The notes under the pieces are model-generated. The model was not told the DNA's origin, did no database searches, and worked only from the letters and a program-made list of their open reading frames with translations. Source: Rhodobiaceae bacterium (lineage in GTDB: Bacteria; Pseudomonadota; Alphaproteobacteria; Parvibaculales; Parvibaculaceae). From it: a DNA stretch of 64,000 nt. The stretch lies in contig CP030277.1 in NCBI GenBank assembly GCA_003330885.1, positions 434,001-498,000 on the forward strand. Reading direction: 5' to 3'. The number at the start of each line of letters is the position of its first letter. Position 1 is the stretch's first letter. A program made the translations under genes and the position numbers. This document shows positions 1 through 64,000 of this stretch, in pieces.

Positions 1-458
1 GCCATGGAGACGGCCTGCTGAATGTTTCCCCCAAGACTTGAATTGGCAACTCTGTTCAGCAGGGAATCGCGGGCCGGCATAGTGAAGGCGCCAAGCGCTG
101 CGAGAACAATCGCGTAGCCGATCAGGACTTCGTAGCTTAAGTAGCCGCCAAAATAGAGGACAGCCAGGGCGATGGGTGCGAGGCCGGCTGCCAGCTGTAG
201 TCGCATCAAGTACCGACGAAGTTCTTTTCTGTCTGCGGTCGCACCGCCAAACAGACCCAGTATGAGCATGGGCAGCATGGCGAACATTTGTGCCACGCCG
301 GTGAGTGCTGCGCTTTCGTTCAGGACAAAGACAAGCAGCCAGGGAAAGAGAACCGTCTGCACGCCACCGGAAAAGAAATAGGCGGAGACGCCGCCCATAT
401 ACCAATGCAGGTCGGATCGCCCATGCGGCTCAGATTGATTGCTAGTTTCTGTCGACAC
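1..458 (-). CDS. MFS transporter, partial (C-terminal part lies outside the window)
   Basis: An open frame reads leftward from a GTG codon at 458 and leaves the window at base 1, giving about 152 residues. An AAGGA Shine-Dalgarno stands about 8 bases before the GTG. The product starts with a short polar tail, then hydrophobic helices. It carries FLFP-type and GGATADR motifs near helix 2 and an MPARDSLLNRVA motif, all shared with the next two genes upstream, so it is a paralogue of them. The family (drug/siderophore-exporter-like MFS of the inner membrane) is recognised from these motifs; the substrate is unknown. It is probably the last visible gene of the leftward MFS array. The start is an inference from the ribosome site, and the end is not visible. 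Confidence 0.8.
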   Translation of the reverse strand, partial: MSTETSNQSEPHGRSDLHWYMGGVSAYFFSGGVQTVLFPWLLVFVLNESAALTGVAQMFAMLPMLILGLFGGATADRKELRRYLMRLQLAAGLAPIALAVLYFGGYLSYEVLIGYAIVLAALGAFTMPARDSLLNRVANSSLGGNIQQAVSM

Positions 459-546
459 AGGGGATTCCTTAGGCACGAACACTCTTCAAGGCCTATGCTG
501 AATGGACGTTCAGCGCAAGGCTCAGCGACATCTTACGGATGAACAG

Positions 547-1755
547 TCACTCTGCCGCTGCGGAAACGACGGGCGAGCGCAAGCTCCAGATGGGGCTGAA
601 CAGGCATGCCAGCAACAGCATGACAATCATACCCGCCGCCGGCAGCAGCACAGCATTTTGCGGCCCCCACAATTCGATCAGGAACCCCGAAATGAGAGCG
701 CCGATGGGCCCGCCACCAAGCACACCCATCTGGAAGACAGCAAGAATGCGGCCGCGATGACTGGCAGGCGCTGATTCTTGAATGATGGTGCGGTTCATGG
801 TCATGGCGACACCACCCCCGCAACCCCACGCAAAGGTTGCGAGCGACAGGGCCCAGAAAGTGGGAACGAAACCAAATGACGCCATCACAAAAGCACCGAA
901 ACCCAAAGCCAGAACAAGAGCGCGTCCCTGCCGTTCAATCCCGCCAATGCGGCCAATGAGCATCGCCGTGAAAACAATGCCGCACATCATGAAGATGTTC
1001 ACGATTGCGATATCACGCGCAAGGTTTTCACCAGCCTCGAAAATATCCCGTACAATGAATGGCAGGACGACCTGGGCTGTTCCAAAAAACAAAACCCCAA
1101 TACCAAACACCATCGCTGTCGGGGTTAGAAGGCGTGGGTCACGGGCAACTTCTCGAAACCCGTCAATGATCGCAGCAAGAGACGGCGCCGTGGCACCTTC
1201 AGGTTCATGGGTCGGCAGGCGAAGGGCGAGCAAAGCCCCGGTCCACAAGAGAGCGATTTGAGACAGGAAAATAACCGCAATACCAATAAAAGGCTCAAGG
1301 GCAGCAAGCCCGAAGCCAAGCATCTGTGCGCCAAACTGACAGATGGTTGCGATCATCACGGCTTTTTGGATTTTCCCGTCAGCGATATGGGTGAGCAGAG
1401 AGTCACGCGCTGGAATGATAAAGGCACCTGCGACGCCCATGGCGAGCGCATAGATGATCAGGACTTCATAGGTGAGCGCACCCATGAGATGCGCTATCAA
1501 AATACCAAGTGCTGGAAGACCTGAGAGGAAATGCACCAGGATCAATATCCGGCGCCCATCCACATGATCCGCCGTCGCGCCACCAACCATGATCAACAAC
1601 ATGGTCGGAAGAAAGAGCGCCATCATGGCAAAGCCGAGTTCAGCTGGCCCCAAAGCCAACTGACCAGTGACCAGGAACGGAAACAGCACCGTTTGAATGC
1701 CAATGGCGCCAAACCAGGTGACAAGGCCGCCGAAATAGAGGTTCATCGGGCGCAT
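547..1755 (-). CDS. MFS transporter (second of three tandem paralogues)
   Basis: The product is about 402 residues, a usual MFS length, with around 12 hydrophobic segments. It has the same landmarks as its neighbours: an FPFLV segment after helix 1, GGATADH in the helix 2-3 loop, PARDSLLTHIA before helix 5 and a Gly-rich region late in the protein. The open frame extends 39 codons further upstream, but that would overlap the preceding gene. ATG at 1755 has an AAAGGA site about 9 bases ahead and leaves a 26-base gap, so I chose it. An inner-membrane proton-driven exporter role follows from the family; the substrate is not predictable. It is co-oriented with two paralogues, which suggests one operon. 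Confidence 0.85.
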   Translation of the reverse strand: MRPMNLYFGGLVTWFGAIGIQTVLFPFLVTGQLALGPAELGFAMMALFLPTMLLIMVGGATADHVDGRRILILVHFLSGLPALGILIAHLMGALTYEVLIIYALAMGVAGAFIIPARDSLLTHIADGKIQKAVMIATICQFGAQMLGFGLAALEPFIGIAVIFLSQIALLWTGALLALRLPTHEPEGATAPSLAAIIDGFREVARDPRLLTPTAMVFGIGVLFFGTAQVVLPFIVRDIFEAGENLARDIAIVNIFMMCGIVFTAMLIGRIGGIERQGRALVLALGFGAFVMASFGFVPTFWALSLATFAWGCGGGVAMTMNRTIIQESAPASHRGRILAVFQMGVLGGGPIGALISGFLIELWGPQNAVLLPAAGMIVMLLLACLFSPIWSLRSPVVSAAAE

Positions 1756-1781
1756 TGCATCCTGTCCTTTCCGGATCTTAT

Positions 1782-3005
1782 TCAGGTGGCGTCGTGGGTA
1801 TGGACTGTCCACAGCCGAGATTTTAGCATAAGGCATGCCAAAACCAGTGTCATCCCGATGACGGAAAACCACATTGTTTGGTGGGGGCCAATAAGATCAG
1901 CAAGCACACCCATTATGAGTGAGCCCAAGGGGGCCCCTCCTGCGAACCCTAGCTGGAAGATTGATAATGCTCGTCCGCGGAACGCCTCTTCTGCTTCCGC
2001 CTGAACGATTGTTCGACCCAACACCATGACGCAGCCAGCGCCGAGGCCCCACGCAAAGGCCAGAAGGCAGAAGGCCCAATAGGGGGGCTCGAATGTATAT
2101 CCAAAGACAACGAGGACGCCCAGGAAGAGGGCAATCATGACACCTCGTCCGCGGCGCGCGACGTGTCCGAAGCGGAGAAGAAAAAGCGTCGAGATGATTG
2201 TCGCGCCCCAAAAGAATATGTTCGCAACACCAAGTTCGAGGGCGTCATCCCCTGGGTAGAAGTCCCGAACAATCAGGGGGAAAAGAACCAGGATCGCCCC
2301 CACGTAAAAAACGCCGACGGCAAACATGGCCGCGATCACGGGTGCCAGTACATCTGATTTCATCACATAAGTGAGGCCATCTTTCATCGCTTGCAGACGG
2401 GAAGGGTGGACGACGTCATCGCCTGCTTTCTTCGGCAGCTGACGCGCGGCGAGACCCCCGCCAAGAATGACAAGTGATTGGATGGTGAAGAGAAGGGCGA
2501 AGCCGACTTTGCTGGCGAATATCGCAAGGCTCATGCCAGCAAGTTGTGTCGTTTGTTGAACGGCGAGCGCGAGCGTCACTGCTTTCTGCACGTTTGATCC
2601 GGCAACACGCGTGAGTGTTGCATCGCGTGCCGGCATCGCAAATGCAGTCGCTGTGCCCATGCACAATCCATACGCAACCAAAAGCTCAAAACTCAAAAAA
2701 TCAAGGTTGAGAGCCGACGCCAGGGCAAGCGGCGGGAGCGCGGCAAAAAGGTGGATGCGAAACAATATCGTTCTTGGGTCTCCCCGGTCAGCTGTCGCGC
2801 CTCCAAGGAGCATGAACAGCAGGGCAGGCATGGAAAGAGCCACTTGAGCAATGCCGAGCCGGGTGCCTGTTTCGTTTAGAACGTTGGTGACCAGGATGGG
2901 AAACAAGACAAATTGCAAGCCGATGCTGGAAAACCAGGTGGCTTGTCCCACCATGTACCACCTGAGTAACCCGCTGGAACTGGTTTGCTCGTCGTTTGCT
3001 GCCAT
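1782..3005 (-). CDS. MFS transporter (first of three tandem paralogues)
   Basis: The product is 407 residues and hydrophobic, with a short polar N-terminus rich in Ser and Thr. It carries FVLFPILV, LGGATADRGD, MPARDATLTRVAG and a late Gly-rich helix, matching the two MFS genes that follow it. The ATG is preceded by a GAGGGGGA purine run at good spacing. The gene is the promoter-proximal member of the tandem set, with 174 bases between it and the next gene upstream. The inner-membrane transporter role is from the family. Three related pumps in a row suggest gene duplication and substrate diversification, or a hetero-oligomeric or redundant efflux function; which of these applies cannot be read from sequence. 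Confidence 0.85.
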   Translation of the reverse strand: MAANDEQTSSSGLLRWYMVGQATWFSSIGLQFVLFPILVTNVLNETGTRLGIAQVALSMPALLFMLLGGATADRGDPRTILFRIHLFAALPPLALASALNLDFLSFELLVAYGLCMGTATAFAMPARDATLTRVAGSNVQKAVTLALAVQQTTQLAGMSLAIFASKVGFALLFTIQSLVILGGGLAARQLPKKAGDDVVHPSRLQAMKDGLTYVMKSDVLAPVIAAMFAVGVFYVGAILVLFPLIVRDFYPGDDALELGVANIFFWGATIISTLFLLRFGHVARRGRGVMIALFLGVLVVFGYTFEPPYWAFCLLAFAWGLGAGCVMVLGRTIVQAEAEEAFRGRALSIFQLGFAGGAPLGSLIMGVLADLIGPHQTMWFSVIGMTLVLACLMLKSRLWTVHTHDAT

Positions 3006-3179
3006 TTGGTCCCCCTCGTCGCTGATCTTGGCGCGACCAGGTCATTCCTCAATAAACCATGTGACAGGGATGTGAAACTTTTGAATTGCAACCGATTCGC
3101 TGAAACCCTCACCAAAGAGGTAAGTCATCTGAATGAGGACCGCAGCGTGCCGCCCGATGAGAACACCAAAAGCAATCGT

Positions 3180-3845
3180 TTAACGGGTGGCTTTGACCAT
3201 CGCATCATAGCGGTGAACGGCGCTGGGTCGGTCTGAGTGGAGCGCAGTCATCATTGCCTCAGCGACGGTCTTTGCGTCTATGCCCCGGTATTTCCTAAAA
3301 GGACCCTGTAATCCGAGATTGAGCATGGGGGTGAGGGCGGCCGCCAACTGCTCAGCAGGACGAGATTCGGTGCGCTCGCCCAGCAAAACGCCCGGCTGGA
3401 AGATGTGGGTTGAGGCGAAACCAAGGTCACGTATCGCCGTCTCGGTTTCGCCTTTTACTCTGGAATAAAAGATGGGCGACTTAGGGTCTGCGCCAACGGC
3501 TGATACGAGTGCGAACTTTGTTGCGCCTGCCGCAAGCGCTGCGCGGGCAAACGCCGTTTCATAGTCATAATCCACTTTGCGGAATGCTTCTTTGCTGCCC
3601 GCCTTCTTAATGGTGGTGCCCAACGCACAATAGGCTTCGTCAGCACGAATACCCGACTGACTGACGGCGATTTCCAACTGATCAAAATCAGCCACAAGAT
3701 TGCTCAGCTTGTCGTGTGTGCGATCAAGCGGGCGCCGCGTAAGTGCAATTACCTTTTCATGAGAAGGAGAAGAGAGGAGCAGGTCAAGCAGATGGCTACC
3801 GATAAGGCCGGTGGCACCTGCAATAAGGGCGGTTGGTTTGGTCAT
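3180..3845 (-). CDS. NAD(P)-binding SDR-like protein (HTATIP2/YbjT-like)
   Basis: The product is 221 residues, the usual size of the atypical SDR / NAD(P)H-binding family that includes HTATIP2 and yeast Fmp52-like proteins. The dinucleotide motif GATGLIG sits at residues 10-16, followed by a basic TRRP segment after the second strand that usually selects NADP. A YCALGTTIKKAGS stretch and an LVSAVGA segment match the family. No typical YxxxK catalytic pair is obvious, so it may bind a cofactor without being a classic dehydrogenase. It lies 32 bases after the HTH-citrate synthase gene on the same strand and ahead of the MFS array, so co-transcription with the former is likely. Substrate unknown. 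Confidence 0.75.
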   Translation of the reverse strand: MTKPTALIAGATGLIGSHLLDLLLSSPSHEKVIALTRRPLDRTHDKLSNLVADFDQLEIAVSQSGIRADEAYCALGTTIKKAGSKEAFRKVDYDYETAFARAALAAGATKFALVSAVGADPKSPIFYSRVKGETETAIRDLGFASTHIFQPGVLLGERTESRPAEQLAAALTPMLNLGLQGPFRKYRGIDAKTVAEAMMTALHSDRPSAVHRYDAMVKATR

Positions 3846-3877
3846 AGGAAAAGCCTACCGGAAATAGGAATAGTGTG

Positions 3878-5104
3878 TCACCGGGGTGTCGGTCCCGTAT
3901 AGCGGGCGCGGGGGCGAATAAGACCCGGGCGCATTTGTTGTTCAATAGCGTGGGCGATTAGGCCAGCAGTGCGACCAAGCGCAAAGAGAGAAAGCGCCGA
4001 GCCCCGGGGAAGGTCGTAGGTCACGCAAAGTGCCGCCAGGGCCAGATCAATATTGGGTTTGATGCCAGCAGAACTCTTCATGGTTTCAATGACCTGGCTC
4101 ATTTGCGCAAACGTCTTAGTGTCCCCACGGTGCTCCGCCATGAGGCGCATCAGAACTTTTGCCCGCGGGTCCCCATTTGGATAGAGCCAGTGGGAAAAGC
4201 CCGGCATAGGTTCTTGATCTCGTAAACGTTGGCGAACACTTTCGGCCGGGTTGTCGCTTTCAGCCAAGTCATGCAACAGGTTTTCAGTGCGCCTCGAAAT
4301 GCCACCATGTTTGGAGCCTTGAAGGGCGGCCATACCTGCCATCACGGCTCCATAGAGTGTGGTGCCTGCGGCTGCTGTCGTGCGCGCGGTAAAGGCCGAC
4401 GCATTCAGTTCATGATCCGCACAAAGGACAAGCGCGGCGCGAATAGCGTCCGCCGTTGTCGCGTCAGTGCCCCACGCCCGTTGCAGCTGCAGGTGAACAG
4501 GGTCAGCAGAGGGCGCCTGGTCAGCGATGGTTGCTGCAACAAGGCGGATGATTTTGACGCCGGTCGCAGCCAGCCCTTCTGGCGTTGTATTGAAAAGAGT
4601 TGTGTCGAGCGTCCCTGCGATGGGAAGCGCCGTGAGGGCCCGGTCAACCGGAGGCAGGTTGCCTGGAATGTCCGGGAGCTCGGGCGGTAGGACATCGTCC
4701 TGAAAGGGATCACCTGCGCAATCCCAGAGCAGAGTGGCGATGCTCTCCAGGGAACTGTGCGCTGCAAGCTCTGTAACATCTGATCCGCGATAATAGAGCC
4801 GTCCGTCCGCAATAAGGGTGATCGCGGAATCAAGGAGCGGTTGTCCTGAATTGAGCGTGTAGCCCGCATCTCCTGGTGGCACCCGCGCTTCATCCAGCTT
4901 GGAAGTGCGCCGGTCTTTGAGACCCCGCACATCTTCAGCCCTGTAGCGGCGGGCGCGAGAGTTTGGCACGGGTTCTGAGCGAATAAGATCCCGGCTCACA
5001 TAGGCATAGAGGGTCGGCAGGCTCACCCCCAATTCAGCCGCAGCTTCCTTGGCGTTTAGATAAAGAGCCTCTTCCTCGGATGGTGCATTTACCAAGTTAT
5101 TCAT
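3878..5104 (-). CDS. Helix-turn-helix / citrate synthase fusion protein
   Basis: The product is 408 residues. Residues about 14-68 form a MerR/excisionase-type winged helix: an AKEAAAELGVS helix, a LPTLYAYVSR recognition helix, then a RRYRAEDV wing. The rest is a citrate synthase core. The three residues expected of the fold are present: His266 in GSKHGG, His305 in GFSHWLYPNGDPR and Asp353 in PNIDLAL. A citrate-synthase-like reaction on oxaloacetate and acetyl- or propionyl-CoA is therefore plausible. The DNA-binding domain suggests the protein may also sense that chemistry and regulate a promoter. A second citrate synthase gene diverges from it across 138 bases, and a palindrome lies 4-20 bases before this start codon. 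Regulation by the protein itself is inference. Confidence 0.85.
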   Translation of the reverse strand: MNNLVNAPSEEEALYLNAKEAAAELGVSLPTLYAYVSRDLIRSEPVPNSRARRYRAEDVRGLKDRRTSKLDEARVPPGDAGYTLNSGQPLLDSAITLIADGRLYYRGSDVTELAAHSSLESIATLLWDCAGDPFQDDVLPPELPDIPGNLPPVDRALTALPIAGTLDTTLFNTTPEGLAATGVKIIRLVAATIADQAPSADPVHLQLQRAWGTDATTADAIRAALVLCADHELNASAFTARTTAAAGTTLYGAVMAGMAALQGSKHGGISRRTENLLHDLAESDNPAESVRQRLRDQEPMPGFSHWLYPNGDPRAKVLMRLMAEHRGDTKTFAQMSQVIETMKSSAGIKPNIDLALAALCVTYDLPRGSALSLFALGRTAGLIAHAIEQQMRPGLIRPRARYTGPTPR

Positions 5105-5107
5105 ATG

Positions 5108-5124
5108 TTGATTAGCTTAATCAA
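5108..5124. promoter_or_regulatory. Candidate operator palindrome for the HTH-citrate synthase gene
   Basis: The sequence TTGATTA-GCT-TAATCAA is a perfect 7-base inverted repeat with a 3-base spacer. It lies immediately before the start codon of the leftward HTH-citrate synthase gene and inside the only intergenic space shared with the divergent citrate synthase. MerR-like and other HTH dimers bind such sites, so autoregulation is the simplest reading. It resembles an FNR site but its half-sites are 7 rather than 4 bases apart. Confidence 0.5.
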
Positions 5125-5242
5125 GATTGACCATGTCTGCAAGTCTATTCATGTTGCACTGCAGAAAGAAGAGGCGGCAGGCCCCTGAGCAAGACGTGCT
5201 CTCGAGCTGAAAACCCCCTCAAGCTGAAAGAAGGAGAAGCAC

Positions 5243-6361
5243 ATGAGCAAGAACGAAGAGACCAAAGCGTCAAATGGCTCAGCTGGTGGCCTCGAAGGCA
5301 TCGTGGCGGCAGAGACTGCCTTGAGCCGGGTGGACGGAGCAGCAGGTCGCTTGATCATTGCCGGGCGCGATCTGCCGGATCTTGCCGAGACATTGAGTTT
5401 CGAGGGCGTCACAGCCGCACTCTGGTCAACGGCAGGCAGACCCTGCAGCGCGGAAGAAGCTCGTAAGGCCTTGGGGCAGGCCCGTTTTGAGGCGTTCGAT
5501 CTTGTGCCGGCACTTCTCGAAGCAGGCAAAGGCCTCACAATTACCGAAGCGCTGCGGATCGGGTTGAGCCTGTTGCCGGATGTCCATGCAACCGAGGCCC
5601 ATGTGCGGTTGGTGGCCTCAATGCCGGTCTTTGTGGCAGCGCTAGCACGGGCAGCGGATGGCAAGGCACCGGTTAAGCCGGACGCCGCGCGCCCCCACGC
5701 CGAAGATTACCTGCACATGTTGCATGGCGAGGAACCAGCCGCGGATGCCGTTGATGCGATGGACAAATATCTTGTGACGGTGAGCGATCATGGCATGAAC
5801 GCCTCCACCTTCACCGCCCGTGTTGTCGCCTCAACAGCCGCTGAACAGGTGTCGTCGGTCCTGGCAGCTCTCTGTGCTCTGAAAGGTCCGCTCCACGGTG
5901 GCGCCCCCGGTCCCGTTTTGGACATGCTGGATGATATCGGCGACACCCAGAACATTGAGCCCTGGCTGCGGGAAGCGGTGATGGCGGGGGACCGGCTGAT
6001 GGGGTTTGGCCATCGGGTCTACCGGGTGCGCGATCCGCGTGCAGATGTGCTTGGTGTTGCGATTAAAAGCCTCAAAGGTGTCGAAGAGCGCACAGCCTTT
6101 GCAAGGCAGGTTGAGGCAACGGCGAAGGCAGTCCTCAAAGAACTGAAACCCCACCGGCCCCTCGACACGAATGTTGAGTTTTATACAGCGCTGTTGCTTG
6201 AAGCGTTGGCCATCCCACGCGATGCCTTCACACCAACCTTTGCGGTTGGGCGAGTAGCAGGCTGGACGGCGCATATTATGGAGCAGGAGGCGATAGGCCG
6301 CCTGATCCGGCCATCAGCGCGCTATGTGGGCAAACTGCCGGATGATCTGGAAGTCGCGTAG
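5243..6361 (+). CDS. Citrate/2-methylcitrate synthase family protein
   Basis: The product is 372 residues with the type II-like citrate synthase core and no DNA-binding domain. The start has an AGAAGGAGAAG site 4 bases ahead. His218 lies in KGPLHGGA and His257 in GFGHRVYRVRDPRAD, both as in active enzymes. The third catalytic position, normally Asp in an NVDF motif, is Glu312 in NVEFYTALLL. The C-terminal arginine region (GRLIRPSARYVG) is conserved. It probably condenses an acyl-CoA with oxaloacetate or a related keto acid. The divergent partner at 3878-5104 may regulate it. Whether Glu312 supports normal turnover, changes specificity or marks a distinct subfamily is not known from sequence. 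Confidence 0.85.
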   Translation: MSKNEETKASNGSAGGLEGIVAAETALSRVDGAAGRLIIAGRDLPDLAETLSFEGVTAALWSTAGRPCSAEEARKALGQARFEAFDLVPALLEAGKGLTITEALRIGLSLLPDVHATEAHVRLVASMPVFVAALARAADGKAPVKPDAARPHAEDYLHMLHGEEPAADAVDAMDKYLVTVSDHGMNASTFTARVVASTAAEQVSSVLAALCALKGPLHGGAPGPVLDMLDDIGDTQNIEPWLREAVMAGDRLMGFGHRVYRVRDPRADVLGVAIKSLKGVEERTAFARQVEATAKAVLKELKPHRPLDTNVEFYTALLLEALAIPRDAFTPTFAVGRVAGWTAHIMEQEAIGRLIRPSARYVGKLPDDLEVA

Positions 6362-6386
6362 CAGGAGACGAACGATACCGGTCCCG

Positions 6387-6854
6387 CTAGCACGGGTCGA
6401 TTGAATCAAACGCTCTCTGGATGAGCCGGATCGCGGGCTCATCCAACAATTCCGGGTGCCACTCACCAAAGCGGACAATCTGCCGCTCCAGCTGTTCATA
6501 GGTTGCAGCGCGCGGCACGAGCGCACATTGAAAGCGGTCGGCCTCATCGTTTGGGTGCACTTTCCGTGTTCCCTCATTCACCTGCATCGCATGCAGACTG
6601 GCGAAGAACCCGCTGACATATTGACGACAATAGCGTGCTTTCCCGGTGATGCCTTCGCCCGGGCGTTCGAGTTCCTGATCAATGGCCTGCTGGCAGAAGT
6701 TTTGTAGGTCGCGCCCTGTTTCAACCCGTGTTCGTGCATCGGCAAGATCAAAGGGAGCTGTGACAGCAATGGCTATTGCGGCGACCAGCCACAATCGAAC
6801 GAACCGGCCGGGATGACCTGGGCTTACTCGTCGAAATCTGTCCATCGCTCCCAC
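6387..6854 (-). CDS. Rap1a/Tai-like immunity-family exported protein
   Basis: The product is 155 residues from GTG at 6854; an ATG at 6845 is an alternative. It has a basic N-terminus, a hydrophobic stretch (LWLVAAIAIAVTAPF) and then a soluble domain. The pattern FCQQAID, later CRQYVSGFFAS and a C-terminal helix YEQLERQIVRFGEWHPELLDEPA fits the Rap1a/Tai immunity-protein fold, which neutralises secreted amidase effectors in the periplasm of other bacteria. The paired cysteines support an exported location. No effector or type VI gene is visible nearby, so the role is uncertain. It overlaps the end of the small gene upstream by 31 bases, implying translational coupling. Confidence 0.55.
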   Translation of the reverse strand: MGAMDRFRRVSPGHPGRFVRLWLVAAIAIAVTAPFDLADARTRVETGRDLQNFCQQAIDQELERPGEGITGKARYCRQYVSGFFASLHAMQVNEGTRKVHPNDEADRFQCALVPRAATYEQLERQIVRFGEWHPELLDEPAIRLIQRAFDSIDPC

Positions 6855-7048
6855 AGGCCTTCAGCGCATTCGCGAGATGTCATTTGGCTCGTGACCAATC
6901 GCATCGGTCTTTCAGCAATGCTCCCCAAGGTGTCTTCAGCCATCTCTTGAGCGAGCGCGCGACACGGATCAAGGGTGCTATAGGTTCCGTAGAACACGCC
7001 CCCTATGGCGATCGCCAGCAGAGCCAGGCCGCTGATTATAGTTCGCAT
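6824..7048 (-). CDS. Small single-pass membrane or exported protein
   Basis: The product is 74 residues, starting at ATG with a GGGGGG run before it. An N-terminal hydrophobic segment (about residues 4-20) is followed by a polar region with cysteines at CRALAQEMAED and RECAEGLW. The two cysteines and the hydrophobic leader suggest a periplasmic domain held by a disulphide. It is the first gene of a two-gene leftward unit with the Rap1a-like protein, which it overlaps by 31 bases. I do not recognise a family. Confidence 0.5.
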   Translation of the reverse strand: MRTIISGLALLAIAIGGVFYGTYSTLDPCRALAQEMAEDTLGSIAERPMRLVTSQMTSRECAEGLWERWTDFDE

Positions 7049-7130
7049 TTTATTCCCCCCAAAAAGAGACCCGCATTGTGAAAGCTCGGCCTTTTGGCAC
7101 GGGCATTTTCTATCACTCTGGTCTCAAGCC

Positions 7131-7457
7131 TTAGTAGTCGATACCGGTCGTTTCATTGCCCTCATTAAGGATCGACCGATCATCAAATCGCGAGCGACTG
7201 CCACCGCATGATCCGTACCCGTCTCCCCAACCGGTACGGTAAGCAGCTTCACTCTCATAAAGGGCTTTGTTGCGGTGGATCGTTTCGTCAAAGCCAGACA
7301 CTTGAGTGTGAGACGACTGACAGCCATCTGAATGTCCGGCCTTATAGAGGGGATTCTGCAGTAGTTGCGGGTCCCGCTCGAAAGCACAAGCGGCCAACCC
7401 CAAGGCAGCTCCCAACAAAACAATTAGAGATAGCGGTTTTACGCGACGCACGATCAT
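7131..7457 (-). CDS. Small lipoprotein
   Basis: The product is 108 residues. A basic start (VRRVKP), a hydrophobic core and an LAAC lipobox near residues 21-24 identify a signal peptidase II substrate. The mature part is short and rich in Gly, Ser, Tyr and charged residues, with repeated aromatic motifs YKAGHSDGC, YRTGWGDGYGSC. Its cysteines probably form disulphides in the periplasm. Nothing else in it is recognised. It shares orientation with the two small exported proteins that follow it, 82 bases away. Confidence 0.6.
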   Translation of the reverse strand: MIVRRVKPLSLIVLLGAALGLAACAFERDPQLLQNPLYKAGHSDGCQSSHTQVSGFDETIHRNKALYESEAAYRTGWGDGYGSCGGSRSRFDDRSILNEGNETTGIDY

Positions 7458-7657
7458 AACAAGTCTCTTTCACTATGGTCGGCGCCGAAATGCCAACCGG
7501 CCCGCGGTTCCTCCGCGAAAGCGAGAGGTTATCGGACTTTGGGGATCGACGCCAATCTGCAGATGGGACCGAATGCGAAGGGTCATATTCACACCATTTT
7601 AAGCCTCAAATGGTTGCATGAGGGCTGAATTAAGCTGCCAATTTGGGGATTTGCATC

Positions 7658-8755
7658 GTGTCTGCGACACCGGAAACAAGTGATGTCATTGGGGCTGCTG
7701 CTGCCTCCCTGATGGGGGCAGAACCTCAGGGCCACGACCAGTTGATCCGCCGCCTCGCCGACTTCCTGCTCGCTGGTGGCAGCCAGTTGGCGCCAAATGA
7801 ATTGGCTTTGGCGGAAACGGCGCTGGTTGATTTGCTGCCATTCACTGGTGCTGAGTTTAAACGGCGCCTAGCCGAGCGGGTCTCCCCTCTTGAAACGGCG
7901 CCGAGCGCTCTTCTTTCAGCATTGCTTGCTGAGCCATTTGAGGTCTGTGAACCGATTTTGGCGGAAGGGCTTTGTCTGACCAACTGCGACCTTGTCCGTG
8001 TGGCAGAAGAGACCGAAGAAGGTCATAGACTCTGTATTGCTGGCCGGCTTGAGCTATCCCGTGTTGTTTGTGATGCACTTGTGACTCGTGGCGAACCTGA
8101 GGTTCTATCCCGCCTTATCGCAAACAAAGGGGCAATGCTGTCAACGCGTGCGCTCGAAGCAATGGTGCGGCGTTCTTCCGCAAAGCCAGAATTTATCCGG
8201 CCTCTCCTGCAGCGCCATGAACTGACGCCTTGGCTTGCCCATCTCATGTTCTTCTGGGCCGACGGCGAGGAGCGCGCCCTGATCCTAAAGCGCTTCCCGG
8301 TTGACAGGCGGGGTGTTTCTGAGGCCTTCGCAGACGCAGTTGATATTGCCGACCTTTTGCAATCAAGCGATCCGGCATTGCACGAGACCTATCGGTTGCT
8401 GCGCCGAGCAGAACGCATATCGGAAGGCGCGCAGCTTCGCCTCATGTCTGGGGTTGCAGAAGAGTCCGCGCAAGGGGCGCTGGCGACCTCAGCAGGGATT
8501 TCATCGACTACTGCGGCTTGGATCCTCGGAGACCCTGGCGGAGAACCACTGGCCGTCGCGGGAAAAGCAATGGGTCTATCCCGTGATGGATTTCAGCAGG
8601 TTGCGCTAGCGTTGAGCGCCGCGCGTCCAGGCGGCGCCCTCAGCGAAAATGAGATGGAACGGACGATTGCGCTCTTTGATAGCGTGACCATGGACCGGGC
8701 CGATTCTATTCTGCACTTCTGGGACCGCATTGTTGCTTCTGAGACGTTCGCTTAA
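7658..8755 (+). CDS. DUF2336 domain protein
   Basis: The product is about 365 residues from GTG at 7658, which has a GGGGA site 8 bases upstream; a TTG at 7643 would put that site inside the gene. It is mostly alpha-helical and rich in short Leu/Ala helices, typical of the HEAT-like DUF2336 family known from alphaproteobacteria. The landmark DLLPFTGAEFKRRLAERVS, the helical repeat around LCDALVTRGEPEVLSRLI and a C-terminal FWDRIV segment match a second member at 29037-30131. In some species DUF2336 proteins act in motility and cell-cycle signalling, but no partner is visible here. Confidence 0.75.
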   Translation: MSATPETSDVIGAAAASLMGAEPQGHDQLIRRLADFLLAGGSQLAPNELALAETALVDLLPFTGAEFKRRLAERVSPLETAPSALLSALLAEPFEVCEPILAEGLCLTNCDLVRVAEETEEGHRLCIAGRLELSRVVCDALVTRGEPEVLSRLIANKGAMLSTRALEAMVRRSSAKPEFIRPLLQRHELTPWLAHLMFFWADGEERALILKRFPVDRRGVSEAFADAVDIADLLQSSDPALHETYRLLRRAERISEGAQLRLMSGVAEESAQGALATSAGISSTTAAWILGDPGGEPLAVAGKAMGLSRDGFQQVALALSAARPGGALSENEMERTIALFDSVTMDRADSILHFWDRIVASETFA

Positions 8756-8781
8756 GAGGCTCTCTCTAAGAGGCTCGTTCT

Positions 8782-9537
8782 CTAAGTGGTGCCACCAGAC
8801 TGGTTTATCGGGGCCCGAAAGGCACTCAGGGTGACAACTTTCTCCAGATCAGCACGGGTCGAACGGGCGGTCTCGATAATGTCGCCTTCAGCGCGGTCGA
8901 TGAGGTCGAGAATCTCTTCCACCCCTTCCAGCACCTGAGGGAGCCAGTCAGACTGCTCCCCGTTCTCAGTGAGCATCTGTTCCGCATCTATTGCGAGTGT
9001 GGCAGCCGCCTGTCGCACCGCGCCAGTGCTGAAATCGCCAGGGCCCACAATCAGACCTTCAATAAACCGGATCTGTGCGCGGATATCGTTTATACGCGCT
9101 GCCTGTTCGCGGCTGACCCGTTCGTCGTCATCGGCGATGGGAGCAAGGTCATCAAGCGGCAGCCCGAGACAGTGACCAATCGCCGTCATGGTTCGGAACG
9201 TGCCATCTTTCTTGCCGGTCTCGATTTCTGAGAGATAGGCCGGACTGATCCCGGCTGCTCTTGCAAGCTCGACGCCTTTGAGACCGCGATGTTCGCGCCA
9301 CACCCGAACTGGATTCTCTCCGTCGGCGATCCGGTGGACCACCTCTGCCGGAATAAGGTCCGCTCGGTCACCCAGAAGGGCTTCATTGGCCGCTTTGATA
9401 TCGACAATATCTTCAGCTGCGCGTTTGAGTCGTTCATATTCAGTAACCGGGACGAGAGCATAGAGTGCTTCTCCGCTTGGCCCATAAACCAGCTGCGGCT
9501 CAGAAGACCGGCTGTCCTGCTTTAATGAAGAACTCAT
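8782..9537 (-). CDS. PHD-XRE fused antitoxin / transcriptional regulator
   Basis: The product is 251 residues. Residues about 14-45 (YGPSGEALYALVPVTEYERL) resemble the start of PHD/YefM-type antitoxins. A Cro/C1 helix-turn-helix follows at about 78-135, with the motifs LKGVELARAAGISPAYLSEIE and GKKDGTFRTMTAIGHCLGLPL. The C-terminal 110 residues are helical and acidic and are longer than in a usual antitoxin. The ATG overlaps the stop of the upstream toxin gene in an ATGA junction, so the two are translationally coupled. It likely binds the toxin and represses the shared promoter. The extra C-terminal domain is not recognised. Confidence 0.75.
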   Translation of the reverse strand: MSSSLKQDSRSSEPQLVYGPSGEALYALVPVTEYERLKRAAEDIVDIKAANEALLGDRADLIPAEVVHRIADGENPVRVWREHRGLKGVELARAAGISPAYLSEIETGKKDGTFRTMTAIGHCLGLPLDDLAPIADDDERVSREQAARINDIRAQIRFIEGLIVGPGDFSTGAVRQAAATLAIDAEQMLTENGEQSDWLPQVLEGVEEILDLIDRAEGDIIETARSTRADLEKVVTLSAFRAPINQSGGTT

Positions 9538-9827
9538 GGGGGAGTGTCCTTTGCTTGGGGCGGAAAGCCGGCATCTGTGATGGCCAACACAGTCAGTGCG
9601 CTTCCATTGCGTTCAAAAACGAACCGCAAACCGTCATCAAGGCGCCGGGTACGCCGCGATCCGGTAAGTACTTCGTCATTGCTGTCGTCGCTGCGCATGG
9701 ACATGAGAGCGTCCTTCAGCTGTGACCGGTGGTGTTTCGTAAGGCGTGACATTTGATGGAAGGCACTGCGGCTATAGGCAATGCCATGGGCATTCGCCGC
9801 GCCGCCAAAATAGGCCACATTTTCCAT
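9534..9827 (-). CDS. RelE/ParE-superfamily toxin
   Basis: The product is 97 residues from ATG at 9827 with AGGGAT ahead; the frame is open further upstream but without a ribosome site. The small basic core fits the RelE/HigB fold: HQMSRLTKHHRSQLKDAL helices, then a strand series with RTRRLDDGLRFVFERNG and a final LTVLAITDAGF strand. RelE-type toxins cleave mRNA on the ribosome; the basic residues here would serve that, but key catalytic residues vary widely in this family. The toxin comes before its antitoxin (HigBA order) and overlaps it by 4 bases. Confidence 0.7.
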   Translation of the reverse strand: MENVAYFGGAANAHGIAYSRSAFHQMSRLTKHHRSQLKDALMSMRSDDSNDEVLTGSRRTRRLDDGLRFVFERNGSALTVLAITDAGFPPQAKDTPP

Positions 9828-10033
9828 CGTCAATATCCCTGAGTTCGCCCTGCGTGCATGCGCTTGGCAATCCTCGCCACCTGTCAGACAAAATACGCCG
9901 ATTCGCTCGCGCACGGCGAATTCTTACCGGATGTTCTTTTCGCTGAGCTCTCTTTCGGTCATCATGACCTCAACCAAAACAGGAGACACCGGCGTCCCGC
10001 CCAGGCGGACCAAGGCAAATGGGGAGGAAAACC

Positions 10034-10951
10034 ATGTCTGCAGAGCCAATCGATCAGGTCATAGAGCTATTGAAACAGGCTGATATGGGCCGTGAAGGCC
10101 TATCTTTGGACGATCGTCGGGCGTCCATGGATGCAATGTCGGCCGCCTTTGGCGAGCCGCAAGGCGTGAGTCGGGAACATACAGAACTCGCCGGTCGTCC
10201 CGCACAGGTCTTTAAGCCAGACGGCAAAGAGCCTTAGCACACATTGCTTTATTTCCATGGTGGCGGATATGTCATGGGTTCTCCAAACTCCCATGCAAAT
10301 CTCACCGCACGGTTTGCGACTGCCGCCGACGCCCGTGTGATCAGCTTTGACTATCGCCTGGCACCCGAAAATCCATTTCCCGCAGCCATTGATGATGGTG
10401 TTGCCGCCTACAAGGCATTGCTGGACGAAGGTGTTTCTCCAGCCAAGCTTGCCGTCGGAGGAGATTCTGCGGGTGGTGGGCTGACCTTTGCCACCTTGCT
10501 CAAAGCACGGGACATGGGCCTGCCGATGCCCGCCGCTGCAATTGGCCTCAGCCCATGGACGGACCTCACTGGACGCTCGGAAACCTACAAGACCCGTGCG
10601 GACGCCGATCCAATGATCGAGCCTGCCGGCATCGTCCAGACAGGACAGGAATATCTCGGCGGTGCATCGGCCGAGGACCCGCTTGCTTCTCCGTTGCTGG
10701 CTGACCTCAAAGGCCTCCCGCCACTCTTTTTGCAGGTGGGTGATGCAGAAGTGTTGCTGGACGACAGTCGGGAGTTTGAGAAGAAGGCGAGGGCTGCAGG
10801 CGTGGATTGTAAGCTGGAAGTCTGGGATCGCATGATCCATGTCTGGCATGCCTTCTTCCCTATGTTGCCGGAAGGCGAACAGGCAATTGATGGCCTGGCG
10901 GCTTTTCTCAAAGTCCGATGGCGCCAGGAAGCAACTGCTCAGGCAATTTGA
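10034..10951 (+). pseudogene. HSL-family esterase/lipase interrupted by an in-frame amber codon
   Basis: From ATG 10034 (GGGGAGG ahead) the frame encodes the N-terminal cap, meets TAG at 10235-10237, and continues in the same frame to a TGA at 10949. Read through, it would be about 305 residues, the normal length of hormone-sensitive-lipase-like hydrolases. The downstream part has the oxyanion motif HGGGY, nucleophile GDSAGGG (Ser codon at 10466), the acid in a GDAEVLLDDS segment and His in IHVWHAF. Nothing else in the gene is degraded, so the mutation is recent, a sequencing error, or suppressed. A TTG at 10244 could start the catalytic part alone but lacks a clear ribosome site. Confidence 0.75.
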
Positions 10952-11022
10952 CGAACTGATACCTCGCAAGCTGCAAACTGGATGCGAAAAACCCTGCGCA
11001 TTTTGTCGCACAACACAGAAAA

Positions 11023-11036
11023 TTGATCCGGATCAA
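11023..11036. promoter_or_regulatory. Perfect FNR/Anr-type box upstream of ompW
   Basis: TTGAT-CCGG-ATCAA matches the FNR consensus (TTGAT-N4-ATCAA) exactly. It stands 110 bases before the ompW start codon and 72 bases after the esterase stop. OmpW is regulated by FNR in enteric bacteria, which agrees with the context. The promoter itself is not identified, so activation or repression cannot be decided. Confidence 0.75.
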
Positions 11037-11145
11037 GGCCCCGTCTCTCAATCCGACAGATTGTCAGATCGAAGAGAAGGGGCCCATGGGACGTGCCCCT
11101 CCTCACTGACCGCACCGCAAGCGTGTGCATTACGAGGAGAAGACG

Positions 11146-11790
11146 ATGAAAAAGTTAGGGGTGGTTACAAGTGCACTAGCCCTTGCATTGGGACTCACAA
11201 CGGGCGCTATAGGGTTTTTTGGAAGTGCCGTTGAAGCGCGGGCAGAGGGCGGTGACAGCCCTTGGTTGATCCGTGTGCGTGGCATTTACGTGTCGCCGGA
11301 TGAGAGTGCATCGGTTACCGGCCTGGCGGGGTCTGTAGAGGCCGACGGCGCCCTGACACCGGAACTCGATATCACCTATTTCTTCACAGACAATATTGCG
11401 GCTGAGCTCATCTTGGCGACATCAAACCATGATATGTCTGCTACGGCAGGTGTTGATCTGGGCGATGTTTGGATCCTGCCGCCGACACTCCTGCTGCAAT
11501 ACCACTTCACCCCAAAAGATCAGTTCCGCCCCTATGTTGGTGCAGGGATCAACTACACGATCTTCTACGGTGAAGACAGTGGTGCAGTGGCCTCTATCGA
11601 CTATGAAGATGGCTTTGGATATGCGCTGCAGGCTGGCATGGACTATGACCTCGGCGATCAGTGGGTCTTCAATATTGATGTGAAGAAACTTTGGCTGAAC
11701 ACAGACGTCAGCATCAATGGTGGTGCGATCACTGCCGATGTGGATCTTGATCCTTGGATCTTCGGGGCAGGCTTCGGTTACCGTTTCTAA
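11146..11790 (+). CDS. ompW: OmpW-family outer membrane protein
   Basis: The product is about 214 residues from ATG 11146, with GAGGAGA about 8 bases ahead; the frame is open 7 codons earlier without a ribosome site. A Sec signal peptide (MKKLGVVTSALALALG, cleavage near ARAEG) is followed by an OmpW-type eight-stranded barrel. Landmarks are WLIRVRGIYVSPDES, the LDITYFFTDNIAAEL strand pair, RPYVGAGINYT and a terminal aromatic in FGAGFGYRF, the C-terminal outer-membrane sorting signal. OmpW channels pass small hydrophobic molecules. It is a single gene with an FNR box before it and a strong terminator after it, which suggests oxygen-responsive expression. Confidence 0.9.
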   Translation: MKKLGVVTSALALALGLTTGAIGFFGSAVEARAEGGDSPWLIRVRGIYVSPDESASVTGLAGSVEADGALTPELDITYFFTDNIAAELILATSNHDMSATAGVDLGDVWILPPTLLLQYHFTPKDQFRPYVGAGINYTIFYGEDSGAVASIDYEDGFGYALQAGMDYDLGDQWVFNIDVKKLWLNTDVSINGGAITADVDLDPWIFGAGFGYRF

Positions 11791-11815
11791 AGCGGTCACT
11801 CTCGACAAAAAGAAG

Positions 11816-11843
11816 CCCCGCCGGGAAACCGGCGGGGTTTTTT
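11816..11843 (+). terminator. Rho-independent terminator after ompW
   Basis: A perfect 9-base stem CCCCGCCGG/CCGGCGGGG with a GAAA tetraloop is followed at once by TTTTTT. It lies 26 bases after the ompW stop and before the convergent DinB-like gene. Confidence 0.9.
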
Positions 11844-11871
11844 GCGAACCGTGGAAATGGGTGGCGGCTTG

Positions 11872-12291
11872 TTACGCCCATTTCCAGGAGGGAGGGAGTC
11901 CTCCATTTACCGCATACACGTGCCGGATGATCTGTCCCTCATGCATGACCTCGTGCTCGGAGAGTGTTGCGAGAAGACGGTCGTGCTCCTCAGTCCAATC
12001 CTGGACGGCATTTGCTGTGTTCACCACGCCAACGGCGGATGACTTAAGAGCAGTCTTGAAATCATCGGTGGAAAGGGCCGTCATTGAACAGGCAAAACCC
12101 TGCCAGGCTCCGGCCTTAAGGGCCTTGGCGTAGCTTTCACGAGCGCCAACCACACACCACAAATGCTCTTTCAGGGATTTATGTTTGGGGACATCGATAC
12201 GTGCGTCCAACGCTGTATCGTCGAGCTCGAGCGCTAAGTCATCATATGCTGCGAAACGGGTTTTGAGGTTCTCTAGTATCAGATCTCTCAT
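11872..12291 (-). CDS. DinB/YfiT-like four-helix protein
   Basis: The product is about 139 residues from ATG 12291, with a GGAGC site before it. It has four amphipathic helices of the DinB_2 type. The start RDLILENLKTRFAAYDDLALEL is followed by HLWCVVGARESYAKAL and HDRLLATLSEHEVMHEGQIIRHVYAV; the last stretch carries the histidines that normally help bind a divalent metal. These proteins act as thiol- or metal-dependent transferases in other bacteria, but the substrate here is unknown. It ends close to the ompW terminator on the opposite strand. Confidence 0.6.
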   Translation of the reverse strand: MRDLILENLKTRFAAYDDLALELDDTALDARIDVPKHKSLKEHLWCVVGARESYAKALKAGAWQGFACSMTALSTDDFKTALKSSAVGVVNTANAVQDWTEEHDRLLATLSEHEVMHEGQIIRHVYAVNGGLPPSWKWA

Positions 12292-12335
12292 GCCCAGCTC
12301 CAATTCCTGGCTCTACCCGGTTTTGGCAATAATTG

Positions 12336-13391
12336 CTAGCTACGCCAGCGCAGTGTGATGGGTTCGATCGGGTTTACAAACTCGCTGCCGTCTTCAACTG
12401 ACTTTGCCCATTCGGTTTTAAGGCGGTGGTACCACTTTGCCTGGACATCTGAATCATTGATCAGCATGAGGCGCGGCTCGAATTTGAGACCCTGCTGTTG
12501 CAGGTTGACCATGTCCCGGTCCTGGCCGAGGAAGGCGCGCATGAATTGCCGCGCAATGGGTTTTGCAAATGAGAGAAACGGCATCGTCCAATAGAATGTC
12601 TGCGTGATCTCCGTACGGTTTTCATCCAGCGGCGTGACCGTTGTCAGGCCGCACACCGTATTCTTGCCGATCTTGATGTGCTCAATACGGATACCCGGCA
12701 GCTGAAACGAAATTTCTGTCACGGGAGTACCGCCCAGCACTTTGTAGCCGGCAGAATTTGACGAGGGCGTATGCGCGACCATGGTGAACCCACGTGGGTT
12801 GGGCGCAAAGTCTTTCGCTTTCTCATGGATCGACTTTGACGACCGCCACCACCAAGCCTGGTGCACAAACGGTCCGTGTGCCGGGTCCATTAGTCCAATC
12901 ACTGCATGATCGATATGGCAGTCGAAAATCATGGACTCGCGAATATTGGGCACTTTGTCGTCAAAGTCTGGCACCTGCGGCGGGTCAATCGTTGGGGCGG
13001 CATCTGGATGAGCATCGTCGGCAATGTAGACCCAGATGTTACCCTGGACCTCGCGCACCGGATAAGCACGCACCTTTATGCGCTCAATATCCATATCCTG
13101 GTCGGGCACGAGTGAGGGAATTTCCGCACAATGCCCGTCAGGCCGGAACTTCCATCCATGATACGGGCACTCAATGGCGCTGGTGCCACAACCGCTCGTC
13201 TCAGGAGAGAAGAGGGCGCCCGATGAAAGCGGTACGCCACGGTGTGGACAGATATCGCGCAGCGCAAACGGCGTGCCGTCAGCTTCCCGGCCGATAACAA
13301 TCGGGTCGCCTAGGAGAACTTTATGCACCATCGCGCCGGGCGCCAGGCTTTCGCCCGGAACTGCAAAATACCAGATATCGCGTAAAAACAT
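12336..13391 (-). CDS. Rieske-type aromatic ring-hydroxylating oxygenase, large subunit
   Basis: The product is about 351 residues from ATG 13391. The N-terminal Rieske domain has the [2Fe-2S] ligands in CPHRG (Cys48, His50) and CPYHGW (Cys75, His78). A catalytic domain follows with the mononuclear iron motif around residues 158-175 (DHAVIGLMDPAHGPFVHQ), in which the Asp and two His are spaced as in family members. This is the single-chain type of Rieske monooxygenase or demethylase. A ferredoxin reductase should supply electrons but none is encoded nearby. The substrate cannot be predicted. It diverges from the ParA gene across about 186 bases. Confidence 0.85.
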   Translation of the reverse strand: MFLRDIWYFAVPGESLAPGAMVHKVLLGDPIVIGREADGTPFALRDICPHRGVPLSSGALFSPETSGCGTSAIECPYHGWKFRPDGHCAEIPSLVPDQDMDIERIKVRAYPVREVQGNIWVYIADDAHPDAAPTIDPPQVPDFDDKVPNIRESMIFDCHIDHAVIGLMDPAHGPFVHQAWWWRSSKSIHEKAKDFAPNPRGFTMVAHTPSSNSAGYKVLGGTPVTEISFQLPGIRIEHIKIGKNTVCGLTTVTPLDENRTEITQTFYWTMPFLSFAKPIARQFMRAFLGQDRDMVNLQQQGLKFEPRLMLINDSDVQAKWYHRLKTEWAKSVEDGSEFVNPIEPITLRWRS

Positions 13392-13577
13392 GTTTCTTTG
13401 GGCCCCAATCAACGCGCCGCCACCTGCCCTTCAAAATGCGAAAAAATACAGTTTTGTCAATGTTTTAGCTGGGTTTGAGACGAATTGTCCGTTTGATTTT
13501 CTGTTAACTCGTGGCTCCTTAGGGTGAGCTTCGCCGGTCACTGGTCACTGGCAGGTTTCGCTCGAAGGAGTGGTGTA

Positions 13578-14321
13578 ATGTCGACGGAAATGTTTGTTCT
13601 GGTCTTTGCGGCCCAAAAGGGAGGTGTCGGGAAGACGACCCTCGCAGGTCATGTGGCAATCGCCGCTCATTTAGCGGGGGCAGGGCCGGTGGGGCTCATT
13701 GATACCGACCCCCAAGGCAGTTTGCAGAAATGGATGGAAGTCCGCTCTCTGGAGGGCCCCACCCTGTTTCAATCTGAATATGGTGGTGTCGGCCCCGCCC
13801 TGCGCGAGGCGGCCCAGGCGGGCATGAAGCTCGCGATTGTCGATACGCCGCCGGCGGTGACCCGCGCGATCTCTGACGTTGTTTCCTACGCCGATATGGT
13901 TGTCGTGCCGACGCGTCCGAGCCCCCATGATTTGCGTGCCGTCGGACCAACCGTGGATATTGCCCAATGGCACGACAAGCCCCTGGTATTTGTTGTGAAC
14001 GCAGCAACTGCGCGGACCAGAATAACCGCCGATGCCGCTGTCGCGTTGTCCCAGCACGGTACGGTGGCGCCAGTGACGCTCCATCACCGGGTCGATTTTG
14101 CCGCAAGCATGATTGATGGACGCACAGTGATGGAAACCAAGCCCAATGGAAAGAGTGCCGCGGAAGTCGAAGCCTTGTGGGCCTATTTGGCCGACCGTGT
14201 TAATCGACTCCGTCCCGCTCAAAGCCAGGCTCCAACCGACGCGTTTGGCAGCCATGTTCCGAGCAACGTAAACGCGTTGGGCCGGCAGGCACCCGCGTTT
14301 GGCCGCAGAGCCGGACACTGA
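13578..14321 (+). CDS. ParA/MinD-family P-loop ATPase
   Basis: The product is about 247 residues from ATG 13578, with GAAGGAG 8 bases ahead. The deviant Walker A motif KGGVGKTT lies at residues 14-21, the IDTDPQGSLQKW switch region follows at about 40-51 and VDTPPAV gives the Walker B strand. This is the short ParA form without an N-terminal DNA-binding domain. Such ATPases segregate plasmids or chromosomes or position large complexes along the nucleoid. No ParB lies next to it; instead a gene with a C-terminal ribbon-helix-helix-like region follows 73 bases later and could be its partner. Cargo unknown. Confidence 0.85.
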   Translation: MSTEMFVLVFAAQKGGVGKTTLAGHVAIAAHLAGAGPVGLIDTDPQGSLQKWMEVRSLEGPTLFQSEYGGVGPALREAAQAGMKLAIVDTPPAVTRAISDVVSYADMVVVPTRPSPHDLRAVGPTVDIAQWHDKPLVFVVNAATARTRITADAAVALSQHGTVAPVTLHHRVDFAASMIDGRTVMETKPNGKSAAEVEALWAYLADRVNRLRPAQSQAPTDAFGSHVPSNVNALGRQAPAFGRRAGH

Positions 14322-14394
14322 TCCAATACCAAACACCCATCCCCCATGAATACACTGCGCAGACCTACCTGCCTCGCAGTCAGGAGACCCAACA

Positions 14395-14943
14395 ATGAGT
14401 GCCTCTAAACGGTCCACACCCCCGTCTCGCGCATCAGATGGATTTGCCACATTGACCGCCGATATGATGGAACGCGGCGGGGCAACGCTCCCTCCTTTGG
14501 TGAGGACCAGTCCGGATGCGGAACAATCACCAGAGACGGTGCATGCATCCGCGCACAATACAGCAGCAGATACGAACCCACAGTTTGGCAAGCGATTGAA
14601 ACCCACGCAGGTGCCAAGGAGAGTAAAGCGTACCGGCCCCGCTGCGCAGTCCGTTTTGGAGCCCCAAGCACCGCCTGGCGCACATCCCTGTCAGACCACG
14701 GATCAATCTGACCAAAAGGTCTATGCTGGCCCAGAGCGCAGAAAACGTGACATTAGCCCGCTTGTCGAAAGGCGCCGATCCGTGCCGCCTCGGGTAAAAG
14801 TGTCGGTTCGATTGGAACAACATCGTCACCAGCGGCTGAAAGGTGCCGGCGTTTTACTTGGCCGGACTCACCAAGACATCGTGACGGTGGCGCTCGACCG
14901 ATATCTGGACGATCTGGGCATTTTGAAGGGGTCGGACCAATAG
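14395..14943 (+). CDS. Probable ribbon-helix-helix partner of the ParA ATPase
   Basis: The product is 182 residues. About 125 N-terminal residues are low-complexity and polar (Pro, Thr, Ser, Gln, Arg), ending in YAGPERRKRD. The last 50 residues read as a ribbon-helix-helix domain: RVKVSVRLEQHRHQRLKGAGVLLGRTHQDIVTVALDRYLDDLG. RHH proteins form the ParG/CopG partners of short ParA ATPases and bind their operators. The same strand, the 73-base gap and the absence of ParB support a ParA-adaptor pairing, but this is inference; the long disordered arm is unusual for an adaptor. Confidence 0.6.
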   Translation: MSASKRSTPPSRASDGFATLTADMMERGGATLPPLVRTSPDAEQSPETVHASAHNTAADTNPQFGKRLKPTQVPRRVKRTGPAAQSVLEPQAPPGAHPCQTTDQSDQKVYAGPERRKRDISPLVERRRSVPPRVKVSVRLEQHRHQRLKGAGVLLGRTHQDIVTVALDRYLDDLGILKGSDQ

Positions 14944-14990
14944 CAGGGCAAAACCTTTGATCTGCTATGTGCCTGTAATAAAAATTTCTG

Positions 14991-15004
14991 TCTGCAAGTG
15001 CAGA
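14991..15004. repeat. Inverted repeat in the promoter region of the mucR-like gene
   Basis: TCTGCA-AG-TGCAGA is a perfect 6-base inverted repeat within the 229-base gap between the RHH gene and the MucR-like gene. The rest of the gap is AT-rich and has no open frame I can support. It may be a regulator site; MucR proteins themselves prefer AT-rich DNA. Confidence 0.3.
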
Positions 15005-15172
15005 AGCAATTAACCGCAAATGAACGCCAAATGTGCGTTAAATTCTCATGCTGCGTTGCTTGTGTTTCTTTCGATTGCTATAAGTCACCGGCATTATTTT
15101 TAGCTGCTGACGACAATCAAGAAAGCGCTTTAGCTAAATATTCCATGAGGAACAGTTGAGTGGAGTGGTTCC

Positions 15173-15589
15173 ATGCAAGATAAGGCGGATCTGGTAGAGA
15201 TGACCGCCGAGATTGTGTCGGCATATGTTGGAAACAATGCCGTAAGCGTCTCCGATGTGCCTGCGCTCATTGAAACGGTGTTTGGGGCGCTGAGCAGCGT
15301 CGATCAGGCGGGCGCGAACAAAGAAGAGCTGGTGGTGGAACCGGCTGTTCCCGTGCGCCAATCTATCACCCCTGATTATCTGATTTGTTTGGAAGACGGA
15401 AAGCGCTTCAAATCGCTGAAGCGTCATCTACGCACCCACTATAACCTCTCGCCAGAAGAGTATCGCCGCAAATGGGGTCTGCCGCCAGATTATCCAATGG
15501 TGGCGCCGAACTATGCTGCGGCACGCTCCAAACTCGCCAAGAAGATGGGTCTTGGTCAGAAAAGCGGCGGAACCCGCGGCAGTAAATAG
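15173..15589 (+). CDS. MucR/Ros-family zinc-finger transcriptional regulator
   Basis: The product is 138 residues, the usual size of the family. After a helical N-terminal multimerisation region it carries the prokaryotic zinc finger C72-x2-D75-x9-H85-x3-H89, the CxxD variant found in many Ros/MucR proteins, followed by the conserved NLSPEEYRRKWGLPPDYPMVAPNYAAARS block. MucR proteins silence AT-rich promoters and control surface polysaccharide, motility and cell-cycle genes in rhizobia and caulobacters. It stands alone on the plus strand with a 229-base AT-rich leader, so autoregulation is likely. Confidence 0.9.
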   Translation: MQDKADLVEMTAEIVSAYVGNNAVSVSDVPALIETVFGALSSVDQAGANKEELVVEPAVPVRQSITPDYLICLEDGKRFKSLKRHLRTHYNLSPEEYRRKWGLPPDYPMVAPNYAAARSKLAKKMGLGQKSGGTRGSK

Positions 15590-15719
15590 CGCTCGCCAGG
15601 CTTCAATTCTTTTTTCAACGACACTGTTCGGGCTTGCCCATGGCAGATGTGCGGGTCACTCTATGCAGAACGCAGAGGGTGCACCGTCAGTTCGCAGTTC
15701 TTTGAGAGGCCTATAAAAG

Positions 15720-16178
15720 ATGATCACACAACCCATCACTGCAAGAATGGCAGCGGCGAGTTTTTCATTGTTGTTATTAGCATCGCCAGCTCTGGCAAGT
15801 GAGCAAGCGACCATTGAAGGTGGCACGCAGGCCATTGCTCTGGGAGAGCGGGCAAGCTTTCCAGTGGAGGCCAGCGGCGCTGGCTCCACCGAATTCTCCG
15901 GCTGGTGCGAAGTAAAAGCAACAGGTGCAGCAAGTGTCGTATTTGACGCCCGAGACTATATTCCCTTGTCCGAACCCGCAGTTGGGGACGTGATCAACTT
16001 CCCACGCCGTGGGACCCGGCGGTTTGAAATGACAGGCACGTTTCAGAAAAGCGCAGGAAACTCCTATATCGGCTTCTACTTCTCAGGCGTTCCGGCCGCT
16101 TTTTGCTTCGGCAGTGGTGCTTGTTCCACCGTTGAGGAAGGAAGCGCTTCTGTCACGGCCAGTTGTGGTCAGTACTAA
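15720..16178 (+). CDS. Secreted protein of unknown function
   Basis: The product is 152 residues with a Sec signal peptide (MAAASFSLLLLASPALASE; cleavage near ALA-SE). The mature part is short, rich in Gly, Ser and Phe, and has at least four cysteines near its C-terminus (FCFGSGACSTVEEG, TASCGQY), which suggests a disulphide-stabilised beta fold. No family recognised. A GAGAGG stretch lies further upstream than usual, so the start could also be the internal ATG at 15747. It precedes the Cys-rich membrane-anchored protein by 48 bases and may be co-transcribed. Confidence 0.55.
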   Translation: MITQPITARMAAASFSLLLLASPALASEQATIEGGTQAIALGERASFPVEASGAGSTEFSGWCEVKATGAASVVFDARDYIPLSEPAVGDVINFPRRGTRRFEMTGTFQKSAGNSYIGFYFSGVPAAFCFGSGACSTVEEGSASVTASCGQY

Positions 16179-16226
16179 GCAGCCCATTCTGGCGGAGTTG
16201 ATGCGAAACACCGCCCAAATCAGAAT

Positions 16227-18164
16227 ATGAATATGTTCAACGACCATATGCGTCTTATGTCGGTGGCACTGGCTGCTCTTGTTGTTGTCGCAAGTGTTGT
16301 TATCGGCTGGTGGATCTGGGACGACTCAAACGGATCACCAAATTCAGCGCGTGTCATCCAACAAATCGCCTCTCCGGCAACCATCCGTCTCGATAGAGAC
16401 ATGGCACGGGTGCTTGACCTGCTGGCAGATGTTGAGCACGGCGTTGTCATTGATGGAAAGTCCTGCGAGCGCTGCGCTTACTTGGCACAGACTGTGTCAG
16501 CTTACCGTGAGCGCGCTGAGGCAACCCTTGCCGGGATACGCCAGAGTGAAGCAGCCCTCGGTCAGATCAATGACCGTGCCCCGCCGGGAACCAGAGCTAC
16601 ACTGGAAAGAGCATTGACCGCGCAGCAGAAAGCGGCCGCCAGAGCCATTGCTGGTCTCAGAAGCTACACAAATGCGATGGGTGATTGTGAGAAAGAGCGT
16701 CTTTGCCAACGCCATGACAGTATCCGGGCTGGAGAAATCCAGCCGCTGGATTGTGATCGAGACGCAAGGCCTGTGCGGGCTGCCGCTGCACGAATAGAAC
16801 AATTGTCTGAGCGGGTCGTTGCCGCAGCACGCCAGTGTCAAGCCACTGTTTGCCCTATCATGAATTGCGAACGGTCTGCGGCGTTTGCCGCAGATCTGGA
16901 GATTGCCGAAATGTCCCTTGCCGAGCTGGCGGGTGGGCGCACGGCGCTCCCGGGCATTGTGGAGGAAGCAGCGCCCACGGGCCTGGCGGTTGTTTTGGGA
17001 GGGGTTGAGCGTGCTTTGGTGCGTCTGGCGATTGACTCCGCTGAAACATCACTTGAGGCGGAAGCTTTGTCGGCACGGGCGGCAGATATGCGCAGCGGCC
17101 TTAAAGGGTGGATTGAAGAAACGGAGCTGCGAAGAGGCGTCCAGCAACATGCCTGGCGTGTTGGCGCGCTGGTGGCGGAAATCGATGTGGCCGCAGAATG
17201 GGCCCGGCAGGATAACAACCAAGAATACACCCAGGCCTACTTTGAGGCGTTATCGCGAGCCATGCTGAGTGCGGCGCGTCTCGATGCTGCCCTCGCGATT
17301 GCGGAGGCGCCCGCAGTGCCGCGCAGCACCAGCGGCCCTGTCTGTGGCGCGAACGAATTGGCGACTGCCTACCTCAAAGTGCGTCAGGCTATTGCTGCCC
17401 TCGGGTTCTGCCGCGCCAAATCAGCCTGTCCGCAGTCAGCGCGGTCAATGAGTGGGCGTCCCATCCGCTCAGCCAGCGACCGATCGATTGGCGCATTGGC
17501 TGCGGTCACAGGCGCGCTGCCGCTCACCCTTGAGCGCGCAGCAGATGCGGCTGTCCGGGCCTCTCAGCCAGTCGAGCTCAGCCTGGATCAGGCGACCTAT
17601 CGCACAGGTGAGGCAATGACCGTCTCCGCCAACACGGCGCCGTCAGCCTGTCTTATGTCGGCGGGTGCCATCGGCCTCGCGCAGGCAGGGAGTGAGCCAG
17701 GACGAGAGGAGCGCTATGCCCTTGCAGGAAATGCAGCATCGGAAATCCTGCTTGCGGCGCCGGGCGAAGCTGGTCGTTACGTCGTGCGGGTTTTCGCCTC
17801 GCCGGAACGTGGTGGACACATTCTGAGCGAACACCCGCTCAGCGTGGAACCCTTGGGCGCGAGCTGCCAGGGCTTCACTGGTCTTTGGGACACGGAGTTT
17901 GGACGTCTGCATCTTGTTGACCGCGAGGGACGCGTAACGGGCAGCTATCGGCGCAGCGAGTTTGCGCCCCGCCCAGGACTTCTAATCGCGTCGCGCGAAA
18001 GAAATGTGTTGAACGGCATATGGCTGTCGGAGCTTGGCCGCGGCGGTGCGCGTCTGCGATTGGCCGATGACGAACAGAGCTTCAAGGGGACCTGGGGTGT
18101 GAAGGTAGACCGGAATTCAGGCGGTGGGCGTTGGACGGGGCGTTGTTTGCTGGGCGCGCAATGA
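16227..18164 (+). CDS. Large membrane-anchored Cys-rich protein with beta domains (unknown function)
   Basis: The product is 645 residues. A single transmembrane anchor lies at about residues 10-31. The next 400 residues are helical and carry clustered cysteines: C80/C83, C154/C160, C176, C204/C209/C214, C373, C395/C401. A predicted beta-sandwich (about 448-541, starting LSLDQATYRTGEAMTV) is followed by a C-terminal region (547-642) with repeated G-x-W motifs (FTGLWDTEFG, GSYRRSE, NGIWLSEL, FKGTWGVK, GRWTGRC), like the Gly/Trp-rich beta repeats of small ligand-binding folds. The arrangement suggests a periplasmic scaffold or sensor. No enzyme motif is visible, and I do not recognise a named family. 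Confidence 0.6.
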   Translation: MNMFNDHMRLMSVALAALVVVASVVIGWWIWDDSNGSPNSARVIQQIASPATIRLDRDMARVLDLLADVEHGVVIDGKSCERCAYLAQTVSAYRERAEATLAGIRQSEAALGQINDRAPPGTRATLERALTAQQKAAARAIAGLRSYTNAMGDCEKERLCQRHDSIRAGEIQPLDCDRDARPVRAAAARIEQLSERVVAAARQCQATVCPIMNCERSAAFAADLEIAEMSLAELAGGRTALPGIVEEAAPTGLAVVLGGVERALVRLAIDSAETSLEAEALSARAADMRSGLKGWIEETELRRGVQQHAWRVGALVAEIDVAAEWARQDNNQEYTQAYFEALSRAMLSAARLDAALAIAEAPAVPRSTSGPVCGANELATAYLKVRQAIAALGFCRAKSACPQSARSMSGRPIRSASDRSIGALAAVTGALPLTLERAADAAVRASQPVELSLDQATYRTGEAMTVSANTAPSACLMSAGAIGLAQAGSEPGREERYALAGNAASEILLAAPGEAGRYVVRVFASPERGGHILSEHPLSVEPLGASCQGFTGLWDTEFGRLHLVDREGRVTGSYRRSEFAPRPGLLIASRERNVLNGIWLSELGRGGARLRLADDEQSFKGTWGVKVDRNSGGGRWTGRCLLGAQ

Positions 18165-18416
18165 TTGCATCCTCAGGAGAACGGCAAGGCGAGACTCCAG
18201 CGCAGCGGTTCGAAGAGGACGGGATGCCCATGGAGCTGTTCGCTGCAACTTGAGGTCAACCCTAAGCTGTCTTTTCGTGCGTGCAATACGGCCTGCCAGG
18301 TCCCCACTGGTGTCAAAACATTGGGCAGATCTCGGCGCGCCGGCTCGCACCAGCCGCCGATAGGCTCTGCGCCCATCGCGCGTAAGTTCATCCAGAATGG
18401 CGTCTGTCTGATCCAT
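18117..18416 (-). CDS. Small basic helical protein (uncertain)
   Basis: An open frame of 99 residues reads leftward from ATG 18416, rich in Arg and Ala, with likely helices (TDAILDELTRDGRRAYRRLVRA, ESRLAVLLRMQSLRA). It overlaps the last 48 bases of the convergent 645-residue gene and lies 60 bases after the XRE regulator gene on the same strand. A palindrome sits in its ribosome-site region. Codon choice looks compatible with coding, but the overlap and lack of a family make it uncertain; it could be spurious. Confidence 0.35.
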   Translation of the reverse strand: MDQTDAILDELTRDGRRAYRRLVRAGAPRSAQCFDTSGDLAGRIARTKRQLRVDLKLQRTAPWASRPLRTAALESRLAVLLRMQSLRAQQTTPRPTPTA

Positions 18417-18417
18417 C

Positions 18418-18432
18418 CTGTCAGCATGACAG
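18418..18432. promoter_or_regulatory. Small palindrome upstream of the basic protein gene
   Basis: CTGTCA-GCA-TGACAG is a perfect inverted repeat with a 3-base spacer, just before the start codon of the small leftward gene. Fifteen to forty bases further upstream two AACTTAC copies flank TTACGTAA. This may be a binding site of the adjacent XRE regulator, whose own promoter has a different palindrome; the link is weak. Confidence 0.3.
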
Positions 18433-18479
18433 CTTGGAATCCGGACGAGGATAACTTACGGATTACGTAAACTTACTCC

Positions 18480-19052
18480 TCAAAAATACATAACCGACAT
18501 GACAATAGGTGCGCACCAGGTGAGCTGGCTGACATATTTGGTTTCAATGCCAGGCTCAAGAGGCACCAGGCCGAAGCGTGCCCCATTTTTGGGGCTTTGA
18601 ATGAGGCGCCGCAGAAAAATTTTGCCGCCACGCAATCCTACAAGACAATCCTGATCAAACGCCTGTTTGAAGTCATCACCTGACAACCGATCAGCGATGA
18701 GAAGGGCCCCTTCATTGTAGCGTCCAATGTCTTGCTTGATTTGAACCGCTACGGGAAAGGTCGCAGGAACATGAAGCAGAAAGCCCGCTTCTATGGCTCT
18801 TTTGGGAGCGGTAACGGCGCCGCTTGAGCTTAGTTCTCCGAGCATCTCAATGCGCTCTGGCGAGGGCGCATCTAGCAGATCCGTCAGCTGGACCTGAAAG
18901 ATTTTCGCAAGCGGTGCCAACCAGTCGACAGAGATTTTGATCCCGTCAGTTTCCAGTCTGGAAACAGTGGCAGCCGTTGTCCCCAGGCGCTTTGCCAGAT
19001 CGGTCTGTGTCAGGCCCATTTGACGACGGTAATATCGAATTCGATTTTTCAC
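18480..19052 (-). CDS. XRE-family regulator with S24/LexA-like C-terminal region
   Basis: The product is about 190 residues from GTG 19052, which gives the standard start (KNRIRYYRRQMGLTQ); the frame opens further upstream but that would run into the operator. A Cro/C1 helix-turn-helix lies at residues 1-62 with TQTDLAKRLGTTAATVSRLETDG. The C-terminal part (GALLIADRLSGDDF, GGKIFLRRLIQS, FGLVPLEPG) resembles the dimerisation fold of S24/LexA-type repressors, although the catalytic Ser/Lys pair is not obvious. A perfect palindrome lies in the divergent promoter region shared with the DnaA-domain gene, so it probably autoregulates and may control that neighbour. Confidence 0.75.
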   Translation of the reverse strand: MKNRIRYYRRQMGLTQTDLAKRLGTTAATVSRLETDGIKISVDWLAPLAKIFQVQLTDLLDAPSPERIEMLGELSSSGAVTAPKRAIEAGFLLHVPATFPVAVQIKQDIGRYNEGALLIADRLSGDDFKQAFDQDCLVGLRGGKIFLRRLIQSPKNGARFGLVPLEPGIETKYVSQLTWCAPIVMSVMYF

Positions 19053-19108
19053 AGGCTTTCTCTCATTTGCATTTCGCGCAGATAGCTTACGCCTGCCCTC
19101 CAAAAATA

Positions 19109-19125
19109 TTTGCGTAAAACGCAAA
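19109..19125. promoter_or_regulatory. Operator palindrome in the XRE/DnaA-domain divergent region
   Basis: TTTGCGT-AAA-ACGCAAA is a perfect 7-base inverted repeat with a 3-base spacer. It lies 57-73 bases before the XRE regulator start and about 100 bases before the divergent DnaA-domain gene. The length and symmetry match a dimeric Cro/C1 operator, so autoregulation is likely. Confidence 0.6.
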
Positions 19126-19222
19126 ATTTACCCCCGGGGTTTACAGACGGCCTTATATGTAAGGGCACGGTCAACGAGATCGAAACACAATCGTCTGATA
19201 ACCAGGTGGGAGGCGCAATGAG

Positions 19223-19657
19223 ATGCAAGAAATGTCCTCAAATGTTTCACTGAATCACACGGAAGAACTATCACGCTACGGCATTTTGACCACGAAGGCT
19301 GCCGCCAAACGGGCGGCCATATGGGCGCACCAGGCAGCCGACGTCCGACTGACCTGTGAAGTGGTTGCGAGAGTTTACAACATTTTGCCCGAAGCGCTCT
19401 GCGCAAGCACTCGTGGGGAAGCCCATGTCGCACAAGCCCGGCAGATTGCCATGTATCTCGCTCACATCACCTTTGGTCTCTCGTTGGGGGCTGTGGGCCG
19501 ACATTTCGGACGCGACAGAACAACGGCGGCATACGCCTGTGAGCGGGTTGAGGACCGGAGGGATGATCTTCGCCTTGATTTGATGCTGGACCGGCTGGAA
19601 AGAGCGCTTTCCATCCTGTCCGCCGCCCGCTCAGGGCTCGCATCGAAAATCCAGTAG
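19223..19657 (+). CDS. DnaA C-terminal (Bac_DnaA_C) domain protein
   Basis: The product is 144 residues. The C-terminal two thirds carry the DnaA domain IV helix-turn-helix: ARQIAMYLAHITFGLSLGAVGRHFGRDRTTAAYACERVED, the fold that reads DnaA boxes. The AAA+ ATPase and oligomerisation domains are absent. Such short proteins could bind origin-like sites and influence initiation or transcription. GGGAGG stands ahead of the start. It is 11 bases before the DUF6456 gene, a pairing seen in alphaproteobacteria, and is co-oriented with it, so they are probably one operon. Confidence 0.8.
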   Translation: MQEMSSNVSLNHTEELSRYGILTTKAAAKRAAIWAHQAADVRLTCEVVARVYNILPEALCASTRGEAHVAQARQIAMYLAHITFGLSLGAVGRHFGRDRTTAAYACERVEDRRDDLRLDLMLDRLERALSILSAARSGLASKIQ

Positions 19658-19668
19658 GAGGCCTGAAC

Positions 19669-20550
19669 ATGACAATTGCAGCAGGTGTGTTGCGTCGTGA
19701 GGGATTACGGGTGTTTCGACGTCTCCGAGAACGGGAGCATTTCCTCCAGAAAACGGCGGCGGACCCGGAAACAGCAGGTCTGTTTGGTCCCCGGAATCAA
19801 TGGAAAAAGCCGGTAATGAAGCTCAAAACTGAAGTGGTGCTGGCGTTACATCATGCAGATCTGCTCACCGCGAACCCGGAGGTAGAGCCCCATTGCGCGC
19901 CGGGTGGGGACGGACCTGTCTATAGGCTGTCGGAGGCAGGGCATGCCTGGTGGCGTCGGCAGATGGCGGGCGCTGAACCGTTTCAGGCACAACACCAGCT
20001 GATGGGAGAGGCAATGATCGACGAGCCGGACCGCGGGTTGGTGCGCCGGGACGTAAACCAGGGAGAATCACCGTTGGGATGGTTGCGCCGGCGGCAGGGA
20101 AGAAACGGAAGCGCCTACCTTACAGAGGCGGAGGTGGCGGCAGGCGAACAGCTTCGCCGTGATTATACGTTTGCCCAACTTGATGCCCGGACGACCCTGA
20201 ATTGGGAGGGCATGTTGGCGCATGTCGATCGCTCATCGACGGGCGCGGCGGGTCCGGGAGACCTGACGGCTCATGCGTTAGACGCGCGCAATAGAGTAGA
20301 GCGCGCTCTGGCGGAGGTCGGGCCGGGGCTTGCCGATATTGTGGTGGAAACCTGCTGCCATCTGCACGGCTTGGAACAATCAGAACGGACTCTTGGATGG
20401 CCGCAACGCTCTGCGAAACTCGTCCTCAAGATTGCCCTGACAAGACTGGCGTATCACTACAAGTTAGTGGGCGGGCCGGACGCCCGTCATGGGTCCTACG
20501 TTTGGCAAGCCAGCAAAGAGGCGCCGCCCAGTGCGGATCAGTCCGTGTGA
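19669..20550 (+). CDS. DUF6456 domain protein
   Basis: The product is 293 residues with an AGGAGG site. The C-terminal half carries the DUF6456 landmarks SPLGWLRRR, EVAAGEQLRRDYTFAQL, LDARNRVERALAEVGPGLADI and CCHLHGLEQSERTLGWPQRSAKLVLKIALTRLA. The N-terminal 90 residues are basic and helical. Its pairing with a DnaA-domain protein and the conserved alphaproteobacterial distribution suggest a nucleoid or replication-linked role, but the function is not established. Its 3' end overlaps the convergent sufE gene by 13 bases. Confidence 0.75.
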   Translation: MTIAAGVLRREGLRVFRRLREREHFLQKTAADPETAGLFGPRNQWKKPVMKLKTEVVLALHHADLLTANPEVEPHCAPGGDGPVYRLSEAGHAWWRRQMAGAEPFQAQHQLMGEAMIDEPDRGLVRRDVNQGESPLGWLRRRQGRNGSAYLTEAEVAAGEQLRRDYTFAQLDARTTLNWEGMLAHVDRSSTGAAGPGDLTAHALDARNRVERALAEVGPGLADIVVETCCHLHGLEQSERTLGWPQRSAKLVLKIALTRLAYHYKLVGGPDARHGSYVWQASKEAPPSADQSV

Positions 20551-20963
20551 GCGCCTGCAAGCTGCCGAGCTGCATCCTCTCGAACACGAGACACCATGGC
20601 ATGAAGACCATTTGAGCGCTGCGGGCTCAAATGCTCATCTAGGCCCAATTGTTCAAAGATGGATTTTGCATCAACCGCCAGAATGTCAGCAGGTGTTTGG
20701 TCGGCATACATGGCCAGCAGGATGGCGATCAGACCTTTGACGATGAGCGCATCGCTATCACCCCGGAACGACAGGTGGGCACCTTCATCATCGCTTTCAC
20801 AAACGAGCCAGACCTGGCTCACACATCCCTGGACCTTTGTCTCGGCGCTATGCTCAGCATCGGACAAAGGGGCGAGCCCTTTCCCGAGCTCGATCACATA
20901 TTTGTATCGATCTTCCCAGTCATCGAGATAGCTGAAATCGTCGATCAGATCCTGAATGGCCAT
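20538..20963 (-). CDS. sufE: SufE-family cysteine desulfuration protein
   Basis: The product is about 141 residues from ATG 20963 with AGAAGGA ahead. It has the SufE fold and the conserved sulfur-acceptor cysteine (Cys47) in VQGCVSQVW, plus DSDALIVKGLIAILLAMYADQTPADIL. SufE takes sulfur from the desulfurase SufS and passes it to the SufBCD scaffold for iron-sulfur cluster assembly. Neither SufS nor SufBCD lies in the window. It is preceded by a strong leftward terminator, so it has its own promoter. Confidence 0.9.
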   Translation of the reverse strand: MAIQDLIDDFSYLDDWEDRYKYVIELGKGLAPLSDAEHSAETKVQGCVSQVWLVCESDDEGAHLSFRGDSDALIVKGLIAILLAMYADQTPADILAVDAKSIFEQLGLDEHLSPQRSNGLHAMVSRVREDAARQLAGAHTD

Positions 20964-21055
20964 GCCGGTCCTTCTAAGCGCTCCGCGTTGAGGCGAACTC
21001 ATGAGATAGCCCTAGGAACAGCCGCCTGCAAGGCGTGAAATGGCAAACTGAAGGC

Positions 21056-21116
21056 AAAAAAAGGGGCGCACAGAAAACCGGTTAAAGGGCACGGGAAACC
21101 GGAATTCTGTGCGCCC
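21056..21116 (-). terminator. Strong leftward terminator between the DUF5330 gene and sufE
   Basis: On the minus strand a 12-base perfect stem (bases 21064-21075 pair with 21105-21116) surrounds a 2x2 internal loop and a second 6-base stem (CCGGTT/AACCGG), followed by seven T. This stops transcription coming from the DUF5330 gene before it reaches sufE. Confidence 0.8.
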
Positions 21117-21119
21117 GAA

Positions 21120-21173
21120 GGACGGGGGCTACCGTCCGAGGGGAGAGTGCTGAGGCGGGTGAAACCTCAGCGC
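21120..21173. other. Two further stem-loops beside the terminator
   Basis: GGACGG/CCGTCC (21120-21125 with 21132-21137) and a 9-base stem GTGCTGAGG/CCTCAGCGC (21147-21155 with 21165-21173, one wobble pair) follow the terminator hairpin. With it they make three consecutive stems in about 110 bases. On the minus strand they form the 3' trailer of the DUF5330 transcript; a structured or processed small RNA is possible but unproven. Confidence 0.45.
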
Positions 21174-21180
21174 TCGAGGC

Positions 21181-21573
21181 TCAAGCTCCGCGCACGACCT
21201 CAACGCTGGGTGAAGGCGTCTCAGATGGTCGTGCGCGTGGCTGGTGAGCCGGGGTATTCGAATTTTGCTGGGTTGCGACCCAATCTAGCGCAAGTGCGCC
21301 GTAATGTTTGACTTGGGCCTGGACATGGACAGCGATTGTCCATCCGGTCTCGCAAGTTTGGGGATTTCGGTCGCAAAAGCTGAGGACATCATCAGCAGAT
21401 GCCATGGCAGCGCCAGCAACATCAGTGAGATTGAGCTGCTCCTCGACTCTCTCATCGCTGAAAGAGGCGGCCATCGGCGCTCCTGTGATCCCACTATCAG
21501 AGGGTACGGAGTCCGGACTTGGCAGCAACAGAGCCACCACGGTGACCCAGAAGGCAATTCTTACCAGAAACAT
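21181..21573 (-). CDS. DUF5330-type exported protein
   Basis: The product is 130 residues with an N-terminal hydrophobic segment (MFLVRIAFWVTVVALLLP) that is a signal anchor or signal peptide. The central part holds the family signature SFCDRNPQTCETGWTIA, whose two cysteines are spaced for a disulphide; a Pro/Ser-rich tail follows. This alphaproteobacterial family is of unknown function and probably periplasmic. It is followed by the hairpin cluster and terminator described above. Confidence 0.65.
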   Translation of the reverse strand: MFLVRIAFWVTVVALLLPSPDSVPSDSGITGAPMAASFSDERVEEQLNLTDVAGAAMASADDVLSFCDRNPQTCETGWTIAVHVQAQVKHYGALALDWVATQQNSNTPAHQPRARPSETPSPSVEVVRGA

Positions 21574-21660
21574 TGTATCGGCCCTTTACTTGGCCGGGCA
21601 GGGAACCTCTAAACGCGAGAGAACCTGTATGTCCGGCCTTAACTTGCACGAACCATAGCC

Positions 21661-21860
21661 CCCCAAACACTGAATAGAATTTAAATACATAAGTAAAATT
21701 GAATATATATCGCTGAAATACCGCTTCGTTGAAGTATATAACTTATCAGTGATTTATAAAATTGGGGAAAATTTATAAATACTGTATTCTATATTTATTC
21801 GAACTGGTCGAAAATTTACCTCAAATTGTCGCCGTCCGCTATGGCCGAAAGATGGACACA
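21661..21860. other. AT-rich intergenic stretch without a gene
   Basis: The 334 bases between the DUF5330 start and the next gene's stop (21574-21907) hold no frame I support. From about 21661 to 21820 the sequence is strikingly AT-rich compared with its surroundings, with many TATA and ATATAT runs and one long inverted repeat. It could be a promoter for DUF5330, a silencer-bound (MucR-type) region or remnant foreign DNA; none is provable here. Confidence 0.5.
21752..21780. repeat. Inverted repeat inside the AT-rich stretch
   Basis: ATTTATAAA and TTTATAAAT form perfect 9-base arms around an 11-base spacer that includes GGGG. It is probably a protein-binding site or DNA-bending element rather than a terminator, because it lacks GC pairs. 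Confidence 0.4.
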
Positions 21861-21890
21861 AAAAAACCGGCAGGTTTCTGCCGGTTTTTT
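21861..21890. terminator. Bidirectional terminator near the end of the exported-protein gene
   Basis: AAAAAACCGGCAG-GTTT-CTGCCGGTTTTTT is a perfect 13-base palindrome with a 4-base loop, A-rich on one side and T-rich on the other. It can stop transcription in both directions; it serves the leftward gene that ends at 21908. Confidence 0.85.
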
Positions 21891-21907
21891 GTAGGGTTCG
21901 TTAGAGA

Positions 21908-22888
21908 TTATCGGTCTGCGGCTGGCAGGACTTTCTCCCAGCAGGCGCGAACATCTTCGATCGCATGGGTCGCTGTGCACCAGGCTTCCTCGGAGGGGAA
22001 GTGGGCCGCTGCAACACATTGATTGAGGTTGAGCTTTGCCCAGTTCAGGCAGCTCGTGGTCCGGCGGTCCGCTGGCGCCATTTCCGCCGTAGACACATCT
22101 GTTTCGAGCGACGTTGCGATGACATGCAACGCCCCATAAGCAAGCACCCGCTCCATTAACGGCGAGGCATAGGCGTGGGCAGGGCTGATCGGTGAGAAGT
22201 TCTGCAATGTCTCGGTGATTTGCGTCGCCAGGCTGTCGCCAGCTCCTGCATCTGCGAAGTCAACTGGAGCCGTAGTTTCCGGGCGATCAATCATGCCCCA
22301 GCGTTTGGTCTGAAACTCCTGGGCAGTCGACAGGAAACGACCTTTCAAGACCGTCATTCGGTAATTGTCATTGGCGACACGCTCCAGGACAGCGGCGACG
22401 GCGGCATCAGCGCCGTGAATATTGCGGGCATAACTGCCTCGGCCTGACAGCTGCTGCATCACCGAAATCGCGCCATCTCGAGCGAGCGCCAGACGCACGC
22501 CTTCCCGGAACTCCGGATTTTCTGCTGCAATCAGGCCGCGATGGGCGAGCCAGGATTGAGCAACCATTTGCGGCTCGCTAAAGCGCAGGCCATCCAGCAG
22601 GCGACGCACTTCACGCGGCGTAGCAAGCTGGCTTTTGAAGGCTTCGTCTACTGCAGTGTTAAAAGCAACATAAGGCTGTGCAACGGCATGGACACCGGTG
22701 AGCGGAACTTCACCTGGTTGAATGGGCCGTATTTGGGGAAGATAAAAAGCAGGAGACGCTTGCGCTTCTGTAAGTGCCGCGACCGCTGTCTCTTCAGCCT
22801 GTCCAGCAGTCATGCCAGCCATCACAAGGGCAATGCCGCCTGCGAGAACGCTCATCCGTTTTGAAAAGCCCAAACCCATTCTACTCAT
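21908..22888 (-). CDS. Exported protein of unknown function
   Basis: The product is about 326 residues from ATG 22888, with GAGGAGCGG ahead. A Sec signal peptide (KRMSVLAGGIALVMAGMTAGQAEE) leads to a mostly helical protein. The C-terminal 60 residues carry a Cys-rich signature (CLNWAKLNLNQCVAAAHFPSEEAWCTATHAIEDVRACW) that I know from several alphaproteobacterial secreted proteins of unknown role. The middle part has repeated helical stretches but no recognised enzyme motif. The product is probably periplasmic. A bidirectional terminator follows it. Confidence 0.6.
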   Translation of the reverse strand: MSRMGLGFSKRMSVLAGGIALVMAGMTAGQAEETAVAALTEAQASPAFYLPQIRPIQPGEVPLTGVHAVAQPYVAFNTAVDEAFKSQLATPREVRRLLDGLRFSEPQMVAQSWLAHRGLIAAENPEFREGVRLALARDGAISVMQQLSGRGSYARNIHGADAAVAAVLERVANDNYRMTVLKGRFLSTAQEFQTKRWGMIDRPETTAPVDFADAGAGDSLATQITETLQNFSPISPAHAYASPLMERVLAYGALHVIATSLETDVSTAEMAPADRRTTSCLNWAKLNLNQCVAAAHFPSEEAWCTATHAIEDVRACWEKVLPAADR

Positions 22889-23252
22889 ACCGCAACCGCT
22901 CCTCGCCCTGTGACGCACTGGCGTCCTTGGGTCTTGTTAATCAGGCGCTTTCGTTAACAGGTTGGATGACCACCCGCCCAACACTGTCTCGAACATCTTG
23001 TTGAAGAAGGGGAGTGTAGGAGTCTGCGCGCGTCTGCGCAATCGCTTCGGGGCCCAAAAACCCGTGAGTTTTGAGCGACTTGATTAATTCCTTTGCTTAA
23101 AATCGAACCCGATGGTCAGGTCACCGACAAGGATCGGCAGCTTCCCGCCATTTTGCGATTGGCCCGCGTCAGGTTAAGCAATGCAGCGTGTTTTTGGCCC
23201 GAGCCGGCCTCTTTGAATTTAGGCTTAACCGGCAGGCGATGAAGAGGGACGA
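22889..23252. other. Intergenic region (364 bases) between divergent genes
   Basis: This gap separates the leftward exported-protein gene and the rightward DUF1491 gene. Beyond the ribosome site of the left gene, a few short runs of G or A and the expected divergent promoters, I see no open frame, repeat or RNA gene I can support. Confidence 0.5.
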
Positions 23253-23594
23253 ATGAACCTAAAAGCGGACATCTGGGTAAAGGCGCTGATCCGCCGCGCG
23301 GGCGTGGCAAATGTCCCCGCAATGGTCGTACGGCGGGGGAATAGTGAAGCCGGGACGATCTATGTGAAAGTCGCGCGTCTGGATGGGACGGCGGATGTTT
23401 ACGGGCCAACATGGGGGGAGGATGGCAGCCGTATCTGGATGCACTCCGTCGGTGAGGGGGCAGTACCTGAGGCAGATGCGGACGCCTACCTTGCCCGTCA
23501 GGAGAAGTTCGACCCTGACTTTTGGATCGTTGAAATTGAAGATCGGCAGGGCCGCCATTTCCTCACCGAACCAGTGAAGGGCGACCCGCAATAG
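23253..23594 (+). CDS. DUF1491 family protein
   Basis: The product is 113 residues with a GAGGGA ribosome site. It is a small alpha/beta protein with the family landmarks DIWVKALIRRAG, GTIYVKVARLDG, RIWMHSV and DPDFWIVEIEDRQGRHFL. It is conserved in alphaproteobacteria without an assigned function. It stands alone ahead of a low-G+C gene. Confidence 0.75.
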   Translation: MNLKADIWVKALIRRAGVANVPAMVVRRGNSEAGTIYVKVARLDGTADVYGPTWGEDGSRIWMHSVGEGAVPEADADAYLARQEKFDPDFWIVEIEDRQGRHFLTEPVKGDPQ

Positions 23595-23660
23595 AGTTAC
23601 GTCGACACCCTAGATAAAAAACAAATTTCATATAGGATTCCGCTCCACGCGTAGTGTCAT

Positions 23661-23677
23661 CGCTGATGTAATCAGCG
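23661..23677. repeat. Palindrome before the nuclease-like gene
   Basis: CGCTGAT-GTA-ATCAGCG is a perfect 7-base inverted repeat, 28 bases before the start at 23705 and 67 bases after the DUF1491 stop. It lacks a T run, so an operator is more likely than a terminator. Confidence 0.35.
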
Positions 23678-23704
23678 GCGGGAATTAAGATAGGGAAATG
23701 GCAG

Positions 23705-24607
23705 ATGCTTGAGGACAAACGGTATGGCGTTGAACATGCGCTAAACATGTATGCCTATAGTTTCGCGTTGTTGCCTGCCGAAAGCATCTATGACTCTGCA
23801 GCAATCAACACAATAAAACCAGTCACAGACAACTGTCACATTTATCTTATTGGTTTCGTCCCGCGGGTAACTCTTATTAATGCGCGAGAAATTGACGATG
23901 CGCTCGAGCTGACTCTTGAAGTTTTCGGTGAAAGTCACACGGTGGAGCTACCGATGCCAGAGGGCTCAAAACTAGTTTTTGAGAATGAAGTTTGGTTTGT
24001 CCAACTGCAGTCTGGTGAAAAGGTTTGGCCTTCCGGAGCTGAAATCTCAACTATCTTCCACGGTAGGGTGAGAGAGTTGCATTTCGATGTCCAATACATT
24101 GGACAGGCATATGGCGCCGATGGCTCTCGAAATGCCATTGACCGCTTGCTGAGTCATGAAAAACTTCAAAAAATTTCGCTGCAAGGAGTACCAGATGACC
24201 ACTATTTAGCGCTTTTGTTGCTTGAAGTTGAGCCGAATACAACGGTCATTACGCTGCTGAATGGAATGGCAACAGAGTCGGCAGAAGACGAGGCAAGAAT
24301 AGACAGCGGTCTAGACAAACTTTTTGGAACGAGTGAGCAGGAAAGAATTTCGATCTATGAAGCGAGCCTTATTCGCTACTTCGAGCCAAAGTTTAATCTC
24401 GAGTTTAAGAACAGTTTTCCTTCAACCAGACTCAAGATATTGCAGGATTGCTACGAGAAAGACTTTGCCTCTGTCATCGCTGAGATTTGTATCGATGAGC
24501 TACCTTTCAGATTGTGCTCCGAAAAAATTGAGCCGAAATTCTATCACACTGCCGTCTTTGACTTGCACAAAGAAAGCGACCGTAAAGTCTTTTTCTCAAA
24601 ACCTTAG
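23705..24607 (+). CDS. Putative GIY-YIG-like endonuclease, low-G+C gene
   Basis: The product is 300 residues. Residues about 128-235 follow a GIY-YIG-like order: DVQYIGQAYG (Tyr131, Gly133), SRNAIDRLLSHEKLQKI (Arg147, His151), then EASLIRYFEPKFN (Glu219, Asn231), the place where GIY-YIG enzymes keep their metal-binding Glu. The N-terminal 120 residues look like a beta-rich domain and the C-terminal 60 like an accessory domain (YHTAVFDLHKESDRKVFF). Two 60-base lines counted by eye have 27 and 30 G+C, well below the neighbours, so it looks acquired. It may be a stand-alone mobile or defence nuclease; the family assignment is from pattern only. Confidence 0.5.
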   Translation: MLEDKRYGVEHALNMYAYSFALLPAESIYDSAAINTIKPVTDNCHIYLIGFVPRVTLINAREIDDALELTLEVFGESHTVELPMPEGSKLVFENEVWFVQLQSGEKVWPSGAEISTIFHGRVRELHFDVQYIGQAYGADGSRNAIDRLLSHEKLQKISLQGVPDDHYLALLLLEVEPNTTVITLLNGMATESAEDEARIDSGLDKLFGTSEQERISIYEASLIRYFEPKFNLEFKNSFPSTRLKILQDCYEKDFASVIAEICIDELPFRLCSEKIEPKFYHTAVFDLHKESDRKVFFSKP

Positions 24608-24674
24608 GTGGCCTATTTGTTAGCTTTCGGCTCACTAATGCACCCGCCCCTTCCGCGGAGAACGGACAGTATCC

Positions 24675-24893
24675 TCAGGGCCGCATGAACATATAGTCCT
24701 CGTCTTGGGCGAGATTCTCCGACGTGGAAACAAGCTCCGCGGCAATGTCCTCTTCAGACCGCGTTTCTTTGTAAACGTGCACCACTTTTTCAAGCATCAC
24801 CCGCGCAACTGATTCCGCAGGCACATTGGCTGCTTTCGCCTCAGCCAGCGCTGCGTCCATATGTTTTGTTGCGATGTCTCTTGCTGTTGTCAT
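24675..24893 (-). CDS. Small conserved alphaproteobacterial protein (unknown function)
   Basis: The product is 72 residues from ATG 24893 with AAGGAG ahead; the frame opens further upstream without support. The sequence (MTTARDIATKHMDAALAEAK, ESVARVMLEKVVHVYKETRS, AAELVSTSENLAQDEDYMFM) matches a short acidic helical family common in alphaproteobacteria with no known role. Nothing is seen in the 246 bases before it. Confidence 0.6.
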   Translation of the reverse strand: MTTARDIATKHMDAALAEAKAANVPAESVARVMLEKVVHVYKETRSEEDIAAELVSTSENLAQDEDYMFMRP

Positions 24894-25139
24894 GTTGATC
24901 TCCTTTTGGGTCCCGATTTTGAGGATCGACGCCCGGCATAGTTTAATGTTGATAGGGCGAAAATCGCCGAAAATGACAGGCCATGCAATGATGCAAATCA
25001 ACATGGTGACCTTGCGTATTTGGGACGCGGAGACCCGTATCAGCCTGGTCTCGCGCCCGGCCATCGAATATGCGACAGTGCAGGTGACTGAAAGAAGATC
25101 GGCGGGTGGAGCGGTCTTCTAGGAGGGGATGAGCGGCCA

Positions 25140-25517
25140 ATGACACTTTTTCTGTATCGCGACAGATTGGTCAATCTGGATGCGCTTCCGGGACCCACTG
25201 AACAAGACGGGTTTCCACTAAGTGCCGAGCAATATGAGCGCCTCACCACAGATGACCTCATGCAATTGCTCACCGAGGGCCTGTCCGACAATCCGGCATT
25301 GGCGGAAAAAGAGCCCAAATTCGTGCTCGCCATATGTCACATGTTGAATGACAAGGCGCAGGTCAATGCCGTTCGGGTGGTGGATGATGGCGCTGGCCCC
25401 ATTCTCTCCTGCGCCCGCATCCCCCATCAGTCACTCACTATTCTCGACGAACTTCGCATGCGCGGAAAGCTGACCCAGCAATCCATCGATGAAGCTGTCT
25501 GGAACCCGCTCGCCTGA
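25140..25517 (+). CDS. Conserved hypothetical protein
   Basis: The product is 125 residues, acidic and helical, beginning LFLYRDRLVNLDALPGPTEQD and ending ILDELRMRGKLTQQSIDEAVWNP. An AGGAGGGG run lies 12-19 bases before the ATG, slightly far. I do not recognise a family. It precedes prfC by 68 bases on the same strand and may share a transcript. Confidence 0.5.
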   Translation: MTLFLYRDRLVNLDALPGPTEQDGFPLSAEQYERLTTDDLMQLLTEGLSDNPALAEKEPKFVLAICHMLNDKAQVNAVRVVDDGAGPILSCARIPHQSLTILDELRMRGKLTQQSIDEAVWNPLA

Positions 25518-25585
25518 TTGGCAAATCCGGCTCACCTGATATAGGGTCCGGCCAAATTTAACCCCGAATTCCGGAAATTTGAGCC

Positions 25586-27214
25586 GTGAGCAGTTCTGCT
25601 GACATGACAAGTACTTTTGAGCCGACGACCGAACCAAAAACGGAGGAGGTGCGCCGCCGTCGGACCTTCGCGATTATCTCGCACCCGGATGCCGGTAAGA
25701 CGACCCTGACGGAAAATCTGCTTCTGCGCGGTGGCGCCATCCACCTCGCCGGACAGGTGAAAGCCCGTGGCGACCGCAGGCGCGCGCGCTCTGACTGGAT
25801 GAAGATCGAGCAGGAGCGAGGCATCTCGGTGACGTCTGCCGTCATGACGTTTGAATATAAAGGTGTCATCTGCAATTTGCTCGATACACCAGGCCATGAA
25901 GACTTCTCTGAAGACACCTATCGCACACTCACCGCAGCAGACAGCGCCATCATGGTCATTGATGCCGCAAAGGGCATCGAAGCCCAGACGCTGAAGCTCT
26001 TCGAAGTCTGCCGTCTCCGTGATGTGCCGATCATCACCTTCATCAATAAGATTGACCGGGAAGGTCAGGACCCGTTCGACCTGATGCAGGAAGTTTCGGA
26101 CAAACTGGCGTTGGATACGGCACCGATGACCTGGCCCGTGGGGCAGGGGAACCGTCTAAAGGGAATCTACGATCTCACTCAAAACGAGTTCATCTCCTAC
26201 AAGCAGGGCGAGACACCCGTAAACACAGGCCTCTCTGTCGACAGCAATGAGATCACCCGCCACCTAAGCGAAGATGAGCTGAGCACACTGAAAGAAGAGG
26301 CAGAACTGGCCCAAGGGGCCTGCTCTCCCTTCGATCTGGAGCTTTATCGCGCAGGCGCGCTGACACCTGTCTTCTTTGGCACAGCGCTTCGGGAACTCGG
26401 CGTCGATGAATTGCTGGATGCGGTGGCATCCTTCGCACCGCCGCCCCGGCCACAACCATCATCGGCACGGGACATCAGTCCGGATGAAAAGAAAGTCTCC
26501 GGCTTTGTGTTCAAGGTGCAGGCCAATATGGATCAGAACCACCGGGACCGCATTGCCTTCATGCGGCTCTGTTCCGGCAAGTTCAAACGCGGCATGAAAC
26601 TGAAGCTCTCCAGCTCCGGCAAGGCGATCGGTGTGCACAACCCGATCCTTTTCTTTGCCCAGGACAGAGAGCTAGTCGACGAAGCCTGGCCAGGCGACAT
26701 TATCGGCATCCCCAATCACGGCACGATCCGGGTGGGCGATACGCTTACCGAAAATGAAGATCTGATTTTCACCGGCATACCGAATTTCGCTCCGGAGATT
26801 TTGCAGCGGGTGCGGCTGGATGATCCTATGAAGGCAAAACATTTGCGCCGCGCATTGGAAAGCCTCGCCGAAGAAGGTGTGACGCAGGTCTTCAAACCAC
26901 AGCTCGGTGCCAATTGGGTGGTCGGTGTCGTGGGGCGTCTGCAGCTCGAAGTTCTCGCACAACGGATAGAGGCGGAATACGACATCAAGGTCGCGTTCGA
27001 GCAGGCACCCTATGAAACCGCGCGCTGGGTGGACAGTGACGATGCAGCAGAACTGAAGCGCTTTCTGGACGGCAATGTCGCCAGCATGGCCGAAGACCGC
27101 GACGGAGCGCCTGTCTTCATGGCCAAAAGCGCCTGGGAAGTGGGCTACACCGAAGAGAAGTGGCCAAAGATCCGCTTCTCCGCCATCCGGGAGCGGGCAC
27201 CTGCTGCGGCCTGA
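25586..27214 (+). CDS. prfC: Peptide chain release factor 3
   Basis: The product is 542 residues, a normal RF3 length. The GTPase domain has SHPDAGKTTLTENLL (G1), GISVTSAVMTF (switch), LLDTPGHEDFSEDTYRTL (G3) and FINKIDREGQDP (G4). RF3-type domains II and III follow (EAWPGDIIGIPNHGTIRVGDTL, GVTQVFKPQ, VGVVGRLQLEVLAQRIEAEY). RF3 recycles RF1/RF2 from the ribosome after peptide release. The start is uncertain between GTG 25586 and ATG 25604; neither has a clear ribosome site. Confidence 0.95.
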   Translation: MSSSADMTSTFEPTTEPKTEEVRRRRTFAIISHPDAGKTTLTENLLLRGGAIHLAGQVKARGDRRRARSDWMKIEQERGISVTSAVMTFEYKGVICNLLDTPGHEDFSEDTYRTLTAADSAIMVIDAAKGIEAQTLKLFEVCRLRDVPIITFINKIDREGQDPFDLMQEVSDKLALDTAPMTWPVGQGNRLKGIYDLTQNEFISYKQGETPVNTGLSVDSNEITRHLSEDELSTLKEEAELAQGACSPFDLELYRAGALTPVFFGTALRELGVDELLDAVASFAPPPRPQPSSARDISPDEKKVSGFVFKVQANMDQNHRDRIAFMRLCSGKFKRGMKLKLSSSGKAIGVHNPILFFAQDRELVDEAWPGDIIGIPNHGTIRVGDTLTENEDLIFTGIPNFAPEILQRVRLDDPMKAKHLRRALESLAEEGVTQVFKPQLGANWVVGVVGRLQLEVLAQRIEAEYDIKVAFEQAPYETARWVDSDDAAELKRFLDGNVASMAEDRDGAPVFMAKSAWEVGYTEEKWPKIRFSAIRERAPAAA

Positions 27215-27280
27215 GGCTTGTCTCATGCCCACCGTGTCGACAAACTGGCACCGTAAGATTCGAGAACAGGATGACGAATA

Positions 27281-28420
27281 ATGGAAGAAGTAAACGGGCA
27301 GTTGGGCGAGCTGTGGGGGCTGGTCACAGAAGTCTGGCAGAGCGGCATCCTGGGCTATGACGTCGGGCACTTTCTGACCGCTGTTGGCATCTTCTTGGTT
27401 TTCTATCTGTTGCGCGGTCTCTTCACTCGTTTTGTCTTTTCTTTTGTGGACCGATGGGTAGCCGACACTGAGACCAAGGTTGATGACTATCTGCACGATG
27501 CGCTGGCCGATCCGATCAAAGCCACCTTCATCATTGTCGGTGTCTTCTTTGCTCTTGATTACCTCAACCTGGAAGGCACCGCGGCAGATCTGGCACGCAA
27601 TGCTGTTTCATCCCTCATTGCCTTTACGATTTTCTGGGCATTGCATAATGCCGTCACACCACTGAGCCTTTTGCTGCGCGAACTTGAACGGGTCCTCACC
27701 AGCGAGATGGTCGATTGGCTGGTAACCGGTGTGCGCTGGGGTGTGATCATCATCGGCGCGGCCACCATCCTGCAGATCTGGGGCATCCAGGTTGCCCCCA
27801 TCATCGCAGGGCTCGGCCTGTTTGGTGTGGCAGTGGCGCTTGGCGCGCAGGACCTTTTCAAGAACCTGATCGGCGGCCTCTCCATACTGATTGAAAAGCG
27901 CTATCGCCGTGGCGACTGGATTCTTGCAGATGGTGTCGTTGAAGGCACCGTGGAAAATATTGGCTTCCGCTCCACCACTGTGCGCCGGTTCGACAAGGCG
28001 CCTGTCTATGTGCCGAACCAGAAGCTCTCAGATGCCGCGGTCACCAATTTCACGAAAATGACCCACCGCCGTATCTACTGGAAGATCGGCCTGGAATATC
28101 GTTCGACGCTGGAGCAGCTCAAGCAGGTGCGCGACGGCATTGAGGCCTATATTCGTGCGTCGGAAGAATTTGCGCAGCCGCCCGAAACGGCCCTCTTTGT
28201 TCGCGTGGATGCCTTCAATGATAGTTCTATCGACATCATGATCTATTGCTTCACCAAAACAACGAACTGGGGAGAATGGCTCGAGATCAAAGAGCGCTTT
28301 GCTTACGAGATCAAAGAGGTCGTCGAAGGCGCCGGCACGGGTTTTGCCTTCCCAAGTCAGTCTGTCTATGTGGAAATGCTGCCCGACAGCAATCCGACTG
28401 AGGGGCCGCAAGGAGGGTAG
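27281..28420 (+). CDS. MscS-family mechanosensitive channel
   Basis: The product is 379 residues with several N-terminal hydrophobic helices. The pore-lining TM3 follows (AGLGLFGVAVALGAQDLFKNLIGGL, Gly/Ala-rich as in MscS), then the beta domain (YRRGDWILADGVVEGTVENIGFRSTTVRRFD) and an alpha/beta cytoplasmic domain. These channels open under membrane tension to relieve osmotic shock. It lies 66 bases after prfC and 2 bases before a methyltransferase gene on the same strand. Confidence 0.9.
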   Translation: MEEVNGQLGELWGLVTEVWQSGILGYDVGHFLTAVGIFLVFYLLRGLFTRFVFSFVDRWVADTETKVDDYLHDALADPIKATFIIVGVFFALDYLNLEGTAADLARNAVSSLIAFTIFWALHNAVTPLSLLLRELERVLTSEMVDWLVTGVRWGVIIIGAATILQIWGIQVAPIIAGLGLFGVAVALGAQDLFKNLIGGLSILIEKRYRRGDWILADGVVEGTVENIGFRSTTVRRFDKAPVYVPNQKLSDAAVTNFTKMTHRRIYWKIGLEYRSTLEQLKQVRDGIEAYIRASEEFAQPPETALFVRVDAFNDSSIDIMIYCFTKTTNWGEWLEIKERFAYEIKEVVEGAGTGFAFPSQSVYVEMLPDSNPTEGPQGG

Positions 28421-28422
28421 TC

Positions 28423-29040
28423 ATGGCTTCTTCCGACGACCTGATCGCGCGAGGATTCCTGCCTTACAATGATGAGGCTGAAACACTGCGCACCCGCTAT
28501 GTAGAGCCCCCTTTCGCTGAAAGGCACAAGTCCTTCCGGTTCTTCTTCCCTGAAGCCCCGGCCAACGTGCTCGACATTGGCGCTGGTGTCGGCGTTGATG
28601 CGCAGGGCTTTGCGGAGCTGGGCCACAAGGTGGTTGCGGTGGAACCAGCAGAGAAGATGCGCTCCTTTGCGCTTGAGGACCGCGACCACCCAAACATCAC
28701 CTGGGTGGACGACTGTCTGCCGCGCCTCGACAAGGTGAAGGCGATGGGCCTGCGCTTCGACTTTGTCCTCGCCAGCGCATCTTTCATGCACCTGCCTGAG
28801 GACAGTCAGGCCGATGGTTTCATGACCATTGCCTCATTGCTGAAGCCGGAAGCCCACGCTGCGATGAGTTTGCGCCATGGGCCGGTCCCTGAAGGTCGCA
28901 GCATGTATGACCTGTCGCCCGATGACGCGGCAAAGCGCGCCGCCGCAGCGGGGCTTGTTCTCGTTCGCCATGAAGAAAAGCCCGACCGGGTCGGACGGCC
29001 AGGAGTAACCTGGTCGATGATGGTGTTTGAAAAGACTTAA
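28423..29040 (+). CDS. Class I SAM-dependent methyltransferase
   Basis: The product is 205 residues with GGAGGG ahead. Motif I reads NVLDIGAGVGVDAQGFAELGHKVVAVEPAEKM, binding SAM; a FDFVLASASFMHLPED acidic loop follows. The family is small-molecule methyltransferases and the target is unknown. It is directly downstream of the MscS gene and probably co-transcribed with it. Its stop overlaps the end of the convergent DUF2336 gene by 4 bases. Confidence 0.8.
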   Translation: MASSDDLIARGFLPYNDEAETLRTRYVEPPFAERHKSFRFFFPEAPANVLDIGAGVGVDAQGFAELGHKVVAVEPAEKMRSFALEDRDHPNITWVDDCLPRLDKVKAMGLRFDFVLASASFMHLPEDSQADGFMTIASLLKPEAHAAMSLRHGPVPEGRSMYDLSPDDAAKRAAAAGLVLVRHEEKPDRVGRPGVTWSMMVFEKT

Positions 29041-30131
29041 GCCGCAGCGCTCTCTGTTTCCCGGCGCACGCGCCAAAACCGCATGGCCCGTTGTGCCATG
29101 TCCTGCGGGATCTGATCATAAATGTCGAACAGATCGCGGGTCTCACTGACAGAACGGCGTTTTGACTGAACACCGATCACCGCAAGCGTTGAGAATGTCT
29201 GGCGGTCAAGCCGTGTTGCCTTACACGCAATGGCAAGGCCTTCACCGGATGGATCTTTGAGAATCCGCTCGGCAGTGTCTTCGTCAATTTTTGCAAGTCG
29301 AGCGAATCCGCAGATCAATTCCTCCAACCGGTTCGCTCGAACCAGATTGACCAGCAATGTTTCTGAAAGCTCACGCAGTTCAACTTTGCGGTCGATAAAT
29401 TGTTGCGCCCGAGATCTTTCGTCCGTGCGACGATTGGCATCCTTCATGAGTTTACGTTCTGTCTGCGCGAGCACCCTGTCGACAATTTCCGGATCGAGCT
29501 CGGCCGAGCGTTCCAGAATGCGACTGCGGAGCTTGGTCGAAACGACCCAGAACATGTCGTGTAACACGTCAGGCGGCAAATCCTGTCGGTCGACCAGAGA
29601 ACCCTGAAGGGTCTCATTCGAGGCTGCGCGATCCACGACCTTCTGAATGGTTGTTTGTCCAATCTTGGCATCATTATTGTTGATCAGGACATTCACGACC
29701 TCATCATCGCCGTGATCCACAAGTGCTTCTGAAATGGTCTCATTCACATCTGGGCGCCCGGCAACCACTGATCGATGGGCGTTGCTGCATTCTTTGATGA
29801 TCTCAAGCAGATCATCTTCCGAGAGGGCGAGACTGTTTTCAAGGATCGGCGTGGCGACGCTGATTTCATCATTGGCGAGTTGTGCGACCAGATCGCGTGG
29901 CGCTTCAGCCACCGTCGCAAGACGCCGGGAGAGATCTGCACGGACATTCGCTTCCAACGTGCGCGCAACCGTTCCCATAATGTGTGAGAAGTGCTCTGTT
30001 TCTGGGCCCGTGTAAAACTCCGGGTCCTCAAGAAAGAGATCGGTGACATTGCGTAGCAGCTCGCGCCGCCGTTCGCTCGACGGTTCTTTTGCCAGGTCGA
30101 TTAGATCTCGCAAATGCCTCAAATCGGTCAT
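29037..30131 (-). CDS. DUF2336 domain protein (second copy)
   Basis: The product is 364 residues. It is an alpha-helical DUF2336 protein with RRELLRNVTDLFLEDPEF, LARLAKIDEDTAERILKDPSGEGLAIACKATRLDRQTFSTL and a C-terminal FWRVRRE segment. Its architecture parallels the paralogue at 7658-8755, but the two are about 20 kb apart and the sequence has diverged. Function unknown. A 261-base gap lies before it, with no gene seen. Confidence 0.75.
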   Translation of the reverse strand: MTDLRHLRDLIDLAKEPSSERRRELLRNVTDLFLEDPEFYTGPETEHFSHIMGTVARTLEANVRADLSRRLATVAEAPRDLVAQLANDEISVATPILENSLALSEDDLLEIIKECSNAHRSVVAGRPDVNETISEALVDHGDDEVVNVLINNNDAKIGQTTIQKVVDRAASNETLQGSLVDRQDLPPDVLHDMFWVVSTKLRSRILERSAELDPEIVDRVLAQTERKLMKDANRRTDERSRAQQFIDRKVELRELSETLLVNLVRANRLEELICGFARLAKIDEDTAERILKDPSGEGLAIACKATRLDRQTFSTLAVIGVQSKRRSVSETRDLFDIYDQIPQDMAQRAMRFWRVRRETESAAA

Positions 30132-30392
30132 GGAAAAAAAGCCTGCCCCAACTCAACATCGTTCTCCCCCTCAATTTGAGCCAAAATTCTTAACAACCAA
30201 TGGGGGCAGGTAGGGTCAAATTTGTGAAAAACTGAAGGTTTACCGCGTTTGACTGACGTCGAAACGGTGGTTTCTCTACCGTCACGCGCAGGAGCGTTAA
30301 CACTTTATTCACGATAATGGGCAGAGACTTTGGGGGAAGGTTCCCGCAACCATGTCGGATTAAGTCGGGAGCACCAACCCACGGAGACGACG

Positions 30393-30578
30393 ATGCAGAA
30401 TGTCATCGAGTTCAGGCCGAGGGAGTCCACCGGGAAACGCCGCACGTATGAAAAAGCGGCTGATGTCATCCCGATGCCGGTCCGAGAAGGTAAAACGAGT
30501 ACCAGTAAGAAGTCGCCCACACAGGTACCCACTTTGACAGATCTGATGGATCTGACCTGGCCCAGAGCTACTGACTAA
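30393..30578 (+). CDS. Short conserved-looking protein
   Basis: The product is 61 residues from ATG 30393 with GGAGACG ahead: a basic N-terminus (MQNVIEFRPRESTGKRRTYEK), a Pro/Thr-rich middle and a hydrophobic end (TLTDLMDLTWPRATD). The stop lies inside a 17-base tandem duplication, so the last residues may have changed recently. Function unknown; it may be a small regulatory protein. Confidence is limited because the frame is short. Confidence 0.45.
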   Translation: MQNVIEFRPRESTGKRRTYEKAADVIPMPVREGKTSTSKKSPTQVPTLTDLMDLTWPRATD

Positions 30579-30597
30579 CAAGAGCTACTGACTAACA
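30564..30597. repeat. 17-base tandem duplication across the small gene's stop codon
   Basis: Two perfect copies of AGAGCTACTGACTAACA lie end to end, followed by a partial third copy (AGAGCGACTGATTGA). The first copy encodes the last residues and stop of the 61-residue gene. This looks like replication slippage and could differ between strains. Confidence 0.7.
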
Positions 30598-30673
30598 AGA
30601 GCGACTGATTGATCTGGGCGGCGGATTAGCCATCAGCGTCATGGATCAACGTGGGTGGTGATGGTCCGCCATG

Positions 30674-30715
30674 CGGCAGGCGAAGCTAAGGGGGGTGAGC
30701 CCTCAGCTCCTGCCG
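30674..30715. other. GC-rich hairpin between the small gene and the AHSA1 gene
   Basis: CGGCAGG (30674-30680) pairs with CCTGCCG (30709-30715); inner AGCT/AGCT and GGG/CCC segments continue the stem. No T run follows on either strand. It may be a weak terminator or transcript end structure for the convergent genes. Confidence 0.4.
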
Positions 30716-30723
30716 TCGGGTGA

Positions 30724-31188
30724 TCAGCTTTCCTCCGGGAGGGAAGCATTGAGCATATCCAGGAATTCGTTCCAGCCATTCTGCTGATCGTTGCGATCCG
30801 CTTCATTCTCAATCAACGCCTGGGTGAAGGTAAGGCGGGTGCCTTCTGTATCATCCTCGAACGTGACCGTGATGAGTGTCGCTGGCCCGCGTTGACCGTC
30901 TTCGACCCAATGATGAGTGAAGACAATCAGCTCATTTTCGACAATCTCTTTGTAGGTCCCCTCCATCCGGTAGCGATTGCCACTGGGGGCTTCCATGATC
31001 GACATCCAGTCGCCGCCGGGCCGGAAGTTCTCTGCACTGTCCACCAGCGTGAACACCTTTGGCCGCCACCACTGGCTCTTATGCTCAGCATCTGCCCACA
31101 TCTGAAAGACAAGCGCGCGCGGGGCGTTAAACACGCGAGTGAGCGTGAGGTCGAATGTTTCAGCAACAGTCTTGGTCTCAACAGTCAT
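30724..31188 (-). CDS. AHSA1/SRPBCC-domain protein
   Basis: The product is about 154 residues from ATG 31188, whose ATG overlaps the stop of the ArsR gene (ATGA). The AHSA1 START-like fold shows in TRVFNAPRALVFQMWADAEHKSQWWRPKVFTL, then FRPGGDWMSIMEAPSG and GTRLTFTQALIENEADRNDQQNGWNEFLDML. Such proteins bind hydrophobic ligands. Pairs of an ArsR regulator with an AHSA1 protein are common, and the operator upstream controls both. Confidence 0.85.
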   Translation of the reverse strand: MTVETKTVAETFDLTLTRVFNAPRALVFQMWADAEHKSQWWRPKVFTLVDSAENFRPGGDWMSIMEAPSGNRYRMEGTYKEIVENELIVFTHHWVEDGQRGPATLITVTFEDDTEGTRLTFTQALIENEADRNDQQNGWNEFLDMLNASLPEES

Positions 31189-31520
31189 GTGTCTTTTCCT
31201 TTTTGAATGTCTTGCAGGTAAGTGTCGAGGCGATCGAGGCTGCCCTCCCAATGGAGGCGGTATTGCTCAACCCAATCAGAAATTTCGCGAAGGGGACCAG
31301 CCTCCAGAGCGCAAGGGCGCCATTGGGCTTTGCGCCCGCGGGATATGAGGCCTGCGCTTTCCAAAACCTTGAGGTGCTTGGTGATGGCAGGCGGAGAAAT
31401 GTCGAACGGTTCCGACAATTCCTTGACCGATGTTTCGCCGAGCATGAGCCGGGCGAGAATGGCCCGCCGCGTCGGATCGGCGAGGGCGGAAAACGTGGCG
31501 CTGAGCGAGTCAGGTTTCAT
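31185..31520 (-). CDS. ArsR/SmtB-family regulator
   Basis: The product is 111 residues, a winged helix-turn-helix of the ArsR family: SLSATFSALADPTRRAILARL, then ETSVKELSEPFDISPPAITKHLKVLESAGLISRGRKAQWRPCALEA. The metal-ligand cysteines of arsenic/zinc sensors are absent, so it more likely senses an organic ligand or acts with the AHSA1 protein. It starts at ATG 31520 right beside a long palindrome, so translation may be leaderless or the ribosome site is hidden by the operator. Confidence 0.85.
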   Translation of the reverse strand: MKPDSLSATFSALADPTRRAILARLMLGETSVKELSEPFDISPPAITKHLKVLESAGLISRGRKAQWRPCALEAGPLREISDWVEQYRLHWEGSLDRLDTYLQDIQKGKDT

Positions 31521-31556
31521 AATACACCAATCAGTTAATTAACTAATGAGTGTATT
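31521..31556. promoter_or_regulatory. Long palindromic operator of the ArsR-AHSA1 pair
   Basis: A near-perfect 36-base palindrome centred at 31538.5 has outer arms AATACAC/GTGTATT and an inner core AGTTAATTAACT, with a few mismatches between. It abuts the arsR start codon. ArsR repressors bind such AT-rich dyads over their promoter, so this is very probably the autoregulatory operator. Confidence 0.75.
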
Positions 31557-31691
31557 TAGAGGCCTTGGGTCTGGGAGTCAAGGAACTGTGACGCAATTTT
31601 TGTCGTTGGGCCGCGATGGAGCGTCTAGGCTTGCGATGCAGGCGGAGAAACCGATGCACACGCCACAAACCAAGCCAGCGGAAAAGAATTC

Positions 31692-33092
31692 ATGTCAGCG
31701 AATGAAAACCCCCTAAGCGACCCAAGAGCTGACAATGGCAGCTTCTGGTTTGACACGTTGGACACACCCTCGACGGTTTCTGAAACGCCCCCACTTCCAG
31801 CGAAGGTGGATGTTGCCATCATTGGTGCGGGCTATACCGGCCTTTGGACGGCTTATTACCTGAAAGAAAAAGACCCATCTCTCGACATCGCGGTCTTTGA
31901 AGCAAACACAATCGGCTTTGGCGCGAGCGGTCGAAATGGTGGCTGGTGCATGGGGCTTGCCTGGGGCATTGACGGCATGCTCGCAGAGGAGAAACGACGG
32001 GACGCAGGCGTGCGTCTCCTTCGCGCCATGCATGACACGGTAGATGAAGTTGGGCGCATCTCTCAGCGTGAAGGCATTGAGTGTCATTTCGCTAAAGGGG
32101 GAACGCTGGAAGTGGCCATCGCGCCGTTCCACGTGAAGGGCATGCAGGAACATATGGCCCTTCATCATGAACTGGGCTTTAGCGAAGATGACTACCGCTG
32201 GCTACCTGCAGACGAAGCGCAAGAACGGGTCGGCATGACGCCGAATTTTGGCGCGACCTATACGCCCCACTGCGCCGTCATTCATCCAGCCAGACTGGTA
32301 AAGGGCCTCGGTCGGGTAGTGCGCACAAAGGGCGTGAAAATCTATGAAGGCACGCCCGTCACAGAAATGGCACCTGGTTATGTGGACACGGATAAAGGCC
32401 GCGTAAGTGCGGGCAAGATCATTCGGGCAACCGAAGGCTACACAGAATCCATCAAGGGTCAGGAACGTCAAATGCTGCCGCTCTATTCCATGATGGTGGC
32501 GACGGAACCCTTGCCGGACCATGTATGGGACGAGATTGGTCTGGCGAACCGCGAGACCTTCGGCGACAGCCGTCGTGTGACCATTTACGGCCAGAAGACA
32601 GACGATGGGCGTCTCGCCTTTGGCGGTCGGGCCGGATATTACTTCGGATCCAGGCGACGCGGCATCATCCCGCCGGACGACCCTATGGTGCAGAATGTGG
32701 AACGCACATTGCGGAGCATCTTCCCGGTGCTGCAAGACTATAAAGTCACCCACGGCTGGGGCGGCCTCATGGGGGTGCCTCGCCACTGGCGACCGTCGGT
32801 GGCCTTTGACCCTCAAACAGGACTAGGACACGCAGGCGGCTACACAGGCGAAGGGGTCGCGGCCTCAAATCTTGCGGGCCGCATTCTCTCCGACCTTGTG
32901 CTCGAACGTGAAAGCGACCTGACAGACTTGGCCTGGGTGAACGACATACCTGCGAAATGGGAACCTGAACCCTTGCGCTGGCTTGGCGTCAAAGCCATTC
33001 AGTATTTTGGTGACAAGGCCGACCGTATCGAGATGGAAACCGGCAAGCCGTCAAAATTCTGGGGCACGCTTTTTGGGTCGGCGCTGAGCTAG
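31692..33092 (+). CDS. FAD-dependent amine oxidoreductase (gamma-glutamylputrescine-oxidase-like)
   Basis: The product is 466 residues. The FAD-binding GxGxxG lies in VDVAIIGAGYTGLWTAYYL and the second flavin motif in GFGASGRNGGWCMG. The substrate domain carries PHCAVIHPARLVKGLGRVV and a C-terminal FGGRAGYYF, HGWGGLMGVP set as in PuuB/DAO enzymes. It probably oxidises an N-acylated polyamine or amino acid, producing peroxide; the substrate is not decided. It stands alone. Confidence 0.85.
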   Translation: MSANENPLSDPRADNGSFWFDTLDTPSTVSETPPLPAKVDVAIIGAGYTGLWTAYYLKEKDPSLDIAVFEANTIGFGASGRNGGWCMGLAWGIDGMLAEEKRRDAGVRLLRAMHDTVDEVGRISQREGIECHFAKGGTLEVAIAPFHVKGMQEHMALHHELGFSEDDYRWLPADEAQERVGMTPNFGATYTPHCAVIHPARLVKGLGRVVRTKGVKIYEGTPVTEMAPGYVDTDKGRVSAGKIIRATEGYTESIKGQERQMLPLYSMMVATEPLPDHVWDEIGLANRETFGDSRRVTIYGQKTDDGRLAFGGRAGYYFGSRRRGIIPPDDPMVQNVERTLRSIFPVLQDYKVTHGWGGLMGVPRHWRPSVAFDPQTGLGHAGGYTGEGVAASNLAGRILSDLVLERESDLTDLAWVNDIPAKWEPEPLRWLGVKAIQYFGDKADRIEMETGKPSKFWGTLFGSALS

Positions 33093-33517
33093 AGTCCGCC
33101 ACGAACCCAAATTGCCGTTGCCGTGAGGAAAAGGGCCCAGTAAGCCATCCGACGCGCAACGTCTCTCCCGACTTTGTAATCTTCCAGAAGTGGGGCGAGG
33201 TCCGCGGGCAGGGGCATCGGCTTCACAGGCGAAACATTCGCCCCGCCGGTATTGCCTTTGGGAACCCAGCCAAAGAGGTAGCCGGGGATGGTAGCGATCA
33301 GGCGCAATAGCTGTCCTCTGATCTCGTCAGTCCGACCTTGCTGCATACCCACTTTCAGCATCCACCAATGGCTCACCACATGCCGCCAGAAGAACCGCTG
33401 ACCCAGAATATGAGCCCGCTCAAGATGCTGAAAGGATAGATCAAGGTCACCACGGCGATAGGCGTCGCGGGCCTTGGCCATCTCCTGCGTAAATGCCTGT
33501 TTGAGGGAGTGGTGCAT
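33089..33517 (-). CDS. DUF3703 family protein
   Basis: The product is about 142 residues from ATG 33517 with AGGAGG ahead. The family landmarks are SLKQAFTQEMAKARDAYRRGDLDLSFQHLERAHILGQRF and HVVSHWWMLKVGMQQGR. The C-terminal 30 residues contain a hydrophobic segment (MAYWALFLTATAIWVRG) that may be a membrane anchor. The function of the family is unknown. It ends 4 bases into the convergent oxidoreductase gene. Confidence 0.7.
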   Translation of the reverse strand: MHHSLKQAFTQEMAKARDAYRRGDLDLSFQHLERAHILGQRFFWRHVVSHWWMLKVGMQQGRTDEIRGQLLRLIATIPGYLFGWVPKGNTGGANVSPVKPMPLPADLAPLLEDYKVGRDVARRMAYWALFLTATAIWVRGGL

Positions 33518-33602
33518 GGGAGCCTCCTGAGGGATCAGATTTAGGAGGGGAGAGAACCACACAGCAAGTTCAGGGTCTTGAACATTTCGCCAGCGGGTTA
33601 CC

Positions 33603-34310
33603 CTACCGAAAAGGCCCAGCGGCCATACCAGGTGTCAGACCAATGAGCTTCTTCATGGTCCGCGTGAAATGCGCCTGATCTGCAAAGCCGCCTGCGAGTG
33701 CTGCGGAGGCCAGGTCCGACCCTGCCGCCAGGTCTTCGACAGACCGGCGCAGTTTTCGCCAGAGGACCCATTTGGAAAGCGGTACCCGCAGCTCTTCGGT
33801 TGCGAGCGCTCGCAGACGCGATTCTGAAAGTCCGCAATGCTCAGCCACGGCCGCAAGGGGCAGGTCTTCAGGCGCTGACTGTAGATGATCAATCGCCTGT
33901 TGAAGTCGGGGGTCAAGGGCGTGGGATGCGGGTGGGGTCGCTGCCGACACATGATCAAGGCAGGCATGAAGCGGGGCGCTGAGGTCAATTTCGGCCGCGA
34001 CGCTCTTGGGAAGCTCTGCGATGTCGGCGCTGCCCATCATATCCAGCAGCGCCCGACAGAGTGGTGTTTGTGGCTCTATCAACAGGAGCAGAACCTGTTC
34101 ATGTTTTTCCAACCGATGGGGAGCGCTGGGGCGGACCATGAGAGACCGGCCGGATCGAGTCGCACCGTCCCTGGCCGTTAGCCTCAGGTCGCCCACCAAC
34201 GCAAAGGTGACTTGAAGAGTTGCGTGTGAATGCAGCTCATTGTCTCCCGCTGGTCCACGATAAGCGGCCCAATAGTCACCGAAATGGAAAGCACCCTGCC
34301 ATTCTGTCAT
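33603..34310 (-). CDS. AraC-family transcriptional regulator
   Basis: The product is about 235 residues from ATG 34310, with AAGGA 9 bases ahead. The N-terminal part is a cupin-like ligand domain (ELHSHATLQVTFALVGDLRL) and the C-terminal part holds two helix-turn-helix motifs (LAAVAEHCGLSESRLRALATEELRVPLSKWVLWRKLRRSVEDLA, then AALAGGFADQAHFTRTMKKLIGLTPGMAAGPF). It diverges from the D-amino-acid dehydrogenase gene and is the obvious candidate regulator of it; the ligand is unknown. Confidence 0.85.
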   Translation of the reverse strand: MTEWQGAFHFGDYWAAYRGPAGDNELHSHATLQVTFALVGDLRLTARDGATRSGRSLMVRPSAPHRLEKHEQVLLLLIEPQTPLCRALLDMMGSADIAELPKSVAAEIDLSAPLHACLDHVSAATPPASHALDPRLQQAIDHLQSAPEDLPLAAVAEHCGLSESRLRALATEELRVPLSKWVLWRKLRRSVEDLAAGSDLASAALAGGFADQAHFTRTMKKLIGLTPGMAAGPFR

Positions 34311-34394
34311 GGGCGGTGTCCTTGGCGGTCCATGCAAAAAATCAACATAGCCTCAAATCATGCGCCAGCCCATTTCCTTCGGGCTTGTATGGTT

Positions 34395-34425
34395 TGCCCC
34401 TATTTACTTTGATTGCGCAGGGGCA
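34395..34425. promoter_or_regulatory. Inverted repeat between araC-like and dadA-like genes
   Basis: TGCCCCT and AGGGGCA form 7-base arms separated by 17 bases in the 163-base divergent gap. AraC-type regulators often use direct rather than inverted half-sites, so this may instead be an mRNA leader hairpin of the dadA-like gene, which starts 49 bases later. Confidence 0.3.
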
Positions 34426-34473
34426 GTTTGCTAGGAAGACCAGACATTCCTCTGGCAATGAGTTCCGGCCTCC

Positions 34474-35778
34474 ATGTCTTCCCCCGTACCGCAGAAAAAC
34501 AATGCTCCGCAAAAAATTGTGGTGGTCGGCGCAGGGGTGATCGGTGTGGCAACCGCCTATCGGCTGCGGCGCGATGGGCATGACGTAACCCTCATCGAGA
34601 AAGAGCAGGGGCCTGCTCTTGAAACCAGTTTTGCCAATGGCGGACAGGTAAGTGCCGGTGAGGTTGCACCCTGGGCCGGGCCTGGCGTGCCGACGCAGGC
34701 TCTTAAATGGCTGGGGCGCGCGGATGCGCCACTCCGTCTCCGGCTGAAGGCCGATCCGGCGCAATGGAAATGGCTCTGGCGCTTCTGGCGGCGGTGCTCG
34801 CTGAAAGCCCAGCGAGACGGTGCGGAGCGCAATGTGGGACTTGCACTGTTGAGCCGAACCGTTCTGCAGGAGACGTTGGACGATCTTGCGGCCAAAGGCA
34901 TGGCGCCTGACTTTGATCGCAAAGAAAAAGGCATTCTGCGTGTCTTCGCGACGGAGGCGGAAGTTGACCACGCCGCCGGGGAAGCAGAGCGTCTTGAACC
35001 TTTCGGGCTCCACCAGGAACAACTAAGCGCTCAGGAATGTGTGGCACTTGAGCCCGCCTTGGCGTCGGCCCATCAGCGTGGCGAGCTTGCAGGTGGCGTT
35101 TATTCCAGAAGTGATCAAAGCGGGGACGCCTACAAGTTTACTGACGCTCTAGCACGTGCGGTTGAAGAGATGGGGGTCACCTGTCTCTATGGGGAGACCG
35201 TTGCCAAGCTGGAGCGGCAGGGCGAGCGGATAACGCATGTGCGCACGAACCTGCGGCGTCTTGAAGTGGATGCAGTCGTGTTGGCTGCAGGCGTCATGAG
35301 CCCTCATCTGCTTGATGGGGTGACGCTCCCGGTTTACCCGGTCAAAGGATATTCGGTGACCCTTGATGTGCCCAACGACGGCTCTGCGCCAGAGGTCAGT
35401 GTCACCGACGAAGTGCGCCGCATCGTGGTGAGCCGCTTGGGCAACCGGTTGCGCGCAGCGGGCCAGGCAGAAGTGGCAGGGTACGATCGCACGGTTGAAC
35501 CAGATCGGGCACAGTCGGTGCTCGACGCAGTCCGTGCTTTGTTTCCAGCCTTGGGCGAGGATCTCGAACCTGAGTTCTGGTGTGGCTTGCGGCCTATGAC
35601 GCCTGATGGCGTGCCGGTGCTGGGGAAGGCGCCAGGGCGGGATAACCTCTATCTCAATACCGGCCATGGGACCTTGGGCTGGACCCTCGCCATGGGATCA
35701 GCCGCCCTCATCGCAGAGCTGATCGGCGGACGCGACCCTTCCGTCGATCCGGCGAATTTTTCAGCGAACCGTTTCTAA
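34474..35778 (+). CDS. dadA: D-amino-acid dehydrogenase (DadA-like FAD oxidoreductase)
   Basis: The product is 434 residues with the FAD motif KIVVVGAGVIGVATAYRL and the DadA signature SFANGGQVSAGEVAPWA. The C-terminal region (FWCGLRPMTPDGVPVLGKAPGRDNLYLNTGHGTLGWTLAMGS) matches the family. The membrane-linked enzyme oxidises D-amino acids (D-alanine in the model case) and passes electrons to quinone. No alanine racemase is adjacent. The AraC-type gene diverges from it. Confidence 0.85.
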   Translation: MSSPVPQKNNAPQKIVVVGAGVIGVATAYRLRRDGHDVTLIEKEQGPALETSFANGGQVSAGEVAPWAGPGVPTQALKWLGRADAPLRLRLKADPAQWKWLWRFWRRCSLKAQRDGAERNVGLALLSRTVLQETLDDLAAKGMAPDFDRKEKGILRVFATEAEVDHAAGEAERLEPFGLHQEQLSAQECVALEPALASAHQRGELAGGVYSRSDQSGDAYKFTDALARAVEEMGVTCLYGETVAKLERQGERITHVRTNLRRLEVDAVVLAAGVMSPHLLDGVTLPVYPVKGYSVTLDVPNDGSAPEVSVTDEVRRIVVSRLGNRLRAAGQAEVAGYDRTVEPDRAQSVLDAVRALFPALGEDLEPEFWCGLRPMTPDGVPVLGKAPGRDNLYLNTGHGTLGWTLAMGSAALIAELIGGRDPSVDPANFSANRF

Positions 35779-35780
35779 GC

Positions 35781-36296
35781 TCACTCCGCTGTCAGACGTC
35801 GTCGGACTTGTGAAACGGCGAAGGCTGAGAGCAACACACCTCCCGCAAAGAGCGCAACGCCTCCGTGTACATCGGCAGTGGTGAGCAGCTGCCCGTTCAA
35901 CACCAGCACAATGAGCGCGAAGACAAACACGTCGGTCATCGACCAACGGGACAGCCAGACAAGCAGACCGAGAAGGACGCCGGTTCCATTTGATCGTTTG
36001 CGACCCCGTGCGAGGAGCAACAGACCTAACAGGATTTTGCCGACAGGAAAGACAACCGACACGCCTAACACCAGCAGGCCGAGCGCCGTTTGCCCCTCGT
36101 CAAAGAAAGACTGGATGCCATCCAGGATCGAGAGGTCATTCTCATAAAACCAGAAGGAGCTCACAGTGACCGCGGGTACCTGAAGTCCAACAACAACCAT
36201 CGCCAGGGAGGTCAGGAGCACGATCATGAGCCACCGACGCCCCTTGATGGGCGCAGGTCCAAATGTCGGCCTCGACTTAAACAACATGTCGTTCAT
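35781..36296 (-). CDS. PqiA-like (paraquat-inducible protein A) membrane protein
   Basis: The product is 171 residues with four hydrophobic helices and the PqiA core: VFPVGKILLGLLLLARG, then LGLLVWLSRWSMTDVFVFALIVLVLNG. It corresponds to a single PqiA domain rather than the two of E. coli PqiA. These proteins are associated with PqiB/MCE lipid transport between membranes, but no MCE gene lies nearby. It ends 2 bases after the dadA-like gene (convergent). Confidence 0.75.
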   Translation of the reverse strand: MNDMLFKSRPTFGPAPIKGRRWLMIVLLTSLAMVVVGLQVPAVTVSSFWFYENDLSILDGIQSFFDEGQTALGLLVLGVSVVFPVGKILLGLLLLARGRKRSNGTGVLLGLLVWLSRWSMTDVFVFALIVLVLNGQLLTTADVHGGVALFAGGVLLSAFAVSQVRRRLTAE

Positions 36297-36460
36297 CTGT
36301 CCAAAAAGCCCTCATTCCCGGGAGTTTTGCCACCCTATCTCCCGATCGATCAAAGGATGCTGCTGCCATTAACAGCCATCTAACGATTACGCCCTAGGCT
36401 TGTGGCGAAACTATGCCGCCGATGGGAATGCCCGCACAGGCATCAGAAAGTGGATCTGAC

Positions 36461-37225
36461 ATGGCCTCTCGCCACACACAGATTTTGGGAACCGGATTGT
36501 TGACGCTCAGCCTTGTGGCCTGCGCGGGGCAGGCTGATCTCGGTCGTACAAAGCCGAACGAGTTTTCCTTTTTGAGCAGTCTTGGCGACAGGGTGGCCCG
36601 CTTGTCGGAGCCAACAAACGCAGCTGCTGATCTGCCGCTGACGGCGGAAGAAGCGCAGCTTCGCACCATCGCTGATACCATCAATGATCAGGCAGCCGAC
36701 CGTGAGCCAGACTTGGTTGACCGCATTCTCCACGGTGCTGCGAAGGCCGAAGACGAGAAAGTCTACTATCACACGCTGAGGCGCGTTCACGCAGCAAGCG
36801 GAACATCGCTGCTCCATGCCTTCGGCAATGATGTGCTGCGCGATGTGACGATGATTGACCAGTTTGCAAATCTCAGCATTGCAGTTACAGCCGCAGATGC
36901 TCTGCGCTTAGCGCTTGTGCGTGAAGCCATGGAGGCGAACGGTGCCGCCTTCTCTGATGCAGTGGACGTGGTGTTGCGTGTTGAAGAGAATGGCAAGGTG
37001 ATCGACGATATGGCCGATCGCATGTCCAGGCGCTATGTGGAATATCGTGTGGCGCTGGAGCAATCCGCCTTTGATATCCCGGAGCGGGATCTCATCGCGA
37101 CGATTGATGAAGCCCTTGGCCTGCTCGAAAAGAGCATTGAAGGCATTAAAGGCGACGCAGCGCGCCATCGTGCTGTGCGCGGCGAGCTTTTCGGGCGTCG
37201 CTCCGCAGCGGATCTGCCGGTCTAA
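36461..37225 (+). CDS. Lipoprotein of unknown function
   Basis: The product is about 254 residues from ATG 36461. The signal peptide ends in a lipobox (LSLVAC), so Cys is the lipidated residue. The mature part is helical and charged with a heptad-like pattern, and contains DLVDRILHGAAKAEDEKVYYHTLRRVHAASGTSLLHAFGNDVLRD and a long helix at the end. No recognised family; probably an outer-membrane or periplasmic structural lipoprotein. Confidence 0.6.
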   Translation: MASRHTQILGTGLLTLSLVACAGQADLGRTKPNEFSFLSSLGDRVARLSEPTNAAADLPLTAEEAQLRTIADTINDQAADREPDLVDRILHGAAKAEDEKVYYHTLRRVHAASGTSLLHAFGNDVLRDVTMIDQFANLSIAVTAADALRLALVREAMEANGAAFSDAVDVVLRVEENGKVIDDMADRMSRRYVEYRVALEQSAFDIPERDLIATIDEALGLLEKSIEGIKGDAARHRAVRGELFGRRSAADLPV

Positions 37226-37265
37226 CAGCATCCTTCAGGTCATAACTCAGCTGATGAAAACGGAT

Positions 37266-37631
37266 TTAGTATCCGCGTGTGCGGCCGGGCGTGCTTGAAC
37301 CGACTGCCACACCGCTGATGCAGCAAGGCGTGGCCTGTGCGTGGGGCACGTCGAGTTTCAGATGGCATTGTGCCTCTGGGCCTTCATTGCCGGCACGAAC
37401 ATAGGTCCATGCCCGACACTGCGTGTCAGCAAAGCAGGCAGACGCACAATATTGCGGACCTTCTCTGCCGGCCGAGAGCACCTTGTAATCTGCGCCCGGG
37501 CGGTTTGTGCTCTGTTCCATAAACACAGATGGGCTAGCAGCAAAGACAGGCGCGGCGATGACCGCTACAAAAAAGTAAGCGGCGGCGGCAACGGCATAAT
37601 GCCAGCGATTGGGCGACAGAGAATGGCTCAT
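37266..37631 (-). CDS. Secreted PAN/apple-like domain protein
   Basis: The product is 121 residues. A signal peptide (FFVAVIAAPVFAASP) leads to a short Cys-rich module (NRPGADYKVLSAGREGPQYCASACFADTQCRAWTYVRAG, CHLKLDVPHAQATPCCISGV) that fits the PAN/apple fold, with about six cysteines. PAN domains bind proteins or sugars at the cell surface. It stands alone. Confidence 0.65.
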   Translation of the reverse strand: MSHSLSPNRWHYAVAAAAYFFVAVIAAPVFAASPSVFMEQSTNRPGADYKVLSAGREGPQYCASACFADTQCRAWTYVRAGNEGPEAQCHLKLDVPHAQATPCCISGVAVGSSTPGRTRGY

Positions 37632-37738
37632 CAGAAAACTCCTCGGAACATGAGAGAGTTTTACCCCGCAGCGAATGGAGAAACGCTGAAGGTGTTTGCC
37701 AGGATTTTAAACAATTCGCTTTTAGGGTTTATGAAGGC

Positions 37739-38827
37739 TTAACGTCGAGCTTGCTCGGACGCAGCATAGGCGAGCAGCCCATCAGCCGCTGCCCCGCGTA
37801 ACTGCCAGGACATGCACCGAACCCCTCCACCCATTTTGCAGACCTGGGAGGACGAAACAGGAACCACCTCGCGGGTCGTTGCAGCGCGCACTTGCGCAAG
37901 AGCAGTTGCATCCTCTGGAATGCCGAACTGCGGAAGATAGATACGTTCCGGTGTGACGAGTGCGTTGGTGTAGAGCCCACAGGCCGACCCGAACCGTTCG
38001 TCGTAAATCTGCGACCCGTCATAGGGGGTGACGATCTCGTGGATCGTTACGCCCGGCAGGCCGCGCTCTAGATCGGCGCGGAGCTGACGCGCATAGGCAG
38101 GGTCTTCCGGGTAGGAATTGATCATGAGCGTATTGGTGTCGACAAAACTCACAACACCATCGGCATGTTCCAGGCCACCTTGTTCATCCGCCTCGATGAA
38201 CGCCACATGTTTGATCCCGGTGACGCGCTGCAAGGCAGCGCGGGCTTCATCTTCGGTGAGATTATTGTCGGTCAGGAACTTGGTGCTGACGACTGCATTG
38301 CCTGCATAGTCGTCTACGAAGTTCCCACCATCATTCAGAAGGTGCGTCGCCCGGATTGTCATGTCGGCCGCATCGGTGAGTTCTGCAAGCGCGATCTGAA
38401 CCGCGTCGGCATCATCCTGGCCGGTGTACCCGCCACCTTGGCCTGCGGCAGTGTAACGGAAATAGACAGGGTCTTCCGCGTTTGACGGGGCGAAGTCCCG
38501 CGCCCAGATGTCCGCCATGGGGGCGACCAGAACCTTTTCTGATCCAAGCACCGCAGCATAGCGCTCATAAGCGTCTTCATCTGTCAGGATGAGGACTTGA
38601 TCGGGCGCGCGCACAGCCTTGGCATAAGCCACATGGAAATCGAAAATCTCACCGGCCACTTCCCCGTAATAGGAGTCACCCGTGATCGGGGCAGCGAGCA
38701 CAATCAGTTCCGCCCGCGCCGGAAGTGTCATAAGACCACTCGCGATGAGAAGAGCTGCTGCATGAAGTGCCCGGAGCAGGGAGGTTCTAGCCGCCGTGGC
38801 GCAATTGCCAGACAGTTTTCTTGCCAT
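37739..38827 (-). CDS. Secreted agmatine-deiminase / peptidylarginine-deiminase-like protein
   Basis: The product is about 362 residues from ATG 38827; the frame is open 63 codons further but inside the DUF934 gene. A signal peptide (LLRALHAAALLIASGLMTLPARAELIV) marks export. The catalytic landmarks of the PAD_porph family are present: WARDFAP, NDGGNFVDD, EHADGVVSFVD and the nucleophile in GGGVRCMSWQL. Agmatine deiminase normally acts in the cytoplasm, so an exported form may act on an external guanidino compound or on peptides. It overlaps DUF934 by 41 bases. Confidence 0.7.
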   Translation of the reverse strand: MARKLSGNCATAARTSLLRALHAAALLIASGLMTLPARAELIVLAAPITGDSYYGEVAGEIFDFHVAYAKAVRAPDQVLILTDEDAYERYAAVLGSEKVLVAPMADIWARDFAPSNAEDPVYFRYTAAGQGGGYTGQDDADAVQIALAELTDAADMTIRATHLLNDGGNFVDDYAGNAVVSTKFLTDNNLTEDEARAALQRVTGIKHVAFIEADEQGGLEHADGVVSFVDTNTLMINSYPEDPAYARQLRADLERGLPGVTIHEIVTPYDGSQIYDERFGSACGLYTNALVTPERIYLPQFGIPEDATALAQVRAATTREVVPVSSSQVCKMGGGVRCMSWQLRGAAADGLLAYAASEQARR

Positions 38828-39278
38828 CACCCGTCGCCTGATAGACATGGCTGAACTCTCCCAGAGCCTCTTTAAAGGCATTGATCTTGGTACCGTCCGC
38901 AACGTCGAACGCGTCAAAACCACAGCGTACCATGAGAGACCATTGGTCGCGAAGCACTTCGCCCACTGCGCGTACTTCGCCGTCAAACCCATAGCGATCC
39001 CGCAGAAGGCTTGCATAGGAAAAGCCTCGCCCGTCTTTGAAAGCGGGGAAATTGACCGCCACCAGCTGGAACCGGTCGAGATCGTCCGCGATCAGTTCCG
39101 GCGCTTCGCTCGCTTCGAGCTTCACACCGAGAGGCGCGTTACGCCCGATGAGCGCGTCGCGCTCCGCCTGCCAGCGGGCGGCCGACACGATGACGGGGGT
39201 ATCGGCTGGCAGCTCGTCTTCATCACCGACCAGCACCCAATTATCGTCCGCAAATTCGCCGTTCTTAATGAGTGGCAT
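38787..39278 (-). CDS. DUF934 family protein (sulfite-reductase associated)
   Basis: The product is about 163 residues from ATG 39278 with AAGGAG ahead. Family landmarks are NWVLVGDEDELPADTPVIVS, APLGVKLEASEAPELIADDLDRFQLVAVNFPAFKDGRGFSYASLLRDRYGF. DUF934 genes sit next to assimilatory sulfite reductase in alphaproteobacteria and are thought to assist it, but the biochemical role is unknown. It overlaps the cysI gene by 14 bases and is probably translated from the same transcript. Confidence 0.75.
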   Translation of the reverse strand: MPLIKNGEFADDNWVLVGDEDELPADTPVIVSAARWQAERDALIGRNAPLGVKLEASEAPELIADDLDRFQLVAVNFPAFKDGRGFSYASLLRDRYGFDGEVRAVGEVLRDQWSLMVRCGFDAFDVADGTKINAFKEALGEFSHVYQATGDGKKTVWQLRHGG

Positions 39279-40923
39279 AGAGAGTCTCCTTGAACGGCTC
39301 TTTGCCGACACGGCGATAGGTTTCGATGAAACGCTCACCTTCGTGCCGGATGTTGATATAGGTCTCCACGATGGTCTCAATCGCGTCGGCGATTTCATCT
39401 TCGGTGAAAGCAGGTCCAAGAATGTCGCCGACGGACGCATTCTCATCCGCTGAGCCGCCGAGAGAAATCTGGTAGAACTCCGTGCCCTTTTTATCCACGC
39501 CCAGAATGCCGATGTGACCCACATGGTGGTGACCACAGGCATTGATACAGCCCGAAATTTTCACCTTCAGTTCGCCAATATTGTGCTGGCGATCAAGATC
39601 ATTGAAGCGTTCTGCAATCTCTTGGCTGATTGGGATGGAACGCGCATTGGCCAGCGCACAATAATCAAGGCCCGGGCAAACAATGTGATCGGTGATGAGC
39701 GCGAGGTTCGGTGTGCCAAGGGCGGCCTTCTCCAGACCCTGCCAGAGCGCGAACAGATCATCCTTCTTCACATGGGCGAGAACAATGTTCTGCTCATGGG
39801 TGACCCGCAGCTCATCAAAGCTGTATTGAGCGGCAAGATCCGCCATCACATGCATCTGATCGTCGCTCGCATCACCGGCTACACCGCCAACGGGTTTCAG
39901 AGAGATGTTGGCAATCGCGTAACCGTCTTCTTTGTGTTCAGCGACATTGGTCTTAACCCAGTCAGCGAACTTCTTATTGTCCGCCATCGCTTCATTGAGT
40001 GCAGAAGACTCGTCCGGCAGCGTTTCGTAAGCGGGCGGGGCGAAATAGGCACGAATGCGCGCGATTTCTTCTTCTGGAAGATTGACCACGCCTTTTTCTT
40101 TAACGTGGACGAACTCTTCTTCCACCTGACGCTTCATCTCTTCAGCACCCAGCGCATGAACGAGAATTTTGATGCGCGCTTTGTAGAGATTGTCCCGGCG
40201 TCCATTCATATTATAGACGCGCATGATGGACTCAAGATACGCGATAAGGTCCACGGCGGGAACAGCTTTGCCGATCAGGTGACCAATCATCGGCGTGCGC
40301 CCTTGACCGCCGCCAACATAAATGTCGAAGGCTGGTGCGCCGTCTTTGCCCTTCACCACTTCAATGCCAATGTCATGGAAGCGGATCGCCGCCCGGTCTT
40401 CATTCATGCCGCACACGGCAAATTTGAATTTGCGCGGCAGGAAAGTGAATTCCGGATGGAAGGTGGACCATTGGCGAATGATCTCACTCCAGATGCGTGG
40501 ATCGTCTACTTCACCTGCTGCGGCTCCTGCATACTGGTCGGACGTCACGTTGCGAATGCAATTGCCTGACGTTTGGATCGCGTGCATTTCAACAGAGGCG
40601 AGATCATCCAGGATCGCTGGAATATCAGAGAGGGCCGGCCAGTTATACTGAATGTTCTGGCGCGTGGTGAAGTGGCCATATCCCTTGTCATACTTCGTCG
40701 CGATGTCCGCGAGCATATGCATCTGCTTGCCCGACAGCGTGCCGTAAGGCACCGCAACACGCAGCATATAGGCGTGGAGCTGCAGGTAGACACCATTCAT
40801 CAAGCGGAGCGGCTTGAACTGATCTTCGGTAATCTCGCCAGCCAAGCGGCGCGCAACCTGTCCGCGGAACTGGGTTACCCGTTCCTTGACAAGCGTGTGG
40901 TCGAATTCATCGTAGCGATACAT
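39265..40923 (-). CDS. cysI: Assimilatory sulfite/nitrite reductase hemoprotein
   Basis: The product is 552 residues, the length of the siroheme sulfite-reductase family. The [4Fe-4S]-siroheme ligands are in CPGLDYC (Cx5C) and GCINACGHHHVGHIG (Cx3C). The substrate-site arginines lie in TTRQNIQYNWP and NCIRNVTSDQ. It reduces sulfite to sulfide, or nitrite to ammonia in a few relatives. The DUF2849 and DUF934 neighbours favour sulfite. Electron supply is not encoded here; the cysG and cysH usually near this module are absent. Confidence 0.9.
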   Translation of the reverse strand: MYRYDEFDHTLVKERVTQFRGQVARRLAGEITEDQFKPLRLMNGVYLQLHAYMLRVAVPYGTLSGKQMHMLADIATKYDKGYGHFTTRQNIQYNWPALSDIPAILDDLASVEMHAIQTSGNCIRNVTSDQYAGAAAGEVDDPRIWSEIIRQWSTFHPEFTFLPRKFKFAVCGMNEDRAAIRFHDIGIEVVKGKDGAPAFDIYVGGGQGRTPMIGHLIGKAVPAVDLIAYLESIMRVYNMNGRRDNLYKARIKILVHALGAEEMKRQVEEEFVHVKEKGVVNLPEEEIARIRAYFAPPAYETLPDESSALNEAMADNKKFADWVKTNVAEHKEDGYAIANISLKPVGGVAGDASDDQMHVMADLAAQYSFDELRVTHEQNIVLAHVKKDDLFALWQGLEKAALGTPNLALITDHIVCPGLDYCALANARSIPISQEIAERFNDLDRQHNIGELKVKISGCINACGHHHVGHIGILGVDKKGTEFYQISLGGSADENASVGDILGPAFTEDEIADAIETIVETYINIRHEGERFIETYRRVGKEPFKETLYATH

Positions 40924-40945
40924 CTAAGGTGCTTTCAAAAAAGGG

Positions 40946-41269
40946 TCAGGCGGAAGCTGCTTGCTTGCCGAGATCAAGGCGGATTGTTGGACCGGCCATG
41001 CGGATTTTCTCACGCACACTCGCCGGCACAATCGCACTGTCTTCCACAGCCACTTCAAAGAGGTAGGGTTCAACAACCTGTTGAGCGGCCACGGATGGTT
41101 CTGCTTTTGCGAGCAGGGCCGCACAGGCTTCTTTGCCGTCGGCGACATCGGCATCTTTCAACCAGTCGGACCAGGTTCCGTCAGCGGTGAAGTAGACCAC
41201 TTCGCCGTCGAGCAGGCGATTGGCGGTGACAGCCTGGGTGGTCGCGCGTTTATTGGTGTGCTGGGCCAA
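40946..41269 (-). CDS. DUF2849 family protein (sulfite-reductase operon)
   Basis: The product is 107 residues and carries the family landmarks RLLDGEVVYFTADGTWSDWLKDADVADGKEACAALLAKAE, then VVEPYLFEVAVED and IRLDLGKQ. It is 22 bases before cysI on the same strand, the conserved order in alphaproteobacteria. It probably helps assembly or regulation of sulfite reductase; its function is not known. It is the first gene of the leftward sulfite module. Confidence 0.8.
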   Translation of the reverse strand: MAQHTNKRATTQAVTANRLLDGEVVYFTADGTWSDWLKDADVADGKEACAALLAKAEPSVAAQQVVEPYLFEVAVEDSAIVPASVREKIRMAGPTIRLDLGKQAASA

Positions 41270-41332
41270 AGCCTAGTCTCCTTACCAAGTCTCTCTACCC
41301 AGTCTCCTGGGGTCGCAGGTGTGATTTAACCC

Positions 41333-41352
41333 CCAATGGTCGCAGCCATTGG
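41333..41352. repeat. Hairpin in the leader of the sulfite module
   Basis: CCAATGG-TCGCAG-CCATTGG is a perfect 7-base stem with a 6-base loop, 63 bases before the DUF2849 start. It may be an mRNA leader structure or a regulator site; no T run supports a terminator, and I do not recognise a riboswitch. Confidence 0.4.
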
Positions 41353-41425
41353 TAATGGTCATTTATTGGCCGCAAACATGGTTGTTTTTGCATTCAGGGT
41401 CAAGTGGGGTGTGAAATAGAATGAA

Positions 41426-41444
41426 TTACATATTCGTGATGTAA
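41426..41444. promoter_or_regulatory. Palindrome upstream of the sulfite module
   Basis: TTACAT-ATTCGTG-ATGTAA is a perfect 6-base inverted repeat with a 7-base spacer, 157 bases before the DUF2849 start and 30 bases after the permease stop. It may be the site of a LysR-type sulfur regulator (CysB/Cbl-like), but no regulator gene is adjacent. Confidence 0.4.
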
Positions 41445-41473
41445 AAAATTGCTTTGGAATAGGGTATTTGCGC

Positions 41474-42262
41474 TTAAGAACTGCGGTTTACCGCACTTTC
41501 GTGCCAGCGGCGCAGCGCCAGGTGCTCCAGCAGAGTGAGCGCAAAGAAGATCGCAATTCCCAGAAGGGAGAGCAGGAGCAGGGCCGCGAACATGGTAGGC
41601 ACCTGAAGGCGGTTGCCAGCCTCAATAATTCGCCAGGCAAGGCCGGTGCCTGAGCCGGACCCAGCGACGAACTCAGCGACCACCGCGCCGATGAGCGCCA
41701 AGCCGCCGGAGATCTTCATACCCCCCAGAATGTAAGGGAGCGCGGCCGGGAGTTGCAGCGACCAGAGCCGCTGCCAGCGTGTTGCTCCATAAAGCGTAAA
41801 GAGGTCCATCAGATTATGATCGACAGAGCGCAGGCCCAGCGTGGTGTTCGACAGGATCGGGAAGAAGGCCACAATCCAGGCAAGGATGAGAAGGGCGAGA
41901 TTAACATTGTCAAAGCCGACCCAGATGAGAACGAGGGGCGCAATAGCCACAACAGGCGTTACTTGCAGGATGATGGCATAAGGGAAGAGCGCCATTTCCA
42001 CGAGCCTGCTTTGGGAAAAGAGAATGGCAAGTGCCACACCACCCACAACAGCCAGCGCAAACGCGAGCAATGTAATGCGCAGAGTTACCCAGAGAGCCGA
42101 CATAAGGCTCCCGAAATTCTCCAGCAGGGCAGCGCCGATGACGCTGGGGGCGGGCAAGACAAACTTAGGAACGTCACCAAGCGTGACCGCGGCCTCCCAA
42201 AAGAGAAGAGCGCCAATACCCACCAGAATGGGTATGAGAAGGCGAAAGAAGGGCGTGCTCAT
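41474..42262 (-). CDS. ABC transporter permease (SsuC/TauC-type)
   Basis: The product is about 262 residues from ATG 42262, whose codon overlaps the stop of the ATPase gene (ATGA). Five to six transmembrane helices are visible, with the BPD_transp_1 contact loop in GATRWQRLWSLQLPAALPYILGGMKISGGLALIGAVVAEF. It forms the inner-membrane channel of the importer encoded with the two genes upstream. Confidence 0.85.
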   Translation of the reverse strand: MSTPFFRLLIPILVGIGALLFWEAAVTLGDVPKFVLPAPSVIGAALLENFGSLMSALWVTLRITLLAFALAVVGGVALAILFSQSRLVEMALFPYAIILQVTPVVAIAPLVLIWVGFDNVNLALLILAWIVAFFPILSNTTLGLRSVDHNLMDLFTLYGATRWQRLWSLQLPAALPYILGGMKISGGLALIGAVVAEFVAGSGSGTGLAWRIIEAGNRLQVPTMFAALLLLSLLGIAIFFALTLLEHLALRRWHESAVNRSS

Positions 42263-43035
42263 ATGTCCCCATCCCGCAGTGCTGCTGACACCACCTTGCA
42301 ATGATTGAAATAGGCTGAGGATTGCCGGAATGCGAGACCGCGCGGGTAGGGCGCATCAATACGAATGTCATCTGCGATCTGGCCGGTTCCTGTTTCATTA
42401 CTCATCACCAGAATACGCTCCGAGAGGTAGACGCTTTCGTAGACAGAGTGGGTGACAAAGATCACCGTCCAGCCAAGATCGCGCCAAAGGGTGAGCAAGT
42501 CATCGTCGAGCTTCTCCCGTGTGAACTCATCCAACGCGGCAAAAGGTTCATCCATGAGGAGGACCGGCGGTTCGGTGACGAGCGCGCGGGCGATGGAGAC
42601 CCGCATCCGCATGCCGCCGGAGAGTTCGCGCGGCAACCGGTCCGTCGCATCACTGAGGCCAACACGGGAGAGGGCCTCTCGGACTTTGCCAGACGCCTCG
42701 TCCCGGGGCACGCCTTTAAGCTTCAGGGGCAGATAGACATTGTCAAACGCGCTCGCCCAAGGAAGCAGCGTTGCATCCTGAAACACAAATCCCAGATCAT
42801 GCGGACGCGCGCCGTCCGCCCAACTCAATGTGCCTTGGGTAGGCTCAAGCAGACCGGCGACAAGGCGTAGAAGAGTACTCTTGCCACATCCCGACGGTCC
42901 TACAAGGGACACAAACGACCCACGTTCAATGGTGATACTGACGTCTGCGACGGCAGGCGCAGCCCCATTGTAGGATTTGCTGACACCCGAAAGCGTCAGA
43001 AGAGGTCCGTAAGGGGCAGGAGGCGATATGCTCAT
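42259..43035 (-). CDS. ABC transporter ATP-binding protein (SsuB/TauB-type)
   Basis: The product is 258 residues. Walker A is GPSGCGKST, the signature is LSGGM, and Walker B is VLLMDEPFAALDE, with the Q-loop FVFQDATLLPWASAFDN and an H-loop VIFVTHSVYESVYL. It is the ATPase of an NMT1/SsuA-type importer, overlapping both neighbours by 4 bases, so the three genes are one operon. Confidence 0.9.
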   Translation of the reverse strand: MSISPPAPYGPLLTLSGVSKSYNGAAPAVADVSITIERGSFVSLVGPSGCGKSTLLRLVAGLLEPTQGTLSWADGARPHDLGFVFQDATLLPWASAFDNVYLPLKLKGVPRDEASGKVREALSRVGLSDATDRLPRELSGGMRMRVSIARALVTEPPVLLMDEPFAALDEFTREKLDDDLLTLWRDLGWTVIFVTHSVYESVYLSERILVMSNETGTGQIADDIRIDAPYPRGLAFRQSSAYFNHCKVVSAALRDGDI

Positions 43036-44093
43036 TCAGCTGTCAGCTGCTCTTTAAGATCAAGGCCCACACCCTTATTCACGAACTGAAGTGTGTAAGC
43101 TTGGCGCCAGTCGAGCGCCGGGTCATAGACACCGTTCTCTGACATGACAGTGAAGAAGGTGAGCCAGCGCTCCTCGCTCATGGCACCAATGCCGAGGGTC
43201 AGCGCATCTCCTGAATCCGCAATACCATATTCTTTGAGCTTGTCGATGGCTTGCGCCACCACGTCTTCACTCATGTCCGGATTGTCAGCGAGGATGAGCG
43301 CGGTTGCAGGCGCCGCATCTCCATAGAGAAAGGAAACCCATCCCTTGATGGTGGCATCCACAAAGGCCTGAACCAGTTCCGGCTCCTGATCGATCATGCT
43401 GGTGTTGGCGAGAATGAATGTCGCATAGCCGGGATATCCATGATCAGACAGCAGGAAAACCTGCGGCGTGAAGCCCGCTTCCTTTTCAATCGAATAGGGT
43501 TCAGATGAAAGATAACCCTGCTGGATCGCTCGTTCATCAACCAGGAAGGGTGCGAGATTGAACGTGTATTTGCGGATCTGATCATCAGTAAAGCCAAAGC
43601 GCGACCGCAACCACACCCAAAAGGCGCTGATCGTGGCATCTGACACCATGATGGGCATGCCGCGCATGTCTTCCAGCGTTTTTACATCATCGCGCGGGTG
43701 GGTGATGAGAACTTGCGGGTCTTTCTGGAAGGATGCCATCACCGCTTTGGCACCAGCGTCAGCCGCGACAATGTTCAGCGGAATGAAACTGTTCGATCCC
43801 ATGCCGAAATCCACGCTGCCCGACGCGAGAAGCTGCGGCACATTAATGCCAGGGCCGCCGGGACGAATGGTGACGTCAAGGCCCGCATCCGCGTAATAGC
43901 CATTGGCAAGTGCTTGATAAAAGCCGCCATGTTCCGCTTGTGCTTTCCAGTCGGTCACAAAGCTGATGGGGCGCAGCTCGGCCGCCGTCGAGGCATCATC
44001 TGATTGTCCACTGCCGGGCACATAAAGCGAAAAGACCAGCAGCGCTAAAACGACAATGACGGCACCTGCGCCGACCAGAACATTACGATCCAT
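43032..44093 (-). CDS. NMT1/THI5-like substrate-binding protein of the ABC importer
   Basis: The product is about 353 residues from ATG 44093 (GGGGG ahead). The N-terminal hydrophobic segment looks like a signal anchor or uncleaved signal peptide. The mature part begins with the NMT1 landmark WKAQAEHGGFYQALANGYYADAGLDVTIRPGGPG and continues with LLASGSVDFGMGS. Family members bind thiamine precursors, sulfonates or nitrate-like ions. The nearby sulfite reductase suggests, but does not prove, an organosulfur or sulfonate substrate. Confidence 0.8.
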   Translation of the reverse strand: MDRNVLVGAGAVIVVLALLVFSLYVPGSGQSDDASTAAELRPISFVTDWKAQAEHGGFYQALANGYYADAGLDVTIRPGGPGINVPQLLASGSVDFGMGSNSFIPLNIVAADAGAKAVMASFQKDPQVLITHPRDDVKTLEDMRGMPIMVSDATISAFWVWLRSRFGFTDDQIRKYTFNLAPFLVDERAIQQGYLSSEPYSIEKEAGFTPQVFLLSDHGYPGYATFILANTSMIDQEPELVQAFVDATIKGWVSFLYGDAAPATALILADNPDMSEDVVAQAIDKLKEYGIADSGDALTLGIGAMSEERWLTFFTVMSENGVYDPALDWRQAYTLQFVNKGVGLDLKEQLTAE

Positions 44094-44152
44094 GGAACCC
44101 CCGACCAAAAAGACAGGCGGAGTTTAGCAGGCGTGGAGTGCTTTCACACCCC

Positions 44153-44677
44153 CTACATCACCTGGCAGGTGGCCTCGAGGCGGGTTGCGTTCAGCTCTTC
44201 AAACCGGTCTTCAGATTGAATGAGCGTGCGGAAGAGGATCACCCCCCGCGTCGAGGGTGCAACGACGATGGGTGCGCCGCCAAGCCCCTCAACCTGATCC
44301 TCGTTTTTCACCAGGATGACTTCAACCGTCTCTTTCGGCAATTGTTTGTCGTTCACCACAAAGAAATTGTCGGTGTTGTCGCCAAACATGGAGAGCGAGA
44401 AATAGGTGTCCTTGGGCACGGGCGCAGAAATGCGTAAAGCTTTCTCCGACACATCAAAAGCGCAGATCGTGTAGATCAGGTCAGGGCTTGGCCTGACCAC
44501 TGTGCGACTTTCAGACGTTGCACGCGGCGCATGGGCGACAACACCCAAGCCAACCTGTGCCTCAACGCCAGAGACCAACCGGTCCATGACAAAACTCGGG
44601 AAGGCCAGCACTGTGACAATGTGGATGATACCACCGAGGATCAGCGTGGCGGCGAGAAGATACGGCCAGGACTTCAT
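44153..44677 (-). CDS. DUF1254 domain protein
   Basis: The product is 174 residues. An N-terminal membrane segment (LLAATLILGGIIHIVTVLAFPSFVM) precedes a small beta-rich DUF1254 domain (PDLIYTICAFDVSEKALRISAPVPKDTYFSLSMFGDNTDNFFVVN, GVILFRTLIQSEDRFEELNATRLEATCQVM). In other bacteria DUF1254 and DUF1214 are joined in one periplasmic protein; here the two halves are separate genes, coupled by an ATGA junction. Confidence 0.75.
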   Translation of the reverse strand: MKSWPYLLAATLILGGIIHIVTVLAFPSFVMDRLVSGVEAQVGLGVVAHAPRATSESRTVVRPSPDLIYTICAFDVSEKALRISAPVPKDTYFSLSMFGDNTDNFFVVNDKQLPKETVEVILVKNEDQVEGLGGAPIVVAPSTRGVILFRTLIQSEDRFEELNATRLEATCQVM

Positions 44678-45264
44678 GAGCAGGTCTCCTTCACGATGGT
44701 CGGAAGGCTCAGGGTCTCAAGATTGGAATAGGTTTCTTCATCTGGATTGTAGAGTCTGAGAGTCAGGCTAAACGGCGTTCCTTCACCCGTGCCATCAAAA
44801 CCGGTGGGAATACCGTTTGCGCCGCTGCCATCAGGGTTCACAGAAATTGTGAAACCGTTTTCTGTATCGCGTGTGACCGTGTTCATGGCCTGGCTGTATC
44901 TGTTGGCAGGATTGGGAATCAGATAGTGGTCTGCCCCATAGGCTGTGATGCTCCACCACCGCGTGGCGAGCGGTTTGCCTTCAAGGCGGTAGCTGCATTT
45001 AGTTGACAGCGCATCATCCGCATCATCGCGCACCGCTGTGAAATAGACCGTCTCACTTTTGTTGAGCGCCAACAGGCCAGCACGCGCAACTGCAGCGCGG
45101 GCATAGGGGCTTGCGGTTGGGCTTCCTATCGCCGGGTCAGTTGTCCACGCGCCATTTTGTAGCGCGCTCCCAAGACCCGTATTGATCGAAAACCAGGTCG
45201 TCCCCAACCCGATAATGAGAGCGCCCACTAAAACGCCCAGAGCTTTTAGAAGTCCTGAAACCAT
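44674..45264 (-). CDS. DUF1214 domain protein
   Basis: The product is about 196 residues from ATG 45264 (GGGAAG ahead). A membrane segment (LLKALGVLVGALIIGLGTTWF) is followed by the DUF1214 domain (SPYARAAVARAGLLALNKSETVYFTAVRDDAD, KPLATRWWSITAYGADHYLIPNPANRYSQ, PFSLTLRLYNPDEE). It is the partner of the DUF1254 gene that follows it. Their combined function is unknown, possibly envelope-related. Confidence 0.75.
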   Translation of the reverse strand: MVSGLLKALGVLVGALIIGLGTTWFSINTGLGSALQNGAWTTDPAIGSPTASPYARAAVARAGLLALNKSETVYFTAVRDDADDALSTKCSYRLEGKPLATRWWSITAYGADHYLIPNPANRYSQAMNTVTRDTENGFTISVNPDGSGANGIPTGFDGTGEGTPFSLTLRLYNPDEETYSNLETLSLPTIVKETCS

Positions 45265-45363
45265 GGCTTCCCAGCTTCCCCAATCATTGTCCCCGAAACG
45301 AGGTTGTAGCACAGAGGTCAAAAAGCACCAGACGGAGCCTTCTTCCCAGTTAACGCGATCCAG

Positions 45364-47385
45364 TTAACGAGATATTGTCTCGCCACCACGCCGGAACCCG
45401 GGTCCCGGGTTCAACTGCTTGCGGTGTGCCTCCCGGAAGAGGTTCGACAGGGAGACGTAAAACCGATGAATCTCCGGTTGTGGGCCTGTCGCAACGGACG
45501 ACTCCTCACCGGTTGCACGTGGTTGGGCACGTCGAACAGGGGCGGGCTTGCCACCTGCCAGATCGGCAATCGGCGTGCCCTCATGCACGGATTTCATGAA
45601 AGACGCCCAGGTCGTGGCGCTCAACCCCCCGCCTTCCGCATTGACCATGGGCGAGGCATTATCATGACCAAACCAGACACCAGCCACCTGGTCAGCTGTG
45701 TAACCTACAAACCAGATGTCGCGCGCCTCCTGGCTTGTGCCTGTTTTCCCTGCAGCCGGGCGCCCGCCAATATCTGCGTTGGAGCCTGTCCCGCCGAGGA
45801 TCACCTGATAGAGCAGATAGTTCATCGAGCGGGCGGCACCCGGCGCCACCACGCGCGTGGCAAGAGATTGCTGTTCAAACAGAATGTCGCCATCAGGATT
45901 AAGAATGCGTCTGATGCCATAAGGCTTGGCTCTAAAGCCCCCATTTGCAAACACGGCGTAGGAAGAGGTGAGATCGAGCAGGGTCACTTCTTCGGTTCCG
46001 AGCGCGATGGAAGGGTGCGAGGCAAGCGGTGACGTTATGCCCAACCGTTCAGCGGCATCAATAACTTCAAGGCGTCCGACCTGTTCTGACAGGCGCACCG
46101 CGACTGTATTGATCGAATATTTCATCGACGTGAGCAGGCTCACATTCCCGCGAAAGCGCCCATTATTCTGAGGTGACCAGCCATTGACACTAATCGGGCG
46201 GTCACTCACACGAGATTCAGGTGTGAGTCCGTTTTCCAAAGCAGCGAGATAGACAAACGGCTTAAAGGCGGAGCCCGGCTGCCGTTCTGCCTGGAAGGTG
46301 CGGTTGAACTGGCTCTCAAGATAGTCGCGACCACCCACCATGGCGCGGAGCGCCCCGTCCGGATCCATAGAAACAAGTGCGCCCTGGGTTGGCGGTTCAT
46401 CCACATCTTCAGGCAGGTTCGCAGCACGCTCGGCGATCGCATCTGCAATAGATAGTTCGCCCGCAGCCTGTTGCACGGGATCAAGCGTGGTTTCGATGAT
46501 GAGTTGCCCCGTCATACCGGGCAGGATTTCAGCAACTTCCGAGGCAATCCAATCCACAAAATATTGCGATCCCTGACGCGGCGCCCGCTTAATAATGGTC
46601 GCAGGAGTCACGCGGGCAGCAAAGGTCTCGCCTTCTGTCAGCACGCCGTTCTCGACCAGGGTGCTGAGGACAATCTCTGCGCGCCGTTGGGCACGGGAAA
46701 GATCGTTGGTGGGCGCAAACCGTGACGGTGCCTTGATGAGTCCGGCAAGCAAGGCGGCTTCCGCGAGATTTACCTCGCGAACGGACTTGTCGAAATAGTG
46801 CTGTGACGCGGCTTCAAAGCCATAGGCACCAGCACCCATATAAATCCGGTTGAGATAAAGGGTGAGGATGTCCTCTTTGGTGTAGGTATATTCAAGCCAG
46901 ACTGTGATAACCGCTTCCTGGGCCTTGCGCCAGAATGTGCGTTCAGACCCCAGGTAAAGGTTCTTGGCAAGCTGCTGGGTGATGGTTGAGCCGCCTTGAA
47001 CAACACCGCCGGCACTGAGGTTGGCGACAATGGCCCGGCCAATGCCAAACACATCAAATCCGAAATGCTCATAGAAACGACGGTCTTCCGTACTCAAGAC
47101 TGCAAGCACCAGATTGTCCGGCATTTCGTTGAGCGGCACGATAGGGGCATAACGCCCGCCGCGATTGGCGATCTCATCGCCATCCCGGTCAAGGACGGTG
47201 AGCGCGAGCGCGTCCGGTCCCAGGGGCCCAAGGAGTTGCCGTTGCATTTTGGGCAGCGTGTCCAGGATCAGGGTGCCGAACACAACACTGCCAGCAAAGA
47301 CCAGCGCGCCAAAGGCGCGCCAAAGGAAGGAACGCGATCGGGTGCCTTTTTGGGGCAGCTCTTGATTTTCTTCGTCGTCTCGCAC
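45364..47385 (-). CDS. Class A penicillin-binding protein (transglycosylase/transpeptidase)
   Basis: The product is 673 residues from GTG 47385. An N-terminal membrane anchor is followed by the GT51 transglycosylase domain (AVLSTEDRRFYEHFGFD, QGGSTITQQLAKNLYLG, RKAQEAVITVWLEYTYTKEDILTLYLNRIYMG). The transpeptidase domain follows with SxxK in PGSAFKPFVY, SxN in SINTVAVRL and KTG in GKTGTSQ. It polymerises and crosslinks peptidoglycan. The C-terminal 40 residues are Pro/Arg-rich. It lies alone in the leftward block and diverges from the YcgN-type gene. Confidence 0.92.
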   Translation of the reverse strand: MRDDEENQELPQKGTRSRSFLWRAFGALVFAGSVVFGTLILDTLPKMQRQLLGPLGPDALALTVLDRDGDEIANRGGRYAPIVPLNEMPDNLVLAVLSTEDRRFYEHFGFDVFGIGRAIVANLSAGGVVQGGSTITQQLAKNLYLGSERTFWRKAQEAVITVWLEYTYTKEDILTLYLNRIYMGAGAYGFEAASQHYFDKSVREVNLAEAALLAGLIKAPSRFAPTNDLSRAQRRAEIVLSTLVENGVLTEGETFAARVTPATIIKRAPRQGSQYFVDWIASEVAEILPGMTGQLIIETTLDPVQQAAGELSIADAIAERAANLPEDVDEPPTQGALVSMDPDGALRAMVGGRDYLESQFNRTFQAERQPGSAFKPFVYLAALENGLTPESRVSDRPISVNGWSPQNNGRFRGNVSLLTSMKYSINTVAVRLSEQVGRLEVIDAAERLGITSPLASHPSIALGTEEVTLLDLTSSYAVFANGGFRAKPYGIRRILNPDGDILFEQQSLATRVVAPGAARSMNYLLYQVILGGTGSNADIGGRPAAGKTGTSQEARDIWFVGYTADQVAGVWFGHDNASPMVNAEGGGLSATTWASFMKSVHEGTPIADLAGGKPAPVRRAQPRATGEESSVATGPQPEIHRFYVSLSNLFREAHRKQLNPGPGFRRGGETISR

Positions 47386-47584
47386 GGGTTTGGTCTTTCA
47401 ATAGGACGCACCTGTGCCGGAATGGCACAGCGGGGGCCCCGCAAATTTGTCTGAGAGGAGACATCGCAAGCCCTGTGCCGCGGGACAGCGGGGGTCTTGC
47501 CTGTGCACAGGTCCCCCAAATCAGCGTAAACTTAGGCCCAGACTCACGCCACAGACTCACAGTGCTGACGATTCTAGGCCCCTA

Positions 47585-48049
47585 ATGGATGAAAAATTGA
47601 CCGAACAACCCTTCTGGCAAACCAAAAAAATGACCGAGATGAGCCGGGAGGAATGGGAATCCCTCTGCGACGGATGCGCGAAGTGCTGCCTCATCAAATT
47701 GGAAGACGAAGACACGGGCGAGCTCGAATACACCGATATCTCCTGCAGCCTCCTGGATTGCGAAACCTGCCAATGCGGTGATTACCCCAATCGGTCGGTC
47801 AAAGTGCCCGACTGTGTCACGCTGACGCCGGAAAACGTCCAACAATTGAACTGGATGCCCTCCACCTGTGCCTACCGCCTGCTTGCAAACGGTGAAGATC
47901 TGCCCTGGTGGCATCCTTTGGTGAGCGGGGAGCAGGAATCTGTGCATCTGGCAGGCATGTCAGTTCGCGGGCGAACTGTCAGCGAAGATGATGTCGACCC
48001 GACAGACCTGGAAGGCCGCATTGTGACCTGGCCTGAACAAGGAAAATAA
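47585..48049 (+). CDS. YcgN/UPF0260-type Cys-cluster protein
   Basis: The product is about 154 residues from ATG 47585; a longer frame exists but crosses the PBP promoter region. It has the family's cysteine cluster ([64 protein letters not shown]), a likely metal site. The function of YcgN is unknown. A perfect palindrome overlaps its stop codon and precedes the GTA cluster. Confidence 0.8.
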
Positions 48050-48070
48050 TTTGCAGAAATTGCAAATTAT
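48046..48070. promoter_or_regulatory. Perfect palindrome upstream of the gene transfer agent cluster
   Basis: ATAATTTGCA-GAAAT-TGCAAATTAT has 10-base arms and a 5-base spacer, and overlaps the YcgN stop. It lies in the 186-base gap before the GTA terS gene and is AT-rich, unlike a terminator. It is a good candidate for a regulator of the GTA promoter or for the end of the ycgN transcript. Confidence 0.45.
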
Positions 48071-48106
48071 GACTTGAACATGAAACGCTCGGGTCCCATC
48101 TAAAGT

Positions 48107-48228
48107 TCATCTCCAGAAATGCATCAGAACGGTAAGTATCCTCCGGCAGGATGGTGATCAAGAAAATCTGCGAGCATCAGATTGAAATCATGGCGGTCGT
48201 TCCTATCTCTCAACTCATCTCCAGAAAT
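48107..48228. repeat. Direct repeat upstream of terS
   Basis: The 14-base word TCATCTCCAGAAAT occurs at 48107-48120 and again at 48215-48228, 108 bases apart, flanking the likely GTA promoter. The second copy ends 7 bases before the terS start. It may be a regulator binding site or a relic of duplication. Confidence 0.4.
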
Positions 48229-48235
48229 CTGCTCC

Positions 48236-48754
48236 ATGACTGATTGTCCGCAGCCCGCGACGGAAGAACCCAAACCCGTTGACTGGGCGCGCATAGAACA
48301 GGTCTATCAGACGGAAGAGAAACTTGCGAATATCGCAAAAGAATATGGCCTCACAGTTCAGAAGATTGTGGCGCATGCGCAGCGCGAGGGCTGGCGGCTG
48401 CGATATGACAAGCAACGAGCGGGCAAACAGAACCGGTCGCCAGGGAGCACTGATCCGGCGACCTTGCGCAAACGTCTGACGGCACTCGTTGAAAGACAGA
48501 TAGCTGAGATCGAACAGCGCCTCGCCGAACCGGCGGAAAGTAGGGACCATGAAAGAGACGCGAGAACACTGTCGAACCTGACCCGAACATTAGACAAGCT
48601 GATCGAGTTGAAAAGAGCCGCTGCTGTTGAGCAGGCGGAAGCCAAACGACTGAGAGAAGAAGTAAGCGGCAATGACGGTGCCCAGACCGACGACGTGCTC
48701 AGACAAGACCTGGCGCGCCGCCTGGCTCGCATCGCAGCCGCAGGCACGGGTTGA
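48236..48754 (+). CDS. GTA small terminase subunit (TerS-like)
   Basis: The product is about 172 residues from ATG 48236; the frame opens at a TTG 18 codons earlier with no ribosome site. The N-terminal helix-turn-helix reads IEQVYQTEEKLANIAKEYGLTVQKIVAHAQREGW, followed by a long helical region. It corresponds to gene 1 of the RcGTA cluster and would recruit packaged DNA to the large terminase. It overlaps the TerL start by 83 bases. Confidence 0.75.
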   Translation: MTDCPQPATEEPKPVDWARIEQVYQTEEKLANIAKEYGLTVQKIVAHAQREGWRLRYDKQRAGKQNRSPGSTDPATLRKRLTALVERQIAEIEQRLAEPAESRDHERDARTLSNLTRTLDKLIELKRAAAVEQAEAKRLREEVSGNDGAQTDDVLRQDLARRLARIAAAGTG

Positions 48755-49991
48755 GGCCTTCCTGGCTGAATTGAGCCACCCGGAGCTCAGCTTTCTGACG
48801 CATGATTGGCGCTTCTGGGCGCGGGACAGTCAATGGCCTCCCGCGGGTAATTGGACAACCTGGTTGATCCTGGGCGGGCGTGGCGCGGGCAAGACCCGGG
48901 CGGGCGCTGAGTGGATTGCAGAGGAGGTGAGAGCAGCACGTGCTGGTCGTATTGCCCTTGTGGGTGAGAGTTATGCAGACGCGCGCGAAGTCATGGTGGA
49001 AGGCACATCAGGCTTGCGCGCGCTGGGGCCAGATCATGCAAAGCCACGCTATGAAGCAACGCGCCGCCGTTTGCTGTGGCCGAATGGCGCAGTGGCAAGC
49101 TTGCATTCAGCGAGTGATCCCGAAGGGTTGCGGGGTCCACAATTTGACGCCGCCTGGAGCGATGAGGCTGCAAAATGGCCGGATGCGGAAGCGGCCTGGT
49201 CCATGCTTCAATTTGGTTTGCGTTTGGGTGACCACCCCCGCCAGGTGGTGACATCAACGCCCCGTGCCGTGCCTTTGATCAGAAATCTGTTGACCGATGA
49301 CAGGGTCGCTGTGACACGGGCGACCACCTACGACAATCGCGCGAACCTGGCCGATGCGTTTTTCTCGACGGTGATCAAAACCTATGAGGGGACCCGGCTT
49401 GGTCGCCAGGAATTAAACGGTGAGCTTCTCGAAGATGATCCAGATGCCTTGTGGACGCGCACACTTATTGAGCGCTGTCGTAGAACGTCTACGCCCGATT
49501 TTAATCGGGTGGTGATCGGTGTCGACCCACCGGCAAGTTCAGGCGCTGGCGCGGATGAATGCGGGATCGTTGTGGCGGGGATCGGCAGCGATGATCGGTT
49601 TTATGTATTGGCGGATCGCTCACGCGCGCGCGCCAAACCGGCCGCCTGGGCAAAGGCCGTCGCTGAAGCCTATAAAAATTTCGATGCAGACCGCGTGATC
49701 GCTGAAGTAAATCAGGGCGGCGAGATGGTCGAAAGCGTGCTTCACCACGTGGCACCAACATTGCCGGTGCGCCAGGTCCGCGCAACCCGGGGCAAGAAGG
49801 TCCGCGCTGAACCGGTTGCCGCACTTTATGAACAGGGCAGGGTATCGCATCTCGCGCCCTTGCCGGAGCTTGAAGACCAAATGTGCAACTTCTCAGGTCG
49901 CGGCAAAAGTCCCGACCGATTAGACGCACTTGTCTGGGCCATAACCGATCTCATGCGAACCGCGGGCGACCCCGCGATCCGACGCTTGTAA
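48672..49991 (+). CDS. GTA large terminase (TerL)
   Basis: The product is 439 residues. The ATPase has Walker A GGRGAGKT (about 68-75) and an acidic Walker B (SDEAAK, Asp164-Glu165). The nuclease domain has GVDPPASSG and a C-terminal SPDRLDALVWAITDL with the conserved Asp. It drives DNA packaging; in GTAs packaging is headful and random. The start overlaps terS; no alternative internal start is convincing. Confidence 0.92.
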   Translation: MTVPRPTTCSDKTWRAAWLASQPQARVEAFLAELSHPELSFLTHDWRFWARDSQWPPAGNWTTWLILGGRGAGKTRAGAEWIAEEVRAARAGRIALVGESYADAREVMVEGTSGLRALGPDHAKPRYEATRRRLLWPNGAVASLHSASDPEGLRGPQFDAAWSDEAAKWPDAEAAWSMLQFGLRLGDHPRQVVTSTPRAVPLIRNLLTDDRVAVTRATTYDNRANLADAFFSTVIKTYEGTRLGRQELNGELLEDDPDALWTRTLIERCRRTSTPDFNRVVIGVDPPASSGAGADECGIVVAGIGSDDRFYVLADRSRARAKPAAWAKAVAEAYKNFDADRVIAEVNQGGEMVESVLHHVAPTLPVRQVRATRGKKVRAEPVAALYEQGRVSHLAPLPELEDQMCNFSGRGKSPDRLDALVWAITDLMRTAGDPAIRRL

Positions 49992-49998
49992 GGAAACA

Positions 49999-51204
49999 AT
50001 GATGAACGCAGTGACGCAGCAAAAGCCGGCGGGACTTTGGTCCAGGCTCTTCGCACGGCCATTCTTCGCGCCTCCATTGGCCACCAAGGCAAGTGCGACC
50101 GGAGCGCTTGTTGCGCTGAGCTCGCTGGGGCGCCCGGTCTGGACACCCCGCGACTATGATCGCCTGGCGCGCGAGGGCTATGAACAGAATGCGGTGGCCT
50201 TCAGATGTGTGCGCATGATTGCGGAGGCCGCCGCAAGCGTCCCTTGGATGCTTCACGAAGGCGATCAGACCCTAAGCGAGCATCCGCTCCTCACACTGCT
50301 CGTGCGACCCAATCCAGCTGAAAGCGGCACCGAGCTTTTGGAAGCCTGGTATGGCCATCTGCAGGTGGCAGGCAATGCCTATCTCGAAGCGGTGAGTGTT
50401 GGTGAGGACGTGCGCGAACTCTACGCACTCCGTCCGGACCGCATGAAAGTGGTGCCCGGCACGCGGGGCTGGCCGGAAGGCTATGAGTATGAGGTGAACG
50501 GGCGAACGGTTCTGTTTCGAGACGAACCCACCAAGCCCATCCTGCATATGAAGGCCTTCCACCCGACCGATGATCATTATGGCCTCTCACCGTTGGAAGC
50601 AGCGGCAAAGGCCGTCGACATTCACAATGCCGCAGGCGCCTGGAACAAATCTCTGCTTGATAATGCAGCGCGTCCCTCCGGCGCGCTTGTGTACAAGGGC
50701 GCAAGCGGTGACAGCACCCTCACCGATGATCAGTTCGACCGGCTGAAGCGGGAACTGGAAGATAATTATGCGGGTTCGGCCAATGCCGGTCGTCCACTCT
50801 TGTTGGAAGGCGGACTCGACTGGCAACAAATGGGCCTGGGCCCCCGCGATCTTGATTTCAACGAGGCAAAGAATGCCGCTGCGCGCGAAATCGCCCTGGC
50901 GTTTGGCGTGCCGCCCATGTTGCTGGGCATTCCCGGCGACAACACGTTTTCGAATTACAAGGAAGCCAATCTGGTTTTCTGGCGCCAGACCATCGTTCCT
51001 CTGGTGCGCAAGTCAGCGACGGCACTTACCCACTGGCTGGGGCCGCGTTTTGGACCGTCTCTGCATCTTGATATCGACCTTGAGGCGGTCCCGGCTCTTG
51101 CGGCAGAGCGCGAAAGCGTGTGGGCGCGAGTGAAAGACGCTGACTTCCTCAGTGATGAAGAAAAACGCCGGGCTGTTGGGTTGAGCGCAAGGGAGGCGGA
51201 TTGA
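49999..51204 (+). CDS. GTA portal protein (HK97-family)
   Basis: The product is 401 residues with AAGGA ahead; ATG 49999 or 50002. It is an HK97-type portal: WTPRDYDRLAREGYEQNAVAFRCVRMIAEAAASVPW, RPNPAESGTELLEAW, FGVPPMLLGIPGDNTFSNYKEANLVFW. Twelve copies form the ring through which DNA enters the head. The stop overlaps the next start by one base. Confidence 0.92.
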   Translation: MMNAVTQQKPAGLWSRLFARPFFAPPLATKASATGALVALSSLGRPVWTPRDYDRLAREGYEQNAVAFRCVRMIAEAAASVPWMLHEGDQTLSEHPLLTLLVRPNPAESGTELLEAWYGHLQVAGNAYLEAVSVGEDVRELYALRPDRMKVVPGTRGWPEGYEYEVNGRTVLFRDEPTKPILHMKAFHPTDDHYGLSPLEAAAKAVDIHNAAGAWNKSLLDNAARPSGALVYKGASGDSTLTDDQFDRLKRELEDNYAGSANAGRPLLLEGGLDWQQMGLGPRDLDFNEAKNAAAREIALAFGVPPMLLGIPGDNTFSNYKEANLVFWRQTIVPLVRKSATALTHWLGPRFGPSLHLDIDLEAVPALAAERESVWARVKDADFLSDEEKRRAVGLSAREAD

Positions 51205-51467
51205 TGGGGGAAGAGAAGGAGCCTGGGCGCTGGCACCTCGATAAACGCGTGCCCATTGCGCTCATCGTAGCAATCCTCATTCAAACTGCCGGCGCGCTGA
51301 CCTGGGCCGGGGCGGCCTCAGAACGCATCAATCATTTAGAACGTCAGGTGATCAGCGATGACGATATGGGTGAGCGCACCGCGCGCCTGGAAGTGCAGGC
51401 TGCCTATATGCGGGCAGCGCTCACACGTATTGAAGACAAGCTCGACCGAGTGATTGCCAAAGAGTGA
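51204..51467 (+). CDS. Small GTA-cluster membrane protein
   Basis: The product is about 87 residues from ATG 51204, sharing a base with the portal stop (TGATG). One membrane helix (VPIALIVAILIQTAGALTWAG) is followed by a coiled-coil-like tail (RINHLERQVISDDDMGERTARLEVQ, RIEDKLDRVIAKE). RcGTA clusters carry a small gene at this place whose role is unclear; a holin-like or scaffolding role is possible. Confidence 0.6.
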   Translation: MGEEKEPGRWHLDKRVPIALIVAILIQTAGALTWAGAASERINHLERQVISDDDMGERTARLEVQAAYMRAALTRIEDKLDRVIAKE

Positions 51468-51496
51468 CGAACTTCATCACCCATGATTTTCATCCA

Positions 51497-51531
51497 GCGT
51501 CTCCCCTGAGAATGGGCGGAGCGCTTTTTTT
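51497..51531 (+). terminator. Terminator-like hairpin between the portal/membrane gene and the protease
   Basis: GCG-CTCC (51497-51504, one bulge) pairs with GGAG-CGC (51518-51524), followed by TTTTTTT (51525-51531). It reads in the direction of the operon, so it may act as an attenuator that sets how much transcript continues into the capsid genes. Confidence 0.55.
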
Positions 51532-51545
51532 GTGCCGGGAGAAAC

Positions 51546-52238
51546 ATGAACAAACCAACGCGACAGGGAAAACCAGCAAGCGCCACTTGTGAAACCAAAC
51601 GAGCGGCCTTTCAGGTGGCAGAAGTGGATGCCGCCGGAGCGTTTGAAGGCTATGCGAGCCTCTTCGGAGCGGAAGATCTGGGTCACGACCTGGTCCAGCG
51701 CGGCGCGTTTCGCGCAAGCCTTGCCAAGCGCGGTGCTGACCAGGTCAGGATGCTCTTTCAGCATGACCCGGCAGACCCAATCGGCTCCTGGGACGAGATT
51801 CGCGAAGACACGAGAGGTCTCTATGTCCGTGGCCGCCTCACCCTGGAAGTGGCGCGGGCAAGAGACGTCCACGCGCTCATGAAAGCAGGTGCGTTGGACG
51901 GCCTCTCTATCGGCTTCCACACAGTGAAGGCGGTGCGCGATGCGGAGACCGGTCTGCGCCACTTGATGGAGCTGGACCTCTGGGAAATTTCAGTTGTGAC
52001 CTTTCCCATGCAGCCGGGCGCACGTGTGAGCACAGTGAAATCTGCATGGCTGCCAACAGAACGAGAACTTGAACGCTGGCTCTCGCGGGATGCGGGACTC
52101 AGCAGATCAGACGCCCGTGCCTTGATCGCGGGTGGCTACAAAGCGGTGAGGGCGCGGCGGGATGCTGGCTTCACTTCAACAGACTTGGGAGTCTTGGCGC
52201 GGACGATCCGCGCAGCTGGCGCTCATTTCATTCACTAA
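51546..52238 (+). CDS. GTA prohead protease (HK97-family)
   Basis: The product is 230 residues with GGGAGA ahead. The protease core is GYASLFGAEDLGHDLVQRGAFRASL, FQHDPADPIGSWDEI with the catalytic His, and LDGLSIGFHTVKAV with the catalytic Ser. The C-terminal 60 residues (SRSDARALIAGGYKAVRARRDAG) are an extension. It cleaves the capsid delta domain during head maturation. Confidence 0.88.
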   Translation: MNKPTRQGKPASATCETKRAAFQVAEVDAAGAFEGYASLFGAEDLGHDLVQRGAFRASLAKRGADQVRMLFQHDPADPIGSWDEIREDTRGLYVRGRLTLEVARARDVHALMKAGALDGLSIGFHTVKAVRDAETGLRHLMELDLWEISVVTFPMQPGARVSTVKSAWLPTERELERWLSRDAGLSRSDARALIAGGYKAVRARRDAGFTSTDLGVLARTIRAAGAHFIH

Positions 52239-52258
52239 ATCCATCTAAGGAGAAAGAT

Positions 52259-53575
52259 ATGCCTCTCACCAGAGAGACCCGTGTGGGCCGTATTGGCCAC
52301 ACGCTGGGTAGTCCTGCGCCAACCGCCGCGCCGGAAAAGAAAAGTGCGGACCTGGGCACACCAGCCATGCATGAAGTGCGCGACGCCATGGATGAATTCA
52401 TGACCCGCTTTGATGCATTCAAGCAAGCCAATGATGACCGCCTGTCCCAGGTGGAGCGAAAGCTTTCAGCGGATGTGGTGACCACAGAAAAGGTGGATCG
52501 TCTGAACGCCGCCCTGGATCTTCAGCAAAAGACGGTTGATGGTCTGGCCCTGTCCCTCACCCGACCTGAAATTGGCTCAGGTGCCTCGCTCTCGCCCGTT
52601 GCGCGGGAACACAAAGCCGCGTTTGAAACCTATGTGCGTCAGGGCGGTACTGGCCCGCTGCGCGGCCTGGAAGAAAAGGCCCTGTCTGTACAGTCAGACC
52701 CCGACGGCGGCTATCTGGTGCCAAGCGAAACGGAACAGATGATTGACCGGGTCGTCTCCGAAGCTTCTCCCATTCGCGCAATCGCAGGTGTGCGCCAGAT
52801 CGGTGCGGCATCCTACAAGAAGCCCTTTGCCACAAGCGGGGCAGCGACGGGCTGGGTCGGTGAGACAGAGCCACGGGCGGAGACCGGCACACCGAAAATC
52901 TCCGAGCTCGAATTTCCGGTGATGGAGCTCTATGCCATGCCGGCAGCCACATCGACCCTTCTAGATGACAGCGCGGTCAATATCGACCAGTGGATTGCCG
53001 AAGAAGTGCAAACCGCTTTCGCGGAACAGGAAGGTGCGGCCTTTGTATCGGGCGATGGTGTGAGAAAACCTCGTGGCTTCCTCTCCTACGACACCGTCGA
53101 TAATGAGAGCTGGGCCTGGGGCAAGGTGGGCTATGTCGCGACCGGCGCTTCCGGGGGCTTCCCGTCGACGAGCCCGTCCGATGTTTTGCTCGATCTGGTC
53201 TATTCGGTGAAGTCCGGCTATCGCGCCAATGCGCACTTTGTCATGAACCGGCAGACCCAGGCCCAGATCCGCAAATTCAAAGATGCCGACGGCAACTACC
53301 TCTGGCAGCCAAGTCTGACGGCAGGTCAAGCACCGCGGCTGATGAATGTGCCGATCGCCGAGGCTGAAGACATGCCGGACGTGGATACTGACAGTTTCGC
53401 GCTTGCCTATGGCGACTTCCGCCGTGGCTATCTCATTGTGGACCGGCTCGGCATTCGTGTCCTGCGCGATCCCTATACAGCAAAACCCTATGTCCTCTTC
53501 TACACAACCAAACGTGTGGGCGGCGGCATTCAGAATTTCGAAGCGATCAAGCTTCTGAAATTCGGCACAGCGTAA
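52259..53575 (+). CDS. GTA major capsid protein (HK97-fold)
   Basis: The product is 438 residues with AAGGAG ahead. Residues about 35-100 are coiled-coil, the scaffolding delta domain removed by the protease. The mature HK97 fold follows, with GGYLVPSETEQMIDRVVSEASPIRAIAGVRQIG, FPVMELYAMPAATSTLLDDS, FVSGDGVRKPRGFLS, LVYSVKSGYRANAHFVMNRQTQAQIRKFKDADGNYLWQPS and DFRRGYLIVDRLGIRVLRDPY. It builds the head. Confidence 0.92.
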   Translation: MPLTRETRVGRIGHTLGSPAPTAAPEKKSADLGTPAMHEVRDAMDEFMTRFDAFKQANDDRLSQVERKLSADVVTTEKVDRLNAALDLQQKTVDGLALSLTRPEIGSGASLSPVAREHKAAFETYVRQGGTGPLRGLEEKALSVQSDPDGGYLVPSETEQMIDRVVSEASPIRAIAGVRQIGAASYKKPFATSGAATGWVGETEPRAETGTPKISELEFPVMELYAMPAATSTLLDDSAVNIDQWIAEEVQTAFAEQEGAAFVSGDGVRKPRGFLSYDTVDNESWAWGKVGYVATGASGGFPSTSPSDVLLDLVYSVKSGYRANAHFVMNRQTQAQIRKFKDADGNYLWQPSLTAGQAPRLMNVPIAEAEDMPDVDTDSFALAYGDFRRGYLIVDRLGIRVLRDPYTAKPYVLFYTTKRVGGGIQNFEAIKLLKFGTA

Positions 53576-53587
53576 GGAGGTCTCACC

Positions 53588-54016
53588 ATGCGTGATCTAC
53601 ATTCAAATCTCGGAATTGTTCAAAGCCTGGACCCGGCTGTGACCACCTCGACGCGTGTTGGCGCCCCGGTTGATCGACAGGGCTATGAGAGCGTGGAGCA
53701 TATCGTGTCGCTGGGTATGAGCGGCGACACCCTATCGCCTTCGGTTTCTCTTGCTCTCAAGCTGGAAGAAAGTGAAGACGGCACCAATTGGTCGTCTGTT
53801 GTCAATGACAGCGACGTCCTGGGAGTGGCCGTTGATGGCAGCGGCACCTTTGCCCTGATCGATGATCCGTCCGAAGACGGGCAAGTGTTTGCCATTGGCT
53901 ATGTGGGCGATGCCCGCTATTGCAGGGTGCAGGTGGTGCTCACCGGGTCCCATACCAATGGCACACCGCTTGCCGCTCTGGCCTTGTTGGGCCATGGCAA
54001 TGTGAAGCCTGTCTAA
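53588..54016 (+). CDS. Extra capsid-adjacent protein in the GTA cluster (possible decoration protein)
   Basis: The product is 142 residues with AAGGAGG ahead. It is beta-rich with GYESVEHIVSLGMSGDTLSPSVSLALKLEESEDGTNWSSV, a pattern I know from small proteins after the capsid gene in some siphophages. RcGTA has no gene at this place between capsid and adaptor. It may be a head decoration or spike. An intercistronic hairpin follows it. Confidence 0.55.
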   Translation: MRDLHSNLGIVQSLDPAVTTSTRVGAPVDRQGYESVEHIVSLGMSGDTLSPSVSLALKLEESEDGTNWSSVVNDSDVLGVAVDGSGTFALIDDPSEDGQVFAIGYVGDARYCRVQVVLTGSHTNGTPLAALALLGHGNVKPV

Positions 54017-54023
54017 GCGGTAT

Positions 54024-54052
54024 GTCACCCTCGGGCATGACCTGAGGGTGAC
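54024..54052 (+). other. Intercistronic hairpin after the capsid block
   Basis: GTCACCCTC (54024-54032) and GAGGGTGAC (54044-54052) form a perfect 9-base stem with an 11-base loop. The following bases are pyrimidine-rich but hold no long T run. It may stabilise or partly terminate the capsid mRNA, lowering expression of the genes beyond it. Confidence 0.5.
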
Positions 54053-54086
54053 GCTCTTTCATTCTTTCTCCACGAACGGGAAACCC

Positions 54087-54638
54087 ATGCCCCACACATT
54101 GGTGACCGGTCCGGTCAGCGAGCCCGTTGATCTGGCCGATGCAAAACTGCACCTGCGCGTCGATGGAATCGACGAAGATGTTCTGATCGAAGGCTACATT
54201 TCAGCAGCAAGATTGAGCATTGAGGCCTATGCGGGTCTGGCGCTCCTGGACCAAAGCTGGGATCTGGTGCTCGACAGTTGGCCTGGGCCCGTCGTCGATT
54301 TCAATATGGGGCCGATCACCTCCATTCTCAGCGTGTCTGTCGATGGAAAGGCGCTGAGCCCCGACACCTACAATCTGGCGCCGGGCCTCAACGCTCGGTT
54401 GGTCCGCACAGACGGCGCCACCTGGCCCCGGCCCAAATCCCTTGCGGCGGGCATTGCGGTGCGCTTTGCGAGTGGCTTTGGCGCGAACGGAAGTGATGTG
54501 CCGCGGGACCTCCGCCATGCGCTCCTCATGATCGTGGCCCACTGGTATGAAAACCGCGAGCTAGCACCAGACACAAGCGATCAGCTGACCCCGCCGGTCC
54601 GCAGGTTGCTCGCGCCTTACAGAAAGCTCCGCCTGTGA
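54087..54638 (+). CDS. GTA head-tail adaptor (gp6-like)
   Basis: The product is about 183 residues from ATG 54087 with CGGGAA ahead; earlier starts lie in the hairpin region. The helical adaptor core shows LADAKLHLRVDGIDEDVLIEGYISAARLSIEAYAG and VPRDLRHALLMIVAHWYENRE. It sits under the portal as the first ring of the neck. Its stop overlaps the next gene by 4 bases. Confidence 0.8.
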   Translation: MPHTLVTGPVSEPVDLADAKLHLRVDGIDEDVLIEGYISAARLSIEAYAGLALLDQSWDLVLDSWPGPVVDFNMGPITSILSVSVDGKALSPDTYNLAPGLNARLVRTDGATWPRPKSLAAGIAVRFASGFGANGSDVPRDLRHALLMIVAHWYENRELAPDTSDQLTPPVRRLLAPYRKLRL

Positions 54639-54955
54639 TTGCGGATCTTCGACATCGCCTTGTTCTGGAAGAGCGCGTACCTCTCGCCGACGGAGGCGGC
54701 GGCGCCAGTGAAAGCTGGACCGAAGTGGCAACCCTATGGGCTGCCATGCATCAGAAGAGCGGGCGGGAACGCGAAGCAGCTGATCGTTTGGGGGCACAGG
54801 GCACCACAGACATCACCATTCGTTACCTTAGTGGCGTCACGACCGACATGCGGTTTCGGCTGGGAGCACGACATTTCAATATCCGCTCGGTTCTGGATGT
54901 CGACGGTCGCCGCCGCTGGCTCAGGTGCACATGCGCGGAAGGAGGGGCGTCATGA
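54635..54955 (+). CDS. GTA head-tail stopper (gp7-like)
   Basis: The product is 106 residues from GTG 54635, overlapping the adaptor stop. It has the head-closure fold: LRHRLVLEERVPLADGGGGASESWTEVATLWAAMHQKSGRE, TTDMRFRLGARHFNIRSVLDVDGRRRWLRC. It closes the head until the tail is joined. It overlaps the next gene by ATGA. Confidence 0.82.
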   Translation: MIADLRHRLVLEERVPLADGGGGASESWTEVATLWAAMHQKSGREREAADRLGAQGTTDITIRYLSGVTTDMRFRLGARHFNIRSVLDVDGRRRWLRCTCAEGGAS

Positions 54956-55362
54956 CCTTGGCGGCCAGCTGGGAACTGCAAAAAGCCATTCATGCAAGCC
55001 TTGTCGGTAACGCGTCCCTCTCTTCCCTGGTAAGCGGTCGCGTGTTCGACCGGCCACCCCAGGATGCGGCCTTTCCCTTCGTGACGCTCGGCGACACAGA
55101 GGTGGAGCCTGACGGCGCAGGAAGCGATGGCGCTGCCATTCACCGCCTTGCCCTTTCTGTCTGGTCGCGGGCACGCGGAAGGCGGGAAGTCAAAGAAATC
55201 ATGAGCGCCATCGATGAGGCACTGCAGGATGTGAGCTTGGCGCTGACCGGCCATGTGCTTGTTAACCTGCAATTGGAGCGCGCGAGTGTCTCTTATGCCA
55301 GCGACGCAGAGGCCCTGCGCGGGCGCCTTGTCTTTCGCGCCTATACAGAACCCACAAGCTGA
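54952..55362 (+). CDS. GTA tail terminator (DUF3168, gp8-like)
   Basis: The product is about 136 residues from ATG 54952, in an ATGA junction with the stopper. DUF3168 landmarks are ELQKAIHASLVGNASLSSLVSGRVFDRPPQDAAFPFVTLGD and SVWSRARGRREVKEIMSAIDEAL. It caps the tail tube and joins it to the neck. Confidence 0.82.
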   Translation: MTLAASWELQKAIHASLVGNASLSSLVSGRVFDRPPQDAAFPFVTLGDTEVEPDGAGSDGAAIHRLALSVWSRARGRREVKEIMSAIDEALQDVSLALTGHVLVNLQLERASVSYASDAEALRGRLVFRAYTEPTS

Positions 55363-55396
55363 ATTTTTCAGATAGACCAACAAAGGAGACGTGAGC

Positions 55397-55810
55397 ATGA
55401 CCGCTCAACGTGGCAAAGACCTGCTGCTCAAAATCGACAGCGACGGTCTGGGGACCTTCACGACCATGGCGGGGCTTCGTGCCCGCGCACTTTCATTCAA
55501 CGCGCGCACGGTAGATATAACCCATGCGGAGTCGGCAGGGGCCTGGCGGGAATTGCTCGCAGGCGCTGGCGTGAAGACAGCGAGTCTTAGTGGCAGCGGT
55601 ATCTTCAAGGACGAAGCCTCCGACGCCCTCGTCAGAGGCTATTTTTTCGACGGTACCATTCGTGACTGGCAGGTCATCATTCCAAATTTCGGGGCAGTCG
55701 AGGGGGCCTTTCAAATCACCTCGCTCGAATATGCAGGCACTCACGAAGATGAGCTCCGCTTTGATCTCGCCCTTGAGTCTGCAGGGCAACTTCTTTTCAC
55801 GAGTGCCTGA
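55397..55810 (+). CDS. GTA major tail tube protein (gp9-like)
   Basis: The product is about 137 residues from ATG 55397, with AGGAG 8 bases ahead. It is a TP901-type tail-tube fold: TAQRGKDLLLKIDSDGLGTFTTMAGLRARALSFNARTVDITHAES, GSGIFKDEASDALVRGYFFDGTIRDWQVIIPNFG. It polymerises into the tail tube. Its stop is one base before the next start. Confidence 0.88.
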   Translation: MTAQRGKDLLLKIDSDGLGTFTTMAGLRARALSFNARTVDITHAESAGAWRELLAGAGVKTASLSGSGIFKDEASDALVRGYFFDGTIRDWQVIIPNFGAVEGAFQITSLEYAGTHEDELRFDLALESAGQLLFTSA

Positions 55811-55811
55811 C

Positions 55812-56213
55812 ATGGTGAACCGACATCGCGGCGAAGTGGAGCTCAAAGCAGATGGTCAGAGCTATACGCTCTGCCTCACACTTGGCGCGCTCGCCCACCT
55901 GGAAGCAGCCTATGGCGGCGAGGACATTCTGACACTTGCCGACCGCTTCTCCCAGGGCCAGCTGACGAGCAGAGACGCCGTGAACCTGTTGGAGGCGGGA
56001 TTGAAAGGCGGCGGGCACGAGAGCGCAGCGCTCGATCTCGAGAACCTGAGCTTCGAAGGCGGCGTGGCAGGGCTCATCCGAACATTGGCCGTTCTGCTGC
56101 GGGTAACCTTTGGAGGGGCCAGCGCTGAGAGCATCGAAAGCACAGAGGCGGAACTCAACCAAGCAGAGGAGGGCGATGAGCATTTGCCCCCTTTCCCTGG
56201 AAACCCCTCTTGA
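55812..56213 (+). CDS. GTA tail assembly chaperone (gp10-like)
   Basis: The product is about 133 residues from ATG 55812; a longer frame would overlap the tube gene. It contains the GTA family signature VNRHRGEVELKADGQSYTLCLTLGALAHLEAAYGGEDILTLADRFSQGQ. It is thought to bind the tape measure during tail assembly. It overlaps the small next gene by 4 bases (TTGA). Confidence 0.8.
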   Translation: MVNRHRGEVELKADGQSYTLCLTLGALAHLEAAYGGEDILTLADRFSQGQLTSRDAVNLLEAGLKGGGHESAALDLENLSFEGGVAGLIRTLAVLLRVTFGGASAESIESTEAELNQAEEGDEHLPPFPGNPS

Positions 56214-56398
56214 GCTTTGCCTGCGGTGTGCTGCACTGGACACCGAAAGACTTCTGGTCGGCAAGCGTGCGCGAAATAGAGGGCGCCGCTCTGGCATTTG
56301 TCGCCAATGACAGCGCCGCAATGCCAATGGGTGGCCTTAACTGGCTGATGACCCGCTTTCCCGACGAACAGACAGGAACAAAAACCGATGGAGTTTGA
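56210..56398 (+). CDS. GTA small tail protein (DUF2376-type, gp10.1-like)
   Basis: The product is 62 residues from TTG 56210, overlapping the stop of the chaperone gene. It matches the short family with MSFACGVLHWTPKDFWSASVREIEGA. In RcGTA the corresponding small gene lies in the same place. It is possibly a second chaperone component; the small size makes functional reading uncertain. It overlaps the tape measure start by 11 bases. Confidence 0.65.
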   Translation: MSFACGVLHWTPKDFWSASVREIEGAALAFVANDSAAMPMGGLNWLMTRFPDEQTGTKTDGV

Positions 56399-57059
56399 GA
56401 GTTTCGATGTGGGTGGACTGTCATCTGAGTTGCGCGGGCTTCGCGCGGAGTTTGACGCCGCGACCAGCGCCAGCGGGCGGCTCGGCAAAGAAGCCAAGAA
56501 CGCTTTTGCTGGCATCGCACGAGAAGGGCACCGCGCTTCAAAAATGGGACAGGATTTGCACCGCGCCCTCGGTTCTGCCTTCGACGATCTGGTTGTCGGG
56601 GGGCGTTCTTTCCAGGACGTGCTGAAATCCCTCGCGGTCGACCTCGCGAAACTGGCCGCACAAGACATTTTTGGAACCGGTGTTGGTGGGGGGCAGAGCG
56701 GAGGCGCCGGCGCGCTATTGGGGGACCTGTTTGGATCAATCCTGACGCCCAATGCCAAAGGAAACGTGTTTGATCAAGGCCGCATCCACGCCTTTGCCAA
56801 GGGCGGGGTCCTGTCGAACCCAGCCCTTTTCCCTATGCAGGGAGGAGTGGGGCTCGCAGGTGAAGCTGGAGCCGAAGCAATCCTGCCACTTGCCCGGGGG
56901 GCAGATGGAAAACTCGGCGTGGCGACGCAGGGCGGCGGACAAGCCCTCAACATCACATTCAATGTCACGGCCACTGATGCGGCGAGCTTCAAGCGCAGCG
57001 AAAGCCAGATCGCTGCCATGCTTCAGCGCACGGTCAGTCGCGGCAATCGCAATCTTTAA
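56388..57059 (+). CDS. GTA tape measure protein (gp11-like)
   Basis: The product is only 223 residues, short for a tape measure and in line with the short tail of a GTA. It has a helical N-terminal half (FESFDVGGLSSELRGLRAEFDAATSASGRLGKEAKNAFAGIAREG), a FDDLVVGGRSFQDVLKSLAVDLAKLAAQDIFG helix and the C-terminal tail-fold ILPLARGADGKLGVATQGGGQALNITFNVTATDAASFKRSESQIAAMLQRTVSRG. It sets tail length. Confidence 0.82.
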   Translation: MEFESFDVGGLSSELRGLRAEFDAATSASGRLGKEAKNAFAGIAREGHRASKMGQDLHRALGSAFDDLVVGGRSFQDVLKSLAVDLAKLAAQDIFGTGVGGGQSGGAGALLGDLFGSILTPNAKGNVFDQGRIHAFAKGGVLSNPALFPMQGGVGLAGEAGAEAILPLARGADGKLGVATQGGGQALNITFNVTATDAASFKRSESQIAAMLQRTVSRGNRNL

Positions 57060-57074
57060 ATTGGGAGGGCTCTA

Positions 57075-57713
57075 ATGGCGTTCCATGAAGTTCGATTTCC
57101 GCTGGAGGTTGGTTTTGGCTCTTCTGGCGGACCGGAGCGGCGCACTGAAATCGTGACGCTGGGTTCCGGTCACGAGGAGCGCAACTCGCCCTGGGCCGAC
57201 AGCCGCAGACGCTATGACGCAGGTTATGGCATTCGGTCCATGAAGGACCTGCACACAGTGATCGGCTTTTTTGAAGCCCGCCACGGACGATTGCATGGGT
57301 TTCGCTGGAAGGACCGCGCGGATCATGCGTCCGGAGATTATGGTGTTCCGGTGACATCCACCGATGAGCTCCTTGGAACCGGTGACGGCGGCACGGCGAC
57401 CTTCAATTTGATCAAACACTACAGCTCCGGTGGCGCGACCTATTCGCGACCCATTACAAAGCCTGTGGAAAGCACCGTACGGGTTGCGGTCAATGGTGTG
57501 GAACAGGTAATCGCATCGGATTTTGTCGTCGACCTGACCAAGGGCCTTGTCACCTTCTTGGCCGGGCACGAACCAGCGCCCGGTCTCAGCGTGACGGCGG
57601 GGTTTGAATTCGATGTGCCTGTGCGTTTCGACACAGATTTTCTCGACATTTCGCTCACTGGCTTTGATGCGGGCGACATCCCATCCATTCCTCTGGTTGA
57701 AATCCGCATCTAG
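57075..57713 (+). CDS. GTA distal tail protein (DUF2460, gp12-like)
   Basis: The product is 212 residues. DUF2460 landmarks are FHEVRFPLEVGFGSSGGPERRTEIVTLGSGHEERNSPWADSRRRYDAGYGIRSMKDLHTVIGFFEARHGRLHGFRWKD and VRFDTDFLDISLTGFDAGDIPSIPLVEIR. It forms the distal tail ring that joins the tube to the hub. Confidence 0.88.
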   Translation: MAFHEVRFPLEVGFGSSGGPERRTEIVTLGSGHEERNSPWADSRRRYDAGYGIRSMKDLHTVIGFFEARHGRLHGFRWKDRADHASGDYGVPVTSTDELLGTGDGGTATFNLIKHYSSGGATYSRPITKPVESTVRVAVNGVEQVIASDFVVDLTKGLVTFLAGHEPAPGLSVTAGFEFDVPVRFDTDFLDISLTGFDAGDIPSIPLVEIRI

Positions 57714-57733
57714 CGCCTGCAGGACCTGAACAG

Positions 57734-58621
57734 ATGAAATCACTTTCGCCCGATTTGCAGGCACACCTGGACAGCGGGACAACAACTCTGTGCCAATGTT
57801 GGAAACTGATACGACGCGACGGCGCCACAATGGGCTTCACGGACCATGACCGGGCGCTAAGCTTCAACGGCACGCTGTTTGAAGCTGCGGCGGGGTTTAC
57901 AGCAAGTGCTGTCTCCTCAACCAGTGGACTGGCCGTGGACAATCTGGATGTTTTGGGAGCGCTCTCCTCGGATCATCTGGAAGACGGGGATCTTGCCGCC
58001 GGTCTCTATGACGACGCAGAGATCGAAATCTGGCGGGTGAATTGGCAGGCGACCGATCAGCGGGTTTTGATGCGCAAGGGTAATCTTGGCGAAATCAGCC
58101 GGGGACCCACAGGGTTTACGGCTGAGGTTCGTGGTCTTTCACACCGGTTAAACCAGCCGACAGGCCGCCTCTTTCAATATGCCTGCGATGCGGATCTGGG
58201 CGATGCCCGCTGCGGCGTGTCTCTGACGGGCAGCGCTTTCACAGGCACCGGCTCGGTTATTGGTGTCACAGATAATCGAGAGATGATTGTCACAGGCCTC
58301 GATGCCTACGCGGACGCCTGGTTTGCGCGCGGATTGCTGACCTTCACCTCCGGCGTCAATCAGGATGAAGTATTGGAAGTCAAACGCCATTCAAAACGCG
58401 CCGGCGCCGTCGTCCTGGAGGTCTGGCATGCGCCTGCACAGGCGATTGAAGAAGGCGTGACCTTGAGCGTGGCTGCGGGCTGCGACAAGCAATTCGAAAC
58501 CTGTCGTGCGAAATTTGCCAACGCTGCAAGCTTTCGCGGCTTCCCACACATCCCTGGAAATGATTTCGCCCTTTCTTATCCGCTACGTGGCAGCAACAAT
58601 GATGGGAGCAGTCAGGTATGA
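57734..58621 (+). CDS. GTA tail hub protein (DUF2163, gp13-like) with Cys cluster
   Basis: The product is 295 residues. DUF2163 landmarks are HLDSGTTTLCQCWKLIRRDGATMGFTDHDRALSFNGTLFEA and the late SFRGFPHIPGNDF. Four cysteines are in two pairs: FQYACDADLGDARCGVSL and VAAGCDKQFETCRAKF. In the RcGTA structure the hub carries an iron-sulfur cluster on such cysteines, so the same is likely here. It overlaps the peptidase gene by 4 bases. Confidence 0.88.
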   Translation: MKSLSPDLQAHLDSGTTTLCQCWKLIRRDGATMGFTDHDRALSFNGTLFEAAAGFTASAVSSTSGLAVDNLDVLGALSSDHLEDGDLAAGLYDDAEIEIWRVNWQATDQRVLMRKGNLGEISRGPTGFTAEVRGLSHRLNQPTGRLFQYACDADLGDARCGVSLTGSAFTGTGSVIGVTDNREMIVTGLDAYADAWFARGLLTFTSGVNQDEVLEVKRHSKRAGAVVLEVWHAPAQAIEEGVTLSVAAGCDKQFETCRAKFANAASFRGFPHIPGNDFALSYPLRGSNNDGSSQV

Positions 58622-59076
58622 CGCATGAGACAAGCCCGAACCAGATTGTCGACAGCGCCCGACGCTGGATAGGCACGCCCTATCGCCATCAAGCCAGCAA
58701 ATGCGGCGTGGGGACCGACTGTCTGGGGCTCATCAGAGGTGTCTACCGGGAACTTTATGCGCTGGAACCGGAAACACCACCCCCATACAGTGCCGATTGG
58801 GCGGAGGTGCCTGATCTGAACGACGCTCGAGTTGAGACCATGGCCGAAGCTGCCCGCCGTCACCTCATTGAGCTAGATGTGGCGGACACAAGGCCGGGCG
58901 ATGTTCTTCTGTTCCGCATGACACGGGGCGCGGTTGCGAAGCACGCCGCGATTGAAAGCTTTGAGGGTCGGATGATCCATGCCTGCTCCGGTCGCGCTGT
59001 GGCGGAAGTTCATATGGGCGCCTGGTGGCCACGCCACCTTGCTTTTGCCTTTCGATTTCCGGGAGAATTGACCTAG
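58618..59076 (+). CDS. GTA NlpC/P60 cell-wall peptidase (gp14-like)
   Basis: The product is 152 residues in an ATGA overlap with the hub gene. The NlpC/P60 catalytic Cys is in KCGVGTDCLGLIRGVYRELY and the His in RGAVAKHAAIESFEGRMIHA, with RPGDVLLFRM between. It cuts peptidoglycan during DNA delivery into the recipient cell. Confidence 0.88.
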   Translation: MTHETSPNQIVDSARRWIGTPYRHQASKCGVGTDCLGLIRGVYRELYALEPETPPPYSADWAEVPDLNDARVETMAEAARRHLIELDVADTRPGDVLLFRMTRGAVAKHAAIESFEGRMIHACSGRAVAEVHMGAWWPRHLAFAFRFPGELT

Positions 59077-62000
59077 TGGCTTCCGTTCTTTTAAGCGCGG
59101 CAGGGTCTGCTGTCGGCTCCGCTGCTCTGCCCGCCGGGGTGAATTTCCTTGGCGCCAATATTTCCGGCGCCGCCATTGGCAATGCGGTTGGATCAATTGC
59201 GGGTTCCCTCATTGATGATCAACTGTTTGGCACATCTGTCACCCGAGACGGTCCAAGACTGTCTGACCTTGATGTACAGGCGTCTACCGAAGGTGCGGCG
59301 ATCCCTCGGATCTATGGCCGTGTTCGTTTGGCTGGACAGGTCATTTGGTCAACAAAATTCAAGGAGACGGCCACAACAAGCTCCAGTGGTGGTGGTAAGG
59401 GGAGTGGCGGCGGCAGTTCTGCGGAAACGACAAGCTACGCCTACTCTGTCTCTTGCGCGATTGCCCTGTGCGAAGGGACCATCACCCGTATTGGCAGCGT
59501 TTGGGCAGACGGCAATCTGCTCGACCTGTCTGGCATTTCCTACCGAGCCTATCTGGGTTCTGAAACGCAGGTGCCCGACAGCACGATGGAAGCGGTTGAG
59601 GGGGCGGGCAATGTGCCGGCCTATAAGGGGCTCGCTTACATCGTCGTTGAAGATTTACAGCTCGCCGACTTTGGCAACCGCCTACCGCAGCTCTCTATCG
59701 AAGTGTTTCGTGCGCTCAGCGATATTGAACAAGACATTAAAGCCGTCACCATCATTCCAGGTGCGACTGAGTTTGGTTATGACACGAGATCCTTCCGACG
59801 GATTTTTGCCAATGGTGTGAGCGACTCAGAAAACATGAACAACCGCCTCGGCGGAACTGATTGGCAGGTATCCTTAGATGACCTGCAGGCGACGTGTCCC
59901 AATCTGAACGCTGCCGCCTTGGTGGTGAGTTGGTATGGCAATGACCTTCGTTGTGGATCTTGTTCCTTGCGTCCAAAGGTCGACCGACAGGACAAAGTAA
60001 CCATCCCTGAAAACTGGCAGGTCGCGGGGTTGGGCCGCGGAATGGCGCAAGAGGTGAGCCGGGTCGATGGACGACCAGCCTTTGGCGGCACACCCTCTGA
60101 TGCATCTGCGAAGCGCGCAATTGAAGACCTCAAAAGTCGGGGCCTCTCTGTCTGCTTTTATCCTTTCATTCTGATGGATGTGCCGTCGGGCAATGGATTG
60201 CCCGATCCTTATGGCGGGAGTGAGCAGGCGGCGTATCCGTGGCGGGGGCGCATGTCGATTGACCCAGCGCCGGGATTTGTGGGTTCAACGGACAAGACGC
60301 TAGCGGTGGGGGGCGATGTCGCCGCCTTTTTCGGGACAGCATCGGCAAGTGACTTTTCTGTCTCCGCTCTGGGCGTCACCTATTCGGGTCCCGAAGAATG
60401 GTCCTACCGGCGCATGATCCTCCACAATGCGGCTTTGTGTGCCTGGGCGGGAGGTGTTGAGTCTTTTCTTATCGGTTCAGAAATGCGTGGTCTCACGCAA
60501 CTTCGTGATAGCGCCACAACATATCCCGCGGTCACGGAGCTGATTGCACTCGCCGCTGAAGTGCGCGCATTGCTCGGTCCGTCAACGAAAATTTCCTACG
60601 CCGCCGATTGGTCTGAGTATTTCGGCCATCAACCAGCCGATGGCAGTGGAGATGTCTTCTTCCATCTCGATCCACTTTGGTCTGATGCGAATATCGACTT
60701 TGTCGGCATCGACAATTACATGCCGCTTGCCGATTGGCGGGACGGTACGTCGCATCTGGATGCCGACGCAGGGGCGTCAAGCATCTATGACCTCAACTAT
60801 TTGAAGAGTAATGTAGCTGGTGGCGAGGGTTATGATTGGTACTATGCCAGCGCCGCTGATCGCGACAACCAGATCCGCACGCCCATCACCGACGGTGCGC
60901 ATGGGAAGCCCTGGGTTTTTCGCTACAAGGACCTGAAAAATTGGTGGAGCAACACCCACGTCAATCGGCCGGGTGGCGTGGAGAGTGGCGGTGCCACCAA
61001 TTGGGCGCCTATGGGAAAGCCCATACGATTTACCGAACTCGGATGCCCTGCCGTTGACAAGGGTGCGAACCAGCCCAATGTTTTCCTAGACCCCAAATCC
61101 TCTGAAAGCAATCTGCCTCATTTTTCAAACGGCATTCGCGACGATTATGGGCAACGCCGTTTTCTGGAAGCACATCTGAGCTATTGGCAGGATGCCACGG
61201 CCAACCCCCTATCGCCTCTCTATGGCGGACCCATGGTCGATGCAGATCATCTCTATATCTGGACCTGGGACGCACGACCTTATCCTTCATTTCCGTCGCT
61301 CACCTCTGTCTGGTCGGATGGGGACAATTGGAAGCTCGGACATTGGATCACCGGGCGCTTAGGCGCTGTGCCCCTGGCATTGCTTGTTCCTGAACTCGCT
61401 AAAGCGGGCGGCGATATACCAATTGCCGCTGGAGGTCTGACCGGTACCGTCGAAGGCTTCGTGCTTGATCGCATCTTGTCGCCGCGTCAGGCGATTGAGC
61501 CTCTTATGCTCGCCCACTTCTTTGACGCAGTGGAAAGCGAAGGTGTCATTCGCTTCCAGCATATGGGGAAGACACCTTCTCTTACGGTGACGCCGCAGGA
61601 CCTCGCGGTGGAGGAAAGATCCGCGCGAGCCAGCTTCACGCTCACCCGCGGTCAGGAAACTGAATTGCCCTTCGCCGCGAAACTCACCTACCTGGATGCG
61701 CAGTCGGACTATCGGCAGGCTGCGGTGGAAGCCCGTCGTGCAACAGTTTCGTCTCAACGCGTGTCGACTGCAGCCTTGCCCATGGTTTTGGCTCAAGCGG
61801 ATGCTCAGCGCATTGCCGAGATTTGGCTGCAGAACACTTGGGTGAAACGGGAGCGCGCGTCGCTGGCATTGCCACCAAGTCGGCTGGCGGCTGACCCAGG
61901 TGACGTGGTGACCCTCGAACTTGAGGACCGTGAGGTGGACTATCATCTCACTACCCTCTCTGACGAGGGAACAATTGAGGTGGAAGCTGTGAAGACCGAT

Positions 62001-63008
62001 GCGCAGGTGTTTGGCCTTCTTGCCGCGCCCGAGCACACACGGCCTGCAGACCCATTGCCGAGTTTTGGTCCGCCGGATGTGGCATTCCTCGACTTGCCTT
62101 TGCTGAACGGAGAACAAACACCTCATGCGCCTTTCATTGCTGCGACAGCAGTACCCTGGCCGGGCAGTATCGCACTCTATCGAAGCGCAACAGGCTCCGG
62201 TTTTGCCCTCGACCGTGTGGTGGAGGTGCCCGCCACCATGGGCCGAACGCTGACGGACCTTGCAGCCGGTCCCGTGAGCCGATGGGATAGGGCAAACTCA
62301 CTACAGGTGCGCCTGACAAGTGGCGAATTGCAGAGTGTTTCGGACCAGGCCGTACTCAATGGGGCGAACTTTGCGGCCCTGGAATCCACACCGGGATCCT
62401 GGGAGGTGATCCAGTTTGCAGAAGCCGACCTTGTTGACGTGAACACTTATGTTCTGAGCGGCCTGCTGCGCGGGCAGGGCGGCACTGAACAGGCAATGCT
62501 AGGAACGCTTGGCACTGGCGCGCGCTTCGTGCTCTTAAACGATGCGGTACAGCAGATCGGCCTGTCATCAGGAGAGCGCGGTCTCGACATTCATTGGCGC
62601 TATGGCCCGGGCCGTTATGGCATTGATCATGAGACCAATGCGACCGAGCTACGGGCCTTTGATGGAGTTGGCCTGCGTCCACTCTCGCCTGTTCATGTGA
62701 TAGGGCGGCGCAACGAAGCGGGCGACATCAACCTTTCCTGGATACGGCGGACCCGTATAGATGGCGATAGCTGGGTTGGGCTTGACGTGCCACTGGGTGA
62801 AGAAATCCAAGCCTATGAGGTCGATGTTCTAGAGGGAGGGAGTGTGACACGCACACTTGCTGCTTCAACCATGTCGACCGTTTACACCAGCACCGATCAG
62901 ATCGCCGATTTCGGCAGCGCCGAATTTTCAACACTCGATCTTCGCATCAGTCAATTGAGCCAGGCCTTTGGTCGTGGCACCAGCAGAGAGGTTACGCTTC
63001 ATGTCTGA
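59076..63008 (+). CDS. GTA host-specificity megatron protein (gp15-like)
   Basis: The product is about 1310 residues from GTG 59076, which overlaps the last base of the peptidase stop (TAGTG); longer frames start inside that gene. An N-terminal Gly/Ala-rich hydrophobic region (SAAGSAVGSAALPAGVNFLGANISGAAIGNAVGSIAG) precedes a hub part. A TIM-barrel glycosidase-like domain at about 430-760 (AALCAWAGGVESFLIGSEMRGLTQLRD, VDFVGIDNYMPLADWRDG) follows, then tail-fibre-type domains. It attaches the particle to cells and may cleave cell-wall or surface sugars. Confidence 0.88.
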   Translation: MASVLLSAAGSAVGSAALPAGVNFLGANISGAAIGNAVGSIAGSLIDDQLFGTSVTRDGPRLSDLDVQASTEGAAIPRIYGRVRLAGQVIWSTKFKETATTSSSGGGKGSGGGSSAETTSYAYSVSCAIALCEGTITRIGSVWADGNLLDLSGISYRAYLGSETQVPDSTMEAVEGAGNVPAYKGLAYIVVEDLQLADFGNRLPQLSIEVFRALSDIEQDIKAVTIIPGATEFGYDTRSFRRIFANGVSDSENMNNRLGGTDWQVSLDDLQATCPNLNAAALVVSWYGNDLRCGSCSLRPKVDRQDKVTIPENWQVAGLGRGMAQEVSRVDGRPAFGGTPSDASAKRAIEDLKSRGLSVCFYPFILMDVPSGNGLPDPYGGSEQAAYPWRGRMSIDPAPGFVGSTDKTLAVGGDVAAFFGTASASDFSVSALGVTYSGPEEWSYRRMILHNAALCAWAGGVESFLIGSEMRGLTQLRDSATTYPAVTELIALAAEVRALLGPSTKISYAADWSEYFGHQPADGSGDVFFHLDPLWSDANIDFVGIDNYMPLADWRDGTSHLDADAGASSIYDLNYLKSNVAGGEGYDWYYASAADRDNQIRTPITDGAHGKPWVFRYKDLKNWWSNTHVNRPGGVESGGATNWAPMGKPIRFTELGCPAVDKGANQPNVFLDPKSSESNLPHFSNGIRDDYGQRRFLEAHLSYWQDATANPLSPLYGGPMVDADHLYIWTWDARPYPSFPSLTSVWSDGDNWKLGHWITGRLGAVPLALLVPELAKAGGDIPIAAGGLTGTVEGFVLDRILSPRQAIEPLMLAHFFDAVESEGVIRFQHMGKTPSLTVTPQDLAVEERSARASFTLTRGQETELPFAAKLTYLDAQSDYRQAAVEARRATVSSQRVSTAALPMVLAQADAQRIAEIWLQNTWVKRERASLALPPSRLAADPGDVVTLELEDREVDYHLTTLSDEGTIEVEAVKTDAQVFGLLAAPEHTRPADPLPSFGPPDVAFLDLPLLNGEQTPHAPFIAATAVPWPGSIALYRSATGSGFALDRVVEVPATMGRTLTDLAAGPVSRWDRANSLQVRLTSGELQSVSDQAVLNGANFAALESTPGSWEVIQFAEADLVDVNTYVLSGLLRGQGGTEQAMLGTLGTGARFVLLNDAVQQIGLSSGERGLDIHWRYGPGRYGIDHETNATELRAFDGVGLRPLSPVHVIGRRNEAGDINLSWIRRTRIDGDSWVGLDVPLGEEIQAYEVDVLEGGSVTRTLAASTMSTVYTSTDQIADFGSAEFSTLDLRISQLSQAFGRGTSREVTLHV

Positions 63009-63720
63009 CAGCACTCATCTTGTCCTTCCCTTCGTGGAGGCTGCCCAGGCACAAAAGCATGTGACCGTGAATGAGGCGCTGAGCCGATTGGACGCACTTG
63101 TGCATCTGGCGGTGGAAAGTGCGACTGTGGCCGTGCCGCCGGATTCTCCTACAGAGGGTGCGCGGTGGATTGTCGGCGCCGGCGCCTCAGGTGCGTGGGC
63201 AGGTGAAGACGGGAAGGTTGCCGCTTATATCGATGGGGCGTGGGTGTTTCTGACCCCCAATGCGGGCTGGCAGGCATGGGACGCGGCGACCCGAACCTGG
63301 TTGCTCCATGACGGGACGACCTGGTTCGCGGGACCTGCAGGCACAGTCGCAGCTCTCACACCCAACATGGCGGCCACCCGTATCGAGACGATAGAGACCG
63401 ATCACAGCATTTTGGCTGGTGCCTTCAACGACACGGCGCTCACCATCCCTGATCGCGCCATCGTCTTTGGGGTGACGGGGAGGGTGCTGACAGACATTAC
63501 AGGTCCTGCATCCTGGACCCTTGGGGTGAGCGCTGACCCAGGCCGATATGGCAACGCTATTGGCACCTCTGCAGGCAGTACCGTGAATGGCGTGAGTGGC
63601 GCTCCAACCGCCTATTACGGTGCGACACCCGTACGCGTCGCCGGGACCGGCGGCGATTTCACCGGCGGTTCGCTCCGCCTGGCGCTCCACTATCTGGCGC
63701 TGGAAATCCCGACTGCTTAA
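63001..63720 (+). CDS. GTA tail fibre protein (DUF2793, rcc00171-like)
   Basis: The product is about 239 residues from ATG 63001, overlapping the megatron stop by 8 bases. The DUF2793 signature is LVLPFVEAAQAQKHVTVNEALSRLDALVHLAVESATVAVPPDSPTEGARWIVGAGASGAWAG, then AYIDGAWVFLTPNAGWQAWDAATRTWLLHDGTTW. In Rhodobacter capsulatus the corresponding gene lies far from the main GTA cluster; here it is part of it. It probably binds cell-surface polysaccharide. Confidence 0.85.
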   Translation: MSDSTHLVLPFVEAAQAQKHVTVNEALSRLDALVHLAVESATVAVPPDSPTEGARWIVGAGASGAWAGEDGKVAAYIDGAWVFLTPNAGWQAWDAATRTWLLHDGTTWFAGPAGTVAALTPNMAATRIETIETDHSILAGAFNDTALTIPDRAIVFGVTGRVLTDITGPASWTLGVSADPGRYGNAIGTSAGSTVNGVSGAPTAYYGATPVRVAGTGGDFTGGSLRLALHYLALEIPTA

Positions 63721-63781
63721 TGGAAGCAAATGAGCAAAAACAGATGTAGGAATAAAAACCTATATCACCTATACTCAGCTC

Positions 63782-64000
63782 ATGACCCAAGCTCTCCACC
63801 CATCCCCGTCAACGTCGGAAATGTCTAACTCTATGATTCCAAAGGAAAACCATGCTGTGCGATCAAACCAGCCGGTGATCTGTGGAATGGATTTGATGGT
63901 TCTCGGTGCTGCTGTTGCGCACTATGGGCGAGGGCTGGATGAGGATGTGTTGGCTGCGCTGAGTTGGGCCTTCCTCAATCGCCGCGCCAACGGAGACGGG
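63782..64000 (+). CDS. Partial open reading frame at the right edge
   Basis: From ATG 63782 the frame is open to the window end (73 codons). The first 40 residues are polar and Ser/Pro-rich; then MDLMVLGAAVAHYGRGLDEDVLAALSWAFLNRRANGDG, which vaguely resembles the start of cell-wall hydrolase (SleB-like) domains. An imperfect hairpin (ATGTAGG/CCTATAT) precedes it. The rest lies outside the window, so the identity is not settled. Confidence 0.35.
   Translation, partial: MTQALHPSPSTSEMSNSMIPKENHAVRSNQPVICGMDLMVLGAAVAHYGRGLDEDVLAALSWAFLNRRANGDG

Follow-up and report, generated by a model that had tools for sequence, protein, structure and literature searches.

A probable gene transfer agent of the RcGTA type in a Parvibaculaceae chromosome, with a putative capsid decoration gene and a linked candidate control module

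The 19 genes at positions 48236–63720 of the stretch of DNA analysed here (the window: 64,000 nucleotides, positions 434,001 to 498,000 of contig CP030277.1 of Rhodobiaceae bacterium, a marine alphaproteobacterium) very probably constitute an intact, vertically inherited and host-maintained gene transfer agent (GTA) of the RcGTA type, which belongs to the Parvibaculaceae chromosome; its virus-like particle would move random pieces of host DNA from one cell to another. Among the closest known systems are the RcGTA-like clusters of Hyphomicrobiales and those already published for Parvibaculales, where, according to the accessible part of the source, GTA-Hunter found two among five genomes (Kogay 2019; PMC6821227), and since such clusters are common, one more comes as no surprise. 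This cluster contributes a probable capsid decoration gene, gX, inside a GTA cluster, together with a repressor-activator module linked to it, neither of which is mentioned in the same part of that paper; both bear on how a phage is stripped down to a GTA.

A compact and unbroken structural cluster

All 19 open reading frames (ORFs) lie on the plus strand (Table 1); every one runs from a start codon to a stop codon without an internal stop, and they account for 15,417 coding bases within a span of 15,485; the 18 gene junctions include eight overlaps of 4–83 bases and one of a single base, and the widest gap measures 78 bases. The Pfam matches run on the head side from Terminase_6N/6C through Phage_portal, Peptidase_S78, Phage_capsid, Phage_connect_1 and Phage_HCP to Tail_completion_gp17, and on the tail side from Phage_tail_2, Phage_TAC_11 (GTA-gp10), Phage_TAC_6 and DUF2460 to Phage_phiJL001_Gp84_N plus BR0599, NLPC_P60, GTA_TIM plus Phage-tail_3 plus Rcc01698_C and, finally, DUF2793, a gene order that is far beyond chance. 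Four of the 19 genes (g1, g3.5, gX and the tape measure gene g11) have no Pfam match above the cut-off. Of these, g3.5 has a match in every one of the 20 family stretches (omega 0.015–0.036), and g11 matches the NCBIfam model NF058675, ‘RcGTA-type ... tail tape measure’, with E 2.3e-50 over positions 8–219 of 220, its score of 171 bits lying below the cut-off of 220. The PF11836 match of g10 was scored on a longer ORF (55590–56213).

Two of the 19 genes, gX and the DUF2793 gene, are not known from the head-tail cluster of RcGTA. With the exception of these two, the ORF check and the profile matches bear out the preliminary description, which had seen 19 genes in RcGTA order with unbroken frames.

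Table 1. Features of the window (positions are those of the whole stretch)
Feature	Coordinates	Strand	Basis
RogA-like XRE protein	18480..19124	-	HTH_3 E 1.5e-11
TTTGC-N7-GCAAA palindrome	19109..19125	.	5' end of rogA ORF, gafY side
gafY, DnaA-domain-IV-like activator	19223..19657	+	PF08299 E 9.5e-17
gafZ, DUF6456	19669..20550	+	PF20057 E 4.6e-51 to 9e-51
TTTGC-N7-GCAAA palindrome, candidate RogA operator	48050..48066	.	upstream of g1
CATCTCCAGAAAT copy 1, candidate activator element	48108..48120	+	repeated motif upstream of g1
CATCTCCAGAAAT copy 2	48216..48228	+	7 bases before g1 start codon
g1, small terminase	48236..48754	+	phrog_1206 terminase small subunit E 5.9e-6
g2, large terminase	48672..49991	+	PF03237, PF17289
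g3, portal	49999..51204	+	PF04860 E 1.9e-89
g3.5, small protein, TTG start	51201..51467	+	position
g4, prohead protease	51546..52238	+	PF04586, TIGR01543
g5, major capsid protein (MCP)	52259..53575	+	PF05065; best solved relative RcGTA Rcc01687
gX, 142 aa, predicted jellyroll, putative decoration protein of the capsid	53588..54016	+	predicted fold, gene place
g6, head-tail adaptor	54048..54638	+	PF05135, phrog_442, TIGR02215
g7, head completion/stopper	54635..54955	+	PF05521 E 1.2e-30
g8, tail terminator	54925..55362	+	PF11367, phrog_176
g9, tail tube	55397..55810	+	PF06199, TIGR02126
g10, tail assembly (GTA-gp10)	55812..56213	+	PF11836 E 6.2e-23
g10.1, tail assembly chaperone	56210..56398	+	PF09550
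g11, short tape measure, 223 aa	56388..57059	+	NF058675 RcGTA_tape; PHROG
g12, distal tail protein (Rcc01695 family)	57075..57713	+	PF09343, TIGR02217
g13, baseplate hub	57734..58621	+	PF09931, PF09356, TIGR02218
g14, NlpC/P60 tail peptidase	58618..59076	+	PF00877, TIGR02219
g15, megatron	59076..63008	+	GTA_TIM, Rcc01698_C; RcGTA chain 6tba_8A
DUF2793 tail-fibre-like protein	63001..63720	+	PF10983 E 1.9e-33; tail-fibre PHROGs among matches
gY, SleB-fold protein, 157 aa	63782..64000, ORF on to 64255 past window end	+	Hydrolase_2, Foldseek

Gene transfer agent or prophage?

Among the solved structures of the PDB, the nearest relatives of both the MCP and the megatron are GTA proteins rather than phage proteins. 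The MCP matches RcGTA Rcc01687 with 332 bits (E 4.7e-98; the next best chain, 9gyi ‘Major head protein’, reaches 166 bits), and the megatron matches RcGTA chain 6tba_8A over its full length (1173 bits over 1–1308; 857 bits for 8gtc ‘Megatron protein’). For the MCP the same is seen in a tree built by a quick method, in which 21 of 62 inner branches are open: our sequence falls inside a 12-row Parvibaculaceae group (SH-aLRT 98), itself nested in a group of 48 rows (98), and the phage rows L231, L232, L246 and L247 lie outside.

Could the cluster instead be a prophage, intact or defective, or a phage satellite, and carry an RcGTA-like structural module by chance? Two complete phages, ctuI7215 (MW202777) and Desulfofustis phage LS06-2018-MD02 (OP947159), with MCP identities of 53.0% and 51.5%, do share the module and its order, with gX directly behind the MCP and a DUF2793 match following the megatron; they differ from our cluster in tape measure genes that are about 2,100 nt long and in an annotated helicase and other DNA genes. 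In IMG/VR, near-identical stretches are listed as ‘viral’ contigs. Against a prophage, however, stand the distance to the nearest of the seven integrase-family matches in the chromosome (more than 470 kb from the cluster), the lack of any tRNA in the window, in the 16 kb before it or in the 14 kb after it, and a longest att-like direct repeat of 13 bp, which is not above chance (maximum of 50 shuffles, 15). None of the 19 genes is a replication or lysogeny gene, MCP and TerL are each single-copy in the genome, the MCP groups with chromosomal GTAs, and the cluster keeps its chromosomal position throughout the family and beyond. The tape measure has only 223 aa (164–277 aa, counted between stop codons, in the 67 named loci where it was matched), as against about 700 aa in the two whole-module phages L231 and L232, whose genes measure 2,100 and 2,097 nt. 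On these grounds the prophage reading was rejected, and we regard it as very improbable. The short tape measure and the lack of a replication gene, both pointed out in the preliminary description, are thereby confirmed, and the integrase and att sites flanking the cluster that it had named as a refutation did not turn up; that description's preference for a GTA over a prophage is supported by homology, tape measure, fixed place, purifying selection and GafYZ.

The cluster resembles RcGTA of Rhodobacter capsulatus (Rhodogtaviriformidae), whose MCP and megatron come closest to its own among solved structures, in structural gene order and identity, in the short tape measure and in its DUF6456 activator. 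Unlike RcGTA, it has gX between g5 and g6, the DUF2793 gene within the cluster and a two-part activator linked to it, and its genome has no PF11351 holin match; we know of no gX-type decoration gene in RcGTA. The accessible part of the source limits the formal Rhodogtaviriformidae at present to Rhodobacterales (PMC9662315), and the present cluster, with Rhodobiaceae, Parvibaculaceae and Parvibaculum records as its closest named kin, falls outside that family.

A conserved place, and genes under purifying selection

TerL is matched in 34 and the MCP in 31 of 37 family genomes, our own included, with no stop among the matches listed. Of the 20 family stretches fetched, 16 have an SDR gene downstream of the cluster, and the remaining four (L193, L198, L210 and L212) end too early to reach it; PBP1 and YkgJ lie upstream in 26 of the 55 named loci for which at least 7.5 kb of sequence was available, among them Filomicrobium, Shinella and Rhizobium. 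Copy count and synteny thus agree on a single chromosomal copy, inherited vertically at a conserved place. Across the 19 genes, omega is 0.015–0.288 in the three genus comparisons listed, with no internal stop, the values being rough because several comparisons come close to dS saturation; this purifying selection on the genes compared supports the earlier suggestion that the intact state reflects selection for function. Side-chain carbon, which would be expected to be lower in GTA proteins than in their phage homologues, falls below the mean of the only two phages compared for 10 of the 11 genes; g9 goes in the opposite direction, as does the family mean of g4.

Intactness and purifying selection indicate a use, not which one, and no known lysis gene was found, both of which would also suit a domesticated particle put to another purpose, for example as a tail-based bacteriocin or as a shell that has given up DNA transfer. 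Yet terminase, portal, protease, capsid and gX (omega 0.015–0.232) evolve under roughly the same constraint as the tail genes (0.027–0.288), and a tail weapon needs no head or packaging genes, which argues against it; the presence of GafYZ and of a ComEC-type gene in the genome also speaks against such other uses, which we deem improbable. A relic that was inactivated recently and still looks intact is hardly credible. Loss of the cluster is known in the family, where one genome (G008, 99% complete) has kept gafY and gafZ without an MCP or TerL match, so the cluster can be lost; in our genome, however, 19 of 19 frames are open, those of the regulators are open as well, and the branch leading to the MCP in the tree is short (0.021).

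A putative control module near the cluster

The maintained GTA appears to have its regulators nearby. GafA is a DUF6456 protein (PMC9765227 Table 1), and the search for GafA-type regulators elsewhere in the genome, as suggested beforehand, led to a GafYZ pair (PF20057, PF08299) with an XRE gene divergent from it. The gafY gene is matched in 10 of 10 loci and the RogA-like gene beside gafYZ in nine of 10, our own included in both counts. Its identity as RogA is putative, because it is based on the XRE domain and on place; the ORF given is the longest one, with a TTG start, and the true start may be further in. Among 23 family genomes searched, 16 were informative in having gafZ and the capsid gene on one contig, and in all 16 gafZ lies 22–33 kb upstream of the capsid gene on the same strand. 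The statement that there is no repressor therefore holds inside 48236–63720 but not for the window, where the RogA-like protein stands with GafY and GafZ at 18480–20550. The module was absent from the preliminary description although it lies within the same window.

The CcGTA of Caulobacter crescentus likewise has a split GafY/GafZ activator and an HTH repressor, RogA, that acts on gafYZ, as far as the accessible parts of the sources go (PMC9632790, PMC11150451); what differs here is that the XRE gene adjoins gafYZ in divergent orientation and that gafZ keeps its short distance from the capsid gene. Two kinds of candidate promoter element were seen. The TTTGC-N7-GCAAA palindrome occurs twice in the window against 0.14 expected, and one of 100 shuffles reaches two; genome-wide it has eight places versus five for the reversed control, so it is weak on its own. 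The 3.86 Mb genome contains two exact copies of CATCTCCAGAAAT, both upstream of g1; at the first copy, CATCTCCAGAA is kept in five of six aligned genus sequences, with one change in SP61, and the second copy is identical in four of six. Four regular expressions for CtrA sites gave no match on the plus strand of the window.

How might these parts work together? Regulation, random packaging and transfer we infer from RcGTA and Caulobacter. By that analogy, the RogA-like repressor would keep the gafYZ promoter shut; once repression lifts, GafY and GafZ would activate the promoter upstream of g1, with GafZ letting RNA polymerase read through 15 kb. Small heads would be built from the g5 MCP, probably decorated by gX, and would receive short tails, their length set by the 223-aa tape measure, while TerS and TerL, again by analogy, would pack chromosomal DNA. 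The particle would then attach via the megatron/DUF2793 fibre, and the g14 peptidase would open the cell wall.

Lysis and gY

Of the lysis genes that the preliminary description proposed to look for, the R. capsulatus kind was not found with the models searched: the GTA_holin_3TM model (PF11351), matched in eight of 37 genomes searched, has no match in ours, and PF05838 has none, with no control matched either. According to the accessible part of the source, the Caulobacter GTA lacks R. capsulatus-type holin-endolysin genes, lysis there proceeding via LypABC (PMC13236601).

Just behind the cluster, gY matches Hydrolase_2 under the cut-off (E 0.012; one family member is over it, E 4.4e-7), and the top three Foldseek rows of its model (mean pLDDT 75.5) are SleB (prob 1.00, E 2e-3 to 7e-3). 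The catalytic Glu of SleB/CwlJ hydrolases, which we take to be the first Glu of GESRGE in 4f55, corresponds to a Tyr in gY in both the 4f55 alignment (E 0.14) and a further alignment (A2), and of 12 aligned members only L206 carries Glu at that position. Because this presumed catalytic residue is missing, gY was not adopted as a working endolysin.

gX and the path from phage to gene transfer agent

On its predicted structure and gene place, gX is probably a capsid decoration protein: the model is a jellyroll (142 aa, pLDDT 88.8), and homologues stand directly behind the MCP in GTAs and phages alike. The phage capsid chains Carin1 (8cjz), BPP-1 (3j4u), Milano (8fwg) and 7-7-1 (9hz8) match the fold with Z 8.3–9.7 at an identity of only 10–19%, and the sole PDB match of the gX profile is the Capsid Decoration Protein of Carin1 (8cjz), a weak one (E 0.24). 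In the fold comparison YomS and XepA rank above these chains (Z 10.7 and 10.6) and middling Z values are common, as the tool warns, so the fold alone is no proof of role; the first Foldseek rows are jellyroll-like domains, e.g. of Eph receptors, with the BPP-1 chain at rank 21. From the accessible parts of the sources, BPP-1 carries a decoration protein, the related phage R4C has no gene for one (PMC10276861), and the base of the RcGTA head spike is also a jellyroll (PMC7296036), which is not among the gX fold matches listed.

Where does gX come from? Perhaps it was inherited from the phage ancestor, and it may also be a late gain from a phage. In a first search of 80 named loci, the matches were confined to loci of the genus and of Parvibaculum, apart from L155 at 28%; the idea that gX is specific to Parvibaculaceae, which this suggested, was dropped because a profile search of 289 class genomes gave 27 with a match, of which 23 lie outside the family. 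Among the eight class genomes outside the family with an MCP match (G039, G040, G041, G045, G047, G048, G054 and G055), gX is found in three, G039, G048 and G054. On the MCP tree its gains and losses require at least three changes, a count in which L246 is uncoded although it has a gX match, and in which GTAs without gX are under-sampled because class rows were picked for having gX.

We see an even chance that Parvibaculaceae and scattered alphaproteobacteria have kept a GTA head with an ancestral phage decoration protein, lost in the sampled Hyphomicrobiales group and the Rhizomicrobium group, and that the repressor-activator module has stayed within 22–33 kb of the capsid gene, like a prophage whose middle was replaced by chromosome. 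If true, this would represent a stage of phage domestication less reduced than RcGTA. The gX gene offers a marker for telling losses from gains. Such clusters are also contained in public phage and virus collections, where they stand under virus labels.

An intact RcGTA-type cluster

The cluster is an intact RcGTA-type gene transfer agent (GTA) with two features that merit specialist attention (see table). It lies in a genome of one contig (C1; 3,862,255 bases), of which the window spans positions 434001-498000. As the preliminary description had claimed, it comprises 19 consecutive genes with unbroken frames; all lie on one strand, 15,417 of its 15,485 bases are coding, and nine of the 18 junctions overlap. 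Functions were assigned via Pfam, PHROGs and NCBIfam, and the labels g1 to g15 follow the usual RcGTA gene names.

Coordinates of the features in the window
Feature	Position	Strand	Description
RogA-like gene	18480-19124	-	XRE-type protein
gafY	19223-19657	+	DnaA-domain-IV protein
gafZ	19669-20550	+	DUF6456 protein
GTA cluster	48236-63720	+	19 genes
gX	53588-54016	+	142 aa, behind the major capsid protein gene
gY	63782-64255		SleB-fold protein; its ORF runs beyond the window end

The best solved relative of the major capsid protein (MCP, g5) is Rcc01687 of RcGTA (332 bits; runner-up chain 9gyi, 166 bits), and that of the megatron (g15) is the RcGTA megatron, matched over its full length (1173 bits, against 857 for 8gtc). 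The tape measure is indeed short, at 223 aa; among the named loci, 67 have a tape measure match, with lengths of 164-277 aa stop to stop. The window's protein aligns end to end with the NCBIfam RcGTA tape model (E 2.3e-50), yet scores below the model's cut-off. By contrast, the complete phages ctuI7215 and Desulfofustis phage LS06-2018-MD02, both of which possess the entire structural module, have tape measure genes of 2,100 and 2,097 nt. A quick-method MCP tree of 65 rows, with 21 of its 62 inner branches open, was built from 11 of 20 family (Parvibaculaceae) stretches, 28 of 80 named loci, the window, five prophage-like and six phage-collection records, 13 alphaproteobacterial stretches chosen as gX-bearing, and locus L155. 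It places the window within a 12-row Parvibaculaceae group (SH-aLRT 98) nested in a 48-row GTA group (SH-aLRT 98), with four phage rows outside. The nearest named records by MCP are Parvibaculaceae, Rhodobiaceae and Alphaproteobacteria isolates and MAGs (Mf 1.05b.01, FE80, OFTM199, NORP32 and SP61; 96 to 78% identical), followed by Parvibaculum (72-70%).

A prophage was rejected because the seven integrase-family hits in the genome (five above cut-off) are distant, the nearest more than 470 kb from the cluster, no tRNA occurs anywhere from 16 kb ahead of the window to 14 kb beyond its end, and no att-like direct repeat spanning the cluster is longer than expected by chance. These outcomes favour the preliminary description, which had named flanking att sites and an integrase as grounds against it.

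Two records filed as bacteriophages, L233 (MW091529.1) and L245 (MW462191.1), hold GTA-type clusters with short tape measures, and in the MCP tree both sit among the GTAs of Hyphomicrobiales; the L245 cluster is flanked on both sides by chromosomal-looking genes. Since the 190 viral-contig stretches in IMG/VR that encode a relative of the window MCP (the best 80 of 190 being L033-L112) reach 100% identity, cellular GTA clusters have probably been catalogued there as viruses.

Conservation and selection

Counting the window's own genome, MCP was found in 31 of 37 family genomes (in G036 as a fragment of 76 residues where the contig stops) and the large terminase (TerL, g2) in 34, with no stops inside the listed matches from these 37. 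The same SDR gene lies downstream in 16 of 20 family stretches, the other four (L193, L198, L210, L212) ending short of its position, and PBP1 and YkgJ lie upstream in 26 of the 55 named loci holding at least 7.5 kb before MCP, including Filomicrobium, Shinella and Rhizobium. Omega ranges from 0.015 to 0.288 across the 19 genes (three of five genus comparisons), values that are rough because dS runs from 0.33 to 2.49; no internal stops occur in these genes among the genus relatives compared. Full-length PBP1 gives 0.034, short PBP1 values (39-56 codons) being disregarded.

RcGTA-like clusters of Parvibaculales have already been published (PMC6821227, PMC9662315); PMC4110880 reports none in the Ca. 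Phaeomarinobacter ectocarpi genome and some in Parvibaculum lavamentivorans.

An extra gene behind the MCP gene

Each of the 20 family stretches has gX; 16 columns are invariant across a 21-row alignment, and omega is 0.057-0.113. Its AlphaFold model (pLDDT 88.8) is a jellyroll, which among the VIA-align matches listed resembles chains of BPP-1 (Z 9.7, rmsd 2.9, 114 aligned), Milano (8.9, 3.5, 111), 7-7-1 (8.4, 3.7, 115) and Carin1 (8.3, 2.8, 103), and scores higher still with YomS (10.7) and XepA (10.6). The Carin1 'Capsid Decoration Protein' is the sole, weak PDB hit of the gX profile (E 0.24). The jellyroll is a common fold, while gX stood next behind the MCP match, at most 130 bases away, in 21 of 21 cases (one stretch from each of 18 of the 23 non-family gX genomes, L155 and the two phages); in arguing for a decoration protein, place therefore outweighs fold. 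Among the papers listed by full-text searches on GTAs, RcGTA, RogA/GafY, Parvibaculum and Parvibaculales, going by titles, abstract openings and passages from some, none describes a GTA cluster with a decoration gene.

Is gX old or acquired? It was found in 27 of 289 class genomes, 23 of them outside Parvibaculaceae. Among the 18 stretches, L248, L253, L256 and L257 hold full RcGTA-type clusters, and five with no g12-g15 match (L249, L258, L259, L261, L262) look HK97-type prophage-like. Six phage records match gX, and those placed in the MCP tree fall outside the GTA group. On this biased sampling, the simplest reading would be an ancestral gX lost in Hyphomicrobiales and in the group around Rhizomicrobium; that it was gained instead is possible.

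In L264 (G135), a GTA-like cluster, some 4 kb separate g7 from the g8 match that follows it, and the g11 match comes ahead of g9, as if the cluster had been interrupted and rearranged.

The 3' end

The first 8 bases of a DUF2793 fibre-like gene are shared with the end of the megatron gene; both phages also have a DUF2793 match behind the megatron. Of the 20 family stretches, 13 have a gY match; L198, L210 and L212 are too short to reach it, and L199, L200, L208 and L209 lack a match. The top three Foldseek rows for its model are SleB, but the glutamate we presume catalytic in the SleB alignment is aligned with Tyr in gY, and with Glu in L206 alone (12 rows). Because both phages have an annotated N-acetylmuramidase or tail lysozyme at its place, one gene behind the DUF2793 match, gY is plausibly a former endolysin; whether it is a working one is uncertain. 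The GTA holin model has no match in this genome, unlike two genus relatives with GTA_holin_3TM matches (L226, G006; L227, G003). In L193 (G001, the FE80 relative; 16459-19222), about 2.8 kb separate the DUF2793 gene from gY, compared with 61 bases in the window, suggesting an insertion.

A linked putative control module

A GafA-type regulator had been proposed for a search elsewhere in the genome; the only copy of DUF6456, the gafA family according to PMC9765227, proved to lie inside the window, as gafZ. The DnaA-domain-IV protein preceding it (PF08299, E 9.5e-17) fits GafY as portrayed in PMC9632790. Divergent from both is the gene for an XRE-type protein like RogA, which is described with an N-terminal HTH; the C-terminal half of the window's XRE-type protein has no Pfam match. 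All ten loci examined, the window's own among them, have GafY and GafZ matches, and nine also match the RogA-like protein. gafZ is present in 22 of 23 family genomes searched (G000-G022) and shares a contig with MCP in 16, always on MCP's strand and about 22 to 33 kb upstream. A scan of 19 proteins encoded between gafZ and PBP1, or next to these genes, revealed none that looks phage-like. In the same literature, judged mostly by titles and abstract openings, no linked rogA-gafYZ/GTA module like this one was found described.

Upstream of g1 lie a 13-base direct repeat, CATCTCCAGAAAT, absent elsewhere in the genome, and a TTTGC-N7-GCAAA palindrome that recurs at the rogA/gafY junction (eight places genome-wide versus five for the reversed control). 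Both were chosen after inspection and so count as leads to possible control sites.

G008 (L219; 99% complete) keeps RogA-like, GafY and GafZ matches, whereas MCP and TerL are without a match, which suggests a regulator that may have outlived its GTA cluster.
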